Source of the DNA: Gordius sp. MW1
Taxonomy: Eukaryota > Nematomorpha > Gordioida > Gordea > Gordiidae
Reading direction: 5' to 3'
Assembly (NCBI GenBank): GCA_964036665.1
Contig: OZ038529.1
Span: forward strand, 11,602,060 to 11,666,059
Length of the DNA stretch: 64,000 nt
This document shows, piece after piece, positions 1-64,000 of this stretch (positions within the stretch are counted from its first letter, which is position 1; each line of letters opens with the position of its first letter). The notes beneath the pieces were generated by a model that had not been told where the DNA came from, did not search any database, and saw only the letters and a program-made list of their open reading frames with translations. The position numbers were made by a program, and so were the translations under genes.

Positions 1-140
1 TGATTGGTTTAGCTATTGGCGTTCTGAAGCATTGGCATTATGGACAATTTTCTTTTTGAACAGAAACGCACTTTTTAACTATTTTGACTTTTCGCCAGCT
101 GTGCATTTCGCCAAGCGTGCTGGATTTAAAATTTTGCAGC
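1..140 (+). other. Upstream flank of ATIC
   Basis: Short stretch before the ATIC start codon with no recognisable ORF. A TTTTGCAG at 133-139 directly before the start codon could be a splice acceptor for a 5' UTR intron, in which case the real first exon lies outside the window. No TATA box or initiator can be assigned. Confidence 0.3.
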
Positions 141-3100
141 ATGCAAGGTAAAAAATATAATTCTTTTTCGAATATAAATCTTAGCACTTATCAGCGTTTA
201 TGATAAAGACAATGTTGGAGAACTAGCAAAAGAACTTGTAGAAAATGGTTACAGAATTTTGGCTTCAGGTGGTACCTCTGAATCGCTCAAAAAAATTGGC
301 ATACCCATCCAAGACATCTCGCATTTTACAGGTTTCAAAGAGATTTTAGGGGGTCGTGTTAAAACGCTTCATCCAGCTATACACGGAGGTTTATTAGTTT
401 TTATGAATTATATAACGTATAACAGGAATTTTGGCACAAGATAATGAAGCTGATGAAATTGATTTGAAGAATCTTAATTTTAAGAAAATTGAGTATTTAT
501 TCTTATGTTTCATCATTATTGTTGATTTTAAGTTTAGTTATATGCAACCTGTATCCATTTGTAAAAGTTATTCAACAAATTGATGCATCTCTTGATTTAG
601 CCATTGAAAACATTGACATTGGTGGTGTTACATTGTTAAGAGCTGCAGCCAAAAATTTTAAAAGAGTTACTGTAATATCTGATGTCAAAGATTATTCCAG
701 GCTCGCAAATGAGTTTAAAAACAATGATGGAAAAACTTCTTTAGGCTTTAGAATGGAAATGGCATTAAAAGTATCTACTTCACATCATTAATTACAATAA
801 AAATTGGCTTGCTGAGTTGCTATATATAATATTTTATTAGGCATTTAGTACCACAGCCAATTATGATGAATTTATATCAAACTTTCTTCGAACAAAGTTT
901 AAAGATAAAGTTTGTCAGTTAAGTTTGCGATATGGAATGAATCCTAACCAAAATCCTGCACAAATTTATAATGAAAATGGTGTTCTTCCATTTACAGGTA
1001 TCTTTGGCATGTTTGTTTTTTAATTAAAAACATTATTGATTTATTTTTAACAAATATTTAAATCAGAAACTATTATGATGTTTAAAACAACTTTGATTTG
1101 TAATGATGCCTATCAATGTGTAACTGCTTAGTAATTATAAAATTTTAATTGGTAACATGTTATTGAACTTTATTATTTTAGTATTTTAGATTTATAGTTT
1201 CTATATATCTTGTTTGCCTTAATTGTATTATTAGGTAAGCCAATATAAGTTTATTTAATAGCATTAAGCTTTTAATCTATAATCAGGTCATGTCTATTGA
1301 AACACCATTTTTGTAACAATAATAAACTTCTAAATTCATTTGTATAATATTTTTTGATGAATGTTATTAGTTTTGAATGGATCTCCTGGATATATAAATT
1401 TGCTGGATGCCCTAAATTCCTGGCAATTAGTGAAAGAACTCAAAAAAGAATCCAATTTACCAGCCGCCGCTTCCTTTAAACATGTCAGCCCTGCAGGTAA
1501 TGAATTTTATCTTTAATATTCATTTTTTTATCATTTCAGGCTTTATTTTCAATCATTTTTATTAAAAAGGGCTTTGTAAGTGCTCAATATCTTTTAACTT
1601 AATTTAATTTTCTGATTTATAGCAATGCGATTGCTTTTGTGAATATAATGAGGTTCTTGTAATTTCGTGCTATTTTTGATTTAGGCGCAGCCGTTGGCTT
1701 ACCATTTGACTCCTCGTTGGCTAAAGTATATATGGTCGATGATTTGTTGGAAATTATGACACCCCTCGGCTTTGCCTATTCTCGAGCTAGAGGTTTTAAC
1801 ATTGAGATTAGGCATAGCAAAACACTATTCAATATTTTTAATTGCATAATTGGATTAAGTAAAACTTGCATTAAGCCTTTAATAAGATCTTTATTTTTTA
1901 TCGAGTTTGAAAATTTTATGCCACTAAAATTCCAAATTGGAATAGCAGTTTAATTACAATATAATAAATTAAGCTTTATTTGAAAATAGTTTATGTTGAG
2001 TCAAATATATTTTTTTTTATAGTTTTTTAGCCATCCTCCATTGAGTAATGTTTAAATCTAATTTTAAACGTTAGGAGCCGATCGTATGTCATCTTACGGG
2101 GATTTTATCGCATTGTCTGACACCTGTGATCTTGTCACGGCCAAAATTATATCGAGAGAGGTTAATACTTCTTAAGCTTTCGAATTATTAATATTCATAT
2201 TATGAAGGTATCAGATGGAATTATAGCTCCTGGATATTTACCCGAAGCATTGGAGATTTTATCAAAGAAAAAGAATGGAAAATATTGTATCTTAAAAGTA
2301 TATAAACATTTTTTAACGGCGCTATGTTATCAATTTGATTTTTAATTAGATGGATGTTGACTATGTTCCGCAGCCGATTGAAAAGAGGACCTTATACGGG
2401 TTAGTCTTGGAACAACCAAGGAACGATATCGAAATCAACAAAGACTTTTTTTCCAACATCGTCACAAACCATAAAAATGTATATGAGTTTGACATTCTTA
2501 AAAATAGTTTATATTTAAGGGCTTTTGTTCCGCAGCAAAAATCGTCGTACGGGTTCTTTGAATTCACAGCAGATTTGCACTTCAGACGCATAACCTAACA
2601 GCGATTTTGTAAGAAGCAAATGTTTCCCTAAGCTTAAATGTTGTATGATTTTAAATCTTTAGGTATCAGCAAAGTTTAAATTTAATCTTAAGAGTTGAAA
2701 TAAATAAATAAACGTTTTTAACAATCAAAAAACAATAGATTAATATTTAAAATCGAGTTTGACCAATGAAAATAAATCGGATATTTAGACAAAGATAAGT
2801 TCGCGCGATTTGAATCTGAATCCGATATTAAGACAAGCCCTACCACGTATTTTATAATCGCTTTGAAGGTATCAGCGCAATCCTTATTGGATCTCAATGT
2901 TGCTACGATCGCCTTGAAATACACCCAATCCAATTCGGTATGTTACGCTAAAGGGGGCCAAGTAATCGGGATAGGTGCTGGGCAGCAATCTAGGATTCAT
3001 TGCACCCGTTTGGCTGGGGACAAAGCCGATATCTGGTAGTTTTCATTATCCTATATGTTGCAGTTTGGCAACAAGAACTTATTTATAATCAAAATGTAAA

Positions 3101-4018
3101 AACAATTTAAACCTTGCGCATTTTTTAGCAAACTTTTTGTCTAACATTTTTAAAAGTCATGGTTGATGTTGTATTAAAATATGAGTTATCAATAAATGTC
3201 GTATTCGTATGATTGATGTAGGGTTTTTGATATCTTAAAATTTGCACATCCTATTCCACTAAATACTACCAACGAGCACTAACAAGATTAAAAACTTTAT
3301 GTCACTATCTATATTTTTAAAATATTTAAGGATTTGTAATTAAATTAAGGTTAGCCCATGATTAGCAATAAAACTACAAAAAACAAGTTTAATCCTCTCG
3401 TTACAAAATTTATCTTTCTATTATACTGTAATTAACATGCCAAATCAATAAGACGTAATCAATAGTGATATCATCATAGGTGGCTCCGTCATCATCCCAA
3501 AGTGCTTGCCATGCATTTCAAGCAAGGCGTAAAGCGAGCCGAAAAGATAAATGCCATCGATGCGTACGTCAATGGTTTGGTCGACGTAAGAATTATTACT
3601 TCCCTTTAAAATTCATATTTATTTTGTTGTTATAGGATATGAAAACTTGGAGCTCTTTATTTGATACAGCTCCCCCCGAACCCCTCAGCCCGGTATACTT
3701 TATATGAATCACATTTACCAATATTGATCCTTGTTGATTTAATTAATTTAGCGAGAGAAGAAGGATTGGATCAAGCAATTGAATGGAGTTGCATTGAGTT
3801 CGGACGCCTTTTTCCCATTTAGGGATAACGTTGACAGGGCTGTTCAGGTGAGAATAACTGTTTTGTTTATCGAAAATATATACTTATTTTATTATCAGTC
3901 CGGTGTCGAGGTTATAGCTTCACCTTCTGGTTCGCACATGGATCAAGTCATTATTGATGCGTGCAATGAACACGATATCACGCTGATATTTACTCCTAGT
4001 CGACTCTTCCATCATTAA
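141..4018 (+). CDS. ATIC: Bifunctional AICAR transformylase / IMP cyclohydrolase, 15 coding exons
   Basis: Catalyses the last two steps of de novo IMP synthesis in the cytosol: formylation of AICAR with 10-formyl-THF, then ring closure. Coding exons inferred from splice sites, phase and family similarity: 141-147, 185-388, 426-492, 533-770, 841-997, 1371-1496, 1685-1792, 2075-2160, 2208-2297, 2350-2478, 2869-3035, 3480-3585, 3636-3692, 3752-3847, 3899-4018. They total 1758 bp, or 585 residues, against about 592 in vertebrates. Visible marks: ASGGT and [10 protein letters not shown] in the N-terminal cyclohydrolase (MGS) domain; CNLYPFVK and [14 protein letters not shown]; the transformylase Lys-His pair in [28 protein letters not shown]; and the terminal RLFHH. 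All introns are GT-AG; eight are 37-59 bp. The start is the ATG of a 7-bp coding exon, the least certain part. No frameshift or stop was seen, so the gene looks functional. Confidence 0.95.
2518..2841. mobile_element. Small terminal-inverted-repeat element in ATIC intron 10
   Basis: A non-coding element filling most of ATIC intron 10 (2479-2868). A second copy lies at 30281-30558. The copies share GAATTCACAGCAGATTT, the motif CAGACGCATAAC and the 3' end ATTAAGACAAGCCCT. The second copy begins with the near-complement AGGGCTTGCCTTAATAT, so the ends are inverted repeats; the copy here has lost part of its left end. Looks like a MITE. The superfamily is unknown, because the target duplication is unclear. 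Confidence 0.6.
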
Positions 4019-4940
4019 TCGTTCATCCACGTTGTGATAGAAGCTTTATTTGCTCAATTGTTAAAACCATTATGCTTTAATGATAAACTACTTGTTTGCC
4101 AGACATTTTTGTTCAAGTGTAAATATGATTATTAAGTTCAATATAAATAACATCGTGATCAACTATGAATTTTTTTAAAAATATTATTAATTAGCTGTGC
4201 CCTGCCAAGTGTTGCATTGGCTCCCTTAAATTCGCTAAATGATAAGTATATGTTAATAGGTTATTTATGATTGAACTTAGGTTATATGTAAGAGATTTTA
4301 AATATGCGGAAATTTTATGGTGCAATTCAAAATCACTTTAATATATATTAAATTGGTCACCATAATGTAATGTTTTTTTTTACACTTCAAAGGGATTAAA
4401 CAGCAAAACATTTATAATAATTTTGATTATTTCTCCTATTATCTTGTAAGGTATATAAATAAAGATAAAATAACAATTAATTATAATGGCAATTCTAGTT
4501 GCACTTTATTGAAATTAAATAAATATGATTGATATAATTTTGTTCTCGTTAAAATTTGAAACTCGTTACAAATACGCGAATTAAAATAGAATAAATATTA
4601 TAACTAGTCAATGTCATTTAATAAAGGCTTTGTTGAAATAAATAACAGCTTTTTTAGTGTATGGCTTGATTATATAACAGTTACATAACGTTTTCGCTCA
4701 TTTTATTTGTAATGATTTAAGATCTTATATTTATGGGGTAGTAGCGAGGGTGCATCTTATGATCCAGCGAGCTATACTATAAGTCTTTTAAAAATGATTA
4801 AATTGTTACAAATTTATTGATTCTGTAGCGTTTAGGCGACTTCGACATTAACTGATACTAAAACAATGACTTACACTTGGTGCCCCTGTTGACTCGCAAA
4901 AATTTATTTTTTTTGCAAAAGGTTTACTCGCTGAGTAATA
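4019..4940. other. ATIC 3' flank, AT-rich intergenic
   Basis: No ORF or repeat recognised. Contains ATTAAA-type signals and an AATAAA near 4458 that could serve ATIC polyadenylation. Confidence 0.4.
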
Positions 4941-5600
4941 ATGGACGCCCAAACTTCTCACTTTTTAATTTATAACCCCGAAAAATCAGTCAATAATGCC
5001 CCTACAAAGGCAGGTATTAAACATGAATCAACCGTCTATATTAGACTCCTTGAATTCCACTCTAGGAATATTTTAATTTTGGTAGTCCAGGTGGATGCGA
5101 TAGTCTCAAGCAGAAGGATCTCATCACGGGTTAAAATATGCATACTAGAATACCTTCCAGTTGAAGTCGCCGGGGAGGTTGCAGACTTAATTCTCAACAT
5201 CCCTGATGAAAATCCCAAATGCTTTTAAACAAGCATTAAATAAAGGATTGGGGGAGAAACCAAAAAGATACAGAACCGTTTGAAAGAATTATACATTAGA
5301 GACAAGACCCCATCTCAATTTTGACGACACCTGGTTAGGGGATCATTAAATGTGTGACACATCTAAGACACCCATGGGCAAAGAAACTGCCGAAAGAGAT
5401 TACTGCTATTCTAACTTGCGGGAAAGAGGAGAAGTCCTTGTCGGGTTTGGTCGAGATAGCAGACATAACTATGAGACGATGTCACACAAAACATCTATAA
5501 ACAAGATACAGGACTTAGCGAAACAAATTAGTAACATGGAAATAAAAATAAACAATTTATCTCAACGACACGGCCACGGAAGACCAAAAAGGACTTGAGG
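4941..5600 (+). pseudogene. Ty3/gypsy Gag remnant
   Basis: The reading frame from 4941 gives 95 residues. Its second half resembles the capsid region of invertebrate Ty3/gypsy Gag: VDAIVSSRRISSR, then EYLPVEVAGEVADLIL and NIPDENP. After a stop near 5226 the family continues in other frames with ELYIRDKTPSQF (about 5286-5325) and a LPKEITAIL-type stretch followed by LVEIADI (about 5375-5465). Several stops and frameshifts make it a dead fragment. No protease, RT or LTR is attached, and homopolymer DNA follows it. It could belong to the same lineage as the pol remnants further right, but nothing links them. Confidence 0.6.
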
Positions 5601-5664
5601 TAACCCACGGGGGAGAGCGCAAGCCAATTACAAATTTGTTATTATCATAATTTTCCGGTAAGAA

Positions 5665-5910
5665 AAGAGGGGGGGACCCCCCCCCCCCTCCCTCAGGGGG
5701 ACATGATGGGGGTAAATCGTATATCCCCCCCCCCCCCTCCCGGGTTACTAAGAGGGTAAAAAAGGGAGGCAAATCAATTTCTCCCCCGGGTGAGGAAGAG
5801 GGGGGGGGCAAATCCCTTTTTGGAGTGATAGGGTAATAAGGGCGGAGGGTAAACGACCCCCCCCCCCCCTGGGTGAGGAAGAGGGTAAAATATGGGGGGG
5901 GGGGAAAGTT
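5665..5910. repeat. Alternating long G and C homopolymer tracts
   Basis: Runs of about 8-15 G or C separated by short A/T-containing spacers on the same strand (near 5670-5690, 5725-5740, 5800-5810, 5858-5870, 5892-5905). ORFs read through it are Pro- or Gly-rich artefacts. Confidence 0.8.
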
Positions 5911-6221
5911 CTTAATTTATTTATGAAAAGCAGTGATAGTAATGTAGTAGTAGTAGAGTATATAAACAACAACACATTTAATCGTATGTTAAAGAGAAGG
6001 GAGGGCGAGCTCAAGTCTAGGGGGATTTGGCAATGTAAAAAGATAGGGATATATTAATTTTGTATATAAGTTATAAAAGTAAATGTGCTAGGATAAAATA
6101 AAATGTTAATGCACTCCTCTTCTTTTTATCTAAGAATTTAAATAAAATTTTTACTGATTAATTTGCAAGTTATTGACGTTTGCAAAACGCTAAAATCGCT
6201 GTTTTTAGCAACTTTGACAGC

Positions 6222-7673
6222 TAGTGATGCGGAAAGAGAATTTGAAAAATGGAGTCGAGATCGAGACGAGAATTTTGATGCCGAGACGATACGAGATTTC
6301 TTCGGCGAGATCTCGACTTTTATTGATCGTTAGATTTTAATAAATTATTGTGTATTTTAATTTGCATGCTTTACATTTAAGGTATTAAGTGTAAATCAAT
6401 ATGTATGGAATATATTTAATATTAAATCCTAAGTGTAGTAAATATTATATATTAGTGCAAAAAAATTAAAATTTGGCAATCATTGACCCAAATGGCCCTT
6501 AGGTATGTGAATAATTTTATAATATATTTATCACATATTTGTATCCATAGCATTATTAAATATTACACATTAGGCTTAGAATGAGTTCTGATGGAATAGT
6601 AAATATTCCTAAAGCAAATTTGAATTTCGCAATTACTCATCTTGCATAATGCAATAATTATAAATTGGTGGTCAATCAGTTTGATTAATTAAACAAGTTA
6701 AGCTATGGTGGCTTGAGATTTTTGAGCACCCATTTAAAGATTTCAAAACTACATTAGAATATTTAATGGCATCCTAATAGATTAAATCATAAATCATGAG
6801 TTCTCTAGAAGTTTTTATGCTTCAACTAATAGTACACCTTCCAAATTTTTGAACCTTAATAAGACATTTTGTGACTACATAGTTTTGTCATATGCATCAT
6901 TTTTCACAGTATAAGCTGAAAGTTTAAAACCCTATGTTCTTAGTCCTATAAATGCTGCTTTTGTTATCTTTTTACAACGTTTTAATATGTGCAACTAGTT
7001 ATCAATTCTGTAAATAATAATAATACTATCACTAAAAGTCACTCGTACTTTGTGATTTATAGCGCTATAGTAGACATGCAATAAATACTCTGGGCTATAA
7101 TTGACGATGTTAATATCAATAGACTAAAACGTTTGCCTTAAATATGTTAAGGTCTACTTTGAGGTTTTAGCCAGGGTTAATAAAGGGTCTCAATTTGCTC
7201 AATTGTGCAACTAAGTCAACTATAGGCGACCTTATAATTTTCTCAGTCTATTTAAAGATGACAAACAGAGTGAATTTGATACAAATGTTATAATTTGGTA
7301 GAACTAAAATTTAATTTTCTATACTTCAAATTTACTTATAGTTTTTTAGTCTACACTTTCCATAGATAATGTTATCTTTATGAATTAATTTATATCTTTA
7401 TATTGTCAATAAGATGCCGTGTCTCGCTAAATCTTTAAAAAGTTTGTATATAAGTTTCAAAAAATATAAAAGTTTGTCATTTGGATTTTTTAACACTTAT
7501 TTAATATTTTTTATAAAACAGGAGAAATTTTTATTCCGTATATACTTTTTTTAAAAAAGTCGAGACGAGACGAGAATTCTCGTCGAGACGAGACGAGACC
7601 GAGATTTTTCTAGACCGAGACGAGATCGAGATTTTCATAATCGCTCCCGAGACGAGACGAGATCGAAACACTA
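6222..7673. mobile_element. Non-autonomous hAT-like element with GAGACGAGA-rich ends
   Basis: Both ends carry dense GAGACGAGA/TCGAGA repeats (6245-6320 and 7560-7665). The left end reads TAGTGATGCGG; the right end, complemented, reads TAGTGTTTCGATCTCG. The sequence TGACAGC flanks both sides (6215-6221 and 7676-7682), consistent with a roughly 8-bp hAT target duplication. The interior is AT-rich and has no transposase ORF. The 1-2 base offset at the right border leaves the exact ends uncertain. Confidence 0.55.
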
Positions 7674-8134
7674 TATGACAGCGAATATTTAAAAAACTTG
7701 ACGTATAGGGAAAAAACTAAAACCTACTTGTGTTCACCATAAAAAACTCTACCGGTATCTGCAAACAGTTTGCCGGTTGATTTTTCTTGTTGAACCGTGT
7801 ATTTTAAGTAAATTTTTTTTAAGAATTGAGATTAATTAATTGAAATTATACACATTACTAAATATATTAAATAAATGAGCCCGATAAATCAAGATGTAGG
7901 TCTCGCATGGTTTTTTTTGTAAAAATTAGGCAGCCTTGATCAAGGCTTATAAGTTTATTAAAGAAATTTCGAACATTAATATGGTTATTATAATTTCAAA
8001 TTAGTTTCAATGATATAAATATCACAAAAAATATAGAATTCTGACTTGAAATTACTTTTAAACGGGCTGGACATCGATTTCGCCTTTGAAAAACCAATCG
8101 GCGCCTATTCAAAAGAAACACAATTATCACAATC
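7674..8134. other. AT-rich intergenic, nothing recognised
   Basis: No ORF, splice-linked exon or repeat identified. Confidence 0.3.
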
Positions 8135-8290
8135 AGGCGCGTAGTCAGGATTTTCTCAATGGGGGGGGGGGGGGGGGGTGGGGGAAAAGCGACCAGACTT
8201 TTTTAAACAATTTTATTTGTAATAAAAAATAAAAAGTCGGACCCGCTATCGGGCTCTCTCGACCTAGGGGCCGGGCAAGCAACCGTCGTA
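8135..8290. repeat. Terminal segment of the GGCGCGTAGCC repeat family
   Basis: Begins AGGCGCGTAGTCAGGATTTT, has a G18-type homopolymer, and ends with GGGCAAGCAACCGTCGTA. It matches 12105-12245 in the same order and the inverted right half of 11533-11851. May be one end of a longer element that also holds the adjacent reverse transcriptase. Confidence 0.6.
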
Positions 8291-8519
8291 TATTTATTTA
8301 CATTTTTTTAACATGCTTTATTAAAGGAGAGTATTAAATATAATGGAATTTATAAAAAGATACAAAAACGAAAATATTTATAAAAAAAATGATTAAAAGA
8401 CATTATCCATTTCTTCATCCTCTTTAAGAATCATCGAGTCCATCAGGGAATAAAAATTGGATTAAGCGATCGCAATGGCGATTGATTGTCTTAGTAGAAA
8501 GCTATTCGATGTTTTTGAA

Positions 8520-10948
8520 GGAGTCGAATTTATTAAGTTCTTTAAAAAAGTTTAAAGCGCTCTTCCCAAACGTCCCTGAGCAAGACGAAACTAGGAATAA
8601 AAATAGAGGTTTTTAATAAAGCTGAATATTTTACGGATTTACTATTCTCTGCCGATCCTAGGGGGTTGTGAGTATCGTTGGAGGGTGTCCCATTTAAAAA
8701 AAGGCCTTTATCCCATGGGACAAGGGACGTACCGTCAGGACGCATCCGCCCTTCAAGGGAAGGATCTGACGGTTCGAGGATGGAGGGAACTTTTGCCCGG
8801 TTGAGGGCAGCTTGGAGCAGTGTATTTATTATTTGATGCCTACTATACCGGCTTTTGTTAAATTTACAATGCAGAGGGTGACGCGCTTCCTAATCGACAA
8901 TTGAATTACAAAGCCGGTAGGGGTATGGTGTCGTATATTTACAGCCCAGGCGGAGGGCTATGTTGAAGGACAGGGTAGGGTTCTCTAAAAACATTCCCGA
9001 AAATTTACTAGGGTAAGCTTCGAGCCATTCATGACCGGATTGGTCAAAAGCCAGTCACCTAAAATTGCAATGCTGTTTGGCGTCGCATGTCGAGAGAAGG
9101 TAAGCAACGGACCGCGACACCAAACTTGCATCCAAATCTTTTTGAGCGTATGATTGTGGTATATTAGCTCCTACATTGACATTCTCATTCCATAAAAATA
9201 GGGCTTGATTTATGGAGGGATTAAGTGAGAATGGGACAAGGTCGTTAATGTGATGTTTAAAAGATAGAGAGGAAGAAATAAAGGCGGCCAGGGAAATTGT
9301 AGATGGTGAGCGAATACCTAGACGACCGGATTTTGTGGGAAGAGTGGCTTGAAGCCAAGTATTCGTGTTAAAAGAAATATTTAAAATTAATATAAGAGTG
9401 GATTTAAAAAAGTTTTCATAGTTGCGTAAAACTTCTTTAAATAAAAAAGCTTGCGTGGAGCGGAAACAGAAGAAAATTAGCTAATGTTGTAATAGTTTAA
9501 TGTAAAAGGAATGATGAGAGGGCATAGATTTAAAAATGCCTAATTTGGTTTTTAAAAATGAAAGGTTTTTGTCAAAAAAGTGTTTTAGGCACTCAGGTCC
9601 CTTGATAGGTGCGCCTAGAACATACATATTGTCTTTTTTAAAAGAACTTTGGGTGAATATTATCCAAGTCAGAATTCACTTTTAGAGGCGTTTAAATAAG
9701 TTAAAGTAGGGAAAAAGCATGTATTACATCTAGTGCTTGGACTAGGTTGTCAGGGGTGCCGACAAGGGTAACGTCATCTAGATACCAGACATTAGGAGTG
9801 ATTACAATGTTTGTTAATTTCATTAATTATGTGATTTATGGCCAAACAGAATAAAGGGGGGCCTAGGGGGTCGCCTTGTTGGATCCCTTTTGCGGATTCA
9901 AGGAAGAATTCTCCATATTTCAAAATCGAAGGGCACTCGTAACTTAAAATGATGTAGTTGGTGTTTTGGGGAAATAGCTTGATAAAATCGTTAATGGCGG
10001 CGAATGCTACTGAAAGCATTTTTAAAATCCAGTTTTAGAAAGGAGTCACCCAGAGGGAGGTGTTCCAGGGCTAAGCATGCGGCGTGGGTAGCTATCTCGC
10101 ACCCTCCTTTGACCCCAAAACCGAGTTGATGCGGAATTAAAATCGGGGTCAATATATGATGGACGAACAAATTAATTTAGAAATAATTCTTCGAAAGACA
10201 CCGCCAATAGCGATAGGCCTGGCTGAATTGTCGGCCGTCCTTATAGCTAAAAGCTTAGCACCAAAGACTAGGGTCGTTATTTCTTCGGGTATACAGCCAC
10301 TGACTAACAGATTACAAAATTTGGTGAGTAAGTCTAGTAAAATGGAGGAGTTATTATTATTAATTGTTATAAGATCTTTTAAAAAAATTGGTTTTATGTC
10401 GTCTAGATCACCTGCAGAATCCATAGGAAAGGATAGGATGGCATCTCGAATGTCTGATGACTTAAAAGATCTTCAAGGTATCCCATTGCGCTTTTTAAAT
10501 TGAATGAATGAATTTTTTTTGACATTATATTCGCTTTTTGTTTGGGGGTTAATATTTGAGATTCCTTTCTATCCATGTTATATGCTGGAGGGCTGTTTTG
10601 ACTGTCAAAATTTAAAACTGATTGTTTGATATTATGAGTAACATTTGCTTCTCTGTCCTGAGGAATAGATAAAATGTAAAAAGAGAATTTAAAAAATTTC
10701 TCCCAATAGGATATGTTATGAGGGAGAGAAATAATATTGTTGAGTAAGTTTATTAAAAACTGTAGCATGCACGCCCGGGCCCCCCTTGGAATTCTGGATA
10801 TGGTAGGTAGAAATGCTTGAGATAAAAAGGCTGTGCTCCATGTCATGTCATTTTTTTCATGTGTGGTGTAGTAGGTGTGATGAGGTATTAGATTAGGAAC
10901 ATCGGTACCAGATTTTTTAGTTTGCCCGAGCGAGCACCTTAACAATAT
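8520..10948 (-). pseudogene. Decayed non-LTR-type reverse transcriptase with a C-terminal nuclease-like domain
   Basis: Read on the minus strand. The N-terminal block (10945-10403) has a RIPRGARACM-like stretch and a SYWEKFFKF block. A frameshifted segment (10424-10149) carries ARPIAIGGVFRRIISKL. A third frame near 10125-10015 reads GFGVKGGCEIATHAACLALE and LKLDFKNAF. The block 10019-9792 has IQQGDPLGPPLFCLAI, and the catalytic box WYLDDVTLVGTP follows near 9795-9740. The last part (8745-8542) reads RPDGTSLVPWDKG and resembles the PD-(D/E)XK-like tail that follows this RT family in many invertebrate genomes. At least three frameshifts separate the blocks, so it is dead. No target duplication or poly(A) end was found. 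Confidence 0.7.
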
Positions 10949-10954
10949 TGGGGA

Positions 10955-11530
10955 GATTTTTTATATAGTTTACTATTGTTTATCATTTTATTAAAATAAA
11001 TATCAAGAATTAAATCAAAAATATGACAACATCAATGCTAGTTATTTGATGGCTGATCGAACTCTTAAGAGGGTTTGGGCAAGCCATGGCAGGCTATTTA
11101 GTTATCAGACGGTGATGGGTTCTGGCTGAAAAATTTAGACAAATATGATCAATGATAAAGATATTAATTCTTTGTATTGAATGTGGTACATTATAATAAA
11201 TAGTCATATTTTACATTTGCCCGGCGATTGTCATTTTGAGATTTCACCTGAAGTAGGTGCATTATCGATGATTTGAGTTTTTGCTAAGGGGCGGAGGAGC
11301 CCTTGGTTATGCCACTAATCTACATCATTGTTTATAGCATTGGAAGACACTTTTATCCACATCATTGGACAAATTCAGGATAGTTAGATATTATTAATCA
11401 GATGGATTGAATTTTTATATAGGAGAGAGATAACCATTAATGAAATTTGTTTTTATAGTCAATGCTTAATTAGGTTTGGATGTGCATATGATTAACAACT
11501 TAAAAAATTGACTATGATATTTATCACAAT
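10955..11530. repeat. Diverged direct repeat, copy 1 of 2
   Basis: About 575 bp aligning collinearly with 12255-12850. Shared landmarks include GATGGGTT, AGACAAATATGAT, AATAAATAGTCAT, CTGAAGTAGG, CTACATCATTGTTTAT and TCAATGCTTAATTAGGTTTG. Non-coding. Confidence 0.7.
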
Positions 11531-11532
11531 TT

Positions 11533-11851
11533 AGGCGCGTAGCCAAGGGGGGGGGGGAAGCAGAATTTTTCCTTCCCCTCGACCAAAATTTGAAAATTTT
11601 TTTGATTAATTATTAATCAAATTTTTTTTGATTAAATAGATTAAAATATTATCGTTTAGTTGCATAAAAGATTTTGAGACACTTATAAAAGCTGGAAACA
11701 TAATATATTTATTCAATTTTTAGAATTTAAGAGTGGGGCTAGTGGGCCTGACTTTTTGGTTGTTTAATTTTTATTTTTAATTACAAATAAAATGTTAAAA
11801 AATTTTTTTTGCAGCTTTCCTTCCCCTTGAGAAAATCCTGGCTACGCGCTT
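11533..11851. mobile_element. GGCGCGTAGCC inverted-repeat element, short copy
   Basis: A 319-bp element with ends AGGCGCGTAGCC and GGCTACGCGCTT, followed inward by a poly-G run on the left and CCTTCCCCTTGAG on the right. Its right half, inverted, matches the starts of 8135-8290 and 12105-12245; its left half, inverted, matches 13090-13177. Non-coding. Confidence 0.65.
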
Positions 11852-12104
11852 GAAATAATGCCAGATTAATATCTTTATTTATTTTCATTTAAATATTTAG
11901 ATAATATTATAAGTAACAATAATAGATTATAATATCTAAATTGCTTACAAAACTCATTTAAAAAATAAATGACTTATTTACAAATAAGACAAATTTTCGT
12001 AAAAATGTGCTAAATATATAGATTGATCAATATTGATGGCGAGATGGATTATTGACGACACATAATAAACACTGGATCATGGTGGCATGGGCATAGCCTG
12101 GGAC

Positions 12105-13177
12105 AGGCGCGTAGCCAGGATTTTCTCAATCGGAAGGAAGGTTGCCAAAAAAATTTTTTAACATTTGATTTGTAATTAAAAATAAAAATTAAACAACCAA
12201 AAAGTCAGGCCCACTCGGCCAAAGGCCGGGCAGGCAACCGTCGTAAATTAAGATTCTCGATTAGGCCTGAACAATGATTTTTATATAGTTACTAGATTTT
12301 TGTCACTTTATCAAACCGTGATGGGTTAGCAGAAAATTTTAGACAAATATGATAATGATATAAAGGTATTAATTCTGTCACTATAATAAATAGTCATTTG
12401 ATTTTTTAATTTGGGTCATTTAGAGATCCTGAAGTAGGAGCATTACCTATGATAATTTAATATTGCCAATTCTTTCCATCGGTGTCATCTTATTTTTTAA
12501 ATAAACCTTATTGATGGATGTGATAAAAAAATATGGTTAAAGCTTTTTGCTGAAATTTATTTTATTTATATCAATTTTTTTTGAATTTTTGCTGGGGGGG
12601 GGCCTTGGATACGCCACTGAAAACTACATCATTGTTTATTTATAAGTGAGACGTTTTCATCTACATCTTTGAACAAATACAGGGTATAATCTAGAGATTA
12701 TTAATCATTGGATATAAATATATAGGATAGGATAGATTCCACAAATATATTATAATTTATAGTCAATGCTTAATTAGGTTTGGATATGCATATGTTTTAT
12801 CTATAATGCACTAGTAATAACTTAAAACATAAATCATAATATTTATGACAAAATAAGAATTAATTACCACGCTTAATTAGTCACTTCCTAGCAATGGGGC
12901 GGTCTAATGTTTTTACGTGAAAAAATTGTTCAACCAAGTTTTTTTTCATCGCAATTTTCACTATCATATTCGGAAATTTTACAATGGATTTAGTCGAAAA
13001 TTAAATTCCAAAAATTGAATGTATATATTGTTTCCAGGCTTTTATAAGTGTCTCAAAATTTTTATGAACTAAACTATAATATTTTAACCCATTTAATTAA
13101 ATTATTAATCAAAATTTTTTTCAAATTTTGGTCGAGGGGAAGGAAAAGCCCCGCTTTCGTCCCCTGGCTACGCGCCT
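12105..13177. mobile_element. GGCGCGTAGCC inverted-repeat element, long copy with internal duplicated segment
   Basis: Bounded by AGGCGCGTAGCCAGGATTTT at 12105 and CCTGGCTACGCGCCT ending at 13177. The left end matches 8135-8290. The interior 12255-12850 is the second copy of the repeat at 10955-11530. The right end is the inverted left end of 11533-11851. No coding capacity: relative to 8135-11530 it looks like a version lacking the reverse transcriptase. Confidence 0.6.
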
Positions 13178-14105
13178 GCATTATTTAAATTGAAGAGTAA
13201 ACAAATAACTTATTTATTTATTCCCATAACTATATTTTAATAAAATAATGTTTTTATAAACTATGTATGGTAATTTGAATTTTTAGGTAAAATTAAAGAT
13301 GTAAACGTCCCCCCCCACTAAAATAAAAAAATTTGGGGGATTAATTAAAAGTCAATAATTTCATTGAATTGAAGGGAACTAACCTTTGTCAAATAGTAAA
13401 TTTGGTGCTCTTTTTAGATTGATATTTATTAATATTTTTATACCTTTATTATTTTTTTAGTCTTAAATCAATTATCAATGTACACAAAATATAATTAGGT
13501 AGAGGAAAGTATTTTCAATATTTATATTTAAAATATTAACCCGGAAAAAAATTTAAGCCACATGGGGTGGCAGTCAAGTAAAAGGGACGATAAGTTTACG
13601 TAAGTATGAGGGGCGAAATGTTGACTAAATTTAACCTTAGATATCTGACAAATATATGAATTCTTGAATTTGTAGTTGGGGGGGACAACTGTCTTTTCTC
13701 GCCCCTTCCTGCTAATCCCGTGCTTAAAGCTACATTTTATCATGAGTTAGAAATTTTTTATTAAATTTTGCAATTTTTATATACGTCGATCACTCTGAAT
13801 TTTTTGTTTTAATCCAGAAAGCAGGCTATTTTGGAGAATCTGGGGCGTATTTATCTCCATAATTGAAAAAAGCTTTTAATTAGTCTAAAAGTCGCTATAA
13901 TGTCTTCTTAATGCTTTATCTAACGATCTATAGATGTTACCTATTTCGTCTCAGTAATATTTCCTTAATTAATATCACAGATAAATTATTAATAGGGGCG
14001 TGATTGAAATTAGAGGGGGTCAATAATAATTTAGGGAGGGGCATTTTTTATAATAAGTATAGGGGACAGGGCAGCCGCCCCTCCCTACCACCCATTCCAT
14101 GATTA
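13178..14105. other. AT-rich intergenic with a partial repeat
   Basis: Mostly featureless. 13995-14095 is a degraded relative of the GGCGTAGCCAG element at 14522-14680, sharing AATAATTTAGGGAGGGGC and GGGCAGCCGCCCCTCCC. No gene recognised. Confidence 0.4.
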
Positions 14106-14113
14106 TTTAATAG

Positions 14114-14494
14114 CAGGGGTTTGTCCCGAACCCGTGAACCCGAACCGGGTAAAACCCGATGATTTACAGAACCCGAACCCATTTTTAAAAATACCCTTAA
14201 AACCCGAACCCGATAAATACAAAAAAGGGTTCGGGTTCGGGTTTTTAATTCAAAAATATATTGTGAATTGAATATCTCAGTTTTCTCTATCATGACAATG
14301 TAACGAAACGAAGCAAACCATATGATTTTAATTTCAATATTTTTATGTTTCCGGCATTTTTCATTCATTAATCAATACTAATTATCTCAAGAGTTATTTG
14401 TAAGTATTTAGTATAATAAAATTTCTTGAACCCGAACCCAATTCCTTAAACCGAACACGAACCCGATTTTTTTTTGGGCGGGTTCAAACCCCTG
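14114..14494. mobile_element. hAT MITE with CCCGAACCC repeats and perfect 8-bp target duplication
   Basis: A 381-bp element with terminal inverted repeat CAGGGGTTTG, flanked on both sides by TTTAATAG (14106-14113 and 14495-14502). Subterminal regions are rich in CCCGAACC/GGGTTCGG repeats on both strands. Eight-base duplication plus CAGGG ends is typical of hAT elements. No transposase, so non-autonomous. Confidence 0.85.
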
Positions 14495-14521
14495 TTTAAT
14501 AGTATACAGATATATTACCCT

Positions 14522-14680
14522 TGGCGTAGCCAGCATTAAAATTAGAGGGCAATAATGATTTAGGGAAGGGCAAAATAATCATTTTTTTCAATTTTAGCCA
14601 TAATTTTAATAGATTTCAACAAATTTCTGGATTTAGGGCAGCCGCCCCTTCCTGCCCCCATCCCCCCTGCCTACGCCCAT
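14522..14680. mobile_element. Short inverted-repeat element (GGCGTAGCCAG family)
   Basis: Ends TGGCGTAGCCAG and CTGCCTACGCCCA are near-inverted; contains AATTTAGGGAGGG-type and GGCAGCCGCCC-type blocks. Relatives at 13995-14095 and in every unit of the tandem array (36302-36464, 49808-49970, 63429-63591). Confidence 0.6.
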
Positions 14681-15957
14681 GAATATATTACGAACCAATT
14701 CATCAATATATTTATAAATAGCCTCACAAAAATTTTGAAATGACATCTGTTCCACTGCTGGCCCTGGATTGGCTATCCTCCTACCTACCCACGCATGGTA
14801 GGAGAGAAATTGAACAGATGAAAGAAAGGGAAGGCGAGTGCAGTTATACTATGTGTGTGCCTGCCTGGTAACTCAACAACCCAACCCAATAGACCACATT
14901 AGAAATTCCTTTGTTCCCTTTCACACTACGCTACACACACGCAAATATATACATAGTATAGTATTATATTATGCCTACAAGTCCATGATTAAGAAGGGGC
15001 CTGCGCGTGCTATTTAGTTAATAACGGCCATCTTTGAATATGCTACTACTATCTCCTCCCTTTCAAACCACACTTTCTCCGTTAATTAAGATTAACTTTA
15101 TACGTGCAATTACCACATTTCCTAGGATATATTCCAGAATAATGTGGATCTCCTTTCACATGAAATAGACTATGTAATATTCGGAATCTCTGTAAGGTTA
15201 CAAAAATTAATAATTAAATGTTATCGATTTTATTTTGTGTCTTTTATTTTGTAAACAAAAATTTCAGATATTATATTTGTACGATGCATTAAATTTATTT
15301 AGCTATGTGCATGGACATAGAGGCCGGTACGGGCAGCTGGCCCCTCCCCTGAATTAAAAAAAAATCATATATTTATGGAAATTAAGGTTAAAATTTTAAA
15401 AAATTGCCGTTTCGCCCCATTACAATATTACTTTTGCCCCCCCCCCCCTCCCCAAATCGTGGATATGCAAATTTATACTTTAAATTAATTTTTGCAGACG
15501 ATTTATTGATGATCAATATAAAAAGAATTTATAACAAAACAAATTTGTTTCTTCTTCCCTTTTGAGGTAAATGACTACTATTATTCAATATATCTAATAT
15601 GTTTGCAAACACATAAACTTTGATCTTAAATAACTAACTCGTAGAATGGGATTATATATATTTTTGATTTTAACATTTACGAAAATAAAGAATATGAAGC
15701 TAACATAACATACCTTTAATTAAAAAACGATGCAAGGTAACTTTGAAAAATAAATTGATTGCAACCCGAACTTGATTTAATTAATATCCTAATGTTTAAA
15801 ACAATTAAATACCAGGAATTTTCGTGGCTTATCTTTTAAATGGGTCTTAAAATAAATGTGGATTCGACGAAATGTTTTAAAAATTTATATTAAATGAAGC
15901 CTTAAATACTTTGGGAATAGGTCGAGTTTATAAGTAAATTTCTTCTTAGCCGCCTAC
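14681..15957. other. Intergenic, no gene recognised
   Basis: AT-rich. A block at 15320-15455 with GCTGGCCCCTCCCC and a C14 run looks like another degraded G/C-ended repeat. No ORF of interest. Confidence 0.3.
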
Positions 15958-16550
15958 TAGAACCCTGCACGGGCCGCCCGACCGGGCAGAACTTAATAAA
16001 ACAATCGGGGCTCGGGTCGGGCCTGATAAGGCGGCCCGACCAGAGGCCCGAGCCCAGCTCCAATTTACTAAAGCAAACAATCTTTTATAAAATATGATTT
16101 AAACAAACTCAACTCCATATTAAATATACACCATACATAAAATAGCTTCCAAGCTTCAGCTTTTTTCCCCAGTCTATAAAATTTTGACCTAAATTGCATA
16201 TTTTATTAGTATTTAAATAGTAGCTATTATTTTAGAAATAAAATAAGGAAATATTTTAAAAAGTTTTTTATTCGGAACTGTTAGATAAAATATATTTTAT
16301 AAAGTTAGCCTTCTAGTTTTAAATAGCTGACTAAATTGCAACTAGTTAAAATAATTTCATTTCAAACTTATCCTAGTTTTAAATTACGAGTGGTAAAATA
16401 ATTTTAAAATAAATTTTTGAAAATTTCCTATTTGAAAAATCGGGTCGGGCCAAAAATAAAAAAGTCGTTCGGGCTCGGGCCGGACTCGTGCAAAACTAAC
16501 AGGGCTCCGGCCGGGCTCGGGCAGAATAAATTTTATTTTACAGGGCTCTA
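15958..16550. mobile_element. hAT MITE with CGGGCTCGGGC ends and perfect 8-bp target duplication
   Basis: A 593-bp element starting TAGAACCCTGCACGG and ending GCTCGGGC...ACAGGGCTCTA, flanked on both sides by CCGCCTAC (15950-15957 and 16551-16558). Subterminal CGGGCTCGGGC repeats lie on both strands. No transposase. A relative occurs in the tandem units near 44847-45326. Confidence 0.85.
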
Positions 16551-17053
16551 CCGCCTACCCAAATTCATGGTTTGTTGATATGTTTATTCGAAACTTTATC
16601 TTAGGTCTAATGGAAATCTATACAAGCATGAATAATAATTTATTAGCCTCATTGAAACTAAGCATATTGTATATAAACATTTACACATTTCGCTTACACT
16701 ACATATTGTTTTAATTAACAATTTAAGAAAATATATGGCACTGATGTTCCGATCCTGACTCCGCCCATGTTTCTTCCTATCACAATAAAGTTTGGTCTTG
16801 TGGGTGAACAAGAAAAGTTATACAATTTTTAAGAAGAATTACTACCTTCAAACAATTTTACAAATAAAGCCTGATTTATTATAACAAAAATTTAACGATG
16901 TAAATGTCGTGGTGGTAAATAAATAATGAGCATTGTTTTAATTCATTTTTAACGTGAAAACATAAAAAGTTTTAGGCCTCTAAGGTAGCGTTTTTGCTCT
17001 TAATGGAATAATATTAAACTAAAAAGTCTTTTTTGACATATACCTTTTTACAT
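16551..17053. other. Vangl upstream region
   Basis: About 500 bp of AT-rich DNA before Vangl exon 1. No clear TATA box or CpG cluster; presumably holds the promoter or a 5' UTR. Confidence 0.3.
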
Positions 17054-17197
17054 ATGGCTACAGATGAACAAACAGCGCTTAAATGGCTCCAATGGGCCGA
17101 GCCTCTACTCTTTGACCGAGATCCCGTCGCCATACCATTACAAAACGGCGAAGGCAAACGATTCCAAAGCCTCGGCCCTGCAAACGGCAGCCCATAA
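17054..17197 (+). CDS. Overlapping upstream ORF at the Vangl start (47 codons)
   Basis: An ATG ten bases upstream of the assigned Vangl start opens a different frame that begins [20 protein letters not shown] and stops at 17195-17197. The first 20 residues look protein-like. It could be a small uORF, the true N-terminus if an unseen tiny intron shifts frame, or chance. I keep 17064 as the start because that frame is open to the exon 1 donor. Confidence 0.3.
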   Translation: MATDEQTALKWLQWAEPLLFDRDPVAIPLQNGEGKRFQSLGPANGSP

Positions 17198-20100
17198 GAG
17201 GCCATACAAAAGTTACAGCGTAACGGGAGAAGAGAGCCATCACACAGCAGCAACTCAACCCGAAGAGCGAAAAAGTCAAAATCGCGCGGCCAAAAATTCC
17301 CCCTTTTTCAAGCTGAACGGAGAGGGTTCGGGAGGTTCCGTCATATCGAGACCAGCCACGTATGCCTCCGATTCCAGATATGGGCCGGGCGGTAAGCCTA
17401 TCAGACGTCATGTTATGGAACTTAATCAATCGTTTCAGCAGCAACAGCGAGATGAGAGTAAATTTTGTATATTGTCATTATGATGACTTACTTCATGATT
17501 ACTAAACTTTTAGACAGGTTAAATTAATAATCTCAAATTTTTGTTATACGATAAAGCCGTTGCAGCGACAGCTCGAATCGATCGTCGCCAGTTGAGGACT
17601 AAGGAAGAATTTAAAGCGAATAACGACTCAAAATTGCCTAACCCCTATCACTCGGTTGCGGGTAAACGGGGTCGTAGACACTTGTACGGAGATAGGAAAG
17701 CCGACGATAACCTAACTTTTATAACGGCCAATACTAGTGAACCAGGCATGCGGGGCGATCTAGAAGAGTGGTGGACCGATTTCGACGACCACATTCACAA
17801 TATTAAACGAACGGGGCTTTCGGAACAAGCGTCAGATATGGCGATGACCAAGCTGCTGTCGCCTTCTAGCCATCGCAGTAAAGCACTACCGAATGCGACT
17901 GCCAACATCAGAACGTCACATAACACTTGGTCTACCACGGACGTTTGTCACAAGCGGGACCAAAGTAGAGCCAATAGCCGTACCAAAATTTCCTATTCAC
18001 TCAAAATAATTTGTACGAAATGTTTCGTACTCACCGTAATTATCGGCTTGCTCCTGACGCCCATACTCTTCGCCTCGCTCCCCAAAATCTACAGCCATCC
18101 CCATAATTCCCTTAATCTCCTCGCCTCATCACCGTTATCGGGCAATACAAGCTTTGCCATGAGTCAGGCGACCGTTCCCGACAGATATTCCCCCGATGCT
18201 TTCCCATATGGTACCAGGTCAAACTTTAGCGATCGAAAAATTGGGAGGTTGTACAGGAAGTTTATGAGCGAGAGGCGTAATCTACGTAACCACAGGCCTA
18301 ATCGAAACCGAGATTTACAGCATGCCCAGGTCTTGAACGATGATCGAATTGCGTTTACGGGTGCTGTGTATACCCACGATTTGTGGCCTAAGAGAGAGGC
18401 TTTGCACCACGAGGATGGGCATCATCGACACCCTGACACGGTATATGAGGGTAGAGAATGTGGGAGCGTTTGTAGGGAAACCTTCTTATACATGTTCCTG
18501 AAATACATCCCCTACGTCGGGCTAATAGCAGCCGTCTTTTTGAATCTACCCGTTCCAACTTCATCGCGTGACAGGGGGTATACTCCTAGCCCTAAGAAAT
18601 CGAGAGCGTTATCACAATTACTAGGCTTTCTGTTAAAACCGTTAATTTTACTGCTTAAAGCTTTGCCTCCACGGTCACCCTTCAGATTGGAAGGTCCGTC
18701 CCAGAGCCCGACCATAGATTATCAACTCCTTAGCTTCGGCGCCTTATCACTAGGCCTGCTTTCAATCTCGTGGCTTTCCTATGCCGCCGCATGCATAAAC
18801 ATATCCCTCTCTCTAACCGCTGGCAAAATCGTTATGCGACCAACTTTCCAACCAGCCGATGCGGTTCGCATGGCCGATTCTACCCTAGACGCCTTTATAT
18901 ACCTCATCGCGGGAGCCGCACTCTATTTTAAAGCCTTCAGGCGTCACACATTAAGCGAGGACGATATAGCATTGTACAGCGTCAGATGCACTCGTTCTCC
19001 AGATGGCAATTCTAGGCTGTACCAACTACCGGGCCCGTGTACCATTGGCGAAGCGGCCTTACGACTTCTAGACTATTACCATCGCGATTTTGGCGTTTAC
19101 GACCCACTTAAATATGAGCCCCCCGAAACGGTTGGAAAAAACCAGGATCCCAACAAGAGTAATTCGCCTCGTAAGCCGTCTTCTAACAAAGCCGGCTCCA
19201 GAGGACAGCTCACCTTTTACGACCTCGCGGATAATGGTGCTTGGCCAGCTTTTTTTAAAATTCATTTTTGCCTCTAACTAACTAGCAAGTTTTAACGATA
19301 TGTTGTAATTTTAATGAACGGTCATGGTCAATATAAGACATTTAAGGGTTTTATTTAATATTTTATCTTAGTTTGTCTTGAAAGGAGTCGTTAATTTATT
19401 TTGGTCGCAGGTCCTATCATTTGCACAATATTTTTTAACAGGTATCATTCGGAGCCTAAATTAGGTAAAGTAATAAAGTGAGCCTAGCAAATTCGCCTAA
19501 GCAAATGAAATTAACTATTTATACCGTGATCATGATGATAAATCAAATTACTTTATATAATTACTGGTTATACTTTTATATTTTGCTTCCAACCCTCACA
19601 CCACCTTTGTATATATAAAACTAATTTACGCCCCGTAATTAATGTGTGTTTTATCAGCAGCATATCATTAAATATAAATAACCGTTTCTCCATCCCTGAT
19701 CCACCTGCAGGAGGAGATCACCAGCTCGTAGTCAGAGAAAAAAACGGCTCTCCAACCACAGTAGTCGTTGATAAAGATGATACCCTGCAGGATATAAGCA
19801 GAATAACGTTGCCTGCCCAGGAAGGACTGCCCACTTCACATAACCAACGCTATTACGACCAGGAGGAATATGAGATGCGGGTTAGAAGGCGCCAGGCACG
19901 GCTACAGGCATCGGTTGAGGCAGCCTTTGACTTGATCCAAACGGCTCCAGGTGGGGCCAATAACGGTGGTTCTCCTAATGGCGATTCCAGTGAAAATACT
20001 CACAAAGGTAGACAAGTTTAGATTGTGTAAAATTTTATCTAAGGACACGTTGATATTATATAATACTAATTTATCGGTGCATGTAAAATAAAGGTTAGAA

Positions 20101-23100
20101 GAACTAATTTCGTTACATATTATTATTATTATGTTTTGAGTTACATTTTACTTGGTTGCTTGGACATGACTTGTATTCATAGACTAGATAGACTGCTCAT
20201 CAACGCACAAAATCCTTTTTTCAACCATTTTGAAAGGCACATTGTAAAGTGGTGATCATATAGAAATTCGTAATTTTCGCAAATTAAATAATCTTAAAAA
20301 GGTAAATAAAAAAATATTGAATTGGGTAGATATCGAAAACAGCATTTTAAAATGAATATCATTTAAAAAATACGAAAAATTAAAAATGCCAAAAACTGTG
20401 ATTAAAGTTTGTTTAATAATATAGCGCCATCAATATTAATTGCTATTTAGTAAAAACTCGGGCCTTCGGCCCTCGTGGGAAGGGGGAGAAGGGAAGGGAA
20501 GAGGGGAAGGGAAGGGGGGACGACTCATCTGTACTTCGTATAAATGTATCATATTTGCTATGCAATTTATGGGCGAGAAAGGTGGGAAGGGGCGAGAATG
20601 CCTATAGGGGGGTATTAAATGCCTAATGATTAATTAATTATTTATACAAACTTTCCATTATAGGCAAAATGTAATAAAGGCAAAATGTAATATAGGCAAG
20701 GGTTAGATTTAGTGTTTGCATCTAGTTGCGTATTACATTAGTTTTTATGGCCTTTAGTGATTATGGGTCTAACAAATATTATATTATAAAACAACACAAT
20801 GTTAAGAATTTGCAGAATTGTTGGGAGAAATTTTTTGTTGAATTTGAACAATTTTTAATTAAAAAAATCAAAAATTTGGCCAATGGTCACTTTTTCTCTA
20901 TTGGTCAGTACCAACAGATACTCTATAAGTCAATGATAGCCAAAAAAACGGAAAAAAAAATTTTGATGCTCACTTTGGCCAATGGTCATTTTTTTCCATT
21001 GGTCAGCAGCCAGCACACGGTAAAAGTGGATATAAATTCATAAGAGTAAAAAAAACGAAAAAAAAATTTTCGAATCACATTTTGGCCAATGGTCATTTTT
21101 TTTCAATGGTCAGCAGCCAGGACACGGTAAAAGTGGATATAAATTCATAATAGTCAAAAAAAAAACGAAAGAAAAGTTTTCGAATCACATTTTGGCCAAT
21201 GGTCATTTTATTCCATTGGTCAGCAGCCAGCGGACGGCCAAAAAGTCATAATAGCAATGGTAGGAACAGGAACAATCATAATAGTCAAAAAAAAACGAAA
21301 AAAATAATTTCGATTCACATTTTGGCCAATGGTCATTTTTTCAATAGGTCAGGAGCCAGCGGACGGCCAAAAAGTCATAATAGCAATGGTAGTAACAGTA
21401 ACAATCATAATAGTCAAAAAAAAAACACGAAAAAATAAACTCGGATTCACATTTTGGCCAATGGTCATTTTTTTCATTGGTCAGCAGCCAACGGACGGCC
21501 AAAAAGTCTTATTATCAATGATAGTAACAAGAACAATCATAAGAGTCAAAAAAACTCCGGGATTCTAACCCAAAAACTAGTTAAATTGCATAGCAATTAA
21601 AAGTAAACAACTTTTATTTATGTTTATTATATAACATTGGTCAGCAGCCAGCGGACGGCCAAAAAGTCATAATAGCAATGGTAGAAACAGGAACAATCAT
21701 AATAAAAAAAAACGAAAAAAATAACTTCGATTCACATTTTGGCCAATGGTCATTTTTTTCATTGGTCAGCAGCCAGCGGACGGCCAAAAATTCTTATTAT
21801 CAATGATAGTAACAAGAACAATCATAAGAGTCAAAAAAACTCCGGGATTCTAACCCCAAAACTAGTTAAATTGCATAGCAATTAAAAAGTAAACAACTTT
21901 TATTTATGTTTATTATATAACTAGTTAAATTGCATAGCATTAAAAGTAAACAACTTTTATCTATGTTTATTATATAACAAAAACTAGTTAAATTGCATAG
22001 CAATTAAAAGTAAACAACTTTTATTTATGTTTATTATATAACTAGTTAAATTGCATAGCAATTAAAAGTAAACAACTTTTATTTATGTTTATTATATAAT
22101 AGATAATTTAACAAATCTTATATATAACACACCGAGAGAGATAGAGATAAGGGGTGGGGCACCTCTTATGCATTAATTCAAAAAATAACACAGCGAGGGA
22201 GATAGAGATTAGGGGTGGGGCACCTCTTTCTCATCCATTAATTTAAAAAAGCGATAACCTAATATACCCAATGCAAATAGATAGGGAGGGTAACGGACGG
22301 ACGGACAGACAACGGACAACGGACAACAAAAAACGAGCCCATAAATTGCATAGCAATTAATAATATTAATTTATTGACGTTCGTTTTAATTTATAAACTA
22401 GTGAGGAAGGTAAATTGACTGTTATAGGGCAAAATTACATGGTTAAGATACACCAGTTGCACTCTTTAAAATGGAGGAAAGTTTGACACACAATTAACCA
22501 TATGCAACATATGGCATGGGCAGTCTATCTAGTCTATGGTTTTGAGTTACATTTTACTTGGTTGCTTGGACATGACTTGTATTGCGATATTGTCCTATAG
22601 AAGTTGTCCCGTTTTAAAAATTGCAAAATTTTTGTTATTTGCCATTCTAAATTTTGCATTTTAGAATATACTAATATAAGGCTGCTAGTAAATTTTAAGT
22701 TTATATTAAATGCATTTTTACAAGCTTACCATTTGGTTTTTTTTATGTGATTAGCCTTCATAACATATCGCGAATCACATAGCTATTCCAAATCGAATTT
22801 CGTATTTATAAAAGAGTTTTACACCTTTTTTTAAATATATATAATGTACCTAGAATTTAGATGGGTTTATAATAATTCAGTCATTGATAGGATCGTTTTC
22901 ATAAGTGTTTTAACAATTAATTTACTTTAACTGTAACTTAAATTTAGATTTTAAAACAAAAGTTTTGCCACTACTTTAGAATGTTGTATAAGGTTAATCA
23001 AGATAAAAAATCTTTGTATTTAAAATAGCACATTTTTGGTTATCATTCGGCTGTTTTTATTAAGCGCAAGTTGTTCTGAGTTAAATATAAAAATATTTAT

Positions 23101-26100
23101 CTGTTCACGGCAACTCGTAATTAAGTTGACTTTACTATTGGACCTTAGAGTACAACAAAAGCTATTTATGTATCCCTCTACAAGTTTGCCAATAAGCCAA
23201 ATTTGAAAACCTGCTCGGAATTGGTGCGATTTTAATAATTAGAATATATCTTGGAAATGTATTTGCAAGTCTTGAATGATTTTTAAAATTGTTATCACGT
23301 TAACTTCTGCGAAGTTTTCCCCTTCTAACTCTTCTTATGTTAGGCCACCATTAACGTTTCCCAATCTTGATAATGTGTCTGGCGATTTGACTTACCTTTG
23401 CGGTATTTTAATGTTGCATTGATATTTCCCTGCGCTAATAACCATTTTTGCAGCCTCGGGCTTAACAATAGATCCCTAGATATACTTAAATAAAATTCCG
23501 CTAGCATCTTTATGGGAGGATAAAAAGAAGGTGGAATTCCTAATGGATACGGGTGAATTCATAACCTTAATAGGAGAAACAAAATTTAAAAAATTGTGGC
23601 CCCATAGAAACTGGGAAAAACCTAATATTAAAATAAAACTAGTGGATGGGTCGGAAATTAGGGTAATAAAAAAGGAAAAGCAGAAATTATTGTTAAGAAT
23701 AATAAGTTAACTTTATTAGGCCAATATTAGGATGGCAATGTCTTAAAGAGATAGGACCGTTAAACGAATGGTTCGGATTGTTTAAAAAAATCCACGGTAG
23801 CAGACCACAGGAAATGGGGGAAAAAGATTTCGGCTGAGCAGGTAGAAGCATGCCATGTATGGCTTGGGCTCTAAAGTCTACCTCTCGCGGAGTCGAAATA
23901 AACGGACTATCGGTAAAAGCGGAGCCGGGGGATCAACCGACATCTTCTACCGACACTCGTAATCTTATGAGTGGTGGCGATGCAGTCCGGTCCCTGTATA
24001 GTTGGCCAGGAAGTCTAAAGCGGATGGAAAGGTTCAAGCCTATCTTTACATACGAGCTTGGATGCCTAAGGGCATACGAGTATGATATTTTACTGAAGCC
24101 AGACGCTGTACTAAGGTTTTGGCCAGCGCGGAGAATACCATTCGTTTGGCGGGAGAAAGTAGAAGCCATCTTGCTACAATGGGTAGAACAAGGGATAATC
24201 GAGCCGGTGGAATATAGTTAATGGGCTACGCCACTGGTACCCGTCAAAAAGTGGCAGCTTGCGCTTATGCGCGGATTACAGGGTTTCTCTTAACCCGTGG
24301 GTAGTAGAAATAAAGTATCCCCTACCCAGAATCGAAGAAATCTTCGCAAACCTCAAAGGTGCTAAATATTTTAGTAAGTTGGACTTTGCTAACGCTTCCA
24401 GATCAAGTTAAATAACCGCTCATCAAAGTTAACCACAATAAACACGTCCTTAGGCTTGTTCGCGTTTAAAAGACTGCCTTTCGGTCTCAGCCTAAGTGCG
24501 CCCGTGTTTCAGAAGACCATGGCATCAATATTTCAAGGTCTTTCTGGTGTGTTTTACTACTTAGACGACGTTCTTGTAGTGGGAGCTACAATGAATGAGC
24601 ACGATAATAACTTGTTGGCAGTGTTGGAACGAATCCAGGAACGAGGATTATGGGTTAAGCGTAGCAAATGCGCTCTAGGAGTGACAGAACTAAAATATTT
24701 GGGACATCAATTGGGTAATGACGTCGTTCGTCCCTTACAAAGCAAAGTGGATGCGATCCTTAAAATGCGACCGCCTCAAAATAAGAGACACTATCCTTTC
24801 TTGGGTCAGTGAATTACTACAACAAGTTTATGCCTAACATCGCGGAGATAGCGGCACCTTTATACTTGTTGACGACGGACAAAGTAAAATTTGTATGGCG
24901 GACCAAGGAGCAGGAAGCTTTCCATGCATTAAAGAAGATTTTAACAAAAGGCTCTGTTCTGACATCCTTTGTTCTCGATCTACCATTAGCCGTAGCGGTG
25001 GATGCGTCACAGCTAGGTGTAGGCGGTGTGCTATCGCATGTAATCGGTCAGGGAACGCCCAATTCTATACTGTTCACAAATATTTTCCAAAGCAGAACTT
25101 GATTATTCAGTGATCGAAAAGGCGGCTTTGGCGGTGATAGTGAGTTTGACCCGTTGCCGTGAATATTTAATTGGTCGAAGCTTTGATATTTTTACCGACC
25201 ACAAACTTCTGGTATCACTTTTTGCAAATGACAATAGGGCTTGTTTTATTTTAATACTAGGTTTTTCCCAGATTCTATGGGGCCACAATTTTTAAATATT
25301 TGTTTCTCCTATAAAGGTTATAATTTCACTCGTATCCATAAGGAATTCCACCTTCTTTGTATCCACCCATAAAGAAGCTAACGGAATTTTATTTAAGTAC
25401 ATCTAGGGAACTATTGTTAAGCCGAGGCTGCAAAAATGGTTATTAGCGCTGGGAAATTTCAAAGCAACATTAAAATACCGCAAAGGTAAGTCAAATCACT
25501 TGCCAGACCTATTATCTGGGAAACGATAATGATGGGCTAACATACGAAGAGTTAGAAGGCAAAAACTTCGCAGAAGTAAACGTAATAACACAAAATTGAT
25601 CTTGCAAAATTAGTCCAAGAGGATCCAGACTTAATTTTGGTGTTAAATTACTTGATGGGAAAAAGTACGCTAGAAACGTTACCATCTACTTATCGAAGCT
25701 TGATAAATGAACTGGAGGTCAACAACAATGTGTTACTACGCAACGACAATATAGTAATTCCGTCAGTGTTGTAACCTCAAGTACTTGAATTACTTCATGC
25801 AGGTCATACGGGCATAGCCAAGATGAAAGGTCTAGCGAAAAGACACATCTGGTACCCCTAGATATCACGAGATATTACCGTGTTCGTGGGACACTGCGGA
25901 AAACTTGCCAGGACGCCAAGACACGACAGGAAGGCGAGATGGCCGTCAACAAAACAAGTTGGGGAAAGAATACACCTTGATTTCTTTGATTTTGAAGGAA
26001 AACGAAATATTATTCTCGTAGGTGCGCACTCTAGTTGGGTAGAATATAAACAAGTGAGCAAGTTATCTACGGAAGTAGTAGTCGAATTCTTAAAAAATCT

Positions 26101-29100
26101 TGCAGGTGCTTATGGTATACCGAAGACGATTGTATCCGACAACGGCACCGCTTTTGCCAGCGTCGAGTTTAAAGATTTTGTAGTAAATGGGGAATACAGC
26201 ATTTACTTACCCCTCCGTATCATCCGAGTACGAATGGACTCGCGGAAAGGCACGTTGCTGAGGTAAAACGATGATTGAAGAACGCTAAGGTCGAAAAGGA
26301 CGGGACATGACTTTATCGACTATACCATAACGTCGCACCAAGATTCTCTTCTCGACAACCGGTTAGCGAGATATTTCTGGGCCGTTTACCACACACGCCT
26401 GTAGATATGATGTTACAATCCGTACAATTGGACACCACATCACATAGCGATTCTAAATTTAAAATCGGTGATGCTGTATGGGCGCGAAATTATATTGGGA
26501 AGGAAAAATAGCTAGAAGTTAAGGTCCTATCTCAGAAGGGTACAAAAATGTACGAGATAGAAATACTAGCTTCTCCGGGTAGACACGTGCGGCGCTTGGA
26601 ACAATTATGTTCTAGATTGATATAATAATCTTTTTATATTTTATCTAGATGGAAAACAGAACTGAACGGGTGATCGTGGAAGTGCGCTTGAGAGCGATAG
26701 CCTATGAACGAAGGGGGAGTCCGAGACCTATCGTATTCGAGGTCCGAGAACGAAGGCCGATGGGACCCTAAGTGAGCGTTCGCCACTAAGACACCCGCAC
26801 AGATGAAAGGGCGGCGGGTAGGTTTAAACAGGCAACACGTCGGGATGCAGCTAGACCCATTTCGGGTAGGCATAGCAACGCGGTATCCAGACACCGTGGC
26901 CAACCCCGGAGTTTAGCTGGACGAGTTGCCCGGGTTCAGCACCAAAATGTGGCCCCGCGCGCAGCCCGAACAACAACGACGCAACGCCCCCAAAATCGCC
27001 CGATACGTCCCGAGGCGAGGACGGAAGAACGAAGAAAGACGTCACGCTGTTTGCAGGCAGGACATCAGGCAGCCATAAGGCAGACCAGAGCCTCCTGCCG
27101 AGAATGTAGCCTGTGGCACCCAAGGCCGATGTGTAGGCGAAGAATCCCGTCCAGGCCAACAAAGCAAGACAGGAGGTAGAGTCGGTAGTATCAAGAGCGC
27201 CGGTGGTATCGATAGCGACGGCGGAGTCGGTAGGCGTGGAAGTGGTTACCATGGATACCAGTCAGGTCGTGGTCAGACCTGAAGAAGAAATGACCCTATT
27301 AGAGAATACTCCAGGGCGGGAGAGCACGGACCTGGTGGTCCCTCAATTTGAAAGAATGAGGCGTAAGGATGTGTAATCATTCCATGCGTTGATTCTTATT
27401 ATATTTACCTTTTTATTATATAAAATGTACGATATCGCTTTTTGTAACTAGTAGTCATAGAATTATATTTTTCAATCAGCTGTATTTATGTAACTAATAA
27501 TAAAAAATCTCTAATTCTGATCTATAAAACCCTCTTACGAAATAAGCAGTTGCCTTATACAATTTACCCTCCTTCAACATACTGACTTGGCCTACGATAT
27601 ATACCGTTAGACGCCAGGCTATAATCTAAACATTCAGACTTAACAACCAGCTTCAAGCATCAACATAATGTTGCAGCTTGATTTGGGGTAGTTGCGGCTT
27701 GAGACTGCTTATAGCGTGGCCTCTAACGGTATATATCGTAGTCCAAGTTACTAAGGTAAAGGGAGGGTAAATTAGATACCGCTTATTTCGTAAGGTTGTT
27801 TTAAAGATCAGAATTAGAGATCTTTTATTAATAACTATCAAAATACAGCTGGGTGAAAAATATAATTATGTGACTACTCGTTACAAAAAGCGATATCGTA
27901 TATTTTATATGATAAAAAGGTAATTATAATAATAATCAACCCATGGAATGATTACGGATCCTTACACCTCATTCTTTCAAATTGAGGGACCACCAGGTCC
28001 GTGCTGTCCCGCCCTGGAATATTCCCTAATAATGGCATTTCTTCCTCAGGGCTGACCACGACCTGACTGGTGTCCATTGTAACCACTTTCACACGTACAG
28101 GCTCCGCCGTCGTTATCGTTACTATCGGCGCTATCGAAACTACCGACTCTACTGGCGCTACCGTCCTTTCCTGCCTTGCTGGCCTGGACGGAATTCCTCT
28201 TCTACACATCGGCATTCGGTGCCAGCTGCTGCATCCCCGGCAGAAGGCTCTAGTTTGCCTTGTTGCTGCTGGCTGTCCTGCATGCGGACAACGTGACGAC
28301 CTTCTTCTTTATTCCGTCCTCGCCTCTGGACGTATCTAGCGATTTTGTGGACGTTGCGTCGTTGTAGATCGGGCTGCGCTGGGGCCACAATTTGTTGTTG
28401 CACCAGGTCAACCTGTCCAGCTAAACCCCGGGGCTGGCCACGGTGTCTGTGTACCGCGTTGCTCTGCCTGCCCGAATTAGGTCTAGCTGCCTCCTGATGT
28501 GTTTCCCGTCTATGCCTACCCGCCGCCCTTTCCCCCGTGCGGGTGTCTTCGTGACGCACGCTAACGTAGGGTTCCATGCGCCGTCGCTCTCGGACCTCAA
28601 ACACGATTGGTCTCGGCCGCCCCCTACGTTCGTGGTCTAGTGCTCTCAAACGCACTTCTACGATCACCCATTCAGTTCGATATTCCATCTAGATAAAATA
28701 TAAAAAGATTAAAATATCAATCATCTAGGACGTAATTGCTCCACGTGCCGCACGTGTCTACCCGGAGAAGCTAGCACTTCTATCTCGTACATTTAAGTAC
28801 CTTTCTGAGATAGGATCTTAGCCTCTAACCATTTTCTTTTCTAATATATTTACGCGCCCACACAGCATCACCGATTTTAAATTTAGAATCGCCCTGTGAT
28901 CTGGTGTCCGATTGCGCTGATTGTAACATCGTATCAACAGGCGTGTGTGGCAAACGGCCCAGAAATATCTCGCTAACCGGTTGTCGAGAAGAGAATCTTG
29001 GTGCGACGTTATGGTATAGTCGATAAAGTCATGTCCCGTCCTTTTCGACCTTAGCGTTCTTCAATCATCGTTTTACCTCAGCAACGTGCCTTTCCGCGAG

Positions 29101-32100
29101 TCCATTCGTACTCGGATGATACGGAGGGGTAAGTAAATGCTGTATTCCCCATTTACTACAAAATTCTTTGAACTCGACGCTGGCAAAAGCGGTGCCGTTG
29201 TCGGATGCAATCGTCTTCGGTATACCATAAGCACCTGCAAGATTTTTTAAAAATTCGACTACTACTACCGTAGATAACTTGCTCACTTGTTTGTATTCTA
29301 CCCAACTAGAGTGCGCACCTACGAGAATAATATATCGTTTTCCTTCAAAAAAAAGAAATCAAGGTGTATTCTTTACCCAACTTGTTTTGTTGGCGGCCAT
29401 CTCGCCTTCCTGTCGTGTCTTGGCGTCCTGGCACGTTTTCCGTATTGCCTGCATTGTCCCACGAACACGGTAATATCTCGTGATATCTTGGGCCACCAGA
29501 CGTGTCTTTTCGCTAAACCTTTCATCTTGGCTATGCTCGTATGACCTGCATGAAGTAATTCGAGAACTTGAGGTCGCAACAATGACGGAATTACTATATT
29601 TTCGTTGCGTAGACACATTGTTGTTGACCTCCAGTTCATTTATCAAGCTTCGATAAGTAGTGGTAACGTTTCTAGCGTACTTTTTCCCATCAAGTGATTT
29701 AACACCAAAATTGAGTCTGGATCCTCTTGGACTAATTTTGCAAGATCGACAAAAATCTAATCCCATGTGATACTTAGCATAACAAAAACAGTGTTATGGA
29801 GAGATATTTAGGAATACTTAAAAAATGGTTAAAGGTAGCTAAAGAGACGAAAGGAAGTACATGGCTGTTAATTTAAACAGAAAGTTGAGATACCTGCCTG
29901 ACTTACTTCGATATCTCGAACCAGAATTACCTAGGCCAAGTAGTCCAAAATTAAATCTCAATCAGATGGTTTGGTATAGGAACTACTTGTAGATGGGTAC
30001 TAGGCGAGATAGTAATTTAAAATTAAAAATAAAGTAACAGATAAGGTTGAATTTAGGCATGTAGAACAAGTTAAATTGTATAATGCTAAATAGTTGACAG
30101 ACATTAACGAACTAAAAGCTCTAGTTTCATTTTGCCGAGTTTTAATATATATCTGTAAAAATGTATATTAACTTCAAAGTGATCATTAGAATCAAGTGAC
30201 AAACAACGAATATCTCAGTAACGATTAATGTGTTTATAAGCTACGATGTACGCCATCTTAGGGACATATTTTGTTACCTAAGGGCTTGCCTTAATATAGG
30301 ATTTTGCTGCGCAGCAAAATTCGTTTTACGGGTAGCCGTGTCTTAACTTCGAATTCACAGCAGATTTACATTTCAGACGCATAACATAACAGCGATCAAT
30401 CTCAAAAGTTTGATATAAACAAAAAAAACGTTTTTAACTATCAAAAATCAAATATTAATAATAATTACAACCGAGTTTGACACATGAAATTGAATCGGAT
30501 GTTTGATAAAAATAAATTTGCGCCATTTGAATAGGAATCCGATATTAAGACAAGCCCTAACTGTTAAATCTTAAGCTTTTATATTTTGCATTAGATGAAT
30601 ATCCCAACCGCATGGTGCGATCTACAATTAGAGGTGATTGAACGACACCTGTCCATGCTTGAAGGCCTATGTAGATTACGTTCGCAATTAAACCAACAGA
30701 GCGGGCAAGGGTCGTCAACCTAACGCACCCCATGGTAATACCACCGCGTGATATGGTTAGCTTGAGACCAATAGAAAACGGCCAACCGGCTTCAAGGTGT
30801 AGGCCTGCAGGTAACGGGACACCCGAGTCTGTACAGCCTAGGCCATTTACACAAAATAATGTCGCTCACCAAAACGGTTAGGTGCCCGAACCGGTTGTGG
30901 TTCGTAGAAAGAAGTGCTGGGGACGCAGGAGAAGGCACCCACCTCCGATGTGTCCCAAACCCCGGGCACTTAATAGGCCTGTCCCCGTCCGTGAGATAGG
31001 AGAAAGTACACGCCCTTTAACGAGAAGTCGAAGAGGCTGACCCATCGGCGTTCAGGACTTCCAAAGCCCCCTCGATTGGGACTGCCGGTTCTCCTACCTC
31101 ACGAGCACTTGGATTTTAGGACACATCGGAGGTGCGTGCCTCCTCCTGCATCCCCAGCACTTCTTTCTACTAACCTTAACCGTTCCGGCCACCTGGCCGT
31201 CGCAGCGAGCGACTTTAATCTGAGTGACTGGCCTAGATTGTATAAATCCGGGTGCTCCAGTACCTGCAGGCCTAGACCTCGCAGCCGGTTGGCTTTTCCC
31301 GACTGGTCTCAACCTAGCCATCTCACGCGGTGGTGCAACAACGGGGTGTGTTAGACTGACCACCCTTGCTCGTGGACGGGTGCCGTCGGAATCACCTCCA
31401 GTCGTACATCGCACCATGTAGTAGGGATAATCATCTAATGCAGAATATAAAAACATAAGATTTAACATTTCATATTTAAAAATGTCTTTCAACTAATAAG
31501 CATTATGCAATTTAACTTGTTCTTCATGCCTAGTCTCAATCTTATCCGTTACTGCATTTTTAATTTTATAAATCTTTGAGCCTGTCTGCCCTACTATCTC
31601 GCCTAGTACCCATTTAGGTTCCTTTTTGTAGTTCCTATACCAAACCTTGTGTTTCCGATTTAATTTAGGACTACTTGACCTAGGTAGTTCTTGTTCGAGA
31701 TAATGAAGTAAGTCAGGCGGCTACCTCAACTTTATGTTTAAAATTTCGTAGCTTACTATCGTGGAGCCATATTATGCTATAATCTTAACAGCCATGTACT
31801 TCCCTTCGTCCCAGCTACTTTTAACCATTTTTCAACTATTCCTACATACCTCTCCCTCCACCTGCTTGTTTGAGCTAGGGTAATAAGGAGGATAGTAAAT
31901 GGTTAATTTTAATTCTAACCCAAAATTTTTAAAAAAAACTACGCTTACACCCTCCCATGGTCTGTATCAATGTCACTTTTTCGTTTTCGTATTGGGGTTG
32001 AATAAAGAATTTAGTATTTTAATCGAATTTATATATTCCTTTATTAATTCAAACATCACGGATATAAATATGAACTATGGCGAAATGTAGGAAACAGGGA

Positions 32101-35100
32101 AAAATGGGGGTTTGGGGATTTTATAATGTCTTTATTGCGTAACCATCCTTTTGGAAAAAGTGAGTAAATAAGTGTGCGAGAGTGAGAGTGAGAGTGTGTG
32201 TTTTTACATTCTTCCCCTTGGCCTTTTATACCTTTCATTTATTGGCCCCGTTAACCTGGCTTGGCCTCCCTTATCGTTCTAGATCTGTCATCTTCAAGGT
32301 TTTCTGGCTTCTATGACCCCTTTTCGTTCCAAACCCTCCGGAACCCAAGTTTCTTCGATATTCCCAAGGACTAATTCCTTATAAGAAGAGCCTCTCTCTG
32401 TTCCAATTAATACTTCCAAGGCCCAATTCCCTATACGTCCCGTGCCCTCATACTTTTAGCGGTTTCTTCTAATAGTTCTGGGAGGTTTAGGAGGTAATAA
32501 AATCTCTGGCTTGGGATTGTATCCAATACGACACTTGGGTAATCCGTAAGCATAAATAACTCCTTTAAAATATTCATAGTTATTTTACCTGACATGGCAA
32601 AAACATTTTTGATTTAAAATCCGTCCAACCGGAATATGCATTTACGATTAACATAAAACGTTTCTTTTCAAAGTCAAAAAAGTCAACATGTATTCTCTTC
32701 ACGGAGATTTAAGAAGTGGCCATCTAGCCTTTTTATCCCTTCGCGGCATTTGTGCGTCCAGCTTAAAAAGCCCGCACTACCTGGCAAATTTTTCGATATC
32801 TTTGTTAATTTTTGGCCACCAGGCATATTGCCTAGCTAGTCCCTTCATTTTAACCATCCCTGCATGACCTTGATGTAAAACATTTAACACAACCTGCCGA
32901 AGTTTACTAGGAACCACTAACCTTTCATGTCTTTTTATCACGTCATCTTCCAAATACAATTCGTTTAAGACATGTAAAGGGTAATGGTATGAGTACCATC
33001 GTCCAAGCCAAGTAAAACATTTTAACTACACCAGGGTCTGCATCTTTCGGCTATTATGTCATTTAAATCCAAAATTGTAATTATGTTTATGACCTGTCCT
33101 CCGACAATTTCGCAAGATGAAGAATCATTTAAGCTTCGATGTCATCCGCGCCCAAAAGCGATAGTACATCAGCTAAATTATTGTCTTCACCTCTGCAATA
33201 TTTAAGAGTTAAGGTAAATTTCCTAACATACCTAGCCAACGTTGTAACCTACCAGACATTAGTAGTTGGTCGTTAGCCTTTTTGAATAAAGCAACTAGAT
33301 GTTTGTGATCCGTGACTACAGTAAACCATTTACCATTTTAATATTCGCGACATCGCTGTAATCCGTACATCATTGCTAGAGCCTCTCGTTCAATAACAAT
33401 ATAAAAACTCTATTTTTAATTGCTATGCAATTTATGGGCTCGTTTTTTGGTGTCCGTGTGTCCGTCCGTCCGTTGTCCGTCCGTTACCCTATCTATTTGC
33501 ATTGGGTATATTAGGTTATCGCTTTTTTAAATTAATGCATGAGAAAGAGGTGCCCCACCCCTCATCTCTATCTCCCTCGCTGTGTTATTTTTTAAATTAA
33601 TGCATAAGAGGTGCCCCACCCCTCATCTCTATCTCCCTCGGTGTGTTATATATAAGATTTGTTAAATTATCTATTATATATTAAACATAAATAAAAGTTG
33701 TTTACTTTTAATTGCTATGCAATTTAACTAGTTATATAATAAACATAAATAAAAGTTGTTTACTTTTAATTGCTATGCAATTTAACTAGTTTTTGTTATA
33801 TAATAAACATAGATAAAAGTTGTTTACTTTTAATGCTATGCAATTTAACTAGTTATATAATAAACATAAATAAAAGTTGTTTACTTTTTAATTGCTATGC
33901 AATTTAACTAGTTTTGGGGTTAGAATCCCGGAGTTTTTTTGACTCTTATGATTTTTCTTGTTACTATCATTGATAATAAGAATTTTTGGCCGTCCGCTGG
34001 CTGCTGACCAATGAAAAAAATGACCATTGGCCAAAATGTGAATCGAAATTATTTTTTTCGTTTTTTTTGACTATTATGATTGTTCCTGTTTCTACCATTG
34101 CTATTATGACTTTTTGGCCGTCCGCTGGCTGCTGACCAATGTTATATAATAAACATAAATAAAAGTTGTTTACTTTTAATTGCTATGCAATTTAACTAGT
34201 TTTTGGGTTAGAATCCCGGAGTTTTTTTGACTCTTATGATTGTTCTTGTTACTATCATTGATAATAAGACTTTTTGGCCGTCCGTTGGCTGCTGACCAAT
34301 GAAAAAAATGACCATTGGCCAAAATGTGAGTCCGAGTTTATTTTTTTCGTTTTTTTTGACTATTATGATTGTTCCTGTTACTACCATTGCTATTACGACT
34401 TTTTGGCCGTCCGCTGGCTCCTGACCGATGGAAAAAATGACCATTGGCCAAAATGTGAATCAAAATTATTTTTTTCGTTTTTTTTTGACTATTATGATTG
34501 TTCCTGTTCCTACCATTGCTATTATGACTTTTTGGCCGTCCGCTGGCTGCTGACCAATGGAATAAAATGCCCATTAGCCAAAATGTGATTCGAAAACTTT
34601 TTTTTCGTTTTTTTTTGACAATTATGAATTTATATCCACTTTTACCGTGTCCTGGCTGCTGACCAATGGAAAAAAATGACCATTGGCCAAAACGTGATTC
34701 GAAAATTTTTTCGTTTTTTTTACTCTTATGAATTTATATCCACTTTTACCGTGTGCTGGCTGCTGCTGACCAATGGAAAAAAATAACTATTGGCCAAAGT
34801 GAGCATCAAAATTTTTTTTCCGTTTTTTTGGCTATCATTGACTTATAGAGTATCTGTTGGTACTGACCAATAGAGAAAAAGTGACCATTGGCCAAATTTT
34901 TGATTTTTTTAATTTTGTTCAAATTCAACAAAAAATTTCTCCCACCAATTCTGCAAATTCTTAACATTGTGTTGTTTTATAATATAATGTTTGTTAGACC
35001 CATAATCACTAAAGGCCATAAAAACTAATGTAATACGCAACTAGATGCAAACACTAAATCTAACCCTAACCCTTGCCTATATTACATTTTGCCTTTATTA

Positions 35101-38100
35101 CATTTTGCCTATAATGGAAAATTTGTATAAATAATTAATTAATCATTAGGCATTTAATACCCCCCTATAGGCATTCTCGCCCCTTCCCACCTTTCTCGCC
35201 CATAAATTGCATAGCAAATATGATACATTTATACGAAGTACAGATGAGTCGTCCCCCCTTCCCTTCCCCTCTTCCCTTCCCCTCTTCCCTTCCCCTCTTC
35301 CCTTCCCTTCTCCCCCTTCCCACGAGGGCCGAAGGCCCGAGTTTAAGTATTTTAATTTACGTTTAAAATACAAAATAGGCTGTTCAATATTATCCTCGAC
35401 TTGACATAATGCGCCGCCGATGCTTACGTTCGGCGCATCAACTCATAAAAATTGTTGTTTGTCGGGGTTGTAACACCTTAACACGGGTTTAGTTAGCAAA
35501 ACATTTTTTAAATAATTAAAATTATCTCCAAGAGTTTCGTCTCATTTAAATAAAAGAGACTTTTTGGTCGATTCATATAACGGCCCGGCAAATTATAATT
35601 AATAAAGCGACTATAAATTTATTACGCCTAAAAATGACAATTATTAATGAATATATTAATATCTTTAATTGCCATAACTTTGTCATACTTAGGCTGAATT
35701 ACCATCAATGTAAATATGACCTAAATATAGGACATCCTCAGTTCCACAAAGGCATTTTTTAGCTGAAACTTTTAATCCTTTTGCTTTAATTAAATCAAGA
35801 ACTTTTATTAGGCGCATACTGTGTTCTTATTTAGTTATGCCAGTGAATAAAATGTCGTCTAAATAAATTATTAGGCCGTCTATATTACTAAAAATATAAG
35901 CCATTGTTTGTTGAAAAATAGCGGCTGAAACGCTTAAGGATCCGGCATCAGTATTAATTGCTAAAACCCGTGACGACCTTTTGTCTACCTTAAATTATAG
36001 GTACGCTAGCCAAATCTATTTTTGAAAAAATTTAGATTCCTGTAATTTAACGAAAATTATTTCTAACCTCGGCGAGCGGGTATTTTACTTGAATAATATA
36101 TTTATTAACCGTAACTCTATAATCAGCCCAGACTCTTACCGTTCCGTCAGGTTTCCTGACCGGTACTTAAGGTGTAGTCCATTTCGAATAATCTATGGGT
36201 TCAATCACCTCGTCTTTAAGCCAATTTTTAACAAAGCTATTTCACATCGCGCGTTTGAGTGCTCCAGATGTGAATTATACAATAGTAAAGGGATAGCCAC
36301 ATGGGCGTAACCAGGAATCGAATTAAAGGGGGGCATTAATAATTTAGGGAGGGACAAAATATATTTTTTTATAAATTCTAGCCATATTTGATAAAATTTT
36401 TAAGAGTATTTGGATTTAAATGGGGGCAGCCACCCTCCCTGCCACCCCCTGGCGACGCTTATGGGTAGCCGCAATATCGTAGTAGGGGGGAGGGAATATT
36501 TATAACGTGGGGGAAATAGGGGGGGGGGGATACCACAATCGCTTCTTTTATTGTCTTTAAGTTATAAAATGCATTTCTACATTTAAAAATGTGATGTTAG
36601 CAATATTTGTATGAATGATTCAACATCTTAAACTTATTTAAATTAGACTTTATTTATCCAAAACATATATTGGGAATTATTAAAACTTATAAGATGTTTG
36701 ACAAAATTACTTTTCCATTTGGGCATTTTTTGAATCCAAGTCACCGGACATTAAATGAATTTATAATATTATTGTCATGTTCTTTTAAAAAACGTTTTAT
36801 ATATAATTTAATTTTGGACCCTAGTAAAGAATACTTTTAAGAGATTTATTAACAAATACTCCTGCTAATAAATCTCTTAACTGTTTTATGATATGTGTAT
36901 TTTTATAATATCATAAGATAATCTTGCTTGCGTAGTTTGAAAATTTATTACCTAATCAGTATATCTTCAAATATAATTGCTATACAGGTCAGATGAAATC
37001 GAAAGAAATAGCTCAAACCATATTTCCCTTAATCATGAAAAACATGCAAAAGTATTTACGCGTCACGAAACAACAGGCCTATTACAGCATGAATACGATC
37101 ATGGAGCACCTCACCAATTGTATTAAATACGAAATGGGACCAAACGCTTTCACTCAATTATATTTAAACGAAGGTTTCTTTTCCTTTTATTAATTGTTTT
37201 ATTAGTGTTAAAGCTCTCACCAAACTTTAAAATTACACATACTGCTAACATTTTAAATTAAATATAGATCTTAAAAAGAATTTACGTGAAATGAGAAAAT
37301 TAATTGAATTGTTTGGTGTGCATATGTAATCACTAGTGATGGTGATTTGCTCCACTGTGGCTCTGCCCCCTCACAAGCACTGTGTATCCTAATCTACTCA
37401 TGAATAGGATACAGTATCAGATGAAAATGCTCGAGAGACGAAGGGGTAGTAGCAAAAAGTAACTCATGTATAGAGCTGTGTGCCTGAGCAGCATTATAAG
37501 CTAAACAGATCTAATATGAGCAAATGCTATGAGCAAGCAGTTTCTCTAAACTGCTCATAGCTTCTCATCTATCATAATGTGATAATTAAAGCCTGATTTG
37601 TTTTAGTAGATTCTGTTGTTCAACAATAAATATGGCTATTTGAATAAGCGTAAGTAGGATTTCCTCAAGGGGGGAGGGATAAAATTTTAAGATAAAATTT
37701 TTTTGTAACTATTTTTTTGGGGATCTAAATGTTTTGTATTCTAAAAGTTTAAAGTGATATTCGCTTAATAATAATAAAATACAAAAAGTAAAATTCCAAC
37801 AAATTTTTTTTATAAATATACAATGTAACAATTATATAAATTGAAAATCATGGGAGGGGTTCTAACCGGAAAACCACCCCCTCCCTACGCCATTGGCTAT
37901 TTGTTATGAATTTATATTTTTTATGGCGAATTTTTTTTTGCCATTTTTTTATAAAATATGTTTAATGATATTAAAATTTATTTTTTATACATGCCAAGAA
38001 TTTATTTAATTATAAATTTTTGAATTTTCTGTTTCACCCAGATGGTAATAATTTTTTTGATATTTTAATATGGTTTAACTTTATATTTTATCGTTTTTAA

Positions 38101-41100
38101 GAACAGGTGTCAATGTTATAATTTTATTAAAGATGCGAACTAATTTTTTTTTTCGATTTTGATTATATATATCTAAAATGATTTTTAAAATTTATTTTTC
38201 ATAAATGGCGAAATTATGTTTTATTGTATAAATATTTTTTAGACATTTTTAATATGACTTAATGTTTCTAAATTTATATTTAATAATATTTTTAGTCCAG
38301 GTCACAATTCAAGGTTTTATAAAAGGTGGGATATTTGGCTTTATAGTATAGAATATTCTATATAGATGGCTAAAATCTGTTTAATGATTTCAAAATTTAC
38401 GCCTTATGCCAAAATATGTTTGATTGTTTTTAATATAAATTCATGAATATGTCTCACCCAAATGCTAATAAATTTTTTGACATTTTTAATATGGTTTTTT
38501 AAGCCAGGTTACAATGTGATAGTTTTATTAAAGGTGTGAATTCATTTATTTTGGCAAAAGATTTTAAAATTTATTGTTTAAAACATGACAAAAATATTTT
38601 TATTTACATATATTTTATTCAGATGTCTTATATCTTTTTTAGTTCAAATTAAATAGACACCAAATCAGCATTATTTTTTTATTAAATCTCACCAAATAGA
38701 CACATAAATTACAACTAATATTATGTAAAATTAACATTTCCCCAAGACTTTACACACATAATTTGGGTAATCGTATTTGAGGATAAACGATTTCTTCTAG
38801 CCATAACAATATTTCCTGCCAAAGAAAACATTCGTTCACTCGGAACTGAAGTGGTGGACTGCCCTAAATAGTCTTTAGCCATTGCTGAGTGCGGGAAAGC
38901 GTGTCTCATTCACTTTCCACCATTCCAACACTGTATTCGTTGAAATGGGTGTCTCTTTCACCATGTTCCCGCGCCAACTGAGTTTGGCTAAAAAACGTTA
39001 TATTTAAAAATAGATAAATAATAAATTTACTTCTTTAAACGATTCAAAATTGTCATCGTATAATCCTGACTCACAGTCTTTATAGGGAAAGGAGTGACAT
39101 TCACATAACTGAGATGTAACGATTTGAGTTTTTCATAATTAGCTATTAAAAGAGAAACAATTAATATGTTTTGCATATTAAATTTACCTGCGGTATTAAT
39201 CCCCGCCGGAAGAACGCTCTTCTTTATCCTTGGGTCTAAATACCCGGCGACATAGAAATTAAAGGTTTCGTATTCATTCAAATATTTAAGACATTTAAGG
39301 TGCAAGACTTGACATGCATCTTGGAATATAGGGTCAGCCAGAAGGATTTTTTCCTCTATTTGGTTATATAAATCCTTAATATATATTAAGGTCATGGCAA
39401 CTGTGGGACTGGTATTGGAACTGATGAGATTCGTGACATTTTAAATGGTAAAAAAACAACTCAATTTTTTCCAATATATTGAATTCCTCAATCGATATTT
39501 GTATCCCATCAGAGAGACTACAAAGTTCATTTATTTTTGTGTAAATCTAAAATTGGTTAGTAAATTATACTATTATTTAATTATACTTTATTTATCAGGG
39601 TTAACATGAGGTAGGTGCTATTTCACCTTGTTGAGCTTGAGACATCAAGGTGTAAGGGTCCCGCAAGCCCCTTAAACCTTTGCAAAAACTGCGGGAATGT
39701 TTGCAATTTACGGACGAAGTCATGGACTTTCTCCAAATGGGGAGAGAGCGATACAGACCGGATATTGCTATAATATTTACCGTATGGGCCAAACAACGAA
39801 TGTTGTAACATTCATTTTGGTGGGTATCTTTCAACAATTGTGCGATTTCTCACGATGCATTCACTACATTACCCCCATTATCGTGTGTAATGGTGAGTAA
39901 CTTTCGGGACAGCCCATGCTCGTTTAAAACTTTCAGAATTAGATGTCGTATGTCTCCCGATCGATGTGGATAAGGGAAATCCACAAAAGCGAGAAAATAA
40001 TTCTCCAGCTCCCAATCCTCATTCACAAAATGCATTGTTACGGCACAAAATGTTGTTGAATTTATGGCTGTCCACAAATCAGTACTGATACTGATTTTAC
40101 TTTTAAGGGCCTCAATTTTGGCATTTAATTTCATCTTTCATTCATCATATACGGCTTTTAAATTGTTTATTGCCGTTTGACGGCACCATATTTTTGCGGT
40201 TTTATTTAGGTATGTATAAGTATTTTTGAAAGTCACATCAGTAAATAAAGAGATTGGGAGGTAATTATCTACTATTACTTTCAAATTTTGCATATTTAAG
40301 TGTTTGTTTTCTTATAAAGTCATTTTTTTTGAGCCAATAAGGATTTTTTGTTCGATATTGTTTTCAATGTTAATAGCAGGATGATTTGTTTTAAAGTGTT
40401 TTCGCAAAGTCGCTTTTAATTTTTGAATCAAAAATAAAACGTCTAATAAAATTTTTAATATATAATGTTGCGCTATTAATTAAAAATTCAAAAAAAAATT
40501 CGGTAGACAAATATTAACCGCCCTCCCCTTAAATAAAATCATACACCAGACACAGTTATTTAAGTAACATAAATAATTACGAATAGCCATATAAGATAGA
40601 TAAATATATAAAATACTTATTTAATTTAATAAATATGGCCATGTCGGTGATCCAAAAATATGAAAATAGATCGCTTAAAACAATTTCTATAAGAGTATTT
40701 ATAGATGTGTTGCTGGAATATTTTCTGGAACAGTCCTGGCAGGTCTTGTGCCCTTTGGTAGGGGTCATTGGAAATTTGGAATGTATTAAGCTTCTCCTTT
40801 GTTGTGCTTGTGGCTCTGGTGTCGACTAAAAATTGTAATATTATTTAACAAAATTATAAAAGTACAGATCTCTCCTGAGGAACTTGTGAAGAAATCTCCA
40901 ATATTGACTCATCTGTTAACGAATTATTTGCCATAAAAATTTTTGGTTAAGGGAATAATAAAATGTGGAGAGAGGAGGACTTTTTAAAATAAGAATAACA
41001 ACTTTTCATGCTATGAGAGACAGGGACGAGGATAGGCGATATGTCACATAAGAAATAAGTAATTAACACATTTGCTGAGCAGATTAAATTAGCGCAACAT

Positions 41101-44100
41101 TATATATTAAAAATTTTATTAGAAGTTTTATTTTTTATTCAAAAATTAAAAGCGACTTTGCGAAAACACTTTAAAACAAATCATCCTGCTATTAACATTG
41201 AAAACAATATTGAACAAAAAATCCTTATTGGCTAAAAAAATGACTTTATAAGAAAACAAACACTTAAATATGCAAATTTTCAAATTAATAGTAGATAATT
41301 ACCTCCCAATCTCTTTATTTACTGATGTGACTTGCAAGAATACTTATACATACCTCATTAAAACGGCAAAAATATGGTGCCGTCAAACGGCAATAAGCAA
41401 TTTAAAAGCCGTATATGATGAATCACAGATGAAATTAAATGCCAAAATCCAGGCCCTTAAAAGTAAAATCAGTATCAGTACTGATTTGTGGACAGCCATA
41501 AATTCAACAACTTTTTGTGCCGTAACAATGCATTTTGTGAATGAGGTTTGGGAGCTTGAAAGTTATTTACTCGCTTTTGTAAATTTCCCTTATCCACATC
41601 GATCGGGGGATATTCAACATCTCATTCTCAAGGTAATAAACGAGCATGGGCTTTCCCGAAAGTTACTCACCATTACACATGGGGGTAATGTGGCGGGAAA
41701 TCGCAAAATTGTTGAAAGATACCCATCAAAACGAATGTTTCAACATTCGTTGTTTGGCCCATACTATTAATATTATTGCAAGATCCAGCCTTGGAGAAAG
41801 TCCATGACTTCGTCCGCAAATTGCATACATCCCCGCAGTTTTTGCAAAAATTTAAAGGGTTTGCGGGACCCTTAATTCCCCTTAATGTCTCAAGCTCAAC
41901 AAGGTGAAATAGCACCTACCTCATGTTAATCCTGATAAATAAAGAATAATTAAATAATAGTATAATTTATATACCAATTTTAGAATTACAAAAAAATAAA
42001 TGAACTTTGTAGTCTCTCTGATGGGATACAAATATCGATTGAGGAATTCAATATATTGAAAAAAATTGAGTTTTTTTTTCGTTCTACAATGTCACGAACT
42101 TATCAGTTCCTATACCAGTCCCACAGTTGCCATGGCCTTAATATATATAAAATATAACCAAATAGAGGAAAAAATCCTTCTGGCTGACCCTATATTCCAA
42201 GATGCATGTAAAGTCATGCACCTTAAATGTCTTAAATATTTGAATGAATACGAAACCTTTAATTTCTATGTCGCCGGGTATTTAGACCCAAGGATAAAGA
42301 AGAGCGTTCTTCCGGCGGGGATTAATACTGCAGGTAAATTTGATCTGCAAAACATATCAATTGTTTCTCTTTTAATAGCTAATTATGAAAAACTCAAATC
42401 GTTACATCTATGTGGATGTTATTCCTTTTCCGATGGAGACTGTGAGTCAGGATTATACAATGACAATTTTGAATCGTTTAAAGAAGTAAATTTATTATTT
42501 ATCTATTTTTAAATATAACGTTTTTTAGCCAAACTCAGTTGGCGCGGGAACATGGTGATACAAGAGTACGAGAAAGAGACACCCATTTCAACGAATACAG
42601 TGTTGGAATGGTGGAAAGTGAATGAGACACGCTTTCCCGCACTCAGCAAAATGGCTAAAGACTATTTAGGGCAGTCCACTTCAGTTCCGAGTGAACGAAT
42701 GTTTTCTTTGGCAGGAAATATTATTACGGCTAGAAGAAATCGTTTGTCCTCAAATACGATTACCCAAATCATGTGTGTAAAGTCTTGGGGAAATGTTAAT
42801 TTTACATAATATTAGTGTAATTTATGTGTCTATTTGGTGAGATAAAATAAAATAATAATGCTGATTTGGTGTCTATACTTTAATTTGAACTAAAAAAAGA
42901 TATAAGACATCTAAATAAAATATATGTAAATAAAAATATTTTTGCCATGTTTTAAACAATAAATTTCAAAATCTTTTGCCAAAAAAATAAATTCACACCT
43001 TTAATAAAACTATCACATTGTAACCTGGCTTAAAAAACCATATTAAAAATGTCAAAAAATTTATTAGCATTTGGGTGAGACAGAATATTCATGAATTTAT
43101 ATTAAAAACAATCAAACATATTTTTGGCATGTATAAAGGCGTAAATTTTGAAATTATTAAACAGATTTTAGCCATCTATTATATAGAATATTCTATATCT
43201 ATAAAGCCAAATATCCCGCCTTTTATAAAACCTTGCATTGTGACCTGGACTAAAAATATTATTAAAGATAAATTTAGAAACAGTAAGTCATATTAACAAT
43301 GTCAAAAAATATTTATACAATAAAACATAATTTTGCCATTTATGAAAAATAAATTTTTAGAATATTTTAGGTATATATAATAAAAATCGAAAAAAAATTA
43401 GTTCGCATCTTTAATAAAATTATAACATTGACACCTGTTTTTAAAAACGATAAAATATAAATTTAACCATATTAAAATATCAAAAAAATTATTACCATCT
43501 GGGTGAAACAGAAAATTCAAAAATTTATAATTAAATAACTTGGCATGTATAAAAAATAAATTTTAATATCATTAAACATATTTTATAAAAAAATTGCAAA
43601 AAAAAAATTCGCCATAAAAAATATAAATTCATAACAAATAGCCATTGGCGTAAGGAGGGGGTGGTTTTCCGGTTAGAACCCCTCCCATGATTATCAATTT
43701 ATATAATTTTTACATTGTATATTTATAAAAATATTTGTTGGAATTTTACTTTTCGTATTTTATTATTATTACGCGAATATCACTTTAAACTTTTAGGAAA
43801 CAAAACATTTAGATCCCAAAAAAATAGTTACAAAAAAATTTGATCTTAAAAATTTGATAACCCCCCCCCCCCCCCATTGAGGAAATCCTACTTACACCTA
43901 TTCAAATAGCCATAATTATTGTTGAACAACAGAATGTACTAAAACAAAACAGGTTTTAATCACATTTTGATAGATGAGATGCTATGAGCAGTTTAAAGAA
44001 ACTGCTTGCTCATAGCATTTGCTCATATTAAACTGTTAGTTAACTTATAATGCTGCTCAGGCACACAGCTCTATACATGAGTTACTTTTGCTACTACCCC

Positions 44101-44521
44101 TTCGCCTCTTGAGCATTTTCATCTTATACATCAACAGCCTCATGAGTAGAGTAGGATACACAGTGCTTGTGAGGGGGCAGAGCTCACAGTGAGCAATGCT
44201 CATTGGAGCAAATCAATATCACTAGTAATCACCGTGATCACATTATTTTCATGATAAAATTTATCATTGAGATTTAATATTTATTTAGTTACACACCTTC
44301 ACAATTCTAAGGCAAAGGAAGATGTTGAAGAATGGGTCATCCTGAGTGAAAAGCCAGCGTCCGAAAAACTTAGCCAAAACATGGTTTTCCAACTACGACG
44401 TAAAGATGTCAAACTTTTAATCGAAGTTCAAGATCTTCCAAAATATATATTTAAACAACAGTTTTCACTCCACCATGCAACGAACAATCTTGTTATTATA
44501 AATTCCGAAAATATTGTATAA
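17064..44521 (+). CDS. VANGL: Van Gogh/Strabismus-like planar cell polarity protein, 5 coding exons
   Basis: Four-pass plasma-membrane protein of the core planar-polarity complex, partner of Prickle and Dishevelled. Exons: 17064-17457, 17557-19236, 19711-20007, 36988-37173, 44289-44521. Every junction is phase 1 with GT-AG ends; the joined CDS is 2790 bp (929 aa, against about 520-580 usually). Membrane segments lie near residues 281-306 (with [11 protein letters not shown]), 439-463, 521-548 and 573-595, with CGSVC before the second. The conserved tail follows: [55 protein letters not shown] (exon 3), [16 protein letters not shown] (exon 4), [10 protein letters not shown] and the end SENIV (exon 5), where vertebrates have ETSV. 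The N-terminus and first extracellular loop are greatly enlarged. AATAAA at 44566. Exons 4 and 5 recur downstream in the tandem array. Confidence 0.88.
20133..20196. repeat. 45-bp direct plus 19-bp inverted repeat, left copy
   Basis: 20133-20177 recurs directly at 22539-22583. The adjoining CATAGACTAGATAGACTGC (20178-20196) recurs inverted at 22520-22538, so segment order and orientation are switched around the element that lies between them. Confidence 0.7.
20456..22360. mobile_element. 1.9-kb tandem-repeat-rich element with subterminal inverted repeats and terminal hairpin
   Basis: Lies in Vangl intron 3. The left end carries the hairpin GGGCCTTCGGCCC and an AAGGG-type microsatellite. TTTGCTATGCAATTTATGGG (20549-20572) is mirrored by GCCCATAAATTGCATAGCAA near the right end (22337-22357). 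The interior has about six 96-132-bp tandem units around TTGGCCAATGGTCATTTTTT (20875-21760), then about five ~60-bp units with ACTAGTTAAATTGCATAGCA (21578-22100), then GGACGGACGGACAGAC. Inverted copies sit at 33417-35344, 46920-48849 and 60421-62470. Hairpin end, subterminal repeats and microsatellite resemble Helentron-associated (HINE) elements. No Rep/helicase is encoded; ORFs here are repeat translations. Confidence 0.6.
22361..23294. other. Vangl intron 3 sequence, unassigned
   Basis: AT-rich. Holds the right copy of the direct/inverted repeat pair (22520-22583); nothing else recognised. Confidence 0.4.
23295..23640. repeat. Left arm of an inverted repeat inside gypsy copy 1
   Basis: About 345 bp that recurs inverted at 25250-25592. 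On the minus strand it holds the RNase H C-terminal/linker segment ([17 protein letters not shown]); on the plus strand it holds the protease start ([11 protein letters not shown]). Confidence 0.75.
23480..26625 (+). pseudogene. Ty3/gypsy pol remnant, copy 1 (protease, RT, RNase H, integrase)
   Basis: Domain order is Ty3/gypsy. Protease [13 protein letters not shown] has its DTG active site at about 23546-23554. Reverse transcriptase follows with [32 protein letters not shown] and the catalytic YLDDVLVVG (24558-24584). RNase H has [12 protein letters not shown] and DHKLLVSLF. The integrase zinc-binding region ([16 protein letters not shown]) precedes the core HLDFFDF and [13 protein letters not shown]. 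Stops and frameshifts fall within RT, RNase H and integrase, and an inverted protease segment interrupts RNase H at 25250-25400. The third integrase acidic residue is lost to a frameshift near 26170 but kept in the inverted copy at 27957-29752. No 5' LTR was found on the left. Confidence 0.85.
25250..25592. repeat. Right arm of the inverted repeat inside gypsy copy 1
   Basis: Inverted partner of 23295-23640. The protease segment is on the minus strand and splits the RNase H domain; the RNase H tail ([20 protein letters not shown]) and linker are on the plus strand, in the expected place. Confidence 0.75.
27372..27665 (+). repeat. 3' LTR of gypsy copy 1
   Basis: About 294 bp starting TGTAATC after a purine-rich stretch and ending ATCAACA, so it has TGT...ACA ends. 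Mirrored by 27669-27956 on the other strand with several indels. Identified by its position after the pol/3' ORF region and by the inverted match. Confidence 0.6.
27669..27956 (-). repeat. 3' LTR of the inverted gypsy copy 1b
   Basis: Inverted counterpart of 27372-27665, starting at a mutated CGTAATC in place of TGTAATC and ending GCAACA on its own strand. Only the three bases TAA (27666-27668) separate the two LTR ends. Confidence 0.6.
27957..28690 (-). pseudogene. Arg/Gln-rich ORF region between gypsy integrase and LTR
   Basis: The minus-strand frame 28688-28158 (176 aa) begins [18 protein letters not shown] and is rich in Arg, Gln and Glu. A shifted frame 28215-27952 continues with [11 protein letters not shown] and runs to the LTR. 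The plus copy holds the matching region at 26650-27371 in broken form. It sits where some Ty3/gypsy elements carry an extra 3' ORF. I recognise no domain, and part of the open frame may reflect GC-rich composition. Confidence 0.4.
28691..29752 (-). pseudogene. Inverted, 5'-truncated gypsy copy 1b: integrase
   Basis: The minus-strand mirror of 25603-26625. It is better preserved than the plus copy: the frame 29286-29065 carries [16 protein letters not shown] and [15 protein letters not shown], so the second acidic residue and the catalytic Glu are both visible. The zinc-binding part is at about 29600-29500 ([19 protein letters not shown]). Nucleotide identity to the plus arm is high but not complete; differences include the one-base deletion that breaks the plus copy. 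The element stops abruptly near 29752, lacking RT and protease. Confidence 0.8.
29800..31044 (+). pseudogene. Inverted duplicate of the gypsy copy 2 3' region
   Basis: Plus-strand mirror of 31060-31862. 29800-30130 matches the integrase C-terminal region and 30600-31044 matches the following ORF; for instance [12 protein letters not shown] sequence here corresponds to [17 protein letters not shown] on the other strand. Full of stops. A 278-bp MITE (30281-30558) has inserted in this arm only, so the insertion came after the duplication or was lost from the other arm. Confidence 0.65.
30281..30558. mobile_element. Second copy of the AGGGCTTG inverted-repeat MITE
   Basis: Ends AGGGCTTGCCTTAATAT and ATATTAAGACAAGCCCT are inverted. 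Same family as the element in ATIC intron 10 (2518-2841), and with both ends intact it defines the family borders. Confidence 0.7.
31045..36300 (-). pseudogene. Ty3/gypsy pol remnant, copy 2
   Basis: Minus-strand element read from 36300 leftwards. RT N-terminal part with [13 protein letters not shown] and the catalytic [11 protein letters not shown] (about 35875-35840), then [11 protein letters not shown]. RNase [19 protein letters not shown] is followed by a 1.9-kb insertion (33417-35344) and resumes as [18 protein letters not shown] and [12 protein letters not shown]. The integrase zinc-binding domain [18 protein letters not shown] is at 32880-32780; the integrase C-terminal [19 protein letters not shown] is near 31610-31550. 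A GC-rich ORF (31492-31094) has a C-x2-C-x3-H-x4-C cluster. Multiple stops; dead. Distinct from copy 1 in sequence. The left edge of the 13.5-kb tandem array lies inside it at 33053. Confidence 0.8.
33417..35344. mobile_element. Tandem-repeat-rich element inserted in gypsy copy 2 RNase H
   Basis: Inverted relative to the copy at 20456-22360, with the same hairpin end, subterminal repeats, GTCC and CCCTT microsatellites and internal units. It separates FKRKLKYLN from [12 protein letters not shown] of one RNase H domain, which defines the insertion site and proves mobility. Confidence 0.7.
36302..36464. mobile_element. Short inverted-repeat MITE, unit 1
   Basis: Ends TGGGCGTAACCAGG and CCCTGGCGACGCTTA; relative of 14522-14680. 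Confidence 0.6.
36465..36987. other. 3' part of Vangl intron 3
   Basis: AT-rich, with an imperfect inverted pair AAGAGATTTATTA / TAATAAATCTCTT near 36839-36881. A 65-codon frame present in units 2 and 3 is broken here by a one-base insertion, so I do not call a gene. Ends in the exon 4 acceptor TATACAG. Confidence 0.5.
37643..37894. mobile_element. MITE nested in the hAT arm, with 9-bp direct repeat
   Basis: About 250 bp between two copies of GGCTATTTG (37634-37642 and 37895-37903). Ends AAGCGTAAGTAGGATTTCC and CCCTCCCTACGCCATT are inverted-like. The same insertion occurs in the opposite arm (about 43645-43905), so it predates the palindrome or was copied by conversion. Confidence 0.65.
37990..38640. 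repeat. Degenerate ~200-bp subterminal tandem repeats in the hAT arm
   Basis: TTTTATTAAAG(A/G)TG-type motifs recur at about 38123, 38320 and 38521, each with nearby TTTTTAATATGG and TGCCAAAATATG-like blocks. Mirrored at about 42890-43560 in the right arm and repeated in unit 2. Confidence 0.55.
38721..40480 (-). pseudogene. hAT transposase, left arm, unit 1
   Basis: Read leftwards: [20 protein letters not shown] and [10 protein letters not shown] of the RNase-H-like catalytic core (40134-39850), [15 protein letters not shown] (39837-39601), [12 protein letters not shown] and YLDPRIKK (39395-39027), and the hAT dimerisation tail [20 protein letters not shown] (38909-38721). Stops and frame changes separate the blocks, although some may be introns. 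The BED zinc finger is only partly visible ([16 protein letters not shown] sequence near 40400). Confidence 0.8.
40480..41089. other. Central spacer of the palindromic hAT
   Basis: Single-copy within the element, between the two inverted arms. On the minus strand 40768-40577 reads [13 protein letters not shown], which could be part of a BED-type zinc finger or the 5' end of one transposase. Nothing else recognised. Confidence 0.4.
41090..42809 (+). pseudogene. hAT transposase, right arm, unit 1
   Basis: Mirror of the left arm. [17 protein letters not shown] (second half of a BED finger, about 41150-41200), then a 166-residue frame 41270-41770 with [15 protein letters not shown] and [13 protein letters not shown], then [17 protein letters not shown] and [16 protein letters not shown] (42066-42512), and [20 protein letters not shown] (42552-42809). 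The DN of the left arm's THDNGGN is deleted here, which would remove a catalytic acidic residue. The frame is interrupted between blocks. Confidence 0.8.
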
Positions 44522-44846
44522 AAAATCACACCGGATTTTACATGTTCATAAAATATACCAGAGTGAATAAATTTTTTTGTAAAATTACAAGATCCGTTGA
44601 GTTGACTTAAGTTGATAGCGTGTTTGAAGCAAAACAGAGCTTTGGGATAATGACCGTTGGTATTACTATAAAATTCTGATGCTGATCCTTGTTCTATTCT
44701 TTATTTTATATTCCCTAATGTAATATTTGTCTTTCCCTCTTCCTCAATAATTAATTTGAAAAGTTTGATCAATCCTACAATTTACTGTTCCTAATGACGA
44801 AATATAAAAAGAAAGTTTATACCTCAAATATAATCTAACTAAACTA
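44522..44846 (+). other. Vangl 3' UTR and flank
   Basis: AATAAA at 44566-44571, 45 bp after the stop codon, is a plausible polyadenylation signal and is duplicated at 58066-58071. Confidence 0.5.
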
Positions 44847-45326
44847 AAGACCTGGCGGGCCGGCCCGCTTTAAAAAATAGAGGACGAGCCCTAATATGGC
44901 CTAAAGGCCCCTTACAAACTCTTTTAATTGCTATTTGTGAATTTAAATAAAGAAAAAACAAAGGTATGTTTTTATAATGTTTATACATTATATTTATTTA
45001 ATATTACGATGAAAATTAGATTACATTCTCTTTTTATTCATTGATTCATCAGAATCTCAACGCATTTCAAATTTATTAGTGGTAAATAGCGATTTTATAT
45101 AAACTTAATCCACTCTTGGCTAAAATATTATCTTAGAAAGGGGGGAGGGGCTGCACATTAGGTACGCTCTAAGCAGATATTTTTTATCGAGTTTGGTTGA
45201 TTCTGACCCCGGGTCGGGCTGCTTCATCAAGCCCTATCCGAGCTAGAGGCTTGATTATCATATTGAATTTTGCCCGAGTCCGCCCCGAAACTCTCTCGAG
45301 CTTCGGGCGGCCGGTGCAGGGCTCTA
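44847..45326. mobile_element. CGGG-ended hAT MITE relative, unit 1
   Basis: The right end GGTGCAGGGCTCTA matches the inverted end of 15958-16550; subterminal CGGGCGGCC, CCGGGTCGGGC and GGCGGGCCGGCCCGC blocks are present. No clear target duplication, so the left border is approximate. Copy at about 58348-58827. Confidence 0.55.
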
Positions 45327-45819
45327 CATGCATGTAATTATTATCATTTGGATATTATTTGTATTTAATAATGACGGCAAAATGCTTTGACTATTCATTA
45401 CACCCTTATTAGTCTAAACAAAATTAACATCAAAAACTTTTATTTGCAATGAAGGTCTCAAGGTAATTATGTATCTATATCCAAGACAGATTTGTCCCTA
45501 GAGGGAAATATGTGTTTCAAAACAATTATTAATTGCTATAAATATATATATAATCTGAAACATTAAATGAAAGCCTACATCAATTAGTTATTGCAGTCCC
45601 GCTGCCCCGCAGAGCCCCTTATTAATATAAGAGATCTGTTGGTGAAAAAGTATATGCTTGTAGAGAGGTAGTTGTAATGCCTCGAGTGACAATTACAATA
45701 CCGCAAATTGGTTTTAACGTAGCATCGTTTTTTCTGTATACACGGTTTTTGGTTTAGATCCCGATACCCCTTTCTAACGTTGATTATAATTATACTGCGT
45801 TCAACAGTGGCGTCGTGAG

Positions 45820-46555
45820 GTAAATTGGGTCGCGGCTATTTTTCAAAAAACAATGGATCAAATATTAAGAAACATAAAAGGAGTAGCAGTTTACATAAAC
45901 GATATACTAATTGCAGGTGAAACTGAAGAAGTCCACAACGAGCCGCTAGGTACTAAGAACTTTACAAAAGTGTGGGTTTGTGCCAAGCATAACCAAGAGC
46001 ATCTTGTGGGCTAAGTAAGTAACATTTTTGGTATACGTAATCAGCAACAAAGGTACTCTAGAGTAATAAAACCGAACTAGTAACGCGATGGAAAAATGTG
46101 ATAAATGAATATGAAATCGTTTCTTGGGTTAACATCATATTTTTTAATGTTCATTAAAACCACGCCAAAATCGTGCACCCTTTTCAAAAATTCATAAAAA
46201 AAACGTGATTTACCACTGAAATGGAGAACAACAAGCTGCATAGACGCTATCAAGTCTGCGCTTACTAAGGCTCCCGTGTTAGCATACTTTTTTGGAGACA
46301 TGCCTCGTCGTATAATCATCAGTTACAGGGCTAGGGCCTATCTTACAACAACAAGCGTTAGGAGAAAATTGGTGGCATATGCTTCAAGAGCGTTAAGCAA
46401 TAGTGAAAGCCGATATTCAACGATTCAATAGGAGGCGCTGGCAGTGGTCTGTGGGTTGAAAATAAAAAAGTTTAATGAATATATACAAAGACGAAGCATT
46501 ACTATTATGACGGATCACCGCTAGTTTATATATTTTACCAAAGCAAAAGGGGCAT
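45820..46555 (+). pseudogene. Ty3/gypsy RT-RNase H fragment, copy 3, unit 1
   Basis: AAIFQKTMDQILRNIKGVAV followed by YINDILIAGETEEVH. The catalytic box has Asn for the first Asp, so it is inactive. RNase H fragments follow: PVLAYFFGDMPRR, VAYASRALSNSESRYSTIQ and ITIMTDHR. Several frameshifts. It is cut at 46555 by the tandem-repeat junction. Its sequence differs from copies 1 and 2, so this is a third gypsy lineage. Repeated at 59320-60056. Confidence 0.75.
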
Positions 46556-46919
46556 ATTATGTCATTTAAATCCAAAATTGTAATTATGTTTATGACCTGT
46601 CCTCCGACAATTTCGCAAGATGAAGAATCATTTCAGCTTCGATGTCATCCGCGCCCAAAAGCGATAGTACATCAGCTAAATTATTGTCTTCACCTCTGCA
46701 ATATTTAAGAGTTAAGGTAAATTTCCTAACATACCTAGCCAACGTTGTAACCTACCAGACATTAGTAGTTGGTCGTTAGCCTTTTTGAATAAAGCAACTA
46801 GATGTTTGTGATCCGTGACTACAGTAAACCATTTACCATTTTAATATTCGCGACATCGCTGTAATCCGTACATCATTGCTAGAGCCTCTCGTTCAATAAC
46901 AATATAAAAACTCTATTTT

Positions 46920-48849
46920 TAATTGCTATGCAATTTATAGGCTCGTTTTTTGGTGTCCGTCTGTCCGTCCGTCCGTTGTCCGTCCGTTACCCTATCTATT
47001 TGCATTGGGTATATTAGGTTATCGCTTTTTTAAATTAATGCATGAGAAAGAGGTGCCCCACCCCTCATCTCTATCTCCCTCGCTGTGTTATTTTTTAAAT
47101 TAATGCATAAGAGGTGCCCCACCCCTCATCTCTATCTCCCTCGGTGTGTTATATATAAGATTTGTTAAATTATCTATTATATATTAAACATAAATAAAAG
47201 TTGTTTACTTTTAATTGCTAGGCAATTTAACTAGTTATATAATAAACATAAATAAAAGTTGTTTACTTTTAATTGCTATGCAATTTAACTAGTTTTTGTT
47301 ATATAATAAACATAGATAAAAGTTGTTTACTTTTAATGCTATGCAATTTAACTAGTTATATAATAAACATAAATAAAAGTTGTTTACTTTTTAATTGCTA
47401 TGCAATTTAACTAGTTTTGGGGTTAGAATCCCGGAGTTTTTTTGACTCTTATGATTTTTCTTGTTACTATCATTGATAATAAGAATTTTTGGCCGTCCGC
47501 TGGCTGCTGACCAATGAAAAAAATGACCATTGGCCAAAATGTGAATCGAAATTATTTTTTTCGTTTTTTTTTGACTATTATGATGGTTCCTGTTTCTACC
47601 ATTGCTATTATGACTTTTTGGCCGTCCGCTGGCTGCTGACCAATGTTATATAATAAACAAAATAAAAGTTGTTTACTTTTAATTGCTATGCAATTTAACT
47701 AGTTTTTGGGTTAGAATCCCGGAGTTTTTTTGACTCTTATGTTTGTTCTTGTTACTAATTGATAATAAGACTTTTTGGCCGTCCGTTGGCTGCTGACCAA
47801 TGAAAAAAATGACCATTGGCCAAAATGTGAATCCGAGTTTATTTTTTTCGTTTTTTTTGACTATTATGATTGTTCCTGTTACTACCATTGCTATTACGAC
47901 TTTTTGGCCGTCCGCTGGCTCCTGACCGATAAAAAAATGACCATTGGCCAAAATGTGAATCGAAATTATTTTTTTCGTTTTTTTTTGACTATTATGATTG
48001 TTCCTGTTCCTACCATTGCTATTATGACTTTTTGGCCGTCCGCTGGCTGCTGACCAATGGAATAAAATGCCCATTAGCCAAAATGTGATTCGAAAACTTT
48101 TTTTTCGTTTTTTTTTGACAATTATGAATTTATATCCACTTTTACTGTGTCCTGGCTGCTGACCAATGGAAAAAAATGACCATTGGCCAAAACGTGATTC
48201 GAAAATTTTTTCGTTTTTTTTACTCTTATGAATTTATATCCACTTTTACCGTGTGCTGGCTGCTGCTGACCAATGGAAAAAAATAACTATTGGCCAAAGT
48301 GAGCATCAAAATTTTTTTTCCGTTTTTTTGGCTATCATTGACTTATAGAGTATCTGTTGGTACTGACCAATAGAGAAAAAGTGACCATTGGCCAAATTTT
48401 TGATTTTTTTAATTTTGTTCAAATTCAACAAAAAATTTCTCCCACCAATTCTGCAAATTCTTAACATTGTGTTGTTTTATAATATAATGTTTGTTAGACC
48501 CATAATCACTAAAGGCCATAAAAACTAATGTAATACGCAACTAGATGCAAACACTAAATCTAACCCTAACCCTTGCCTATATTACATTTTGCCTTTATTA
48601 CATTTTGCCTATAATGGAAAATTTGTATAAATAATTAATTAATTATTAGGCATTTAATACCCCCCTATAGGCATTCTCGCCCCTTCCCACCTTTCTCGCC
48701 CATAAATTGCATAGCAAATCTGATACATTTATACGAAGTACAGATGAGTCGTCCCCCCTTCCCTTCCCCTCTTCCCTTCCCCTCTTCCCTTCCCCTCTTC
48801 CCTTCCCTTCCCTTCTCCCCCTTCCCACGAGGGCCGAAGGCCCGAGTTT
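46920..48849. mobile_element. Tandem-repeat-rich element, unit 2
   Basis: Unit 2 copy of 33417-35344. Confidence 0.7.
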
Positions 48850-49806
48850 AAGTATTTTAATTTACGTTTAAAATACAAAATAGGCTGTTCAATATTATCC
48901 TCGACTTGACATAATGCGCCGCCGATGCTTACGTTCGGCGCATCAACTCATAAAAATTGTTGTTTGTCGGGGTTGTAACACCTTAACACGGGTTTAGTTA
49001 GCAAAACATTTTTTAAATAATTAAAATTATCTCTAAGAGTTTCGTCTCATTTAAATAAAAGAGACTTTTTGGTCGATTCATATAACGGCCCGGCAAATTA
49101 TAATTAATAAAGCGACTATAAATTTATTACGCCTAAAAATGACAATTATTAATGAATATATTAATATCTTTAATTGCCATAACTTTGTCATACTTAGGCT
49201 GAATTACCATCAATGTAAATATGACCTAAATATAGGACATCCTCAGTTCCAAAAAGGCATTTTTTAGCTGAAACTTTTAATCCTTTTACTTTAATTAAAT
49301 CAAGAACTTTTATTAGGCGCATACTGTGTTCTTATTTAGTTATGCCAGTGAATAAAATGTCGTCTAAATAAATTATTAGGCCGTCTATATTACTAAAAAT
49401 ATAAGCCATTGTTTGTTGAAAAATAGCGGCTGAAACGCTTAAGGATCCGGCATCAGTATTAATTGCTAAAACCCGTGACGACCTTTTGTCTACCTTAAAT
49501 TATAGGTACGCTAGCCAAATCTATTTTTGAAAAAAATTTAGATTCCTGTAATTTAACGAAAATTATTTCTAACCTCGGCGAGCGGGTATTTTACTTGAAT
49601 AATATATTTATTAACCGTAACTCTATAATCAGCCCAGACTCTTACCGTTCCGTCAGGTTTCCTGACCGGTACTCAAGGTGTAGTCCATTTCGAATAATCT
49701 ATGGGTTCAATCACCTCGTCTTTAAGCCAATTTTTAACAAAGCTATTTCACATCGCGCGTTTGAGTGCTCCAGATGTGAATTATACAATAGTAAAGGGAT
49801 AGCCAC
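48850..49806 (-). pseudogene. Gypsy copy 2 RT/RNase H fragment, unit 2
   Basis: Unit 2 copy of 35345-36300, including the catalytic YLDDILFTG box on the minus strand near 49340-49375. Confidence 0.75.
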
Positions 49807-49807
49807 A

Positions 49808-49970
49808 TGGGCGTAACCAGGAATCGAATTAAAGGGGGGCATTAATAATTTAGGGAGGGACAAAATATATTTTTTTATAAATTCTAGCCATATTTGATAA
49901 AATTTTTAAGAGTATTTGGATTTAAATGGGGGCAGCCACCCTCCCTGCCACCCCCTGGCGACGCTTATGG
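49808..49970. mobile_element. Short inverted-repeat MITE, unit 2
   Basis: Unit 2 copy of 36302-36464. Confidence 0.6.
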
Positions 49971-50489
49971 GTAGCCGCAATATCGTAGTAGGGGGGAGGG
50001 AATATTTATAACGTGGGGGAAATAGGGGGGGGATACCACAATCGCTTCTTTTATTGTCTTTAAGTTATAAAATGCATTTCTACATTTAAAAATGTGATGT
50101 TAGCAATATTTGTATGAATGATTCAACATCTTAAACTTATTTAAATTAGACTTTATTTATCCAAAACATATATTGGGAATTATTAAAACTTATAAGATGT
50201 TTGACAAAATTACTTTTCCATTTGGGCATTTTTTGAATCCAAGTCACCGGACATTAAATGAATTTATAATATTATTGTCATGTTCTTTTAAAAAACGTTT
50301 TATATATAATTTAATTTTGGACCCTAGTAAAGAATCTTTTAAGAGATTTATTAACAAATACTCCTGCTAATAAATCTCTTAACTGTTTTATGATATGTGT
50401 ATTTTTATAATATCATAAGATAATCTTGCTTGCGTAGTTTGAAAATTTATTACCTAATCAGTATATCTTCAAATATAATTGCTATACAG

Positions 50490-50675
50490 GTCGGATGAAA
50501 TCGAAAGAAATAGCTCAAACCATATTTCCCTTAATCATGAAAAACATGCAAAAGTATTTACGCGTCACGAAACAACAGGCCTATTACAGCATGAATACGA
50601 TCATGGAGCACCTCACCAATTGTATTAAATACGAAATGGGACCAAACGCTTTCACTCAATTATATTTCAACGAAG
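50490..50675 (+). CDS. VANGL: Duplicated Vangl exon 4, unit 2
   Basis: A 186-bp exon with the same TATACAG acceptor, phase 1 at both ends, and the same donor as 36988-37173. Encodes the conserved [16 protein letters not shown] block. Two residues differ from unit 1: Gln to Arg at the codon before MKSKEIAQ, and Leu to Phe in QLY(L/F)NEG. Because it is phase-symmetric it could be spliced in place of, or after, the first copy without shifting the frame. Whether it is transcribed cannot be told from sequence. Confidence 0.85.
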
Positions 50676-52220
50676 GTTTCTTTTCCTTTTATTAATTGTT
50701 TTATTAGTGTTAAAGCTCTCACCAAACTTTAAAATTACACATACTGCTAACATTTTAAATTAAATATAGATCTTAAAAAGAATTTACGTGAAATGAGAAA
50801 ATTAATTGAATTGTTTGGTGTGCATATGTAATCACTAGTGATGGTGATTTGCTCCACTGTGGCTCTGCCCCCTCACAAGCACTGTGTATCCTAATCTACT
50901 CATGAATAGGATACAGTATCAGATGAAATGCTCGAGAGACGAAGGGGTAGTAGCAAAAAGTAACTCATGTATAGAGCTGTGTGCCTGAGCAGCATTATAA
51001 GCTAAACAGATCTAATATGAGCAAATGCTATGAGCAAGCAGTTTCTCTAAACTGCTCATAGCTTCTCATCTATCATAATGTGATAATTAAAGCCTGATTT
51101 GTTTTAGTAGATTCTGTTGTTCAACAATAAATATGGCTATTTGAATAAGCGTAAGTAGGATTTCCTCAAGGGGGGAGGGATAAAATTTTAAGATAAAATT
51201 TTTTTGTAACTATTTTTTTGGGGATCTAAATGTTTTGTATTCTAAAAGTTTAAAGTGATATTCGCTTAATAATAATAAAATACAAAAAGTAAAATTCCAA
51301 CAAATATTTTTTTATAAATATACAATGTAACAATTATATAAATTGAAAATCATGGGAGGGGTTCTAACCGGAAAACCACCCCCTCCCTACGCCATTGGCT
51401 ATTTGTTATGAATTTATATTTTTTATGGCGAATTTTTTTTTGCAATTTTTTTATAAAATATGTTTAATGATATTAAAATTTATTTTTTATACATGCCAAG
51501 AATTTATTTAATTATAAATTTTTGAATTTTCTGTTTCACCCAGATGGTAATAATTTTTTTGATTTTAATATGGTTTAACTTTATATTTTATCGTTTTTAA
51601 GAACAGGTGTCAATGTTATAATTTTATTAAAGATGCGAACTAATTTTTTTTTCGATTTTGATTATATATATCTAAAATGATTTTTAAAATTTATTTTTCA
51701 AAAATGGCGTAATTATGTTTTATTGTATAAATATTTTTTAGACATTTTTAATATGACTTAATGTTTCTAAATTTATATTTAATAATATTTTTAGTCCAGG
51801 TCACAATTCAAGGTTTTATAAAAGGTGGGATATTTGGCTTTATAGATATAGAATATTCTATATAGATGGCTAAAATCTGTTTAATGATTTCAAAATTTAC
51901 GCCTTATGCCAAAATATGTTTGATTGTTTTTAATATAAATTCATGAATATGTCTCACCCAAATGCTAATAAATTTTTTGACATTTTTAATATGGTTTTTT
52001 AAGCCAGGTTACAATGTGATAGTTTTATTAAAGGTGTGAATTCATTTATTTTGGCAAAAGATTTTAAAATTTATTGTTTAAAACATGACAAAAATATTTT
52101 TATTTACATATATTTTATTCAGATGTCTTATATCTTTTTTAGTTCAAATTAAATAGACACCAAATCAGCATTATTTTTTTATTAAATCTCACCAAATAGA
52201 CACATAAATTACAACTAATA

Positions 52221-53980
52221 TTATGTAAAATTAACATTTCCCCAAGACTTTACACACATAATTTGGGTAATCGTATTTGAGGATAAACGATTTCTTCTAG
52301 CCGTAACAATATTTCCTGCCAAAGAAAACATTCGTTCACTCGGAACTGAAGTGGTGGACTGCCCTAAATAGTCTTTAGCCATTGCTGAGTGCGGGAAAGC
52401 GTGTCTCATTCACTTTCCACCATTCCAACACTGTATTCGTTGAAATGGGTGTCTCTTTCACCATGTTCCCGCGCCAACTGAGTTTGGCTAAAAAACGTTA
52501 TATTTAAAAATAGATAAATAATAAATTTACTTCTTTAAACGATTCAAAATTGTCATCGTATAATCCTGACTCACAGTCTTTATAGGGAAAGGAATAACAT
52601 TCACATAACTGAGATGTAACGATTTGAGTTTTTCATAATTAGCTATTAAAAGAGAAACAATTAATATGTTTTGCATATTAAATTTACCTGCGGTATTAAT
52701 CCCCGCCGGAAGAACGCTCTTCTTTATCCTTGGGTCTAAATACCCGGCGACATAGAAATTAAAGGTTTCGTATTCATTCAAATATTTTAGACATTTAAGG
52801 TGCAAGACTTGACATGCATCTTGGAATATAGGGTCAGCCAGAAGGATTTTTTCCTCTATTTGGTTATATAAATCCTTAATATATATTAAGGTCATGGCAA
52901 CTGTGGGACTGGTATTGGAACTGATGAGATTCGTGACATTGTAAATGGTAAAAAAAACAACTCAATTTTTTCCAATATATTGAATTCCTCAATCGATATT
53001 TGTATCCCATCAGAGAGACTACAAAGTTCATTTATTTTTGTGTAAATCTAAAATTGGTTAGTAAATATACTATTATTTAATTATACTTTATTTATCAGGG
53101 TTAACATGAGGTAGGTGCTATTTCACCTTGTTGAGCTTGAGACATCAAGGTGTAAGGGTCCCGCAAGCCCCTTAAACCTTTGCAAAAACTGCGGGAATGT
53201 TTGCAATTTACGGACGAAGTCATGGACTTTCTCCAAATGGGGAGAGAGCGATACAGACCGGATATTGCTATAATATTTACCGTATGGGCCAAACAACGAA
53301 TGTTGTAACATTCATTTTGGTGGGTATCTTTCAACAATTGTGCGATTTCTCACGATGCATTCACTACATTACCCCCATTATCGTGTGTAATGGTGAGTAA
53401 CTTTCGGGACAGCCCATGCTCGTTTAAAACTTCCAGAATTAGATGTCGTATGTCTCCCGATCGATGTGGATAAGGGAAATCCACAAAAGCGAGAAAATAA
53501 TTCTCCAGCTCCCAATCCTCATTCACAAAATGCATTGTTACGGCACACAAAGTTGTTGAATTTATGGCTGTCCACAAATCAGTACTGATACTGATTTTAC
53601 TTTTAAGGGCCTGGATTTTGGCATTTAATTTCATCTTTCATTCATCATATACGGCTTTTAAATTGTTTATTGCCGTTTGACGGCACCTTATTTTTGCGGT
53701 TTTATTTAGGTATGTATAAGTATTTTTGAAAGTCACATCAGTAAATAAAGAGATTGGGAGGTAATTATCTACTATTACTTTCAAATTTTGCATATTTAAG
53801 TGTTTGTTTTCTTATAAAGTCATTTTTTTTGAGCCAATAAGGATTTTTTGTTCGATATTGTTTTCAATGTTAATAGCAGGATGATTTGTTTTAAAGTGTT
53901 TTCGCAAAGTCGCTTTTAATTTTTGAATAAAAAATAAAACGTCTAATAAAATTTTTAATATATAATGTTGCGCTATTAAT
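52221..53980 (-). pseudogene. hAT transposase, left arm, unit 2
   Basis: Copy of 38721-40480. The dimerisation tail reads NIVTARRN instead of NIVMARRN in unit 1. Same block order and interruptions. Confidence 0.8.
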
Positions 53981-54589
53981 TAAAAATTCAAAAAAAAATT
54001 CGGTAGACAAATATTAACCGCCCTCCCCTTAAATAAAATCATACACCAGACACAGTTATTTAAGTAACATAAATAATTACGAATAGCCATATAAGATAGA
54101 TAAATATATAAAATATTTATTTAATTTAATAAATATGGCCATGTCGGTGATCCAAAAATATGAAAATAGATCGCTTAAAACAATTTCTATAAGAGTATTT
54201 ATAGATGTGTTGCTGGAATATTTTCTGGAACAGTCCTGGCAGGTCTTGTGCCCTTTGGTAGGGGTCATTGGAAATTTGGAATGTATTAAGCTTCTCCTTT
54301 GTTGTGCTTGTGGCTCTGGTGTCGACTAAAAATTGTAATATTATCTAACAAAATTATAAAAGTACAGATCTCTCCTGAGGAACTTGTGAAGAAATCTCCA
54401 ATATTGACTCATCTGTTAACGAATTATTTGCCATAAAAATTTTTGGTTAAGGGAATAATAAAATGTGGAGAGAGGAGGACTTTTTAAAATAAGAATAACA
54501 ACTTTTCATGCTATGAGAGACAGGGACGAGGATAGGCGATATGTCACATAAGACATAAGTAATTAACACATTTGCTGAGCAGATTAAAT

Positions 54590-56309
54590 TAGTGCAACAT
54601 TATATATTAAAAATTTTATTAGAAGTTTTATTTTTTATTCAAAAATTAAAAGCGACTTTGCGAAAACACTTTAAAACAAATCATCCTGCTATTAACATTG
54701 AAAACAATATTGAACAAAAAATCCTTATTGGCTAAAAAAATGACTTTATAAGAAAACAAACACTTAAATATGCAAATTTTCAAATTAATAGTAGATAATT
54801 ACCTCCCAATCTCTTTATTTACTGATGTGACTTGCAAGAATACTTATACATACCTCATTAAAACGGCAAAAATATGGTGCCGTCAAACGGCAATAAGCAA
54901 TTTAAAAGCCGTATATGATGAATCACAGATGAAATTAAATGCCAAAATCCAGGCCCTTAAAAGTAAAATCAGTATCAGTACTGATTTGTGGACAGCCATA
55001 AATTCAACAACTTTTTGTGCCGTAACAATGCATTTTGTGAATGAGGTTTGGGAGCTTGAAAGTTATTTACTCGCTTTTGTAAATTTCCCTTATCCACATC
55101 GATCGGGGGATATTCGACATCTCATTCTCAAGGTAATAAACGAGCATGGGCTTTCCCGAAAGTTACTCACCATTACACATGGGGGTAATGTGGCGGGAAA
55201 TCGCAAAATTGTTGAAAGATACCCATCAAAACGAATGTTTCAACATTCGTTGTTTGGCCCATACTATTAATATTATTGCAAGATCCAGCCTTGGAGAAAG
55301 TCCATGACTTCGTCCGCAAATTGCATACATCCCCGCAGTTTTTGCAAAAATTTAAAGGGTTTGCGGGACCCTTAATTCCCCTTAATGTCTCAAGCTCAAC
55401 AAGGTGAAATAGCACCTACCTCATGTTAATCCTGATAAATAAAGAATAATTAAATAATAGTATAATTTATATACCAATTTTAGAATTACAAAAAAATAAA
55501 TGAACTTTGTAGTCTCTCTGATGGGATACAAATATCGATTGAGGAATTCAATATATTGAAAAAAATTGAGTTTTTTTTTCGTTCTACAATGTCACGAACT
55601 TATCAGTTCCTATACCAGTCCCACAGTTGCCATGGCCTTAATATATATAAAATATAACCAAATAGAGGAAAAAATCCTTCTGGCTGACCCTATATTCCAA
55701 GATGCATGTAAAGTCATGCACCTTAAATGTCTTAAATATTTGAATGAATACGAAACCTTTAATTTCTATGTCGCCGGGTATTTAGACCCAAGGATAAAGA
55801 AGAGCGTTCTTCCGGCGGGGATTAATACTGCAGGTAAATTTGATCTGCAAAACATATCAATTGTTTCTCTTTTAATAGCTAATTATGAAAAACTCAAATC
55901 GTTACATCTATGTGGATGTTATTCCTTTTCCGATGGAGACTGTGAGTCAGGATTATACAATGACAATTTTGAATCGTTTAAAGAAGTAAATTTATTATTT
56001 ATCTATTTTTAAATATAACGTTTTTTAGCCAAACTCAGTTGGCGCGGGAACATGGTGATACAAGAGTACGAGAAAGAGACACCCATTTCAACGAATACAG
56101 TGTTGGAATGGTGGAAAGTGAATGAGACACGCTTTCCCGCACTCAGCAAAATGGCTAAAGACTATTTAGGGCAGTCCACTTCAGTTCCGAGTGAACGAAT
56201 GTTTTCTTTGGCAGGAAATATTATTACGGCTAGAAGAAATCGTTTGTCCTCAAATACGATTACCCAAATCATGTGTGTAAAGTCTTGGGGAAATGTTAAT
56301 TTTACATAA
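54590..56309 (+). pseudogene. hAT transposase, right arm, unit 2
   Basis: Copy of 41090-42809 with the same deletion in the THGGNV segment. Differs by GDIRHL for GDIQHL. Confidence 0.8.
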
Positions 56310-57788
56310 TATTAGTGTAATTTATGTGTCTATTTGGTGAGATAAAATAAAATAATAATGCTGATTTGGTGTCTATACTTTAATTTGAACTAAAAAAAGA
56401 TATAAGACATCTAAATAAAATATATGTAAATAAAAATATTTTTGCCATGTTTTAAACAATAAATTTCAAAATCTTTTGCCAAAAAAATAAATTCACACCT
56501 TTAATAAAACTATCACATTGTAACCTGGCTTAAAAAACCATATTAAAAATGTCAAAAAATTTATTAGCATTTGGGTGAGACAGAATATTCATGAATTTAT
56601 ATTAAAAACAATCAAACATATTTTTGGCATGTATAAAGGCGTAAATTTTGAAATTATTAAACAGATTTTAGCCATCTATTATATAGAATATGCTATATCT
56701 ATAAAGCCAAATATCCCGCCTTTTATAAAACCTTGCATTGTGACCTGGACTAAAAATATTATTAAAGATAAATTTAGAAACAGTAAGTCATATTAACAAT
56801 GTCAAAAAATATTTATACAATAAAACATAATTTTGCCATTTATGAAAAATAAATTTTTAGAATATTTTAGGTATATATAATAAAAATCGAAAAAAAATTA
56901 GTTCGCATCTTTAATAAAATTATAACATTGACACCTGTTTTTAAAAACGATAAAATATAAATTTAACCATATTAAAATATCAAAAAAATTATTACCATCT
57001 GGGTGAAACAGAAAATTCAAAAATTTATAATTAAATAACTTGGCATGTATAAAAAATAAATTTTAATATCATTAAACATATTTTATAAAAAAATTGCAAA
57101 AAAAAAATTCGCCATAAAAAATATAAATTCATAACAAATAGCCATTGGCGTAAGGAGGGGGTGGTTTTCCGGTTAGAACCCCTCCCATGATTATCAATTT
57201 ATATAATTTTTACATTGTATATTTATAAAAATATTTGTTGGAATTTTACTTTTCGTATTTTATTATTATTACGCGAATATCACTTTAAACTTTTAGGAAA
57301 CAAAACATTTAGATCCCAAAAAAAATAGTTACAAAAAAATTTGATCTTAAAAATTTGATAACCCCCCCCCCCCCCATTGAGGAAATCCTACTTACACCTA
57401 TTCAAATAGCCATAATTATTGTTGAACAACAGAATGTACTAAAACAAAACAGGTTTTAATCACATTTTGATAGATGAGATGCTATGAGCAGTTTAAAGAA
57501 ACTGCTTGCTCATAGCATTTGCTCATATTAAACTGTTAGTTAACTTATAATGCTGCTCAGGCACACAGCTCTATACATGAGTTACTTTTGCTACTACCCC
57601 TTCGCCTCTTGAGCATTTTCATCTTATACATCAACAGCCTCATGAGTAGAGTAGGATACACAGTGCTTGTGAGGGGGCAGAGCTCACAGTGAGCAATGCT
57701 CATTGGAGCAAATCAATATCACTAGTAATCACCGTGATCACATTATTTTCATGATAAAATTTATCATTGAGATTTAATATTTATTTAG

Positions 57789-58021
57789 TTACACACCTTC
57801 ACAATTCTAAGGCAAAGGAAGATGTTGAAGAATGGGTCATCCTGAGTGAAAAGCCAGCGTCCGAAAAACTTAGCCAAAACATGGTTTTCCAACTACGACG
57901 TAAAGATGTCAAACTTTTAATCGAAGTTCAAGATCTTCCAAAATATATATTTAAACAACAGTTTTCACTCCACCATGCAACGAACAATCTTGTTATTATA
58001 AATTCCGAAAATATTGTATAA
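57789..58021 (+). CDS. VANGL: Duplicated Vangl exon 5, unit 2
   Basis: A 233-bp terminal exon identical in protein to 44289-44521: acceptor TTATTTAG, phase 1 start, [22 protein letters not shown] and the SENIV stop, followed by AATAAA. It could act as an alternative last exon, or together with the duplicated exon 4 be the remains of a partial gene duplication. Confidence 0.85.
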
Positions 58022-58347
58022 AAAATCACACCGGATTTTACATGTTCATAAAATATACCAGAGTGAATAAATTTTTTTGTAAAATTACAAGATCCGTTGA
58101 GTTGACTTAAGTTGATAGCGTGTTTGAAGCAAAACAGAGCTTTGGGATAATGACCGTTGGTATTACTATAAAATTCTGATGCTGATCCTTGTTCTATTCT
58201 TTATTTTAATATTCCCTAATGTAATATTTGTCTTTCCCTCTTCCTCAATAATTAATTTGAAAAGTTTGATCAATCCTACAATTTACTGTTCCTAATGACG
58301 AAATATAAAAAGAAAGTTTATACCTCAAATATAATCTAACTAAACTA

Positions 58348-58827
58348 AAGACCTGGCGGGCCGGCCCGCTTTAAAAAATAGAGGACGAGCCCTAATATGG
58401 CCTAAAGGCCCCTTACAAACTCTTTTAATTGCTATTTGTGAATTTAAATAAAGAAAAAACAAAGGTATGTTTTTATAATGTTTATACATTATATTTATTT
58501 AATATTACGATGAAAATTAGATTACATTCTCTTTTTATTCATTGATTCATCAGAATCTCAACGCATTTCAAATTTATTAGTGGTAAATAGCGATTTTATA
58601 TAAACTTAATCCACTCTTGGCTAAAATATTATCTTAGAAAGGGGGGAGGGGCTGCACATTAGGTACGCTCTAAGCAGATATTTTTTATCGAGTTTGGTTG
58701 ATTCTGACCCCGGGTCGGGCTGCTTCATCAAGCCCTATCCGAGCTAGAGGCTTGATTATCATATTGAATTTTGCCCGAGTCCGCCCCGAAACTCTCTCGA
58801 GCTTCGGGCGGCCGGTGCAGGGCTCTA
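58348..58827. mobile_element. CGGG-ended hAT MITE relative, unit 2
   Basis: Unit 2 copy of 44847-45326. Confidence 0.55.
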
Positions 58828-59319
58828 CATGCATGTAATTATTATCATTTGGATATTATTTGTATTTAATAATGACGGCAAAATGCTTTGACTATTCATT
58901 ACACCCTTATTAGTCTAAACAAAATTAACATCAAAAACTTTTATTTGCAATGAAGGTCTCAAGGTAATTATGTATCTATATCCAAGACAGATTTGTCCCT
59001 AGAGGGAAATATGTGTTTCAAAACAATTATTAATTGCTATAAATATATATATAATCTGAAACATTAAATGAAAGCCTACATCAATTAGTTATTGCAGTCC
59101 CGCTGCCCCGCAGAGCCCCTTATTAATATAAGAGATCTGTTGGTGAAAAAGTATATGCTTGTAGAGAGGTAGTTGTAATGCCTCGAGTGACAATTACAAT
59201 ACCGCAAATTGGTTTTAACGTAGCATCGTTTTTTCTGTATACACGGTTTTTGGTTTAGATCCCGATACCCCTTTCTAACGTTGATTATAATTATACTGCG
59301 TTCAACAGTGGCGTCGTGA

Positions 59320-60056
59320 GGTAAATTGGGTCGCGGCTATTTTTCAAAAAACAATGGATCAAATATTAAGAAACATAAAAGGAGTAGCAGTTTACATAAA
59401 CGATATACTAATTGCAGGTGAAACTGAAGAAGTCCACAACGAGCCGCTAGGTACTAAGAACTTTACAAAAGTGTGGGTTTGTGCCAAGCATAACCAAGAG
59501 CATCTTGTGGGCTAAGTAAGTAACATTTTTGGTATACGTAATCAGCAACAAAGGTACTCTAGAGTAATAAAACCGAACTAGTAACGCGATGGAAAAATGT
59601 GATAAATGAATATGAAATCGTTTCTTGGGTTAACATCATATTTTTTAATGTTCATTAAAACCACGCCAAAATCGTGCACCCTTTTCAAAAATTCATAAAA
59701 AAAACGTGATTTACCACTGAAATGGAGAACAACAAGCTGCATAGACGCTATCAAGTCTGCGCTTACTAAGGCTCCCGTGTTAGCATACTTTTTTGGAGAC
59801 ATGCCTCGTCGTATAATCATCAGTTACAGGGCTAGGGCCTATCTTACAACAACAAGCGTTAGGAGAAAATTGGTGGCATATGCTTCAAGAGCGTTAAGCA
59901 ATAGTGAAAGCCGATATTCAACGATTCAATAGGAGGCGCTGGCAGTGGTCTGTGGGTTGAAAATAAAAAAGTTTAATGAATATATACAAAGACGAAGCAT
60001 TACTATTATGACGGATCACCGCTAGTTTATATATTTTACCAAAGCAAAAGGGGCAT
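59320..60056 (+). pseudogene. Ty3/gypsy RT-RNase H fragment, copy 3, unit 2
   Basis: Unit 2 copy of 45820-46555 with the same YIND box and the same truncation at the unit junction. Confidence 0.75.
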
Positions 60057-60420
60057 ATTATGTCATTTAAATCCAAAATTGTAATTATGTTTATGACCTG
60101 TCCTCCGACAATTTCGCAAGATGAAGAATCATTTCAGCTTCGATGTCATCCGCGCCCAAAAGCGATAGTACATCAGCTAAATTATTGTCTTCACCTCTGC
60201 AATATTTAAGAGTTAAGGTAAATTTCCTAACATACCTAGCCAACGTTGTAACCTACCAGACATTAGTAGTTGGTCGTTAGCCTTTTTGAATAAAGCAACT
60301 AGATGTTTGTGATCCGTGACTACAGTAAACCATTTACCATTTTAATATTCGCGACATCGCTGTAATCCGTACATCATTGCTAGAGCCTCTCGTTCAATAA
60401 CAATATAAAAACTCTATTTT

Positions 60421-62470
60421 TAATTGCTATGCAATTTATAGGCTCGTTTTTTGGTGTCCGTCTGTCCGTCCGTCCGTTGTCCGTCCGTTACCCTATCTAT
60501 TTGCATTGGGTATATTAGGTTATCGCTTTTTTAAATTAATGCATGAGAAAGAGGTGCCCCACCCCTCATCTCTATCTCCCTCGCTGTGTTATTTTTTAAA
60601 TTAATGCATAAGAGGTGCCCCACCCCTCATCTCTATCTCCCTCGGTGTGTTATATATAAGATTTGTTAAATTATCTATTATATATTAAACATAAATAAAA
60701 GTTGTTTACTTTTAATTGCTAGGCAATTTAACTAGTTATATAATAAACATAAATAAAAGTTGTTTACTTTTAATTGCTATGCAATTTAACTAGTTTTTGT
60801 TATATAATAAACATAGATAAAAGTTGTTTACTTTTAATGCTATGCAATTTAACTAGTTATATAATAAACATAAATAAAAGTTGTTTACTTTTAATTGCTA
60901 TGCAATTTAACTAGTTTTTGTTATATAATAAACATAGATAAAAGTTGTTTACTTTTAATGCTATGCAATTTAACTAGTTATATAATAAACATATATAAAA
61001 GTTGTTTACTTTTTAATTGCTATGCAATTTAACTAGTTTTGGGGTTAGAATCCCGGAGTTTTTTTGACTCTTATGATTTTTCTTGTTACTATCATTGATA
61101 ATAAGAATTTTTGGCCGTCCGCTGGCTGCTGACCAATGAAAAAAATGACCATTGGCCAAAATGTGAATCGAAATTATTTTTTTCGTTTTTTTTGACTATT
61201 ATGATGGTTCCTGTTTCTACCATTGCTATTATGACTTTTTGGCCGTCCGCTGGCTGCTGACCAATGTTATATAATAAACAAAATAAAAGTTGTTTACTTT
61301 TAATTGCTATGCAATTTAACTAGTTTTTGGGTTAGAATCCCGGAGTTTTTTTGACTCTTATGTTTGTTCTTGTTACTAATTGATAATAAGACTTTTTGGC
61401 CGTCCGTTGGCTGCTGACCAATGAAAAAAATGACCATTGGCCAAAATGTGAATCCGAGTTTATTTTTTTCGTTTTTTTTGACTATTATGATTGTTCCTGT
61501 TACTACCATTGCTATTACGACTTTTTGGCCGTCCGCTGGCTCCTGACCGATAAAAAAATGACCATTGGCCAAAATGTGAATCGAAATTATTTTTTTCGTT
61601 TTTTTTTGACTATTATGATTGTTCCTGTTCCTACCATTGCTATTATGACTTTTTGGCCGTCCGCTGGCTGCTGACCAATGGAATAAAATGCCCATTAGCC
61701 AAAATGTGATTCGAAAACTTTTTTTTCGTTTTTTTTTGACAATTATGAATTTATATCCACTTTTACTGTGTCCTGGCTGCTGACCAATGGAACAAAATGA
61801 CCATTGGCCAAAACGTGATTCGAAAATTTTTTCGTTTTTTTTACTCTTATGAATTTATATCCACTTTTACCGTGTGCTGGCTGCTGCTGACCAATGGAAT
61901 AAAATAACTATTGGCCAAAGTGAGCATCAAAATTTTTTTTCCGTTTTTTTGGCTATCATTGACTTATAGAGTATCTGTTGGTACTGACCAATAGAGAAAA
62001 AGTGACCATTGGCCAAATTTTTGATTTTTTTAATTTTGTTCAAATTCAACAAAAAATTTCTCCCACCAATTCTGCAAATTCTTAACATTGTGTTGTTTTA
62101 TAATATAATGTTTGTTAGACCCATAATCACTAAAGGCCATAAAAACTAATGTAATACGCAACTAGATGCAAACACTAAATCTAACCCTAACCCTTGCCTA
62201 TATTACATTTTGCCTTTATTACATTTTGCCTATAATGGAAAATTTGTATAAATAATTAATTAATTATTAGGCATTTAATACCCCCCTATAGGCATTCTCG
62301 CCCCTTCCCACCTTTCTCGCCCATAAATTGCATAGCAAATCTGATACATTTATACGAAGTACAGATGAGTCGTCCCCCCTTCCCTTCCCCTCTTCCCTTC
62401 CCCTCTTCCCTTCCCCTCTTCCCTTCCCTTCCCTTCTCCCCCTTCCCACGAGGGCCGAAGGCCCGAGTTT
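60421..62470. mobile_element. Tandem-repeat-rich element, unit 3, expanded by one repeat
   Basis: As 33417-35344 but about 120 bp longer, through an additional pair of the ~60-bp CTATGCAATTTAACTAGTT units around 60840-60970. Confidence 0.7.
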
Positions 62471-63427
62471 AAGTATTTTAATTTACGTTTAAAATACAAA
62501 ATAGGCTGTTCAATATTATCCTCGACTTGACATAATGCGCCGCCGATGCTTACGTTCGGCGCATCAACTCATAAAAATTGTTGTTTGTCGGGGTTGTAAC
62601 ACCTTAACACGGGTTTAGTTAGCAAAACATTTTTTAAATAATTAAAATTATCTCTAAGAGTTTCGTCTCATTTAAATAAAAGAGACTTTTTGGTCGATTC
62701 ATATAACGGCCCGGCAAATTATAATTAATAAAGCGACTATAAATTTATTACGCCTAAAAATGACAATTATTAATGAATATATTAATATCTTTAATTGCCA
62801 TAACTTTGTCATACTTAGGCTGAATTACCATCAATGTAAATATGACCTAAATATAGGACATCCTCAGTTCCAAAAAGGCATTTTTTAGCTGAAACTTTTA
62901 ATCCTTTTACTTTAATTAAATCAAGAACTTTTATTAGGCGCATACTGTGTTCTTATTTAGTTATGCCAGTGAATAAAATGTCGTCTAAATAAATTATTAG
63001 GCCGTCTATATTACTAAAAATATAAGCCATTGTTTGTTGAAAAATAGCGGCTGAAACGCTTAAGGATCCGGCATCAGTATTAATTGCTAAAACCCGTGAC
63101 GACCTTTTGTCTACCTTAAATTATAGGTACGCTAGCCAAATCTATTTTTGAAAAAAATTTAGATTCCTGTAATTTAACGAAAATTATTTCTAACCTCGGC
63201 GAGCGGGTATTTTACTTGAATAATATATTTATTAACCGTAACTCTATAATCAGCCCAGACTCTTACCGTTCCGTCAGGTTTCCTGACCGGTACTCAAGGT
63301 GTAGTCCATTTCGAATAATCTATGGGTTCAATCACCTCGTCTTTAAGCCAATTTTTAACAAAGCTATTTCACATCGCGCGTTTGAGTGCTCCAGATGTGA
63401 ATTATACAATAGTAAAGGGATAGCCAC
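62471..63427 (-). pseudogene. Gypsy copy 2 RT/RNase H fragment, unit 3
   Basis: Unit 3 copy of 35345-36300. Confidence 0.75.
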
Positions 63428-63428
63428 A

Positions 63429-63591
63429 TGGGCGTAACCAGGAATCGAATTAAAGGGGGGCATTAATAATTTAGGGAGGGACAAAATATATTTTTTTATA
63501 AATTCTAGCCATATTTGATAAAATTTTTAAGAGTATTTGGATTTAAATGGGGGCAGCCACCCTCCCTGCCACCCCCTGGCGACGCTTATGG
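63429..63591. mobile_element. Short inverted-repeat MITE, unit 3
   Basis: Unit 3 copy of 36302-36464. Confidence 0.6.
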
Positions 63592-64000
63592 GTAGCCGCA
63601 ATATCGTAGTAGGGGGGAGGGAATATTTATAACGTGGGGGAAATAGGGGGGGGATACCACAATCGCTTCTTTTATTGTCTTTAAGTTATAAAATGCATTT
63701 CTACATTTAAAAATGTGATGTTAGCAATATTTGTATGAATGATTCAACATCTTAAACTTATTTAAATTAGACTTTATTTATCCAAAACATATATTGGGAA
63801 TTATTAAAACTTATAAGATGTTTGACAAAATTACTTTTCCATTTGGGCATTTTTTGAATCCAAGTCACCAAACATTAAATGAATTTATAATATTATTGTC
63901 ATGTTCTTTTAAAAAACGTTTTATATATAATTTAATTTTGGACCCTAGTAAAGAATCTTTTAAGAGATTTATTAACAAATACTCCTGCTAATAAATCTCT

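Follow-up and report, generated by a model that had tools for sequence, protein, structure and literature searches.

The only locus of Vangl, a planar cell polarity gene, detectable in the genome assembly of the nematomorph Gordius sp. MW1 carries its last two exons four times, in a tandem array whose units are mosaics of two sequence types, A and B, rather than plain copies. The array is ordinary in kind. It has most probably arisen by partial tandem segmental duplication of the 3' end of the gene and by unequal crossing-over, with the nearest set of terminal exons in use and the others kept as spares. The window analysed here is a stretch of 64,000 nucleotides and forms part of the 211.8-Mb, 12-contig assembly that was searched. 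Coordinates are those of the window, continued beyond its edge where necessary, and exon borders throughout are predictions from sequence.

The Vangl Gene Body

Three exons precede the array:

17064..17457, forward strand: predicted coding part of Vangl exon 1, an open frame with in-phase splice sites, ATG at 17064 and donor GT after 17457
17557..19236, forward strand: predicted Vangl exon 2, PF06638 (Strabismus) match with E 3.1e-9, single occurrence in the genome
19711..20007, forward strand: predicted Vangl exon 3, PF06638 match with E 1.5e-8, single occurrence in the genome

The acceptor of exon 2 is predicted at 17557 or at 17566, in phase either way, and in-silico splicing of exons 1-5 with the set of unit 1 yields an uninterrupted frame of 926 or 929 residues. 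In a profile search of the frames, exons 2, 3, 4, and 5 each score above the curated cut-off for PF06638, and exon 1 has no Pfam match of its own. A search of solved structures matched Vang-like protein 2 in the PDB (E 5.7e-29). The predicted protein ends in ENIV, and its final 17 residues fall outside the alignment to the solved Vang-like chain. Vertebrate Vangl proteins end in ETSV, which is PDZ-binding; this terminus is no defining feature of the PF06638 profile. When residues 470-926 were used in a protein search, none of the 7,996 candidates scored, which were those sharing most words with the query, reached E 0.001.

How many Vangl genes does the genome contain? All ten matches in a genome-wide Strabismus search lie at one locus, where exons 2 and 3 are found once and exons 4 and 5 four times. 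An older, broken copy of the 3' end is located 10 Mb from the array; it retains the 3' half of exon 4, followed by an intron of 171 bp and an exon 5 that has lost one base. This dispersed copy (L014) was rejected as a second Vangl gene: in the surrounding 90 kb, tblastn covers only residues 816-926, and the PF06638 search gives no match there. The idea that exons 4 and 5 form a widely dispersed mobile cassette was also rejected, because the strong matches come down to the four units plus one old fragment. These are the five genome matches to exon 4; a search with exon 5 and its 3' flank likewise gave five strong matches among the 40 scored of 75 candidates, and the other 35 touch the query only from base 674 on, beyond exon 5.

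Organisation of the Array

The array extends from 33049 to 88664 and comprises four units of 13.5-15 kb each:

33049..46550, forward strand: unit 1, type A throughout
46551..60051, forward strand: unit 2, left part type B and right part type A
60052..64000, forward strand: start of unit 3, which runs on past the window to 73670
after unit 3, to 88664 (continued coordinates): unit 4, beyond the window

Self-comparison of the window aligns 33049-47418 with 46551-60918 (14.4 kb at 99.5% identity); a third copy begins at 60052 and reaches the window end. The length and identity of the copies exclude a repeat due to chance. The initial annotation had described a 13.5-kb tandem amplification carrying the last two Vangl exons, with direct repeats starting at 33053, 46556, and 60057. 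The self-comparison and the continuation of the array in the genome confirm the amplification, and each of these starts lies within five bases of the one found here. The same annotation counted at least two, probably three, sets of C-terminal exons; the assembly has four, with the remainder of the third unit and the whole of the fourth beyond the window.

The three junctions between units are identical and the sequence differs outside both ends of the array, as is characteristic of a head-to-tail arrangement. The unit borders fall within two retrotransposon pol relics of opposite orientation. A further element occupies intron 4:

37334..44224, unstranded: palindromic hAT-type insert of 6,891 bp, whose two arms, ~3.1 kb each, are oppositely oriented and 91.7% alike
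37326..37333 (left) and 44225..44232 (right), forward strand: 8-bp target-site duplication, GTAATCAC

The duplication GTAATCAC flanks the insert left and right in each of the four units, and the insert ends in the terminal inverted repeat TAGTGATNNTGATTTGCTCC. Two of the three arm frames scanned, one per arm, match PF14372 at 23.9 and 20.6 bits, where the cut-off is 27. The frames are broken, and no transposase domain above the curated cut-off was found in the three. The insert is described as hAT-type and is not assigned as a member of hAT. The dispersed copy preserves the empty insertion site, and intron 4, which is 171 bp long there, measures 7.1 kb in the array. The ends of the insert were considered as the cause of the first duplication and rejected, given the position of the unit borders in the two pol relics.

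A Mosaic of Two Types

Comparison of the four units gave 67 variable sites, of which 38 are private to unit 1, 21 are private to unit 4, and 8 show other patterns. The substitutions private to unit 1 span 33050-41616 and those private to unit 4 span 42793-46191, without interleaving; the probability of this arrangement by chance is 1/C(59,21) = 1.9e-16. Between them lies the putative site of exchange:

41617..42792, unstranded: inferred unequal crossing-over interval (1,176 bp); units 1 and 4 share no longer identical stretch

Thus, two diverged end units enclose inner units with the sequence pattern of recombinants, and the data fit middle units that are B on the left and A on the right. This mosaic is consistent with one illegitimate duplication, giving A and B, and subsequent unequal crossing-over inside intron 4. 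A two-base change at 36746-36747, common to units 3 and 4 and absent from units 1 and 2, is not accounted for by one simple exchange. Units 2 and 3 differ by 7 substitutions and 6 indel events, including the gain of a 121-bp repeat in unit 3, and a 1.5-kb transposon-like insert is present in unit 4 alone.

The proposed history begins with a 13.5-kb segment containing the last two Vangl exons, which would have been duplicated in tandem through an illegitimate join of the two retrotransposon relics. The copies A and B would then have diverged by ~0.4%, and unequal crossing-over in intron 4 would have produced the recombinant middle units and the order A, B/A, B/A, B.

Exons 4 and 5

The terminal exons of the two units lying wholly in the window are:

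36988..37173, forward strand: exon 4 of unit 1, 186 bp, phase 1-1, AG/GT borders, with the Q and L variants
44289..44521, forward strand: exon 5 of unit 1, coding part with stop; AATAAA 44 nt past the stop
50490..50675, forward strand: exon 4 of unit 2, with the R and F variants
57789..58021, forward strand: exon 5 of unit 2, same as in unit 1

Reading all copies bears out the earlier observation that exons 4 and 5 are intact and in the right splice phase in each unit. Every exon 4 keeps its AG and GT borders, is 186 bp long, and is phase-symmetric; every exon 5 is open, and AATAAA lies 44 nt behind the stop in all four units. Intact exons say little in themselves, since fewer than two coding A/B changes are expected. 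The coding differences between A and B, in 419 bp, are two in exon 4 (Q/R and L/F, sites 36991 and 37166) and two in exon 5 that mark unit 4, and all four are missense. The probability of this is ~1e-5 with an omega of 0.1 on both copies and 0.04-0.05 without constraint; the counts are small, and missense changes are slightly above even the unconstrained expectation. The number exceeds what strong purifying selection acting on both sets would allow.

Which set is used? Each exon 5 comes with a stop and a poly(A) signal, which makes the nearest set the most likely one to be used and the others probable spares. Exons 1-3 would splice to the set of unit 1, whose stop and poly(A) signal would end the message, and the three downstream sets, lacking a promoter, would be spares under relaxed constraint. 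Among the four copies of exon 4, that of unit 1 has the best PF06638 score (63.1 versus 61.7 bits). In exon 5 of unit 4, two changes are derived against the dispersed copy and the family score is lower (30.4 versus 31.7 bits). The L variant of exon 4 in unit 1 is likewise derived against the dispersed copy, although the shift is towards the family profile; the copy presumed to be in use has therefore changed too.

Alternative Explanations

An assembly artefact, either of the whole array or of its copy number, is unlikely. A two-unit locus (A, B) walked repeatedly through the identical stretch would yield exactly A, B/A, B/A, B; another form of artefact would be two alleles joined end to end, and allelic differences could mimic those between units 2 and 3. 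However, the differences between units 2 and 3 weaken the artefact that the initial annotation had allowed for, the two-base change shared by units 3 and 4 and the insert confined to unit 4 also speak against it, the identical stretch is short enough to be spanned by long reads, and the array requires at least one real A-B junction. The unit count in the assembly may be wrong, for example off by one. There is an even smaller chance that Vangl is failing, or that a set other than that of unit 1 is in use, because expression is spoiled by an intron 3 of 17 kb and by the palindrome inserted in intron 4, which is longer than in the dispersed copy; this reading is extremely improbable, as the gene is the sole Vangl found, its exons give an open frame with unit 1, and the exon 4 of that unit scores highest.

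Could the array supply alternative 3' cassettes, with the first poly(A) read through and exon 3 joined to any set, or exon 4 repeated in the message? The conserved borders and phase symmetry of exon 4, the open copies of exon 5, and the mixed pairing of exon 4 and exon 5 types in units 2-3 are compatible with this, yet it is quite improbable: the first poly(A) site would have to be bypassed, since each exon 5 has a stop and the same AATAAA; no more than four residues would distinguish the tails; repetition of exon 4 would place 62 extra residues within the C-terminal region alignable to solved Vang-like proteins; and the coding A/B comparison gives no sign of selection preserving the copies. 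It is very doubtful that the array acts as a shuffling store, in which recombination in the long, palindromic intron 4 re-pairs exon 4 and 5 variants and distal sets are sometimes used to give several tails or a repeated exon 4; such re-pairing is seen once, where a type B exon 4 is followed by a type A exon 5. Alternative tails, exon-4 repetition, and simply unused copies had all been put forward initially. Unused copies fit best, with their own stops and AATAAA signals, exons 2 and 3 present once, and four of four coding differences missense; no positive evidence was found for the other two.

Comparison with Other Arrays and Known Systems

Across the genome, 17 of 37 hits to the end sequence of the insert fall into three regularly spaced sets, a weak lead judged by eye on few loci: 8 in the Vangl array, 5 on contig C5 at 16.88 Mb, and 4 on C5 at 17.31 Mb. 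In the apparent array at 17.31 Mb, 2-kb samples of the first three members are 99.7-99.9% alike; of the two sets on C5, the sampling covered this one. A retrotransposon control pattern, also judged by eye on few loci, gave no regularly spaced set of at least three among 25 genome hits. Two same-strand hits to it lie 4.8 kb apart on C3. A second control pattern matched at 3,541 places, the first of which were covered, and could not serve as a control. The apparent large array on C5, a contig other than that of Vangl, suggests that Vangl is not alone in carrying an array of this kind.

The literature search found no report joining Vangl with partial duplication, and nothing relevant on Vang-like together with gene loss and genome assembly. 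Among the copy-number variants of 15 fly lines, 76% of those that are duplications are described as partial (PMC3449122). As in the partial gene duplicates and young copy-number variants of that account, the Vangl segment covers just part of a gene; unlike them, it is present four times in tandem, and the copied 3' end brings along a stop and a poly(A) signal. The human LPA KIV-2 repeat is likewise a kilobase-scale tandem unit with two short exons, given as ~5.6 kb with exons that mostly measure 160 and 182 bp, and much of the LPA coding sequence is made up of KIV-2 repeats (PMC11201333). The Vangl units differ in being terminal, and the stop in each means that they cannot be read in line. The blocks of the human NEB triplicate region, of eight exons each, also differ from Vangl in being internal and read in line. 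That region is reported as an intragenic segmental duplication of several exons with few repeats (PMC9109913) and a unit of >10 kb (PMC11201333), and Vangl resembles it in that a multi-exon intragenic segment is repeated a few times.

The locus offers a clean example of how a tandem array can grow: the end units are A and B, the middle ones are recombinant, the interval of exchange is mapped, and an outgroup with an empty site is available for the intron insert. It is also a warning for annotation, as four intact sets of terminal exons that follow a single gene body can be mistaken for alternative isoforms or extra genes. Use of the distal sets, if it occurred, would give a core polarity protein whose tail varies by copy number, which would be unusual.

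The Vangl gene and its four-unit array

The window corresponds to C3:11602060-11666059 in a genome of 211.8 Mb and 12 contigs. Self-comparison of the window finds a 13.5-kb direct repeat (33049-47418 against 46551-60918, 99.5% identity) and a third copy starting at 60052. When the window was extended by 80 kb of flanks, four full units were mapped, each carrying one set of Vangl exons 4 and 5. The initial annotation was correct about the direct repeats and the third start, but the two or probably three exon sets it counted fall short of the four in the assembly.

Vangl exons and tandem units (window coordinates, continued past 64000)
17064-20007: Vangl exons 1-3, predicted
33049-46550: unit 1, mapped full copy
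46551-60051: unit 2, mapped full copy
60052-73670: unit 3, mapped full copy
73671-88664: unit 4, mapped full copy

Unit 3 has an additional 121-bp repeat. Unit 4 is longer because of a 1.5-kb insert, pieces of which match elsewhere in the 144-kb stretch at 81-90% identity. All three internal junctions are identical in sequence, and beyond either end of the array the sequence is a different one. The four units can be trusted as far as the assembly can.

Every exon border is predicted, from open frames, splice sites and family fit. Exons 2 and 3 have frames that match the Strabismus family, and exons 1-3 joined to the unit 1 exons encode an uninterrupted 926 or 929 residues, according to which exon-2 acceptor is chosen. 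Over its last 245 residues this protein matches Vang-like protein 2 in the PDB sequence set (E 5.7e-29). A whole-genome search with PF06638, a profile outside which exon 1 falls, gave ten matches, all at this locus (exons 2 and 3 once each, exons 4 and 5 four times each); therefore, this is the sole Vangl visible to the genome search. The predicted C-terminus is ENIV (44510-44521). Vertebrate Vangl ends in ETSV, and the PDZ-binding end may be altered in this animal.

Mosaic units and unequal exchange

How did the four units arise? Their alignment has 67 variable ungapped sites. Unit 1 alone differs at 38, all within 33050-41616 (the first two, at the junction, may be edge effects), and unit 4 alone at 21, all within 42793-46191. 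The remaining eight set apart unit 3 (three), unit 2 (two), units 3 and 4 together (two), or units 2 and 3 together (one). The indels agree with this mosaic: all 15 that only unit 1 shows are found no further right than 39565, and of the nine that only unit 4 shows, eight are found no further left than 43363 and the other is the 1.5-kb insert; six have other patterns. Two diverged types can be recognised: unit 1 is type A throughout, unit 4 is type B, and units 2 and 3 are B on the left and A on the right.

The history needing fewest assumptions is a single duplication that would have given A and B, their drifting apart by about 0.4%, and then an unequal exchange that would have produced the B-left/A-right middle units. 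We infer that the exchange fell within 41617-42792, where units 1 and 4 are identical over 1,176 bp, more than anywhere else in the alignment (the second-longest identical stretch is 522). Since this interval lies inside intron 4, an exon 4 of type B stands together with an exon 5 of type A in units 2 and 3. An extra step, for example conversion, would be required for the two-base change common to units 3 and 4. The same mosaic would also result from a wrong walk through the assembly graph; however, units 2 and 3 differ by seven substitutions and six indel events, which speaks against such a walk without fixing the copy number.

Exon copies and selection

The exons had been described as intact and in phase, and this holds: the unit 1 join is open, and splice borders are alike in all four units. 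Each unit has AATAAA 44 nt after the stop. Exon 4 is identical among units 2-4 and differs from that of unit 1 in two codons (Q for R and L for F in unit 1). Exon 5 is identical among units 1-3, and that of unit 4 departs from it by two missense changes, V to I and H to N. With the dispersed copy described below as outgroup, which does not span the exon-4 Q/R site, type B has the derived state at both exon-5 sites, and type A has it in the exon-4 L. Scores against PF06638 differ by a small margin, both for exon 4 (63.1 bits in unit 1, 61.7 in units 2-4) and for exon 5 (31.7 bits in units 1-3, 30.4 in unit 4).

All four A/B coding differences, in 419 bases, are missense. At the A/B rate seen in the noncoding sequence, unconstrained copies should show 1.3 missense changes (P of four or more, 0.04-0.05). 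If omega is set to 0.1 for both copies, the expected number falls to 0.13 (P about 1e-5), which makes strong constraint on both exon sets unlikely.

Unit borders, the intron-4 insert and a dispersed fragment

Both unit borders lie inside broken retrotransposon pol relics, the right border in one on the + strand and the left border in a different one on the - strand. Because the two relics share a few bases at most at the junction, the first duplication seems to have been illegitimate. Other repeats occur nearby. Inverted copies at 20477-22365 and 33411-35294 are 96% alike and full of tandem subunits, and a 22-base piece of them has 3,541 exact genome matches. Intron 3 holds a 4.15-kb palindrome (25598-29747, an 87.5% match to its reverse complement) that adjoins retrotransposon-like open frames.

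Intron-4 insert and dispersed fragment
37334-44224: palindromic insert in intron 4 of unit 1, 6,891 bp
L014 (the sequence piece holding the fragment) 4996-5975: older broken Vangl exons 4-5, in which the site of the insert is still empty

The palindromic insert is present in every unit, bordered on both sides by GTAATCAC, an 8-bp target-site duplication whose only + strand occurrences in the 144-kb stretch are these eight insert flanks. It consists of two hAT-like arms in opposite orientation; two of the three arm frames scanned, one per arm, have hAT-like domain matches, below the curated cut-off. Since the single target-site duplication lies outside the pair, the arms may have transposed together as a single element.

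The dispersed fragment lies at C3:21845555 and matches in two pieces (92% and 85% identity). In it the 3' half of exon 4 is followed by the intron, an exon 5 that lacks one base, and 3' flank. In the 90 kb around it, residues 816-926 of the Vangl protein were matched and nothing else. The fragment is an older, broken copy. Its intron 4 is 171 bp and lacks the insert; thus, the insertion would be later than the fragment's split and, being in all four units, older than the tandem duplication.

Other arrays in the genome

Is the Vangl array alone? The insert end sequence has 37 exact matches in the genome, and 17 of these fall into three sets with regular spacing. For a retrotransposon pattern with 25 genome matches, no regularly spaced set was found.

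Regularly spaced sets on contig C5
17311965-17391905 (L049-L052, pieces of this set): second apparent large tandem array; four matches of the insert end sequence, spaced 25.6, 25.6 and 28.7 kb
16880571-16896497: likely smaller tandem array; five hAT-type end-sequence matches, spaced 3.9-4.2 kb

In 2-kb samples, the first three members of the larger set are 99.7-99.9% alike, and the fourth is about 99% alike over 1.2 kb. Thus, the genome has at least one further apparent large tandem array.

Partial duplications are common, at 76% of duplications among fly copy-number variants in a review (PMC3449122), and intragenic exon arrays are known from LPA (PMC11201333) and NEB (PMC9109913). No paper came up in a literature search for Vangl together with partial duplication. 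From its sequence, the four-unit array is best explained as a partial tandem duplication enlarged through unequal crossing-over, in which unit 1 would be used and the gene would carry three spare ends.
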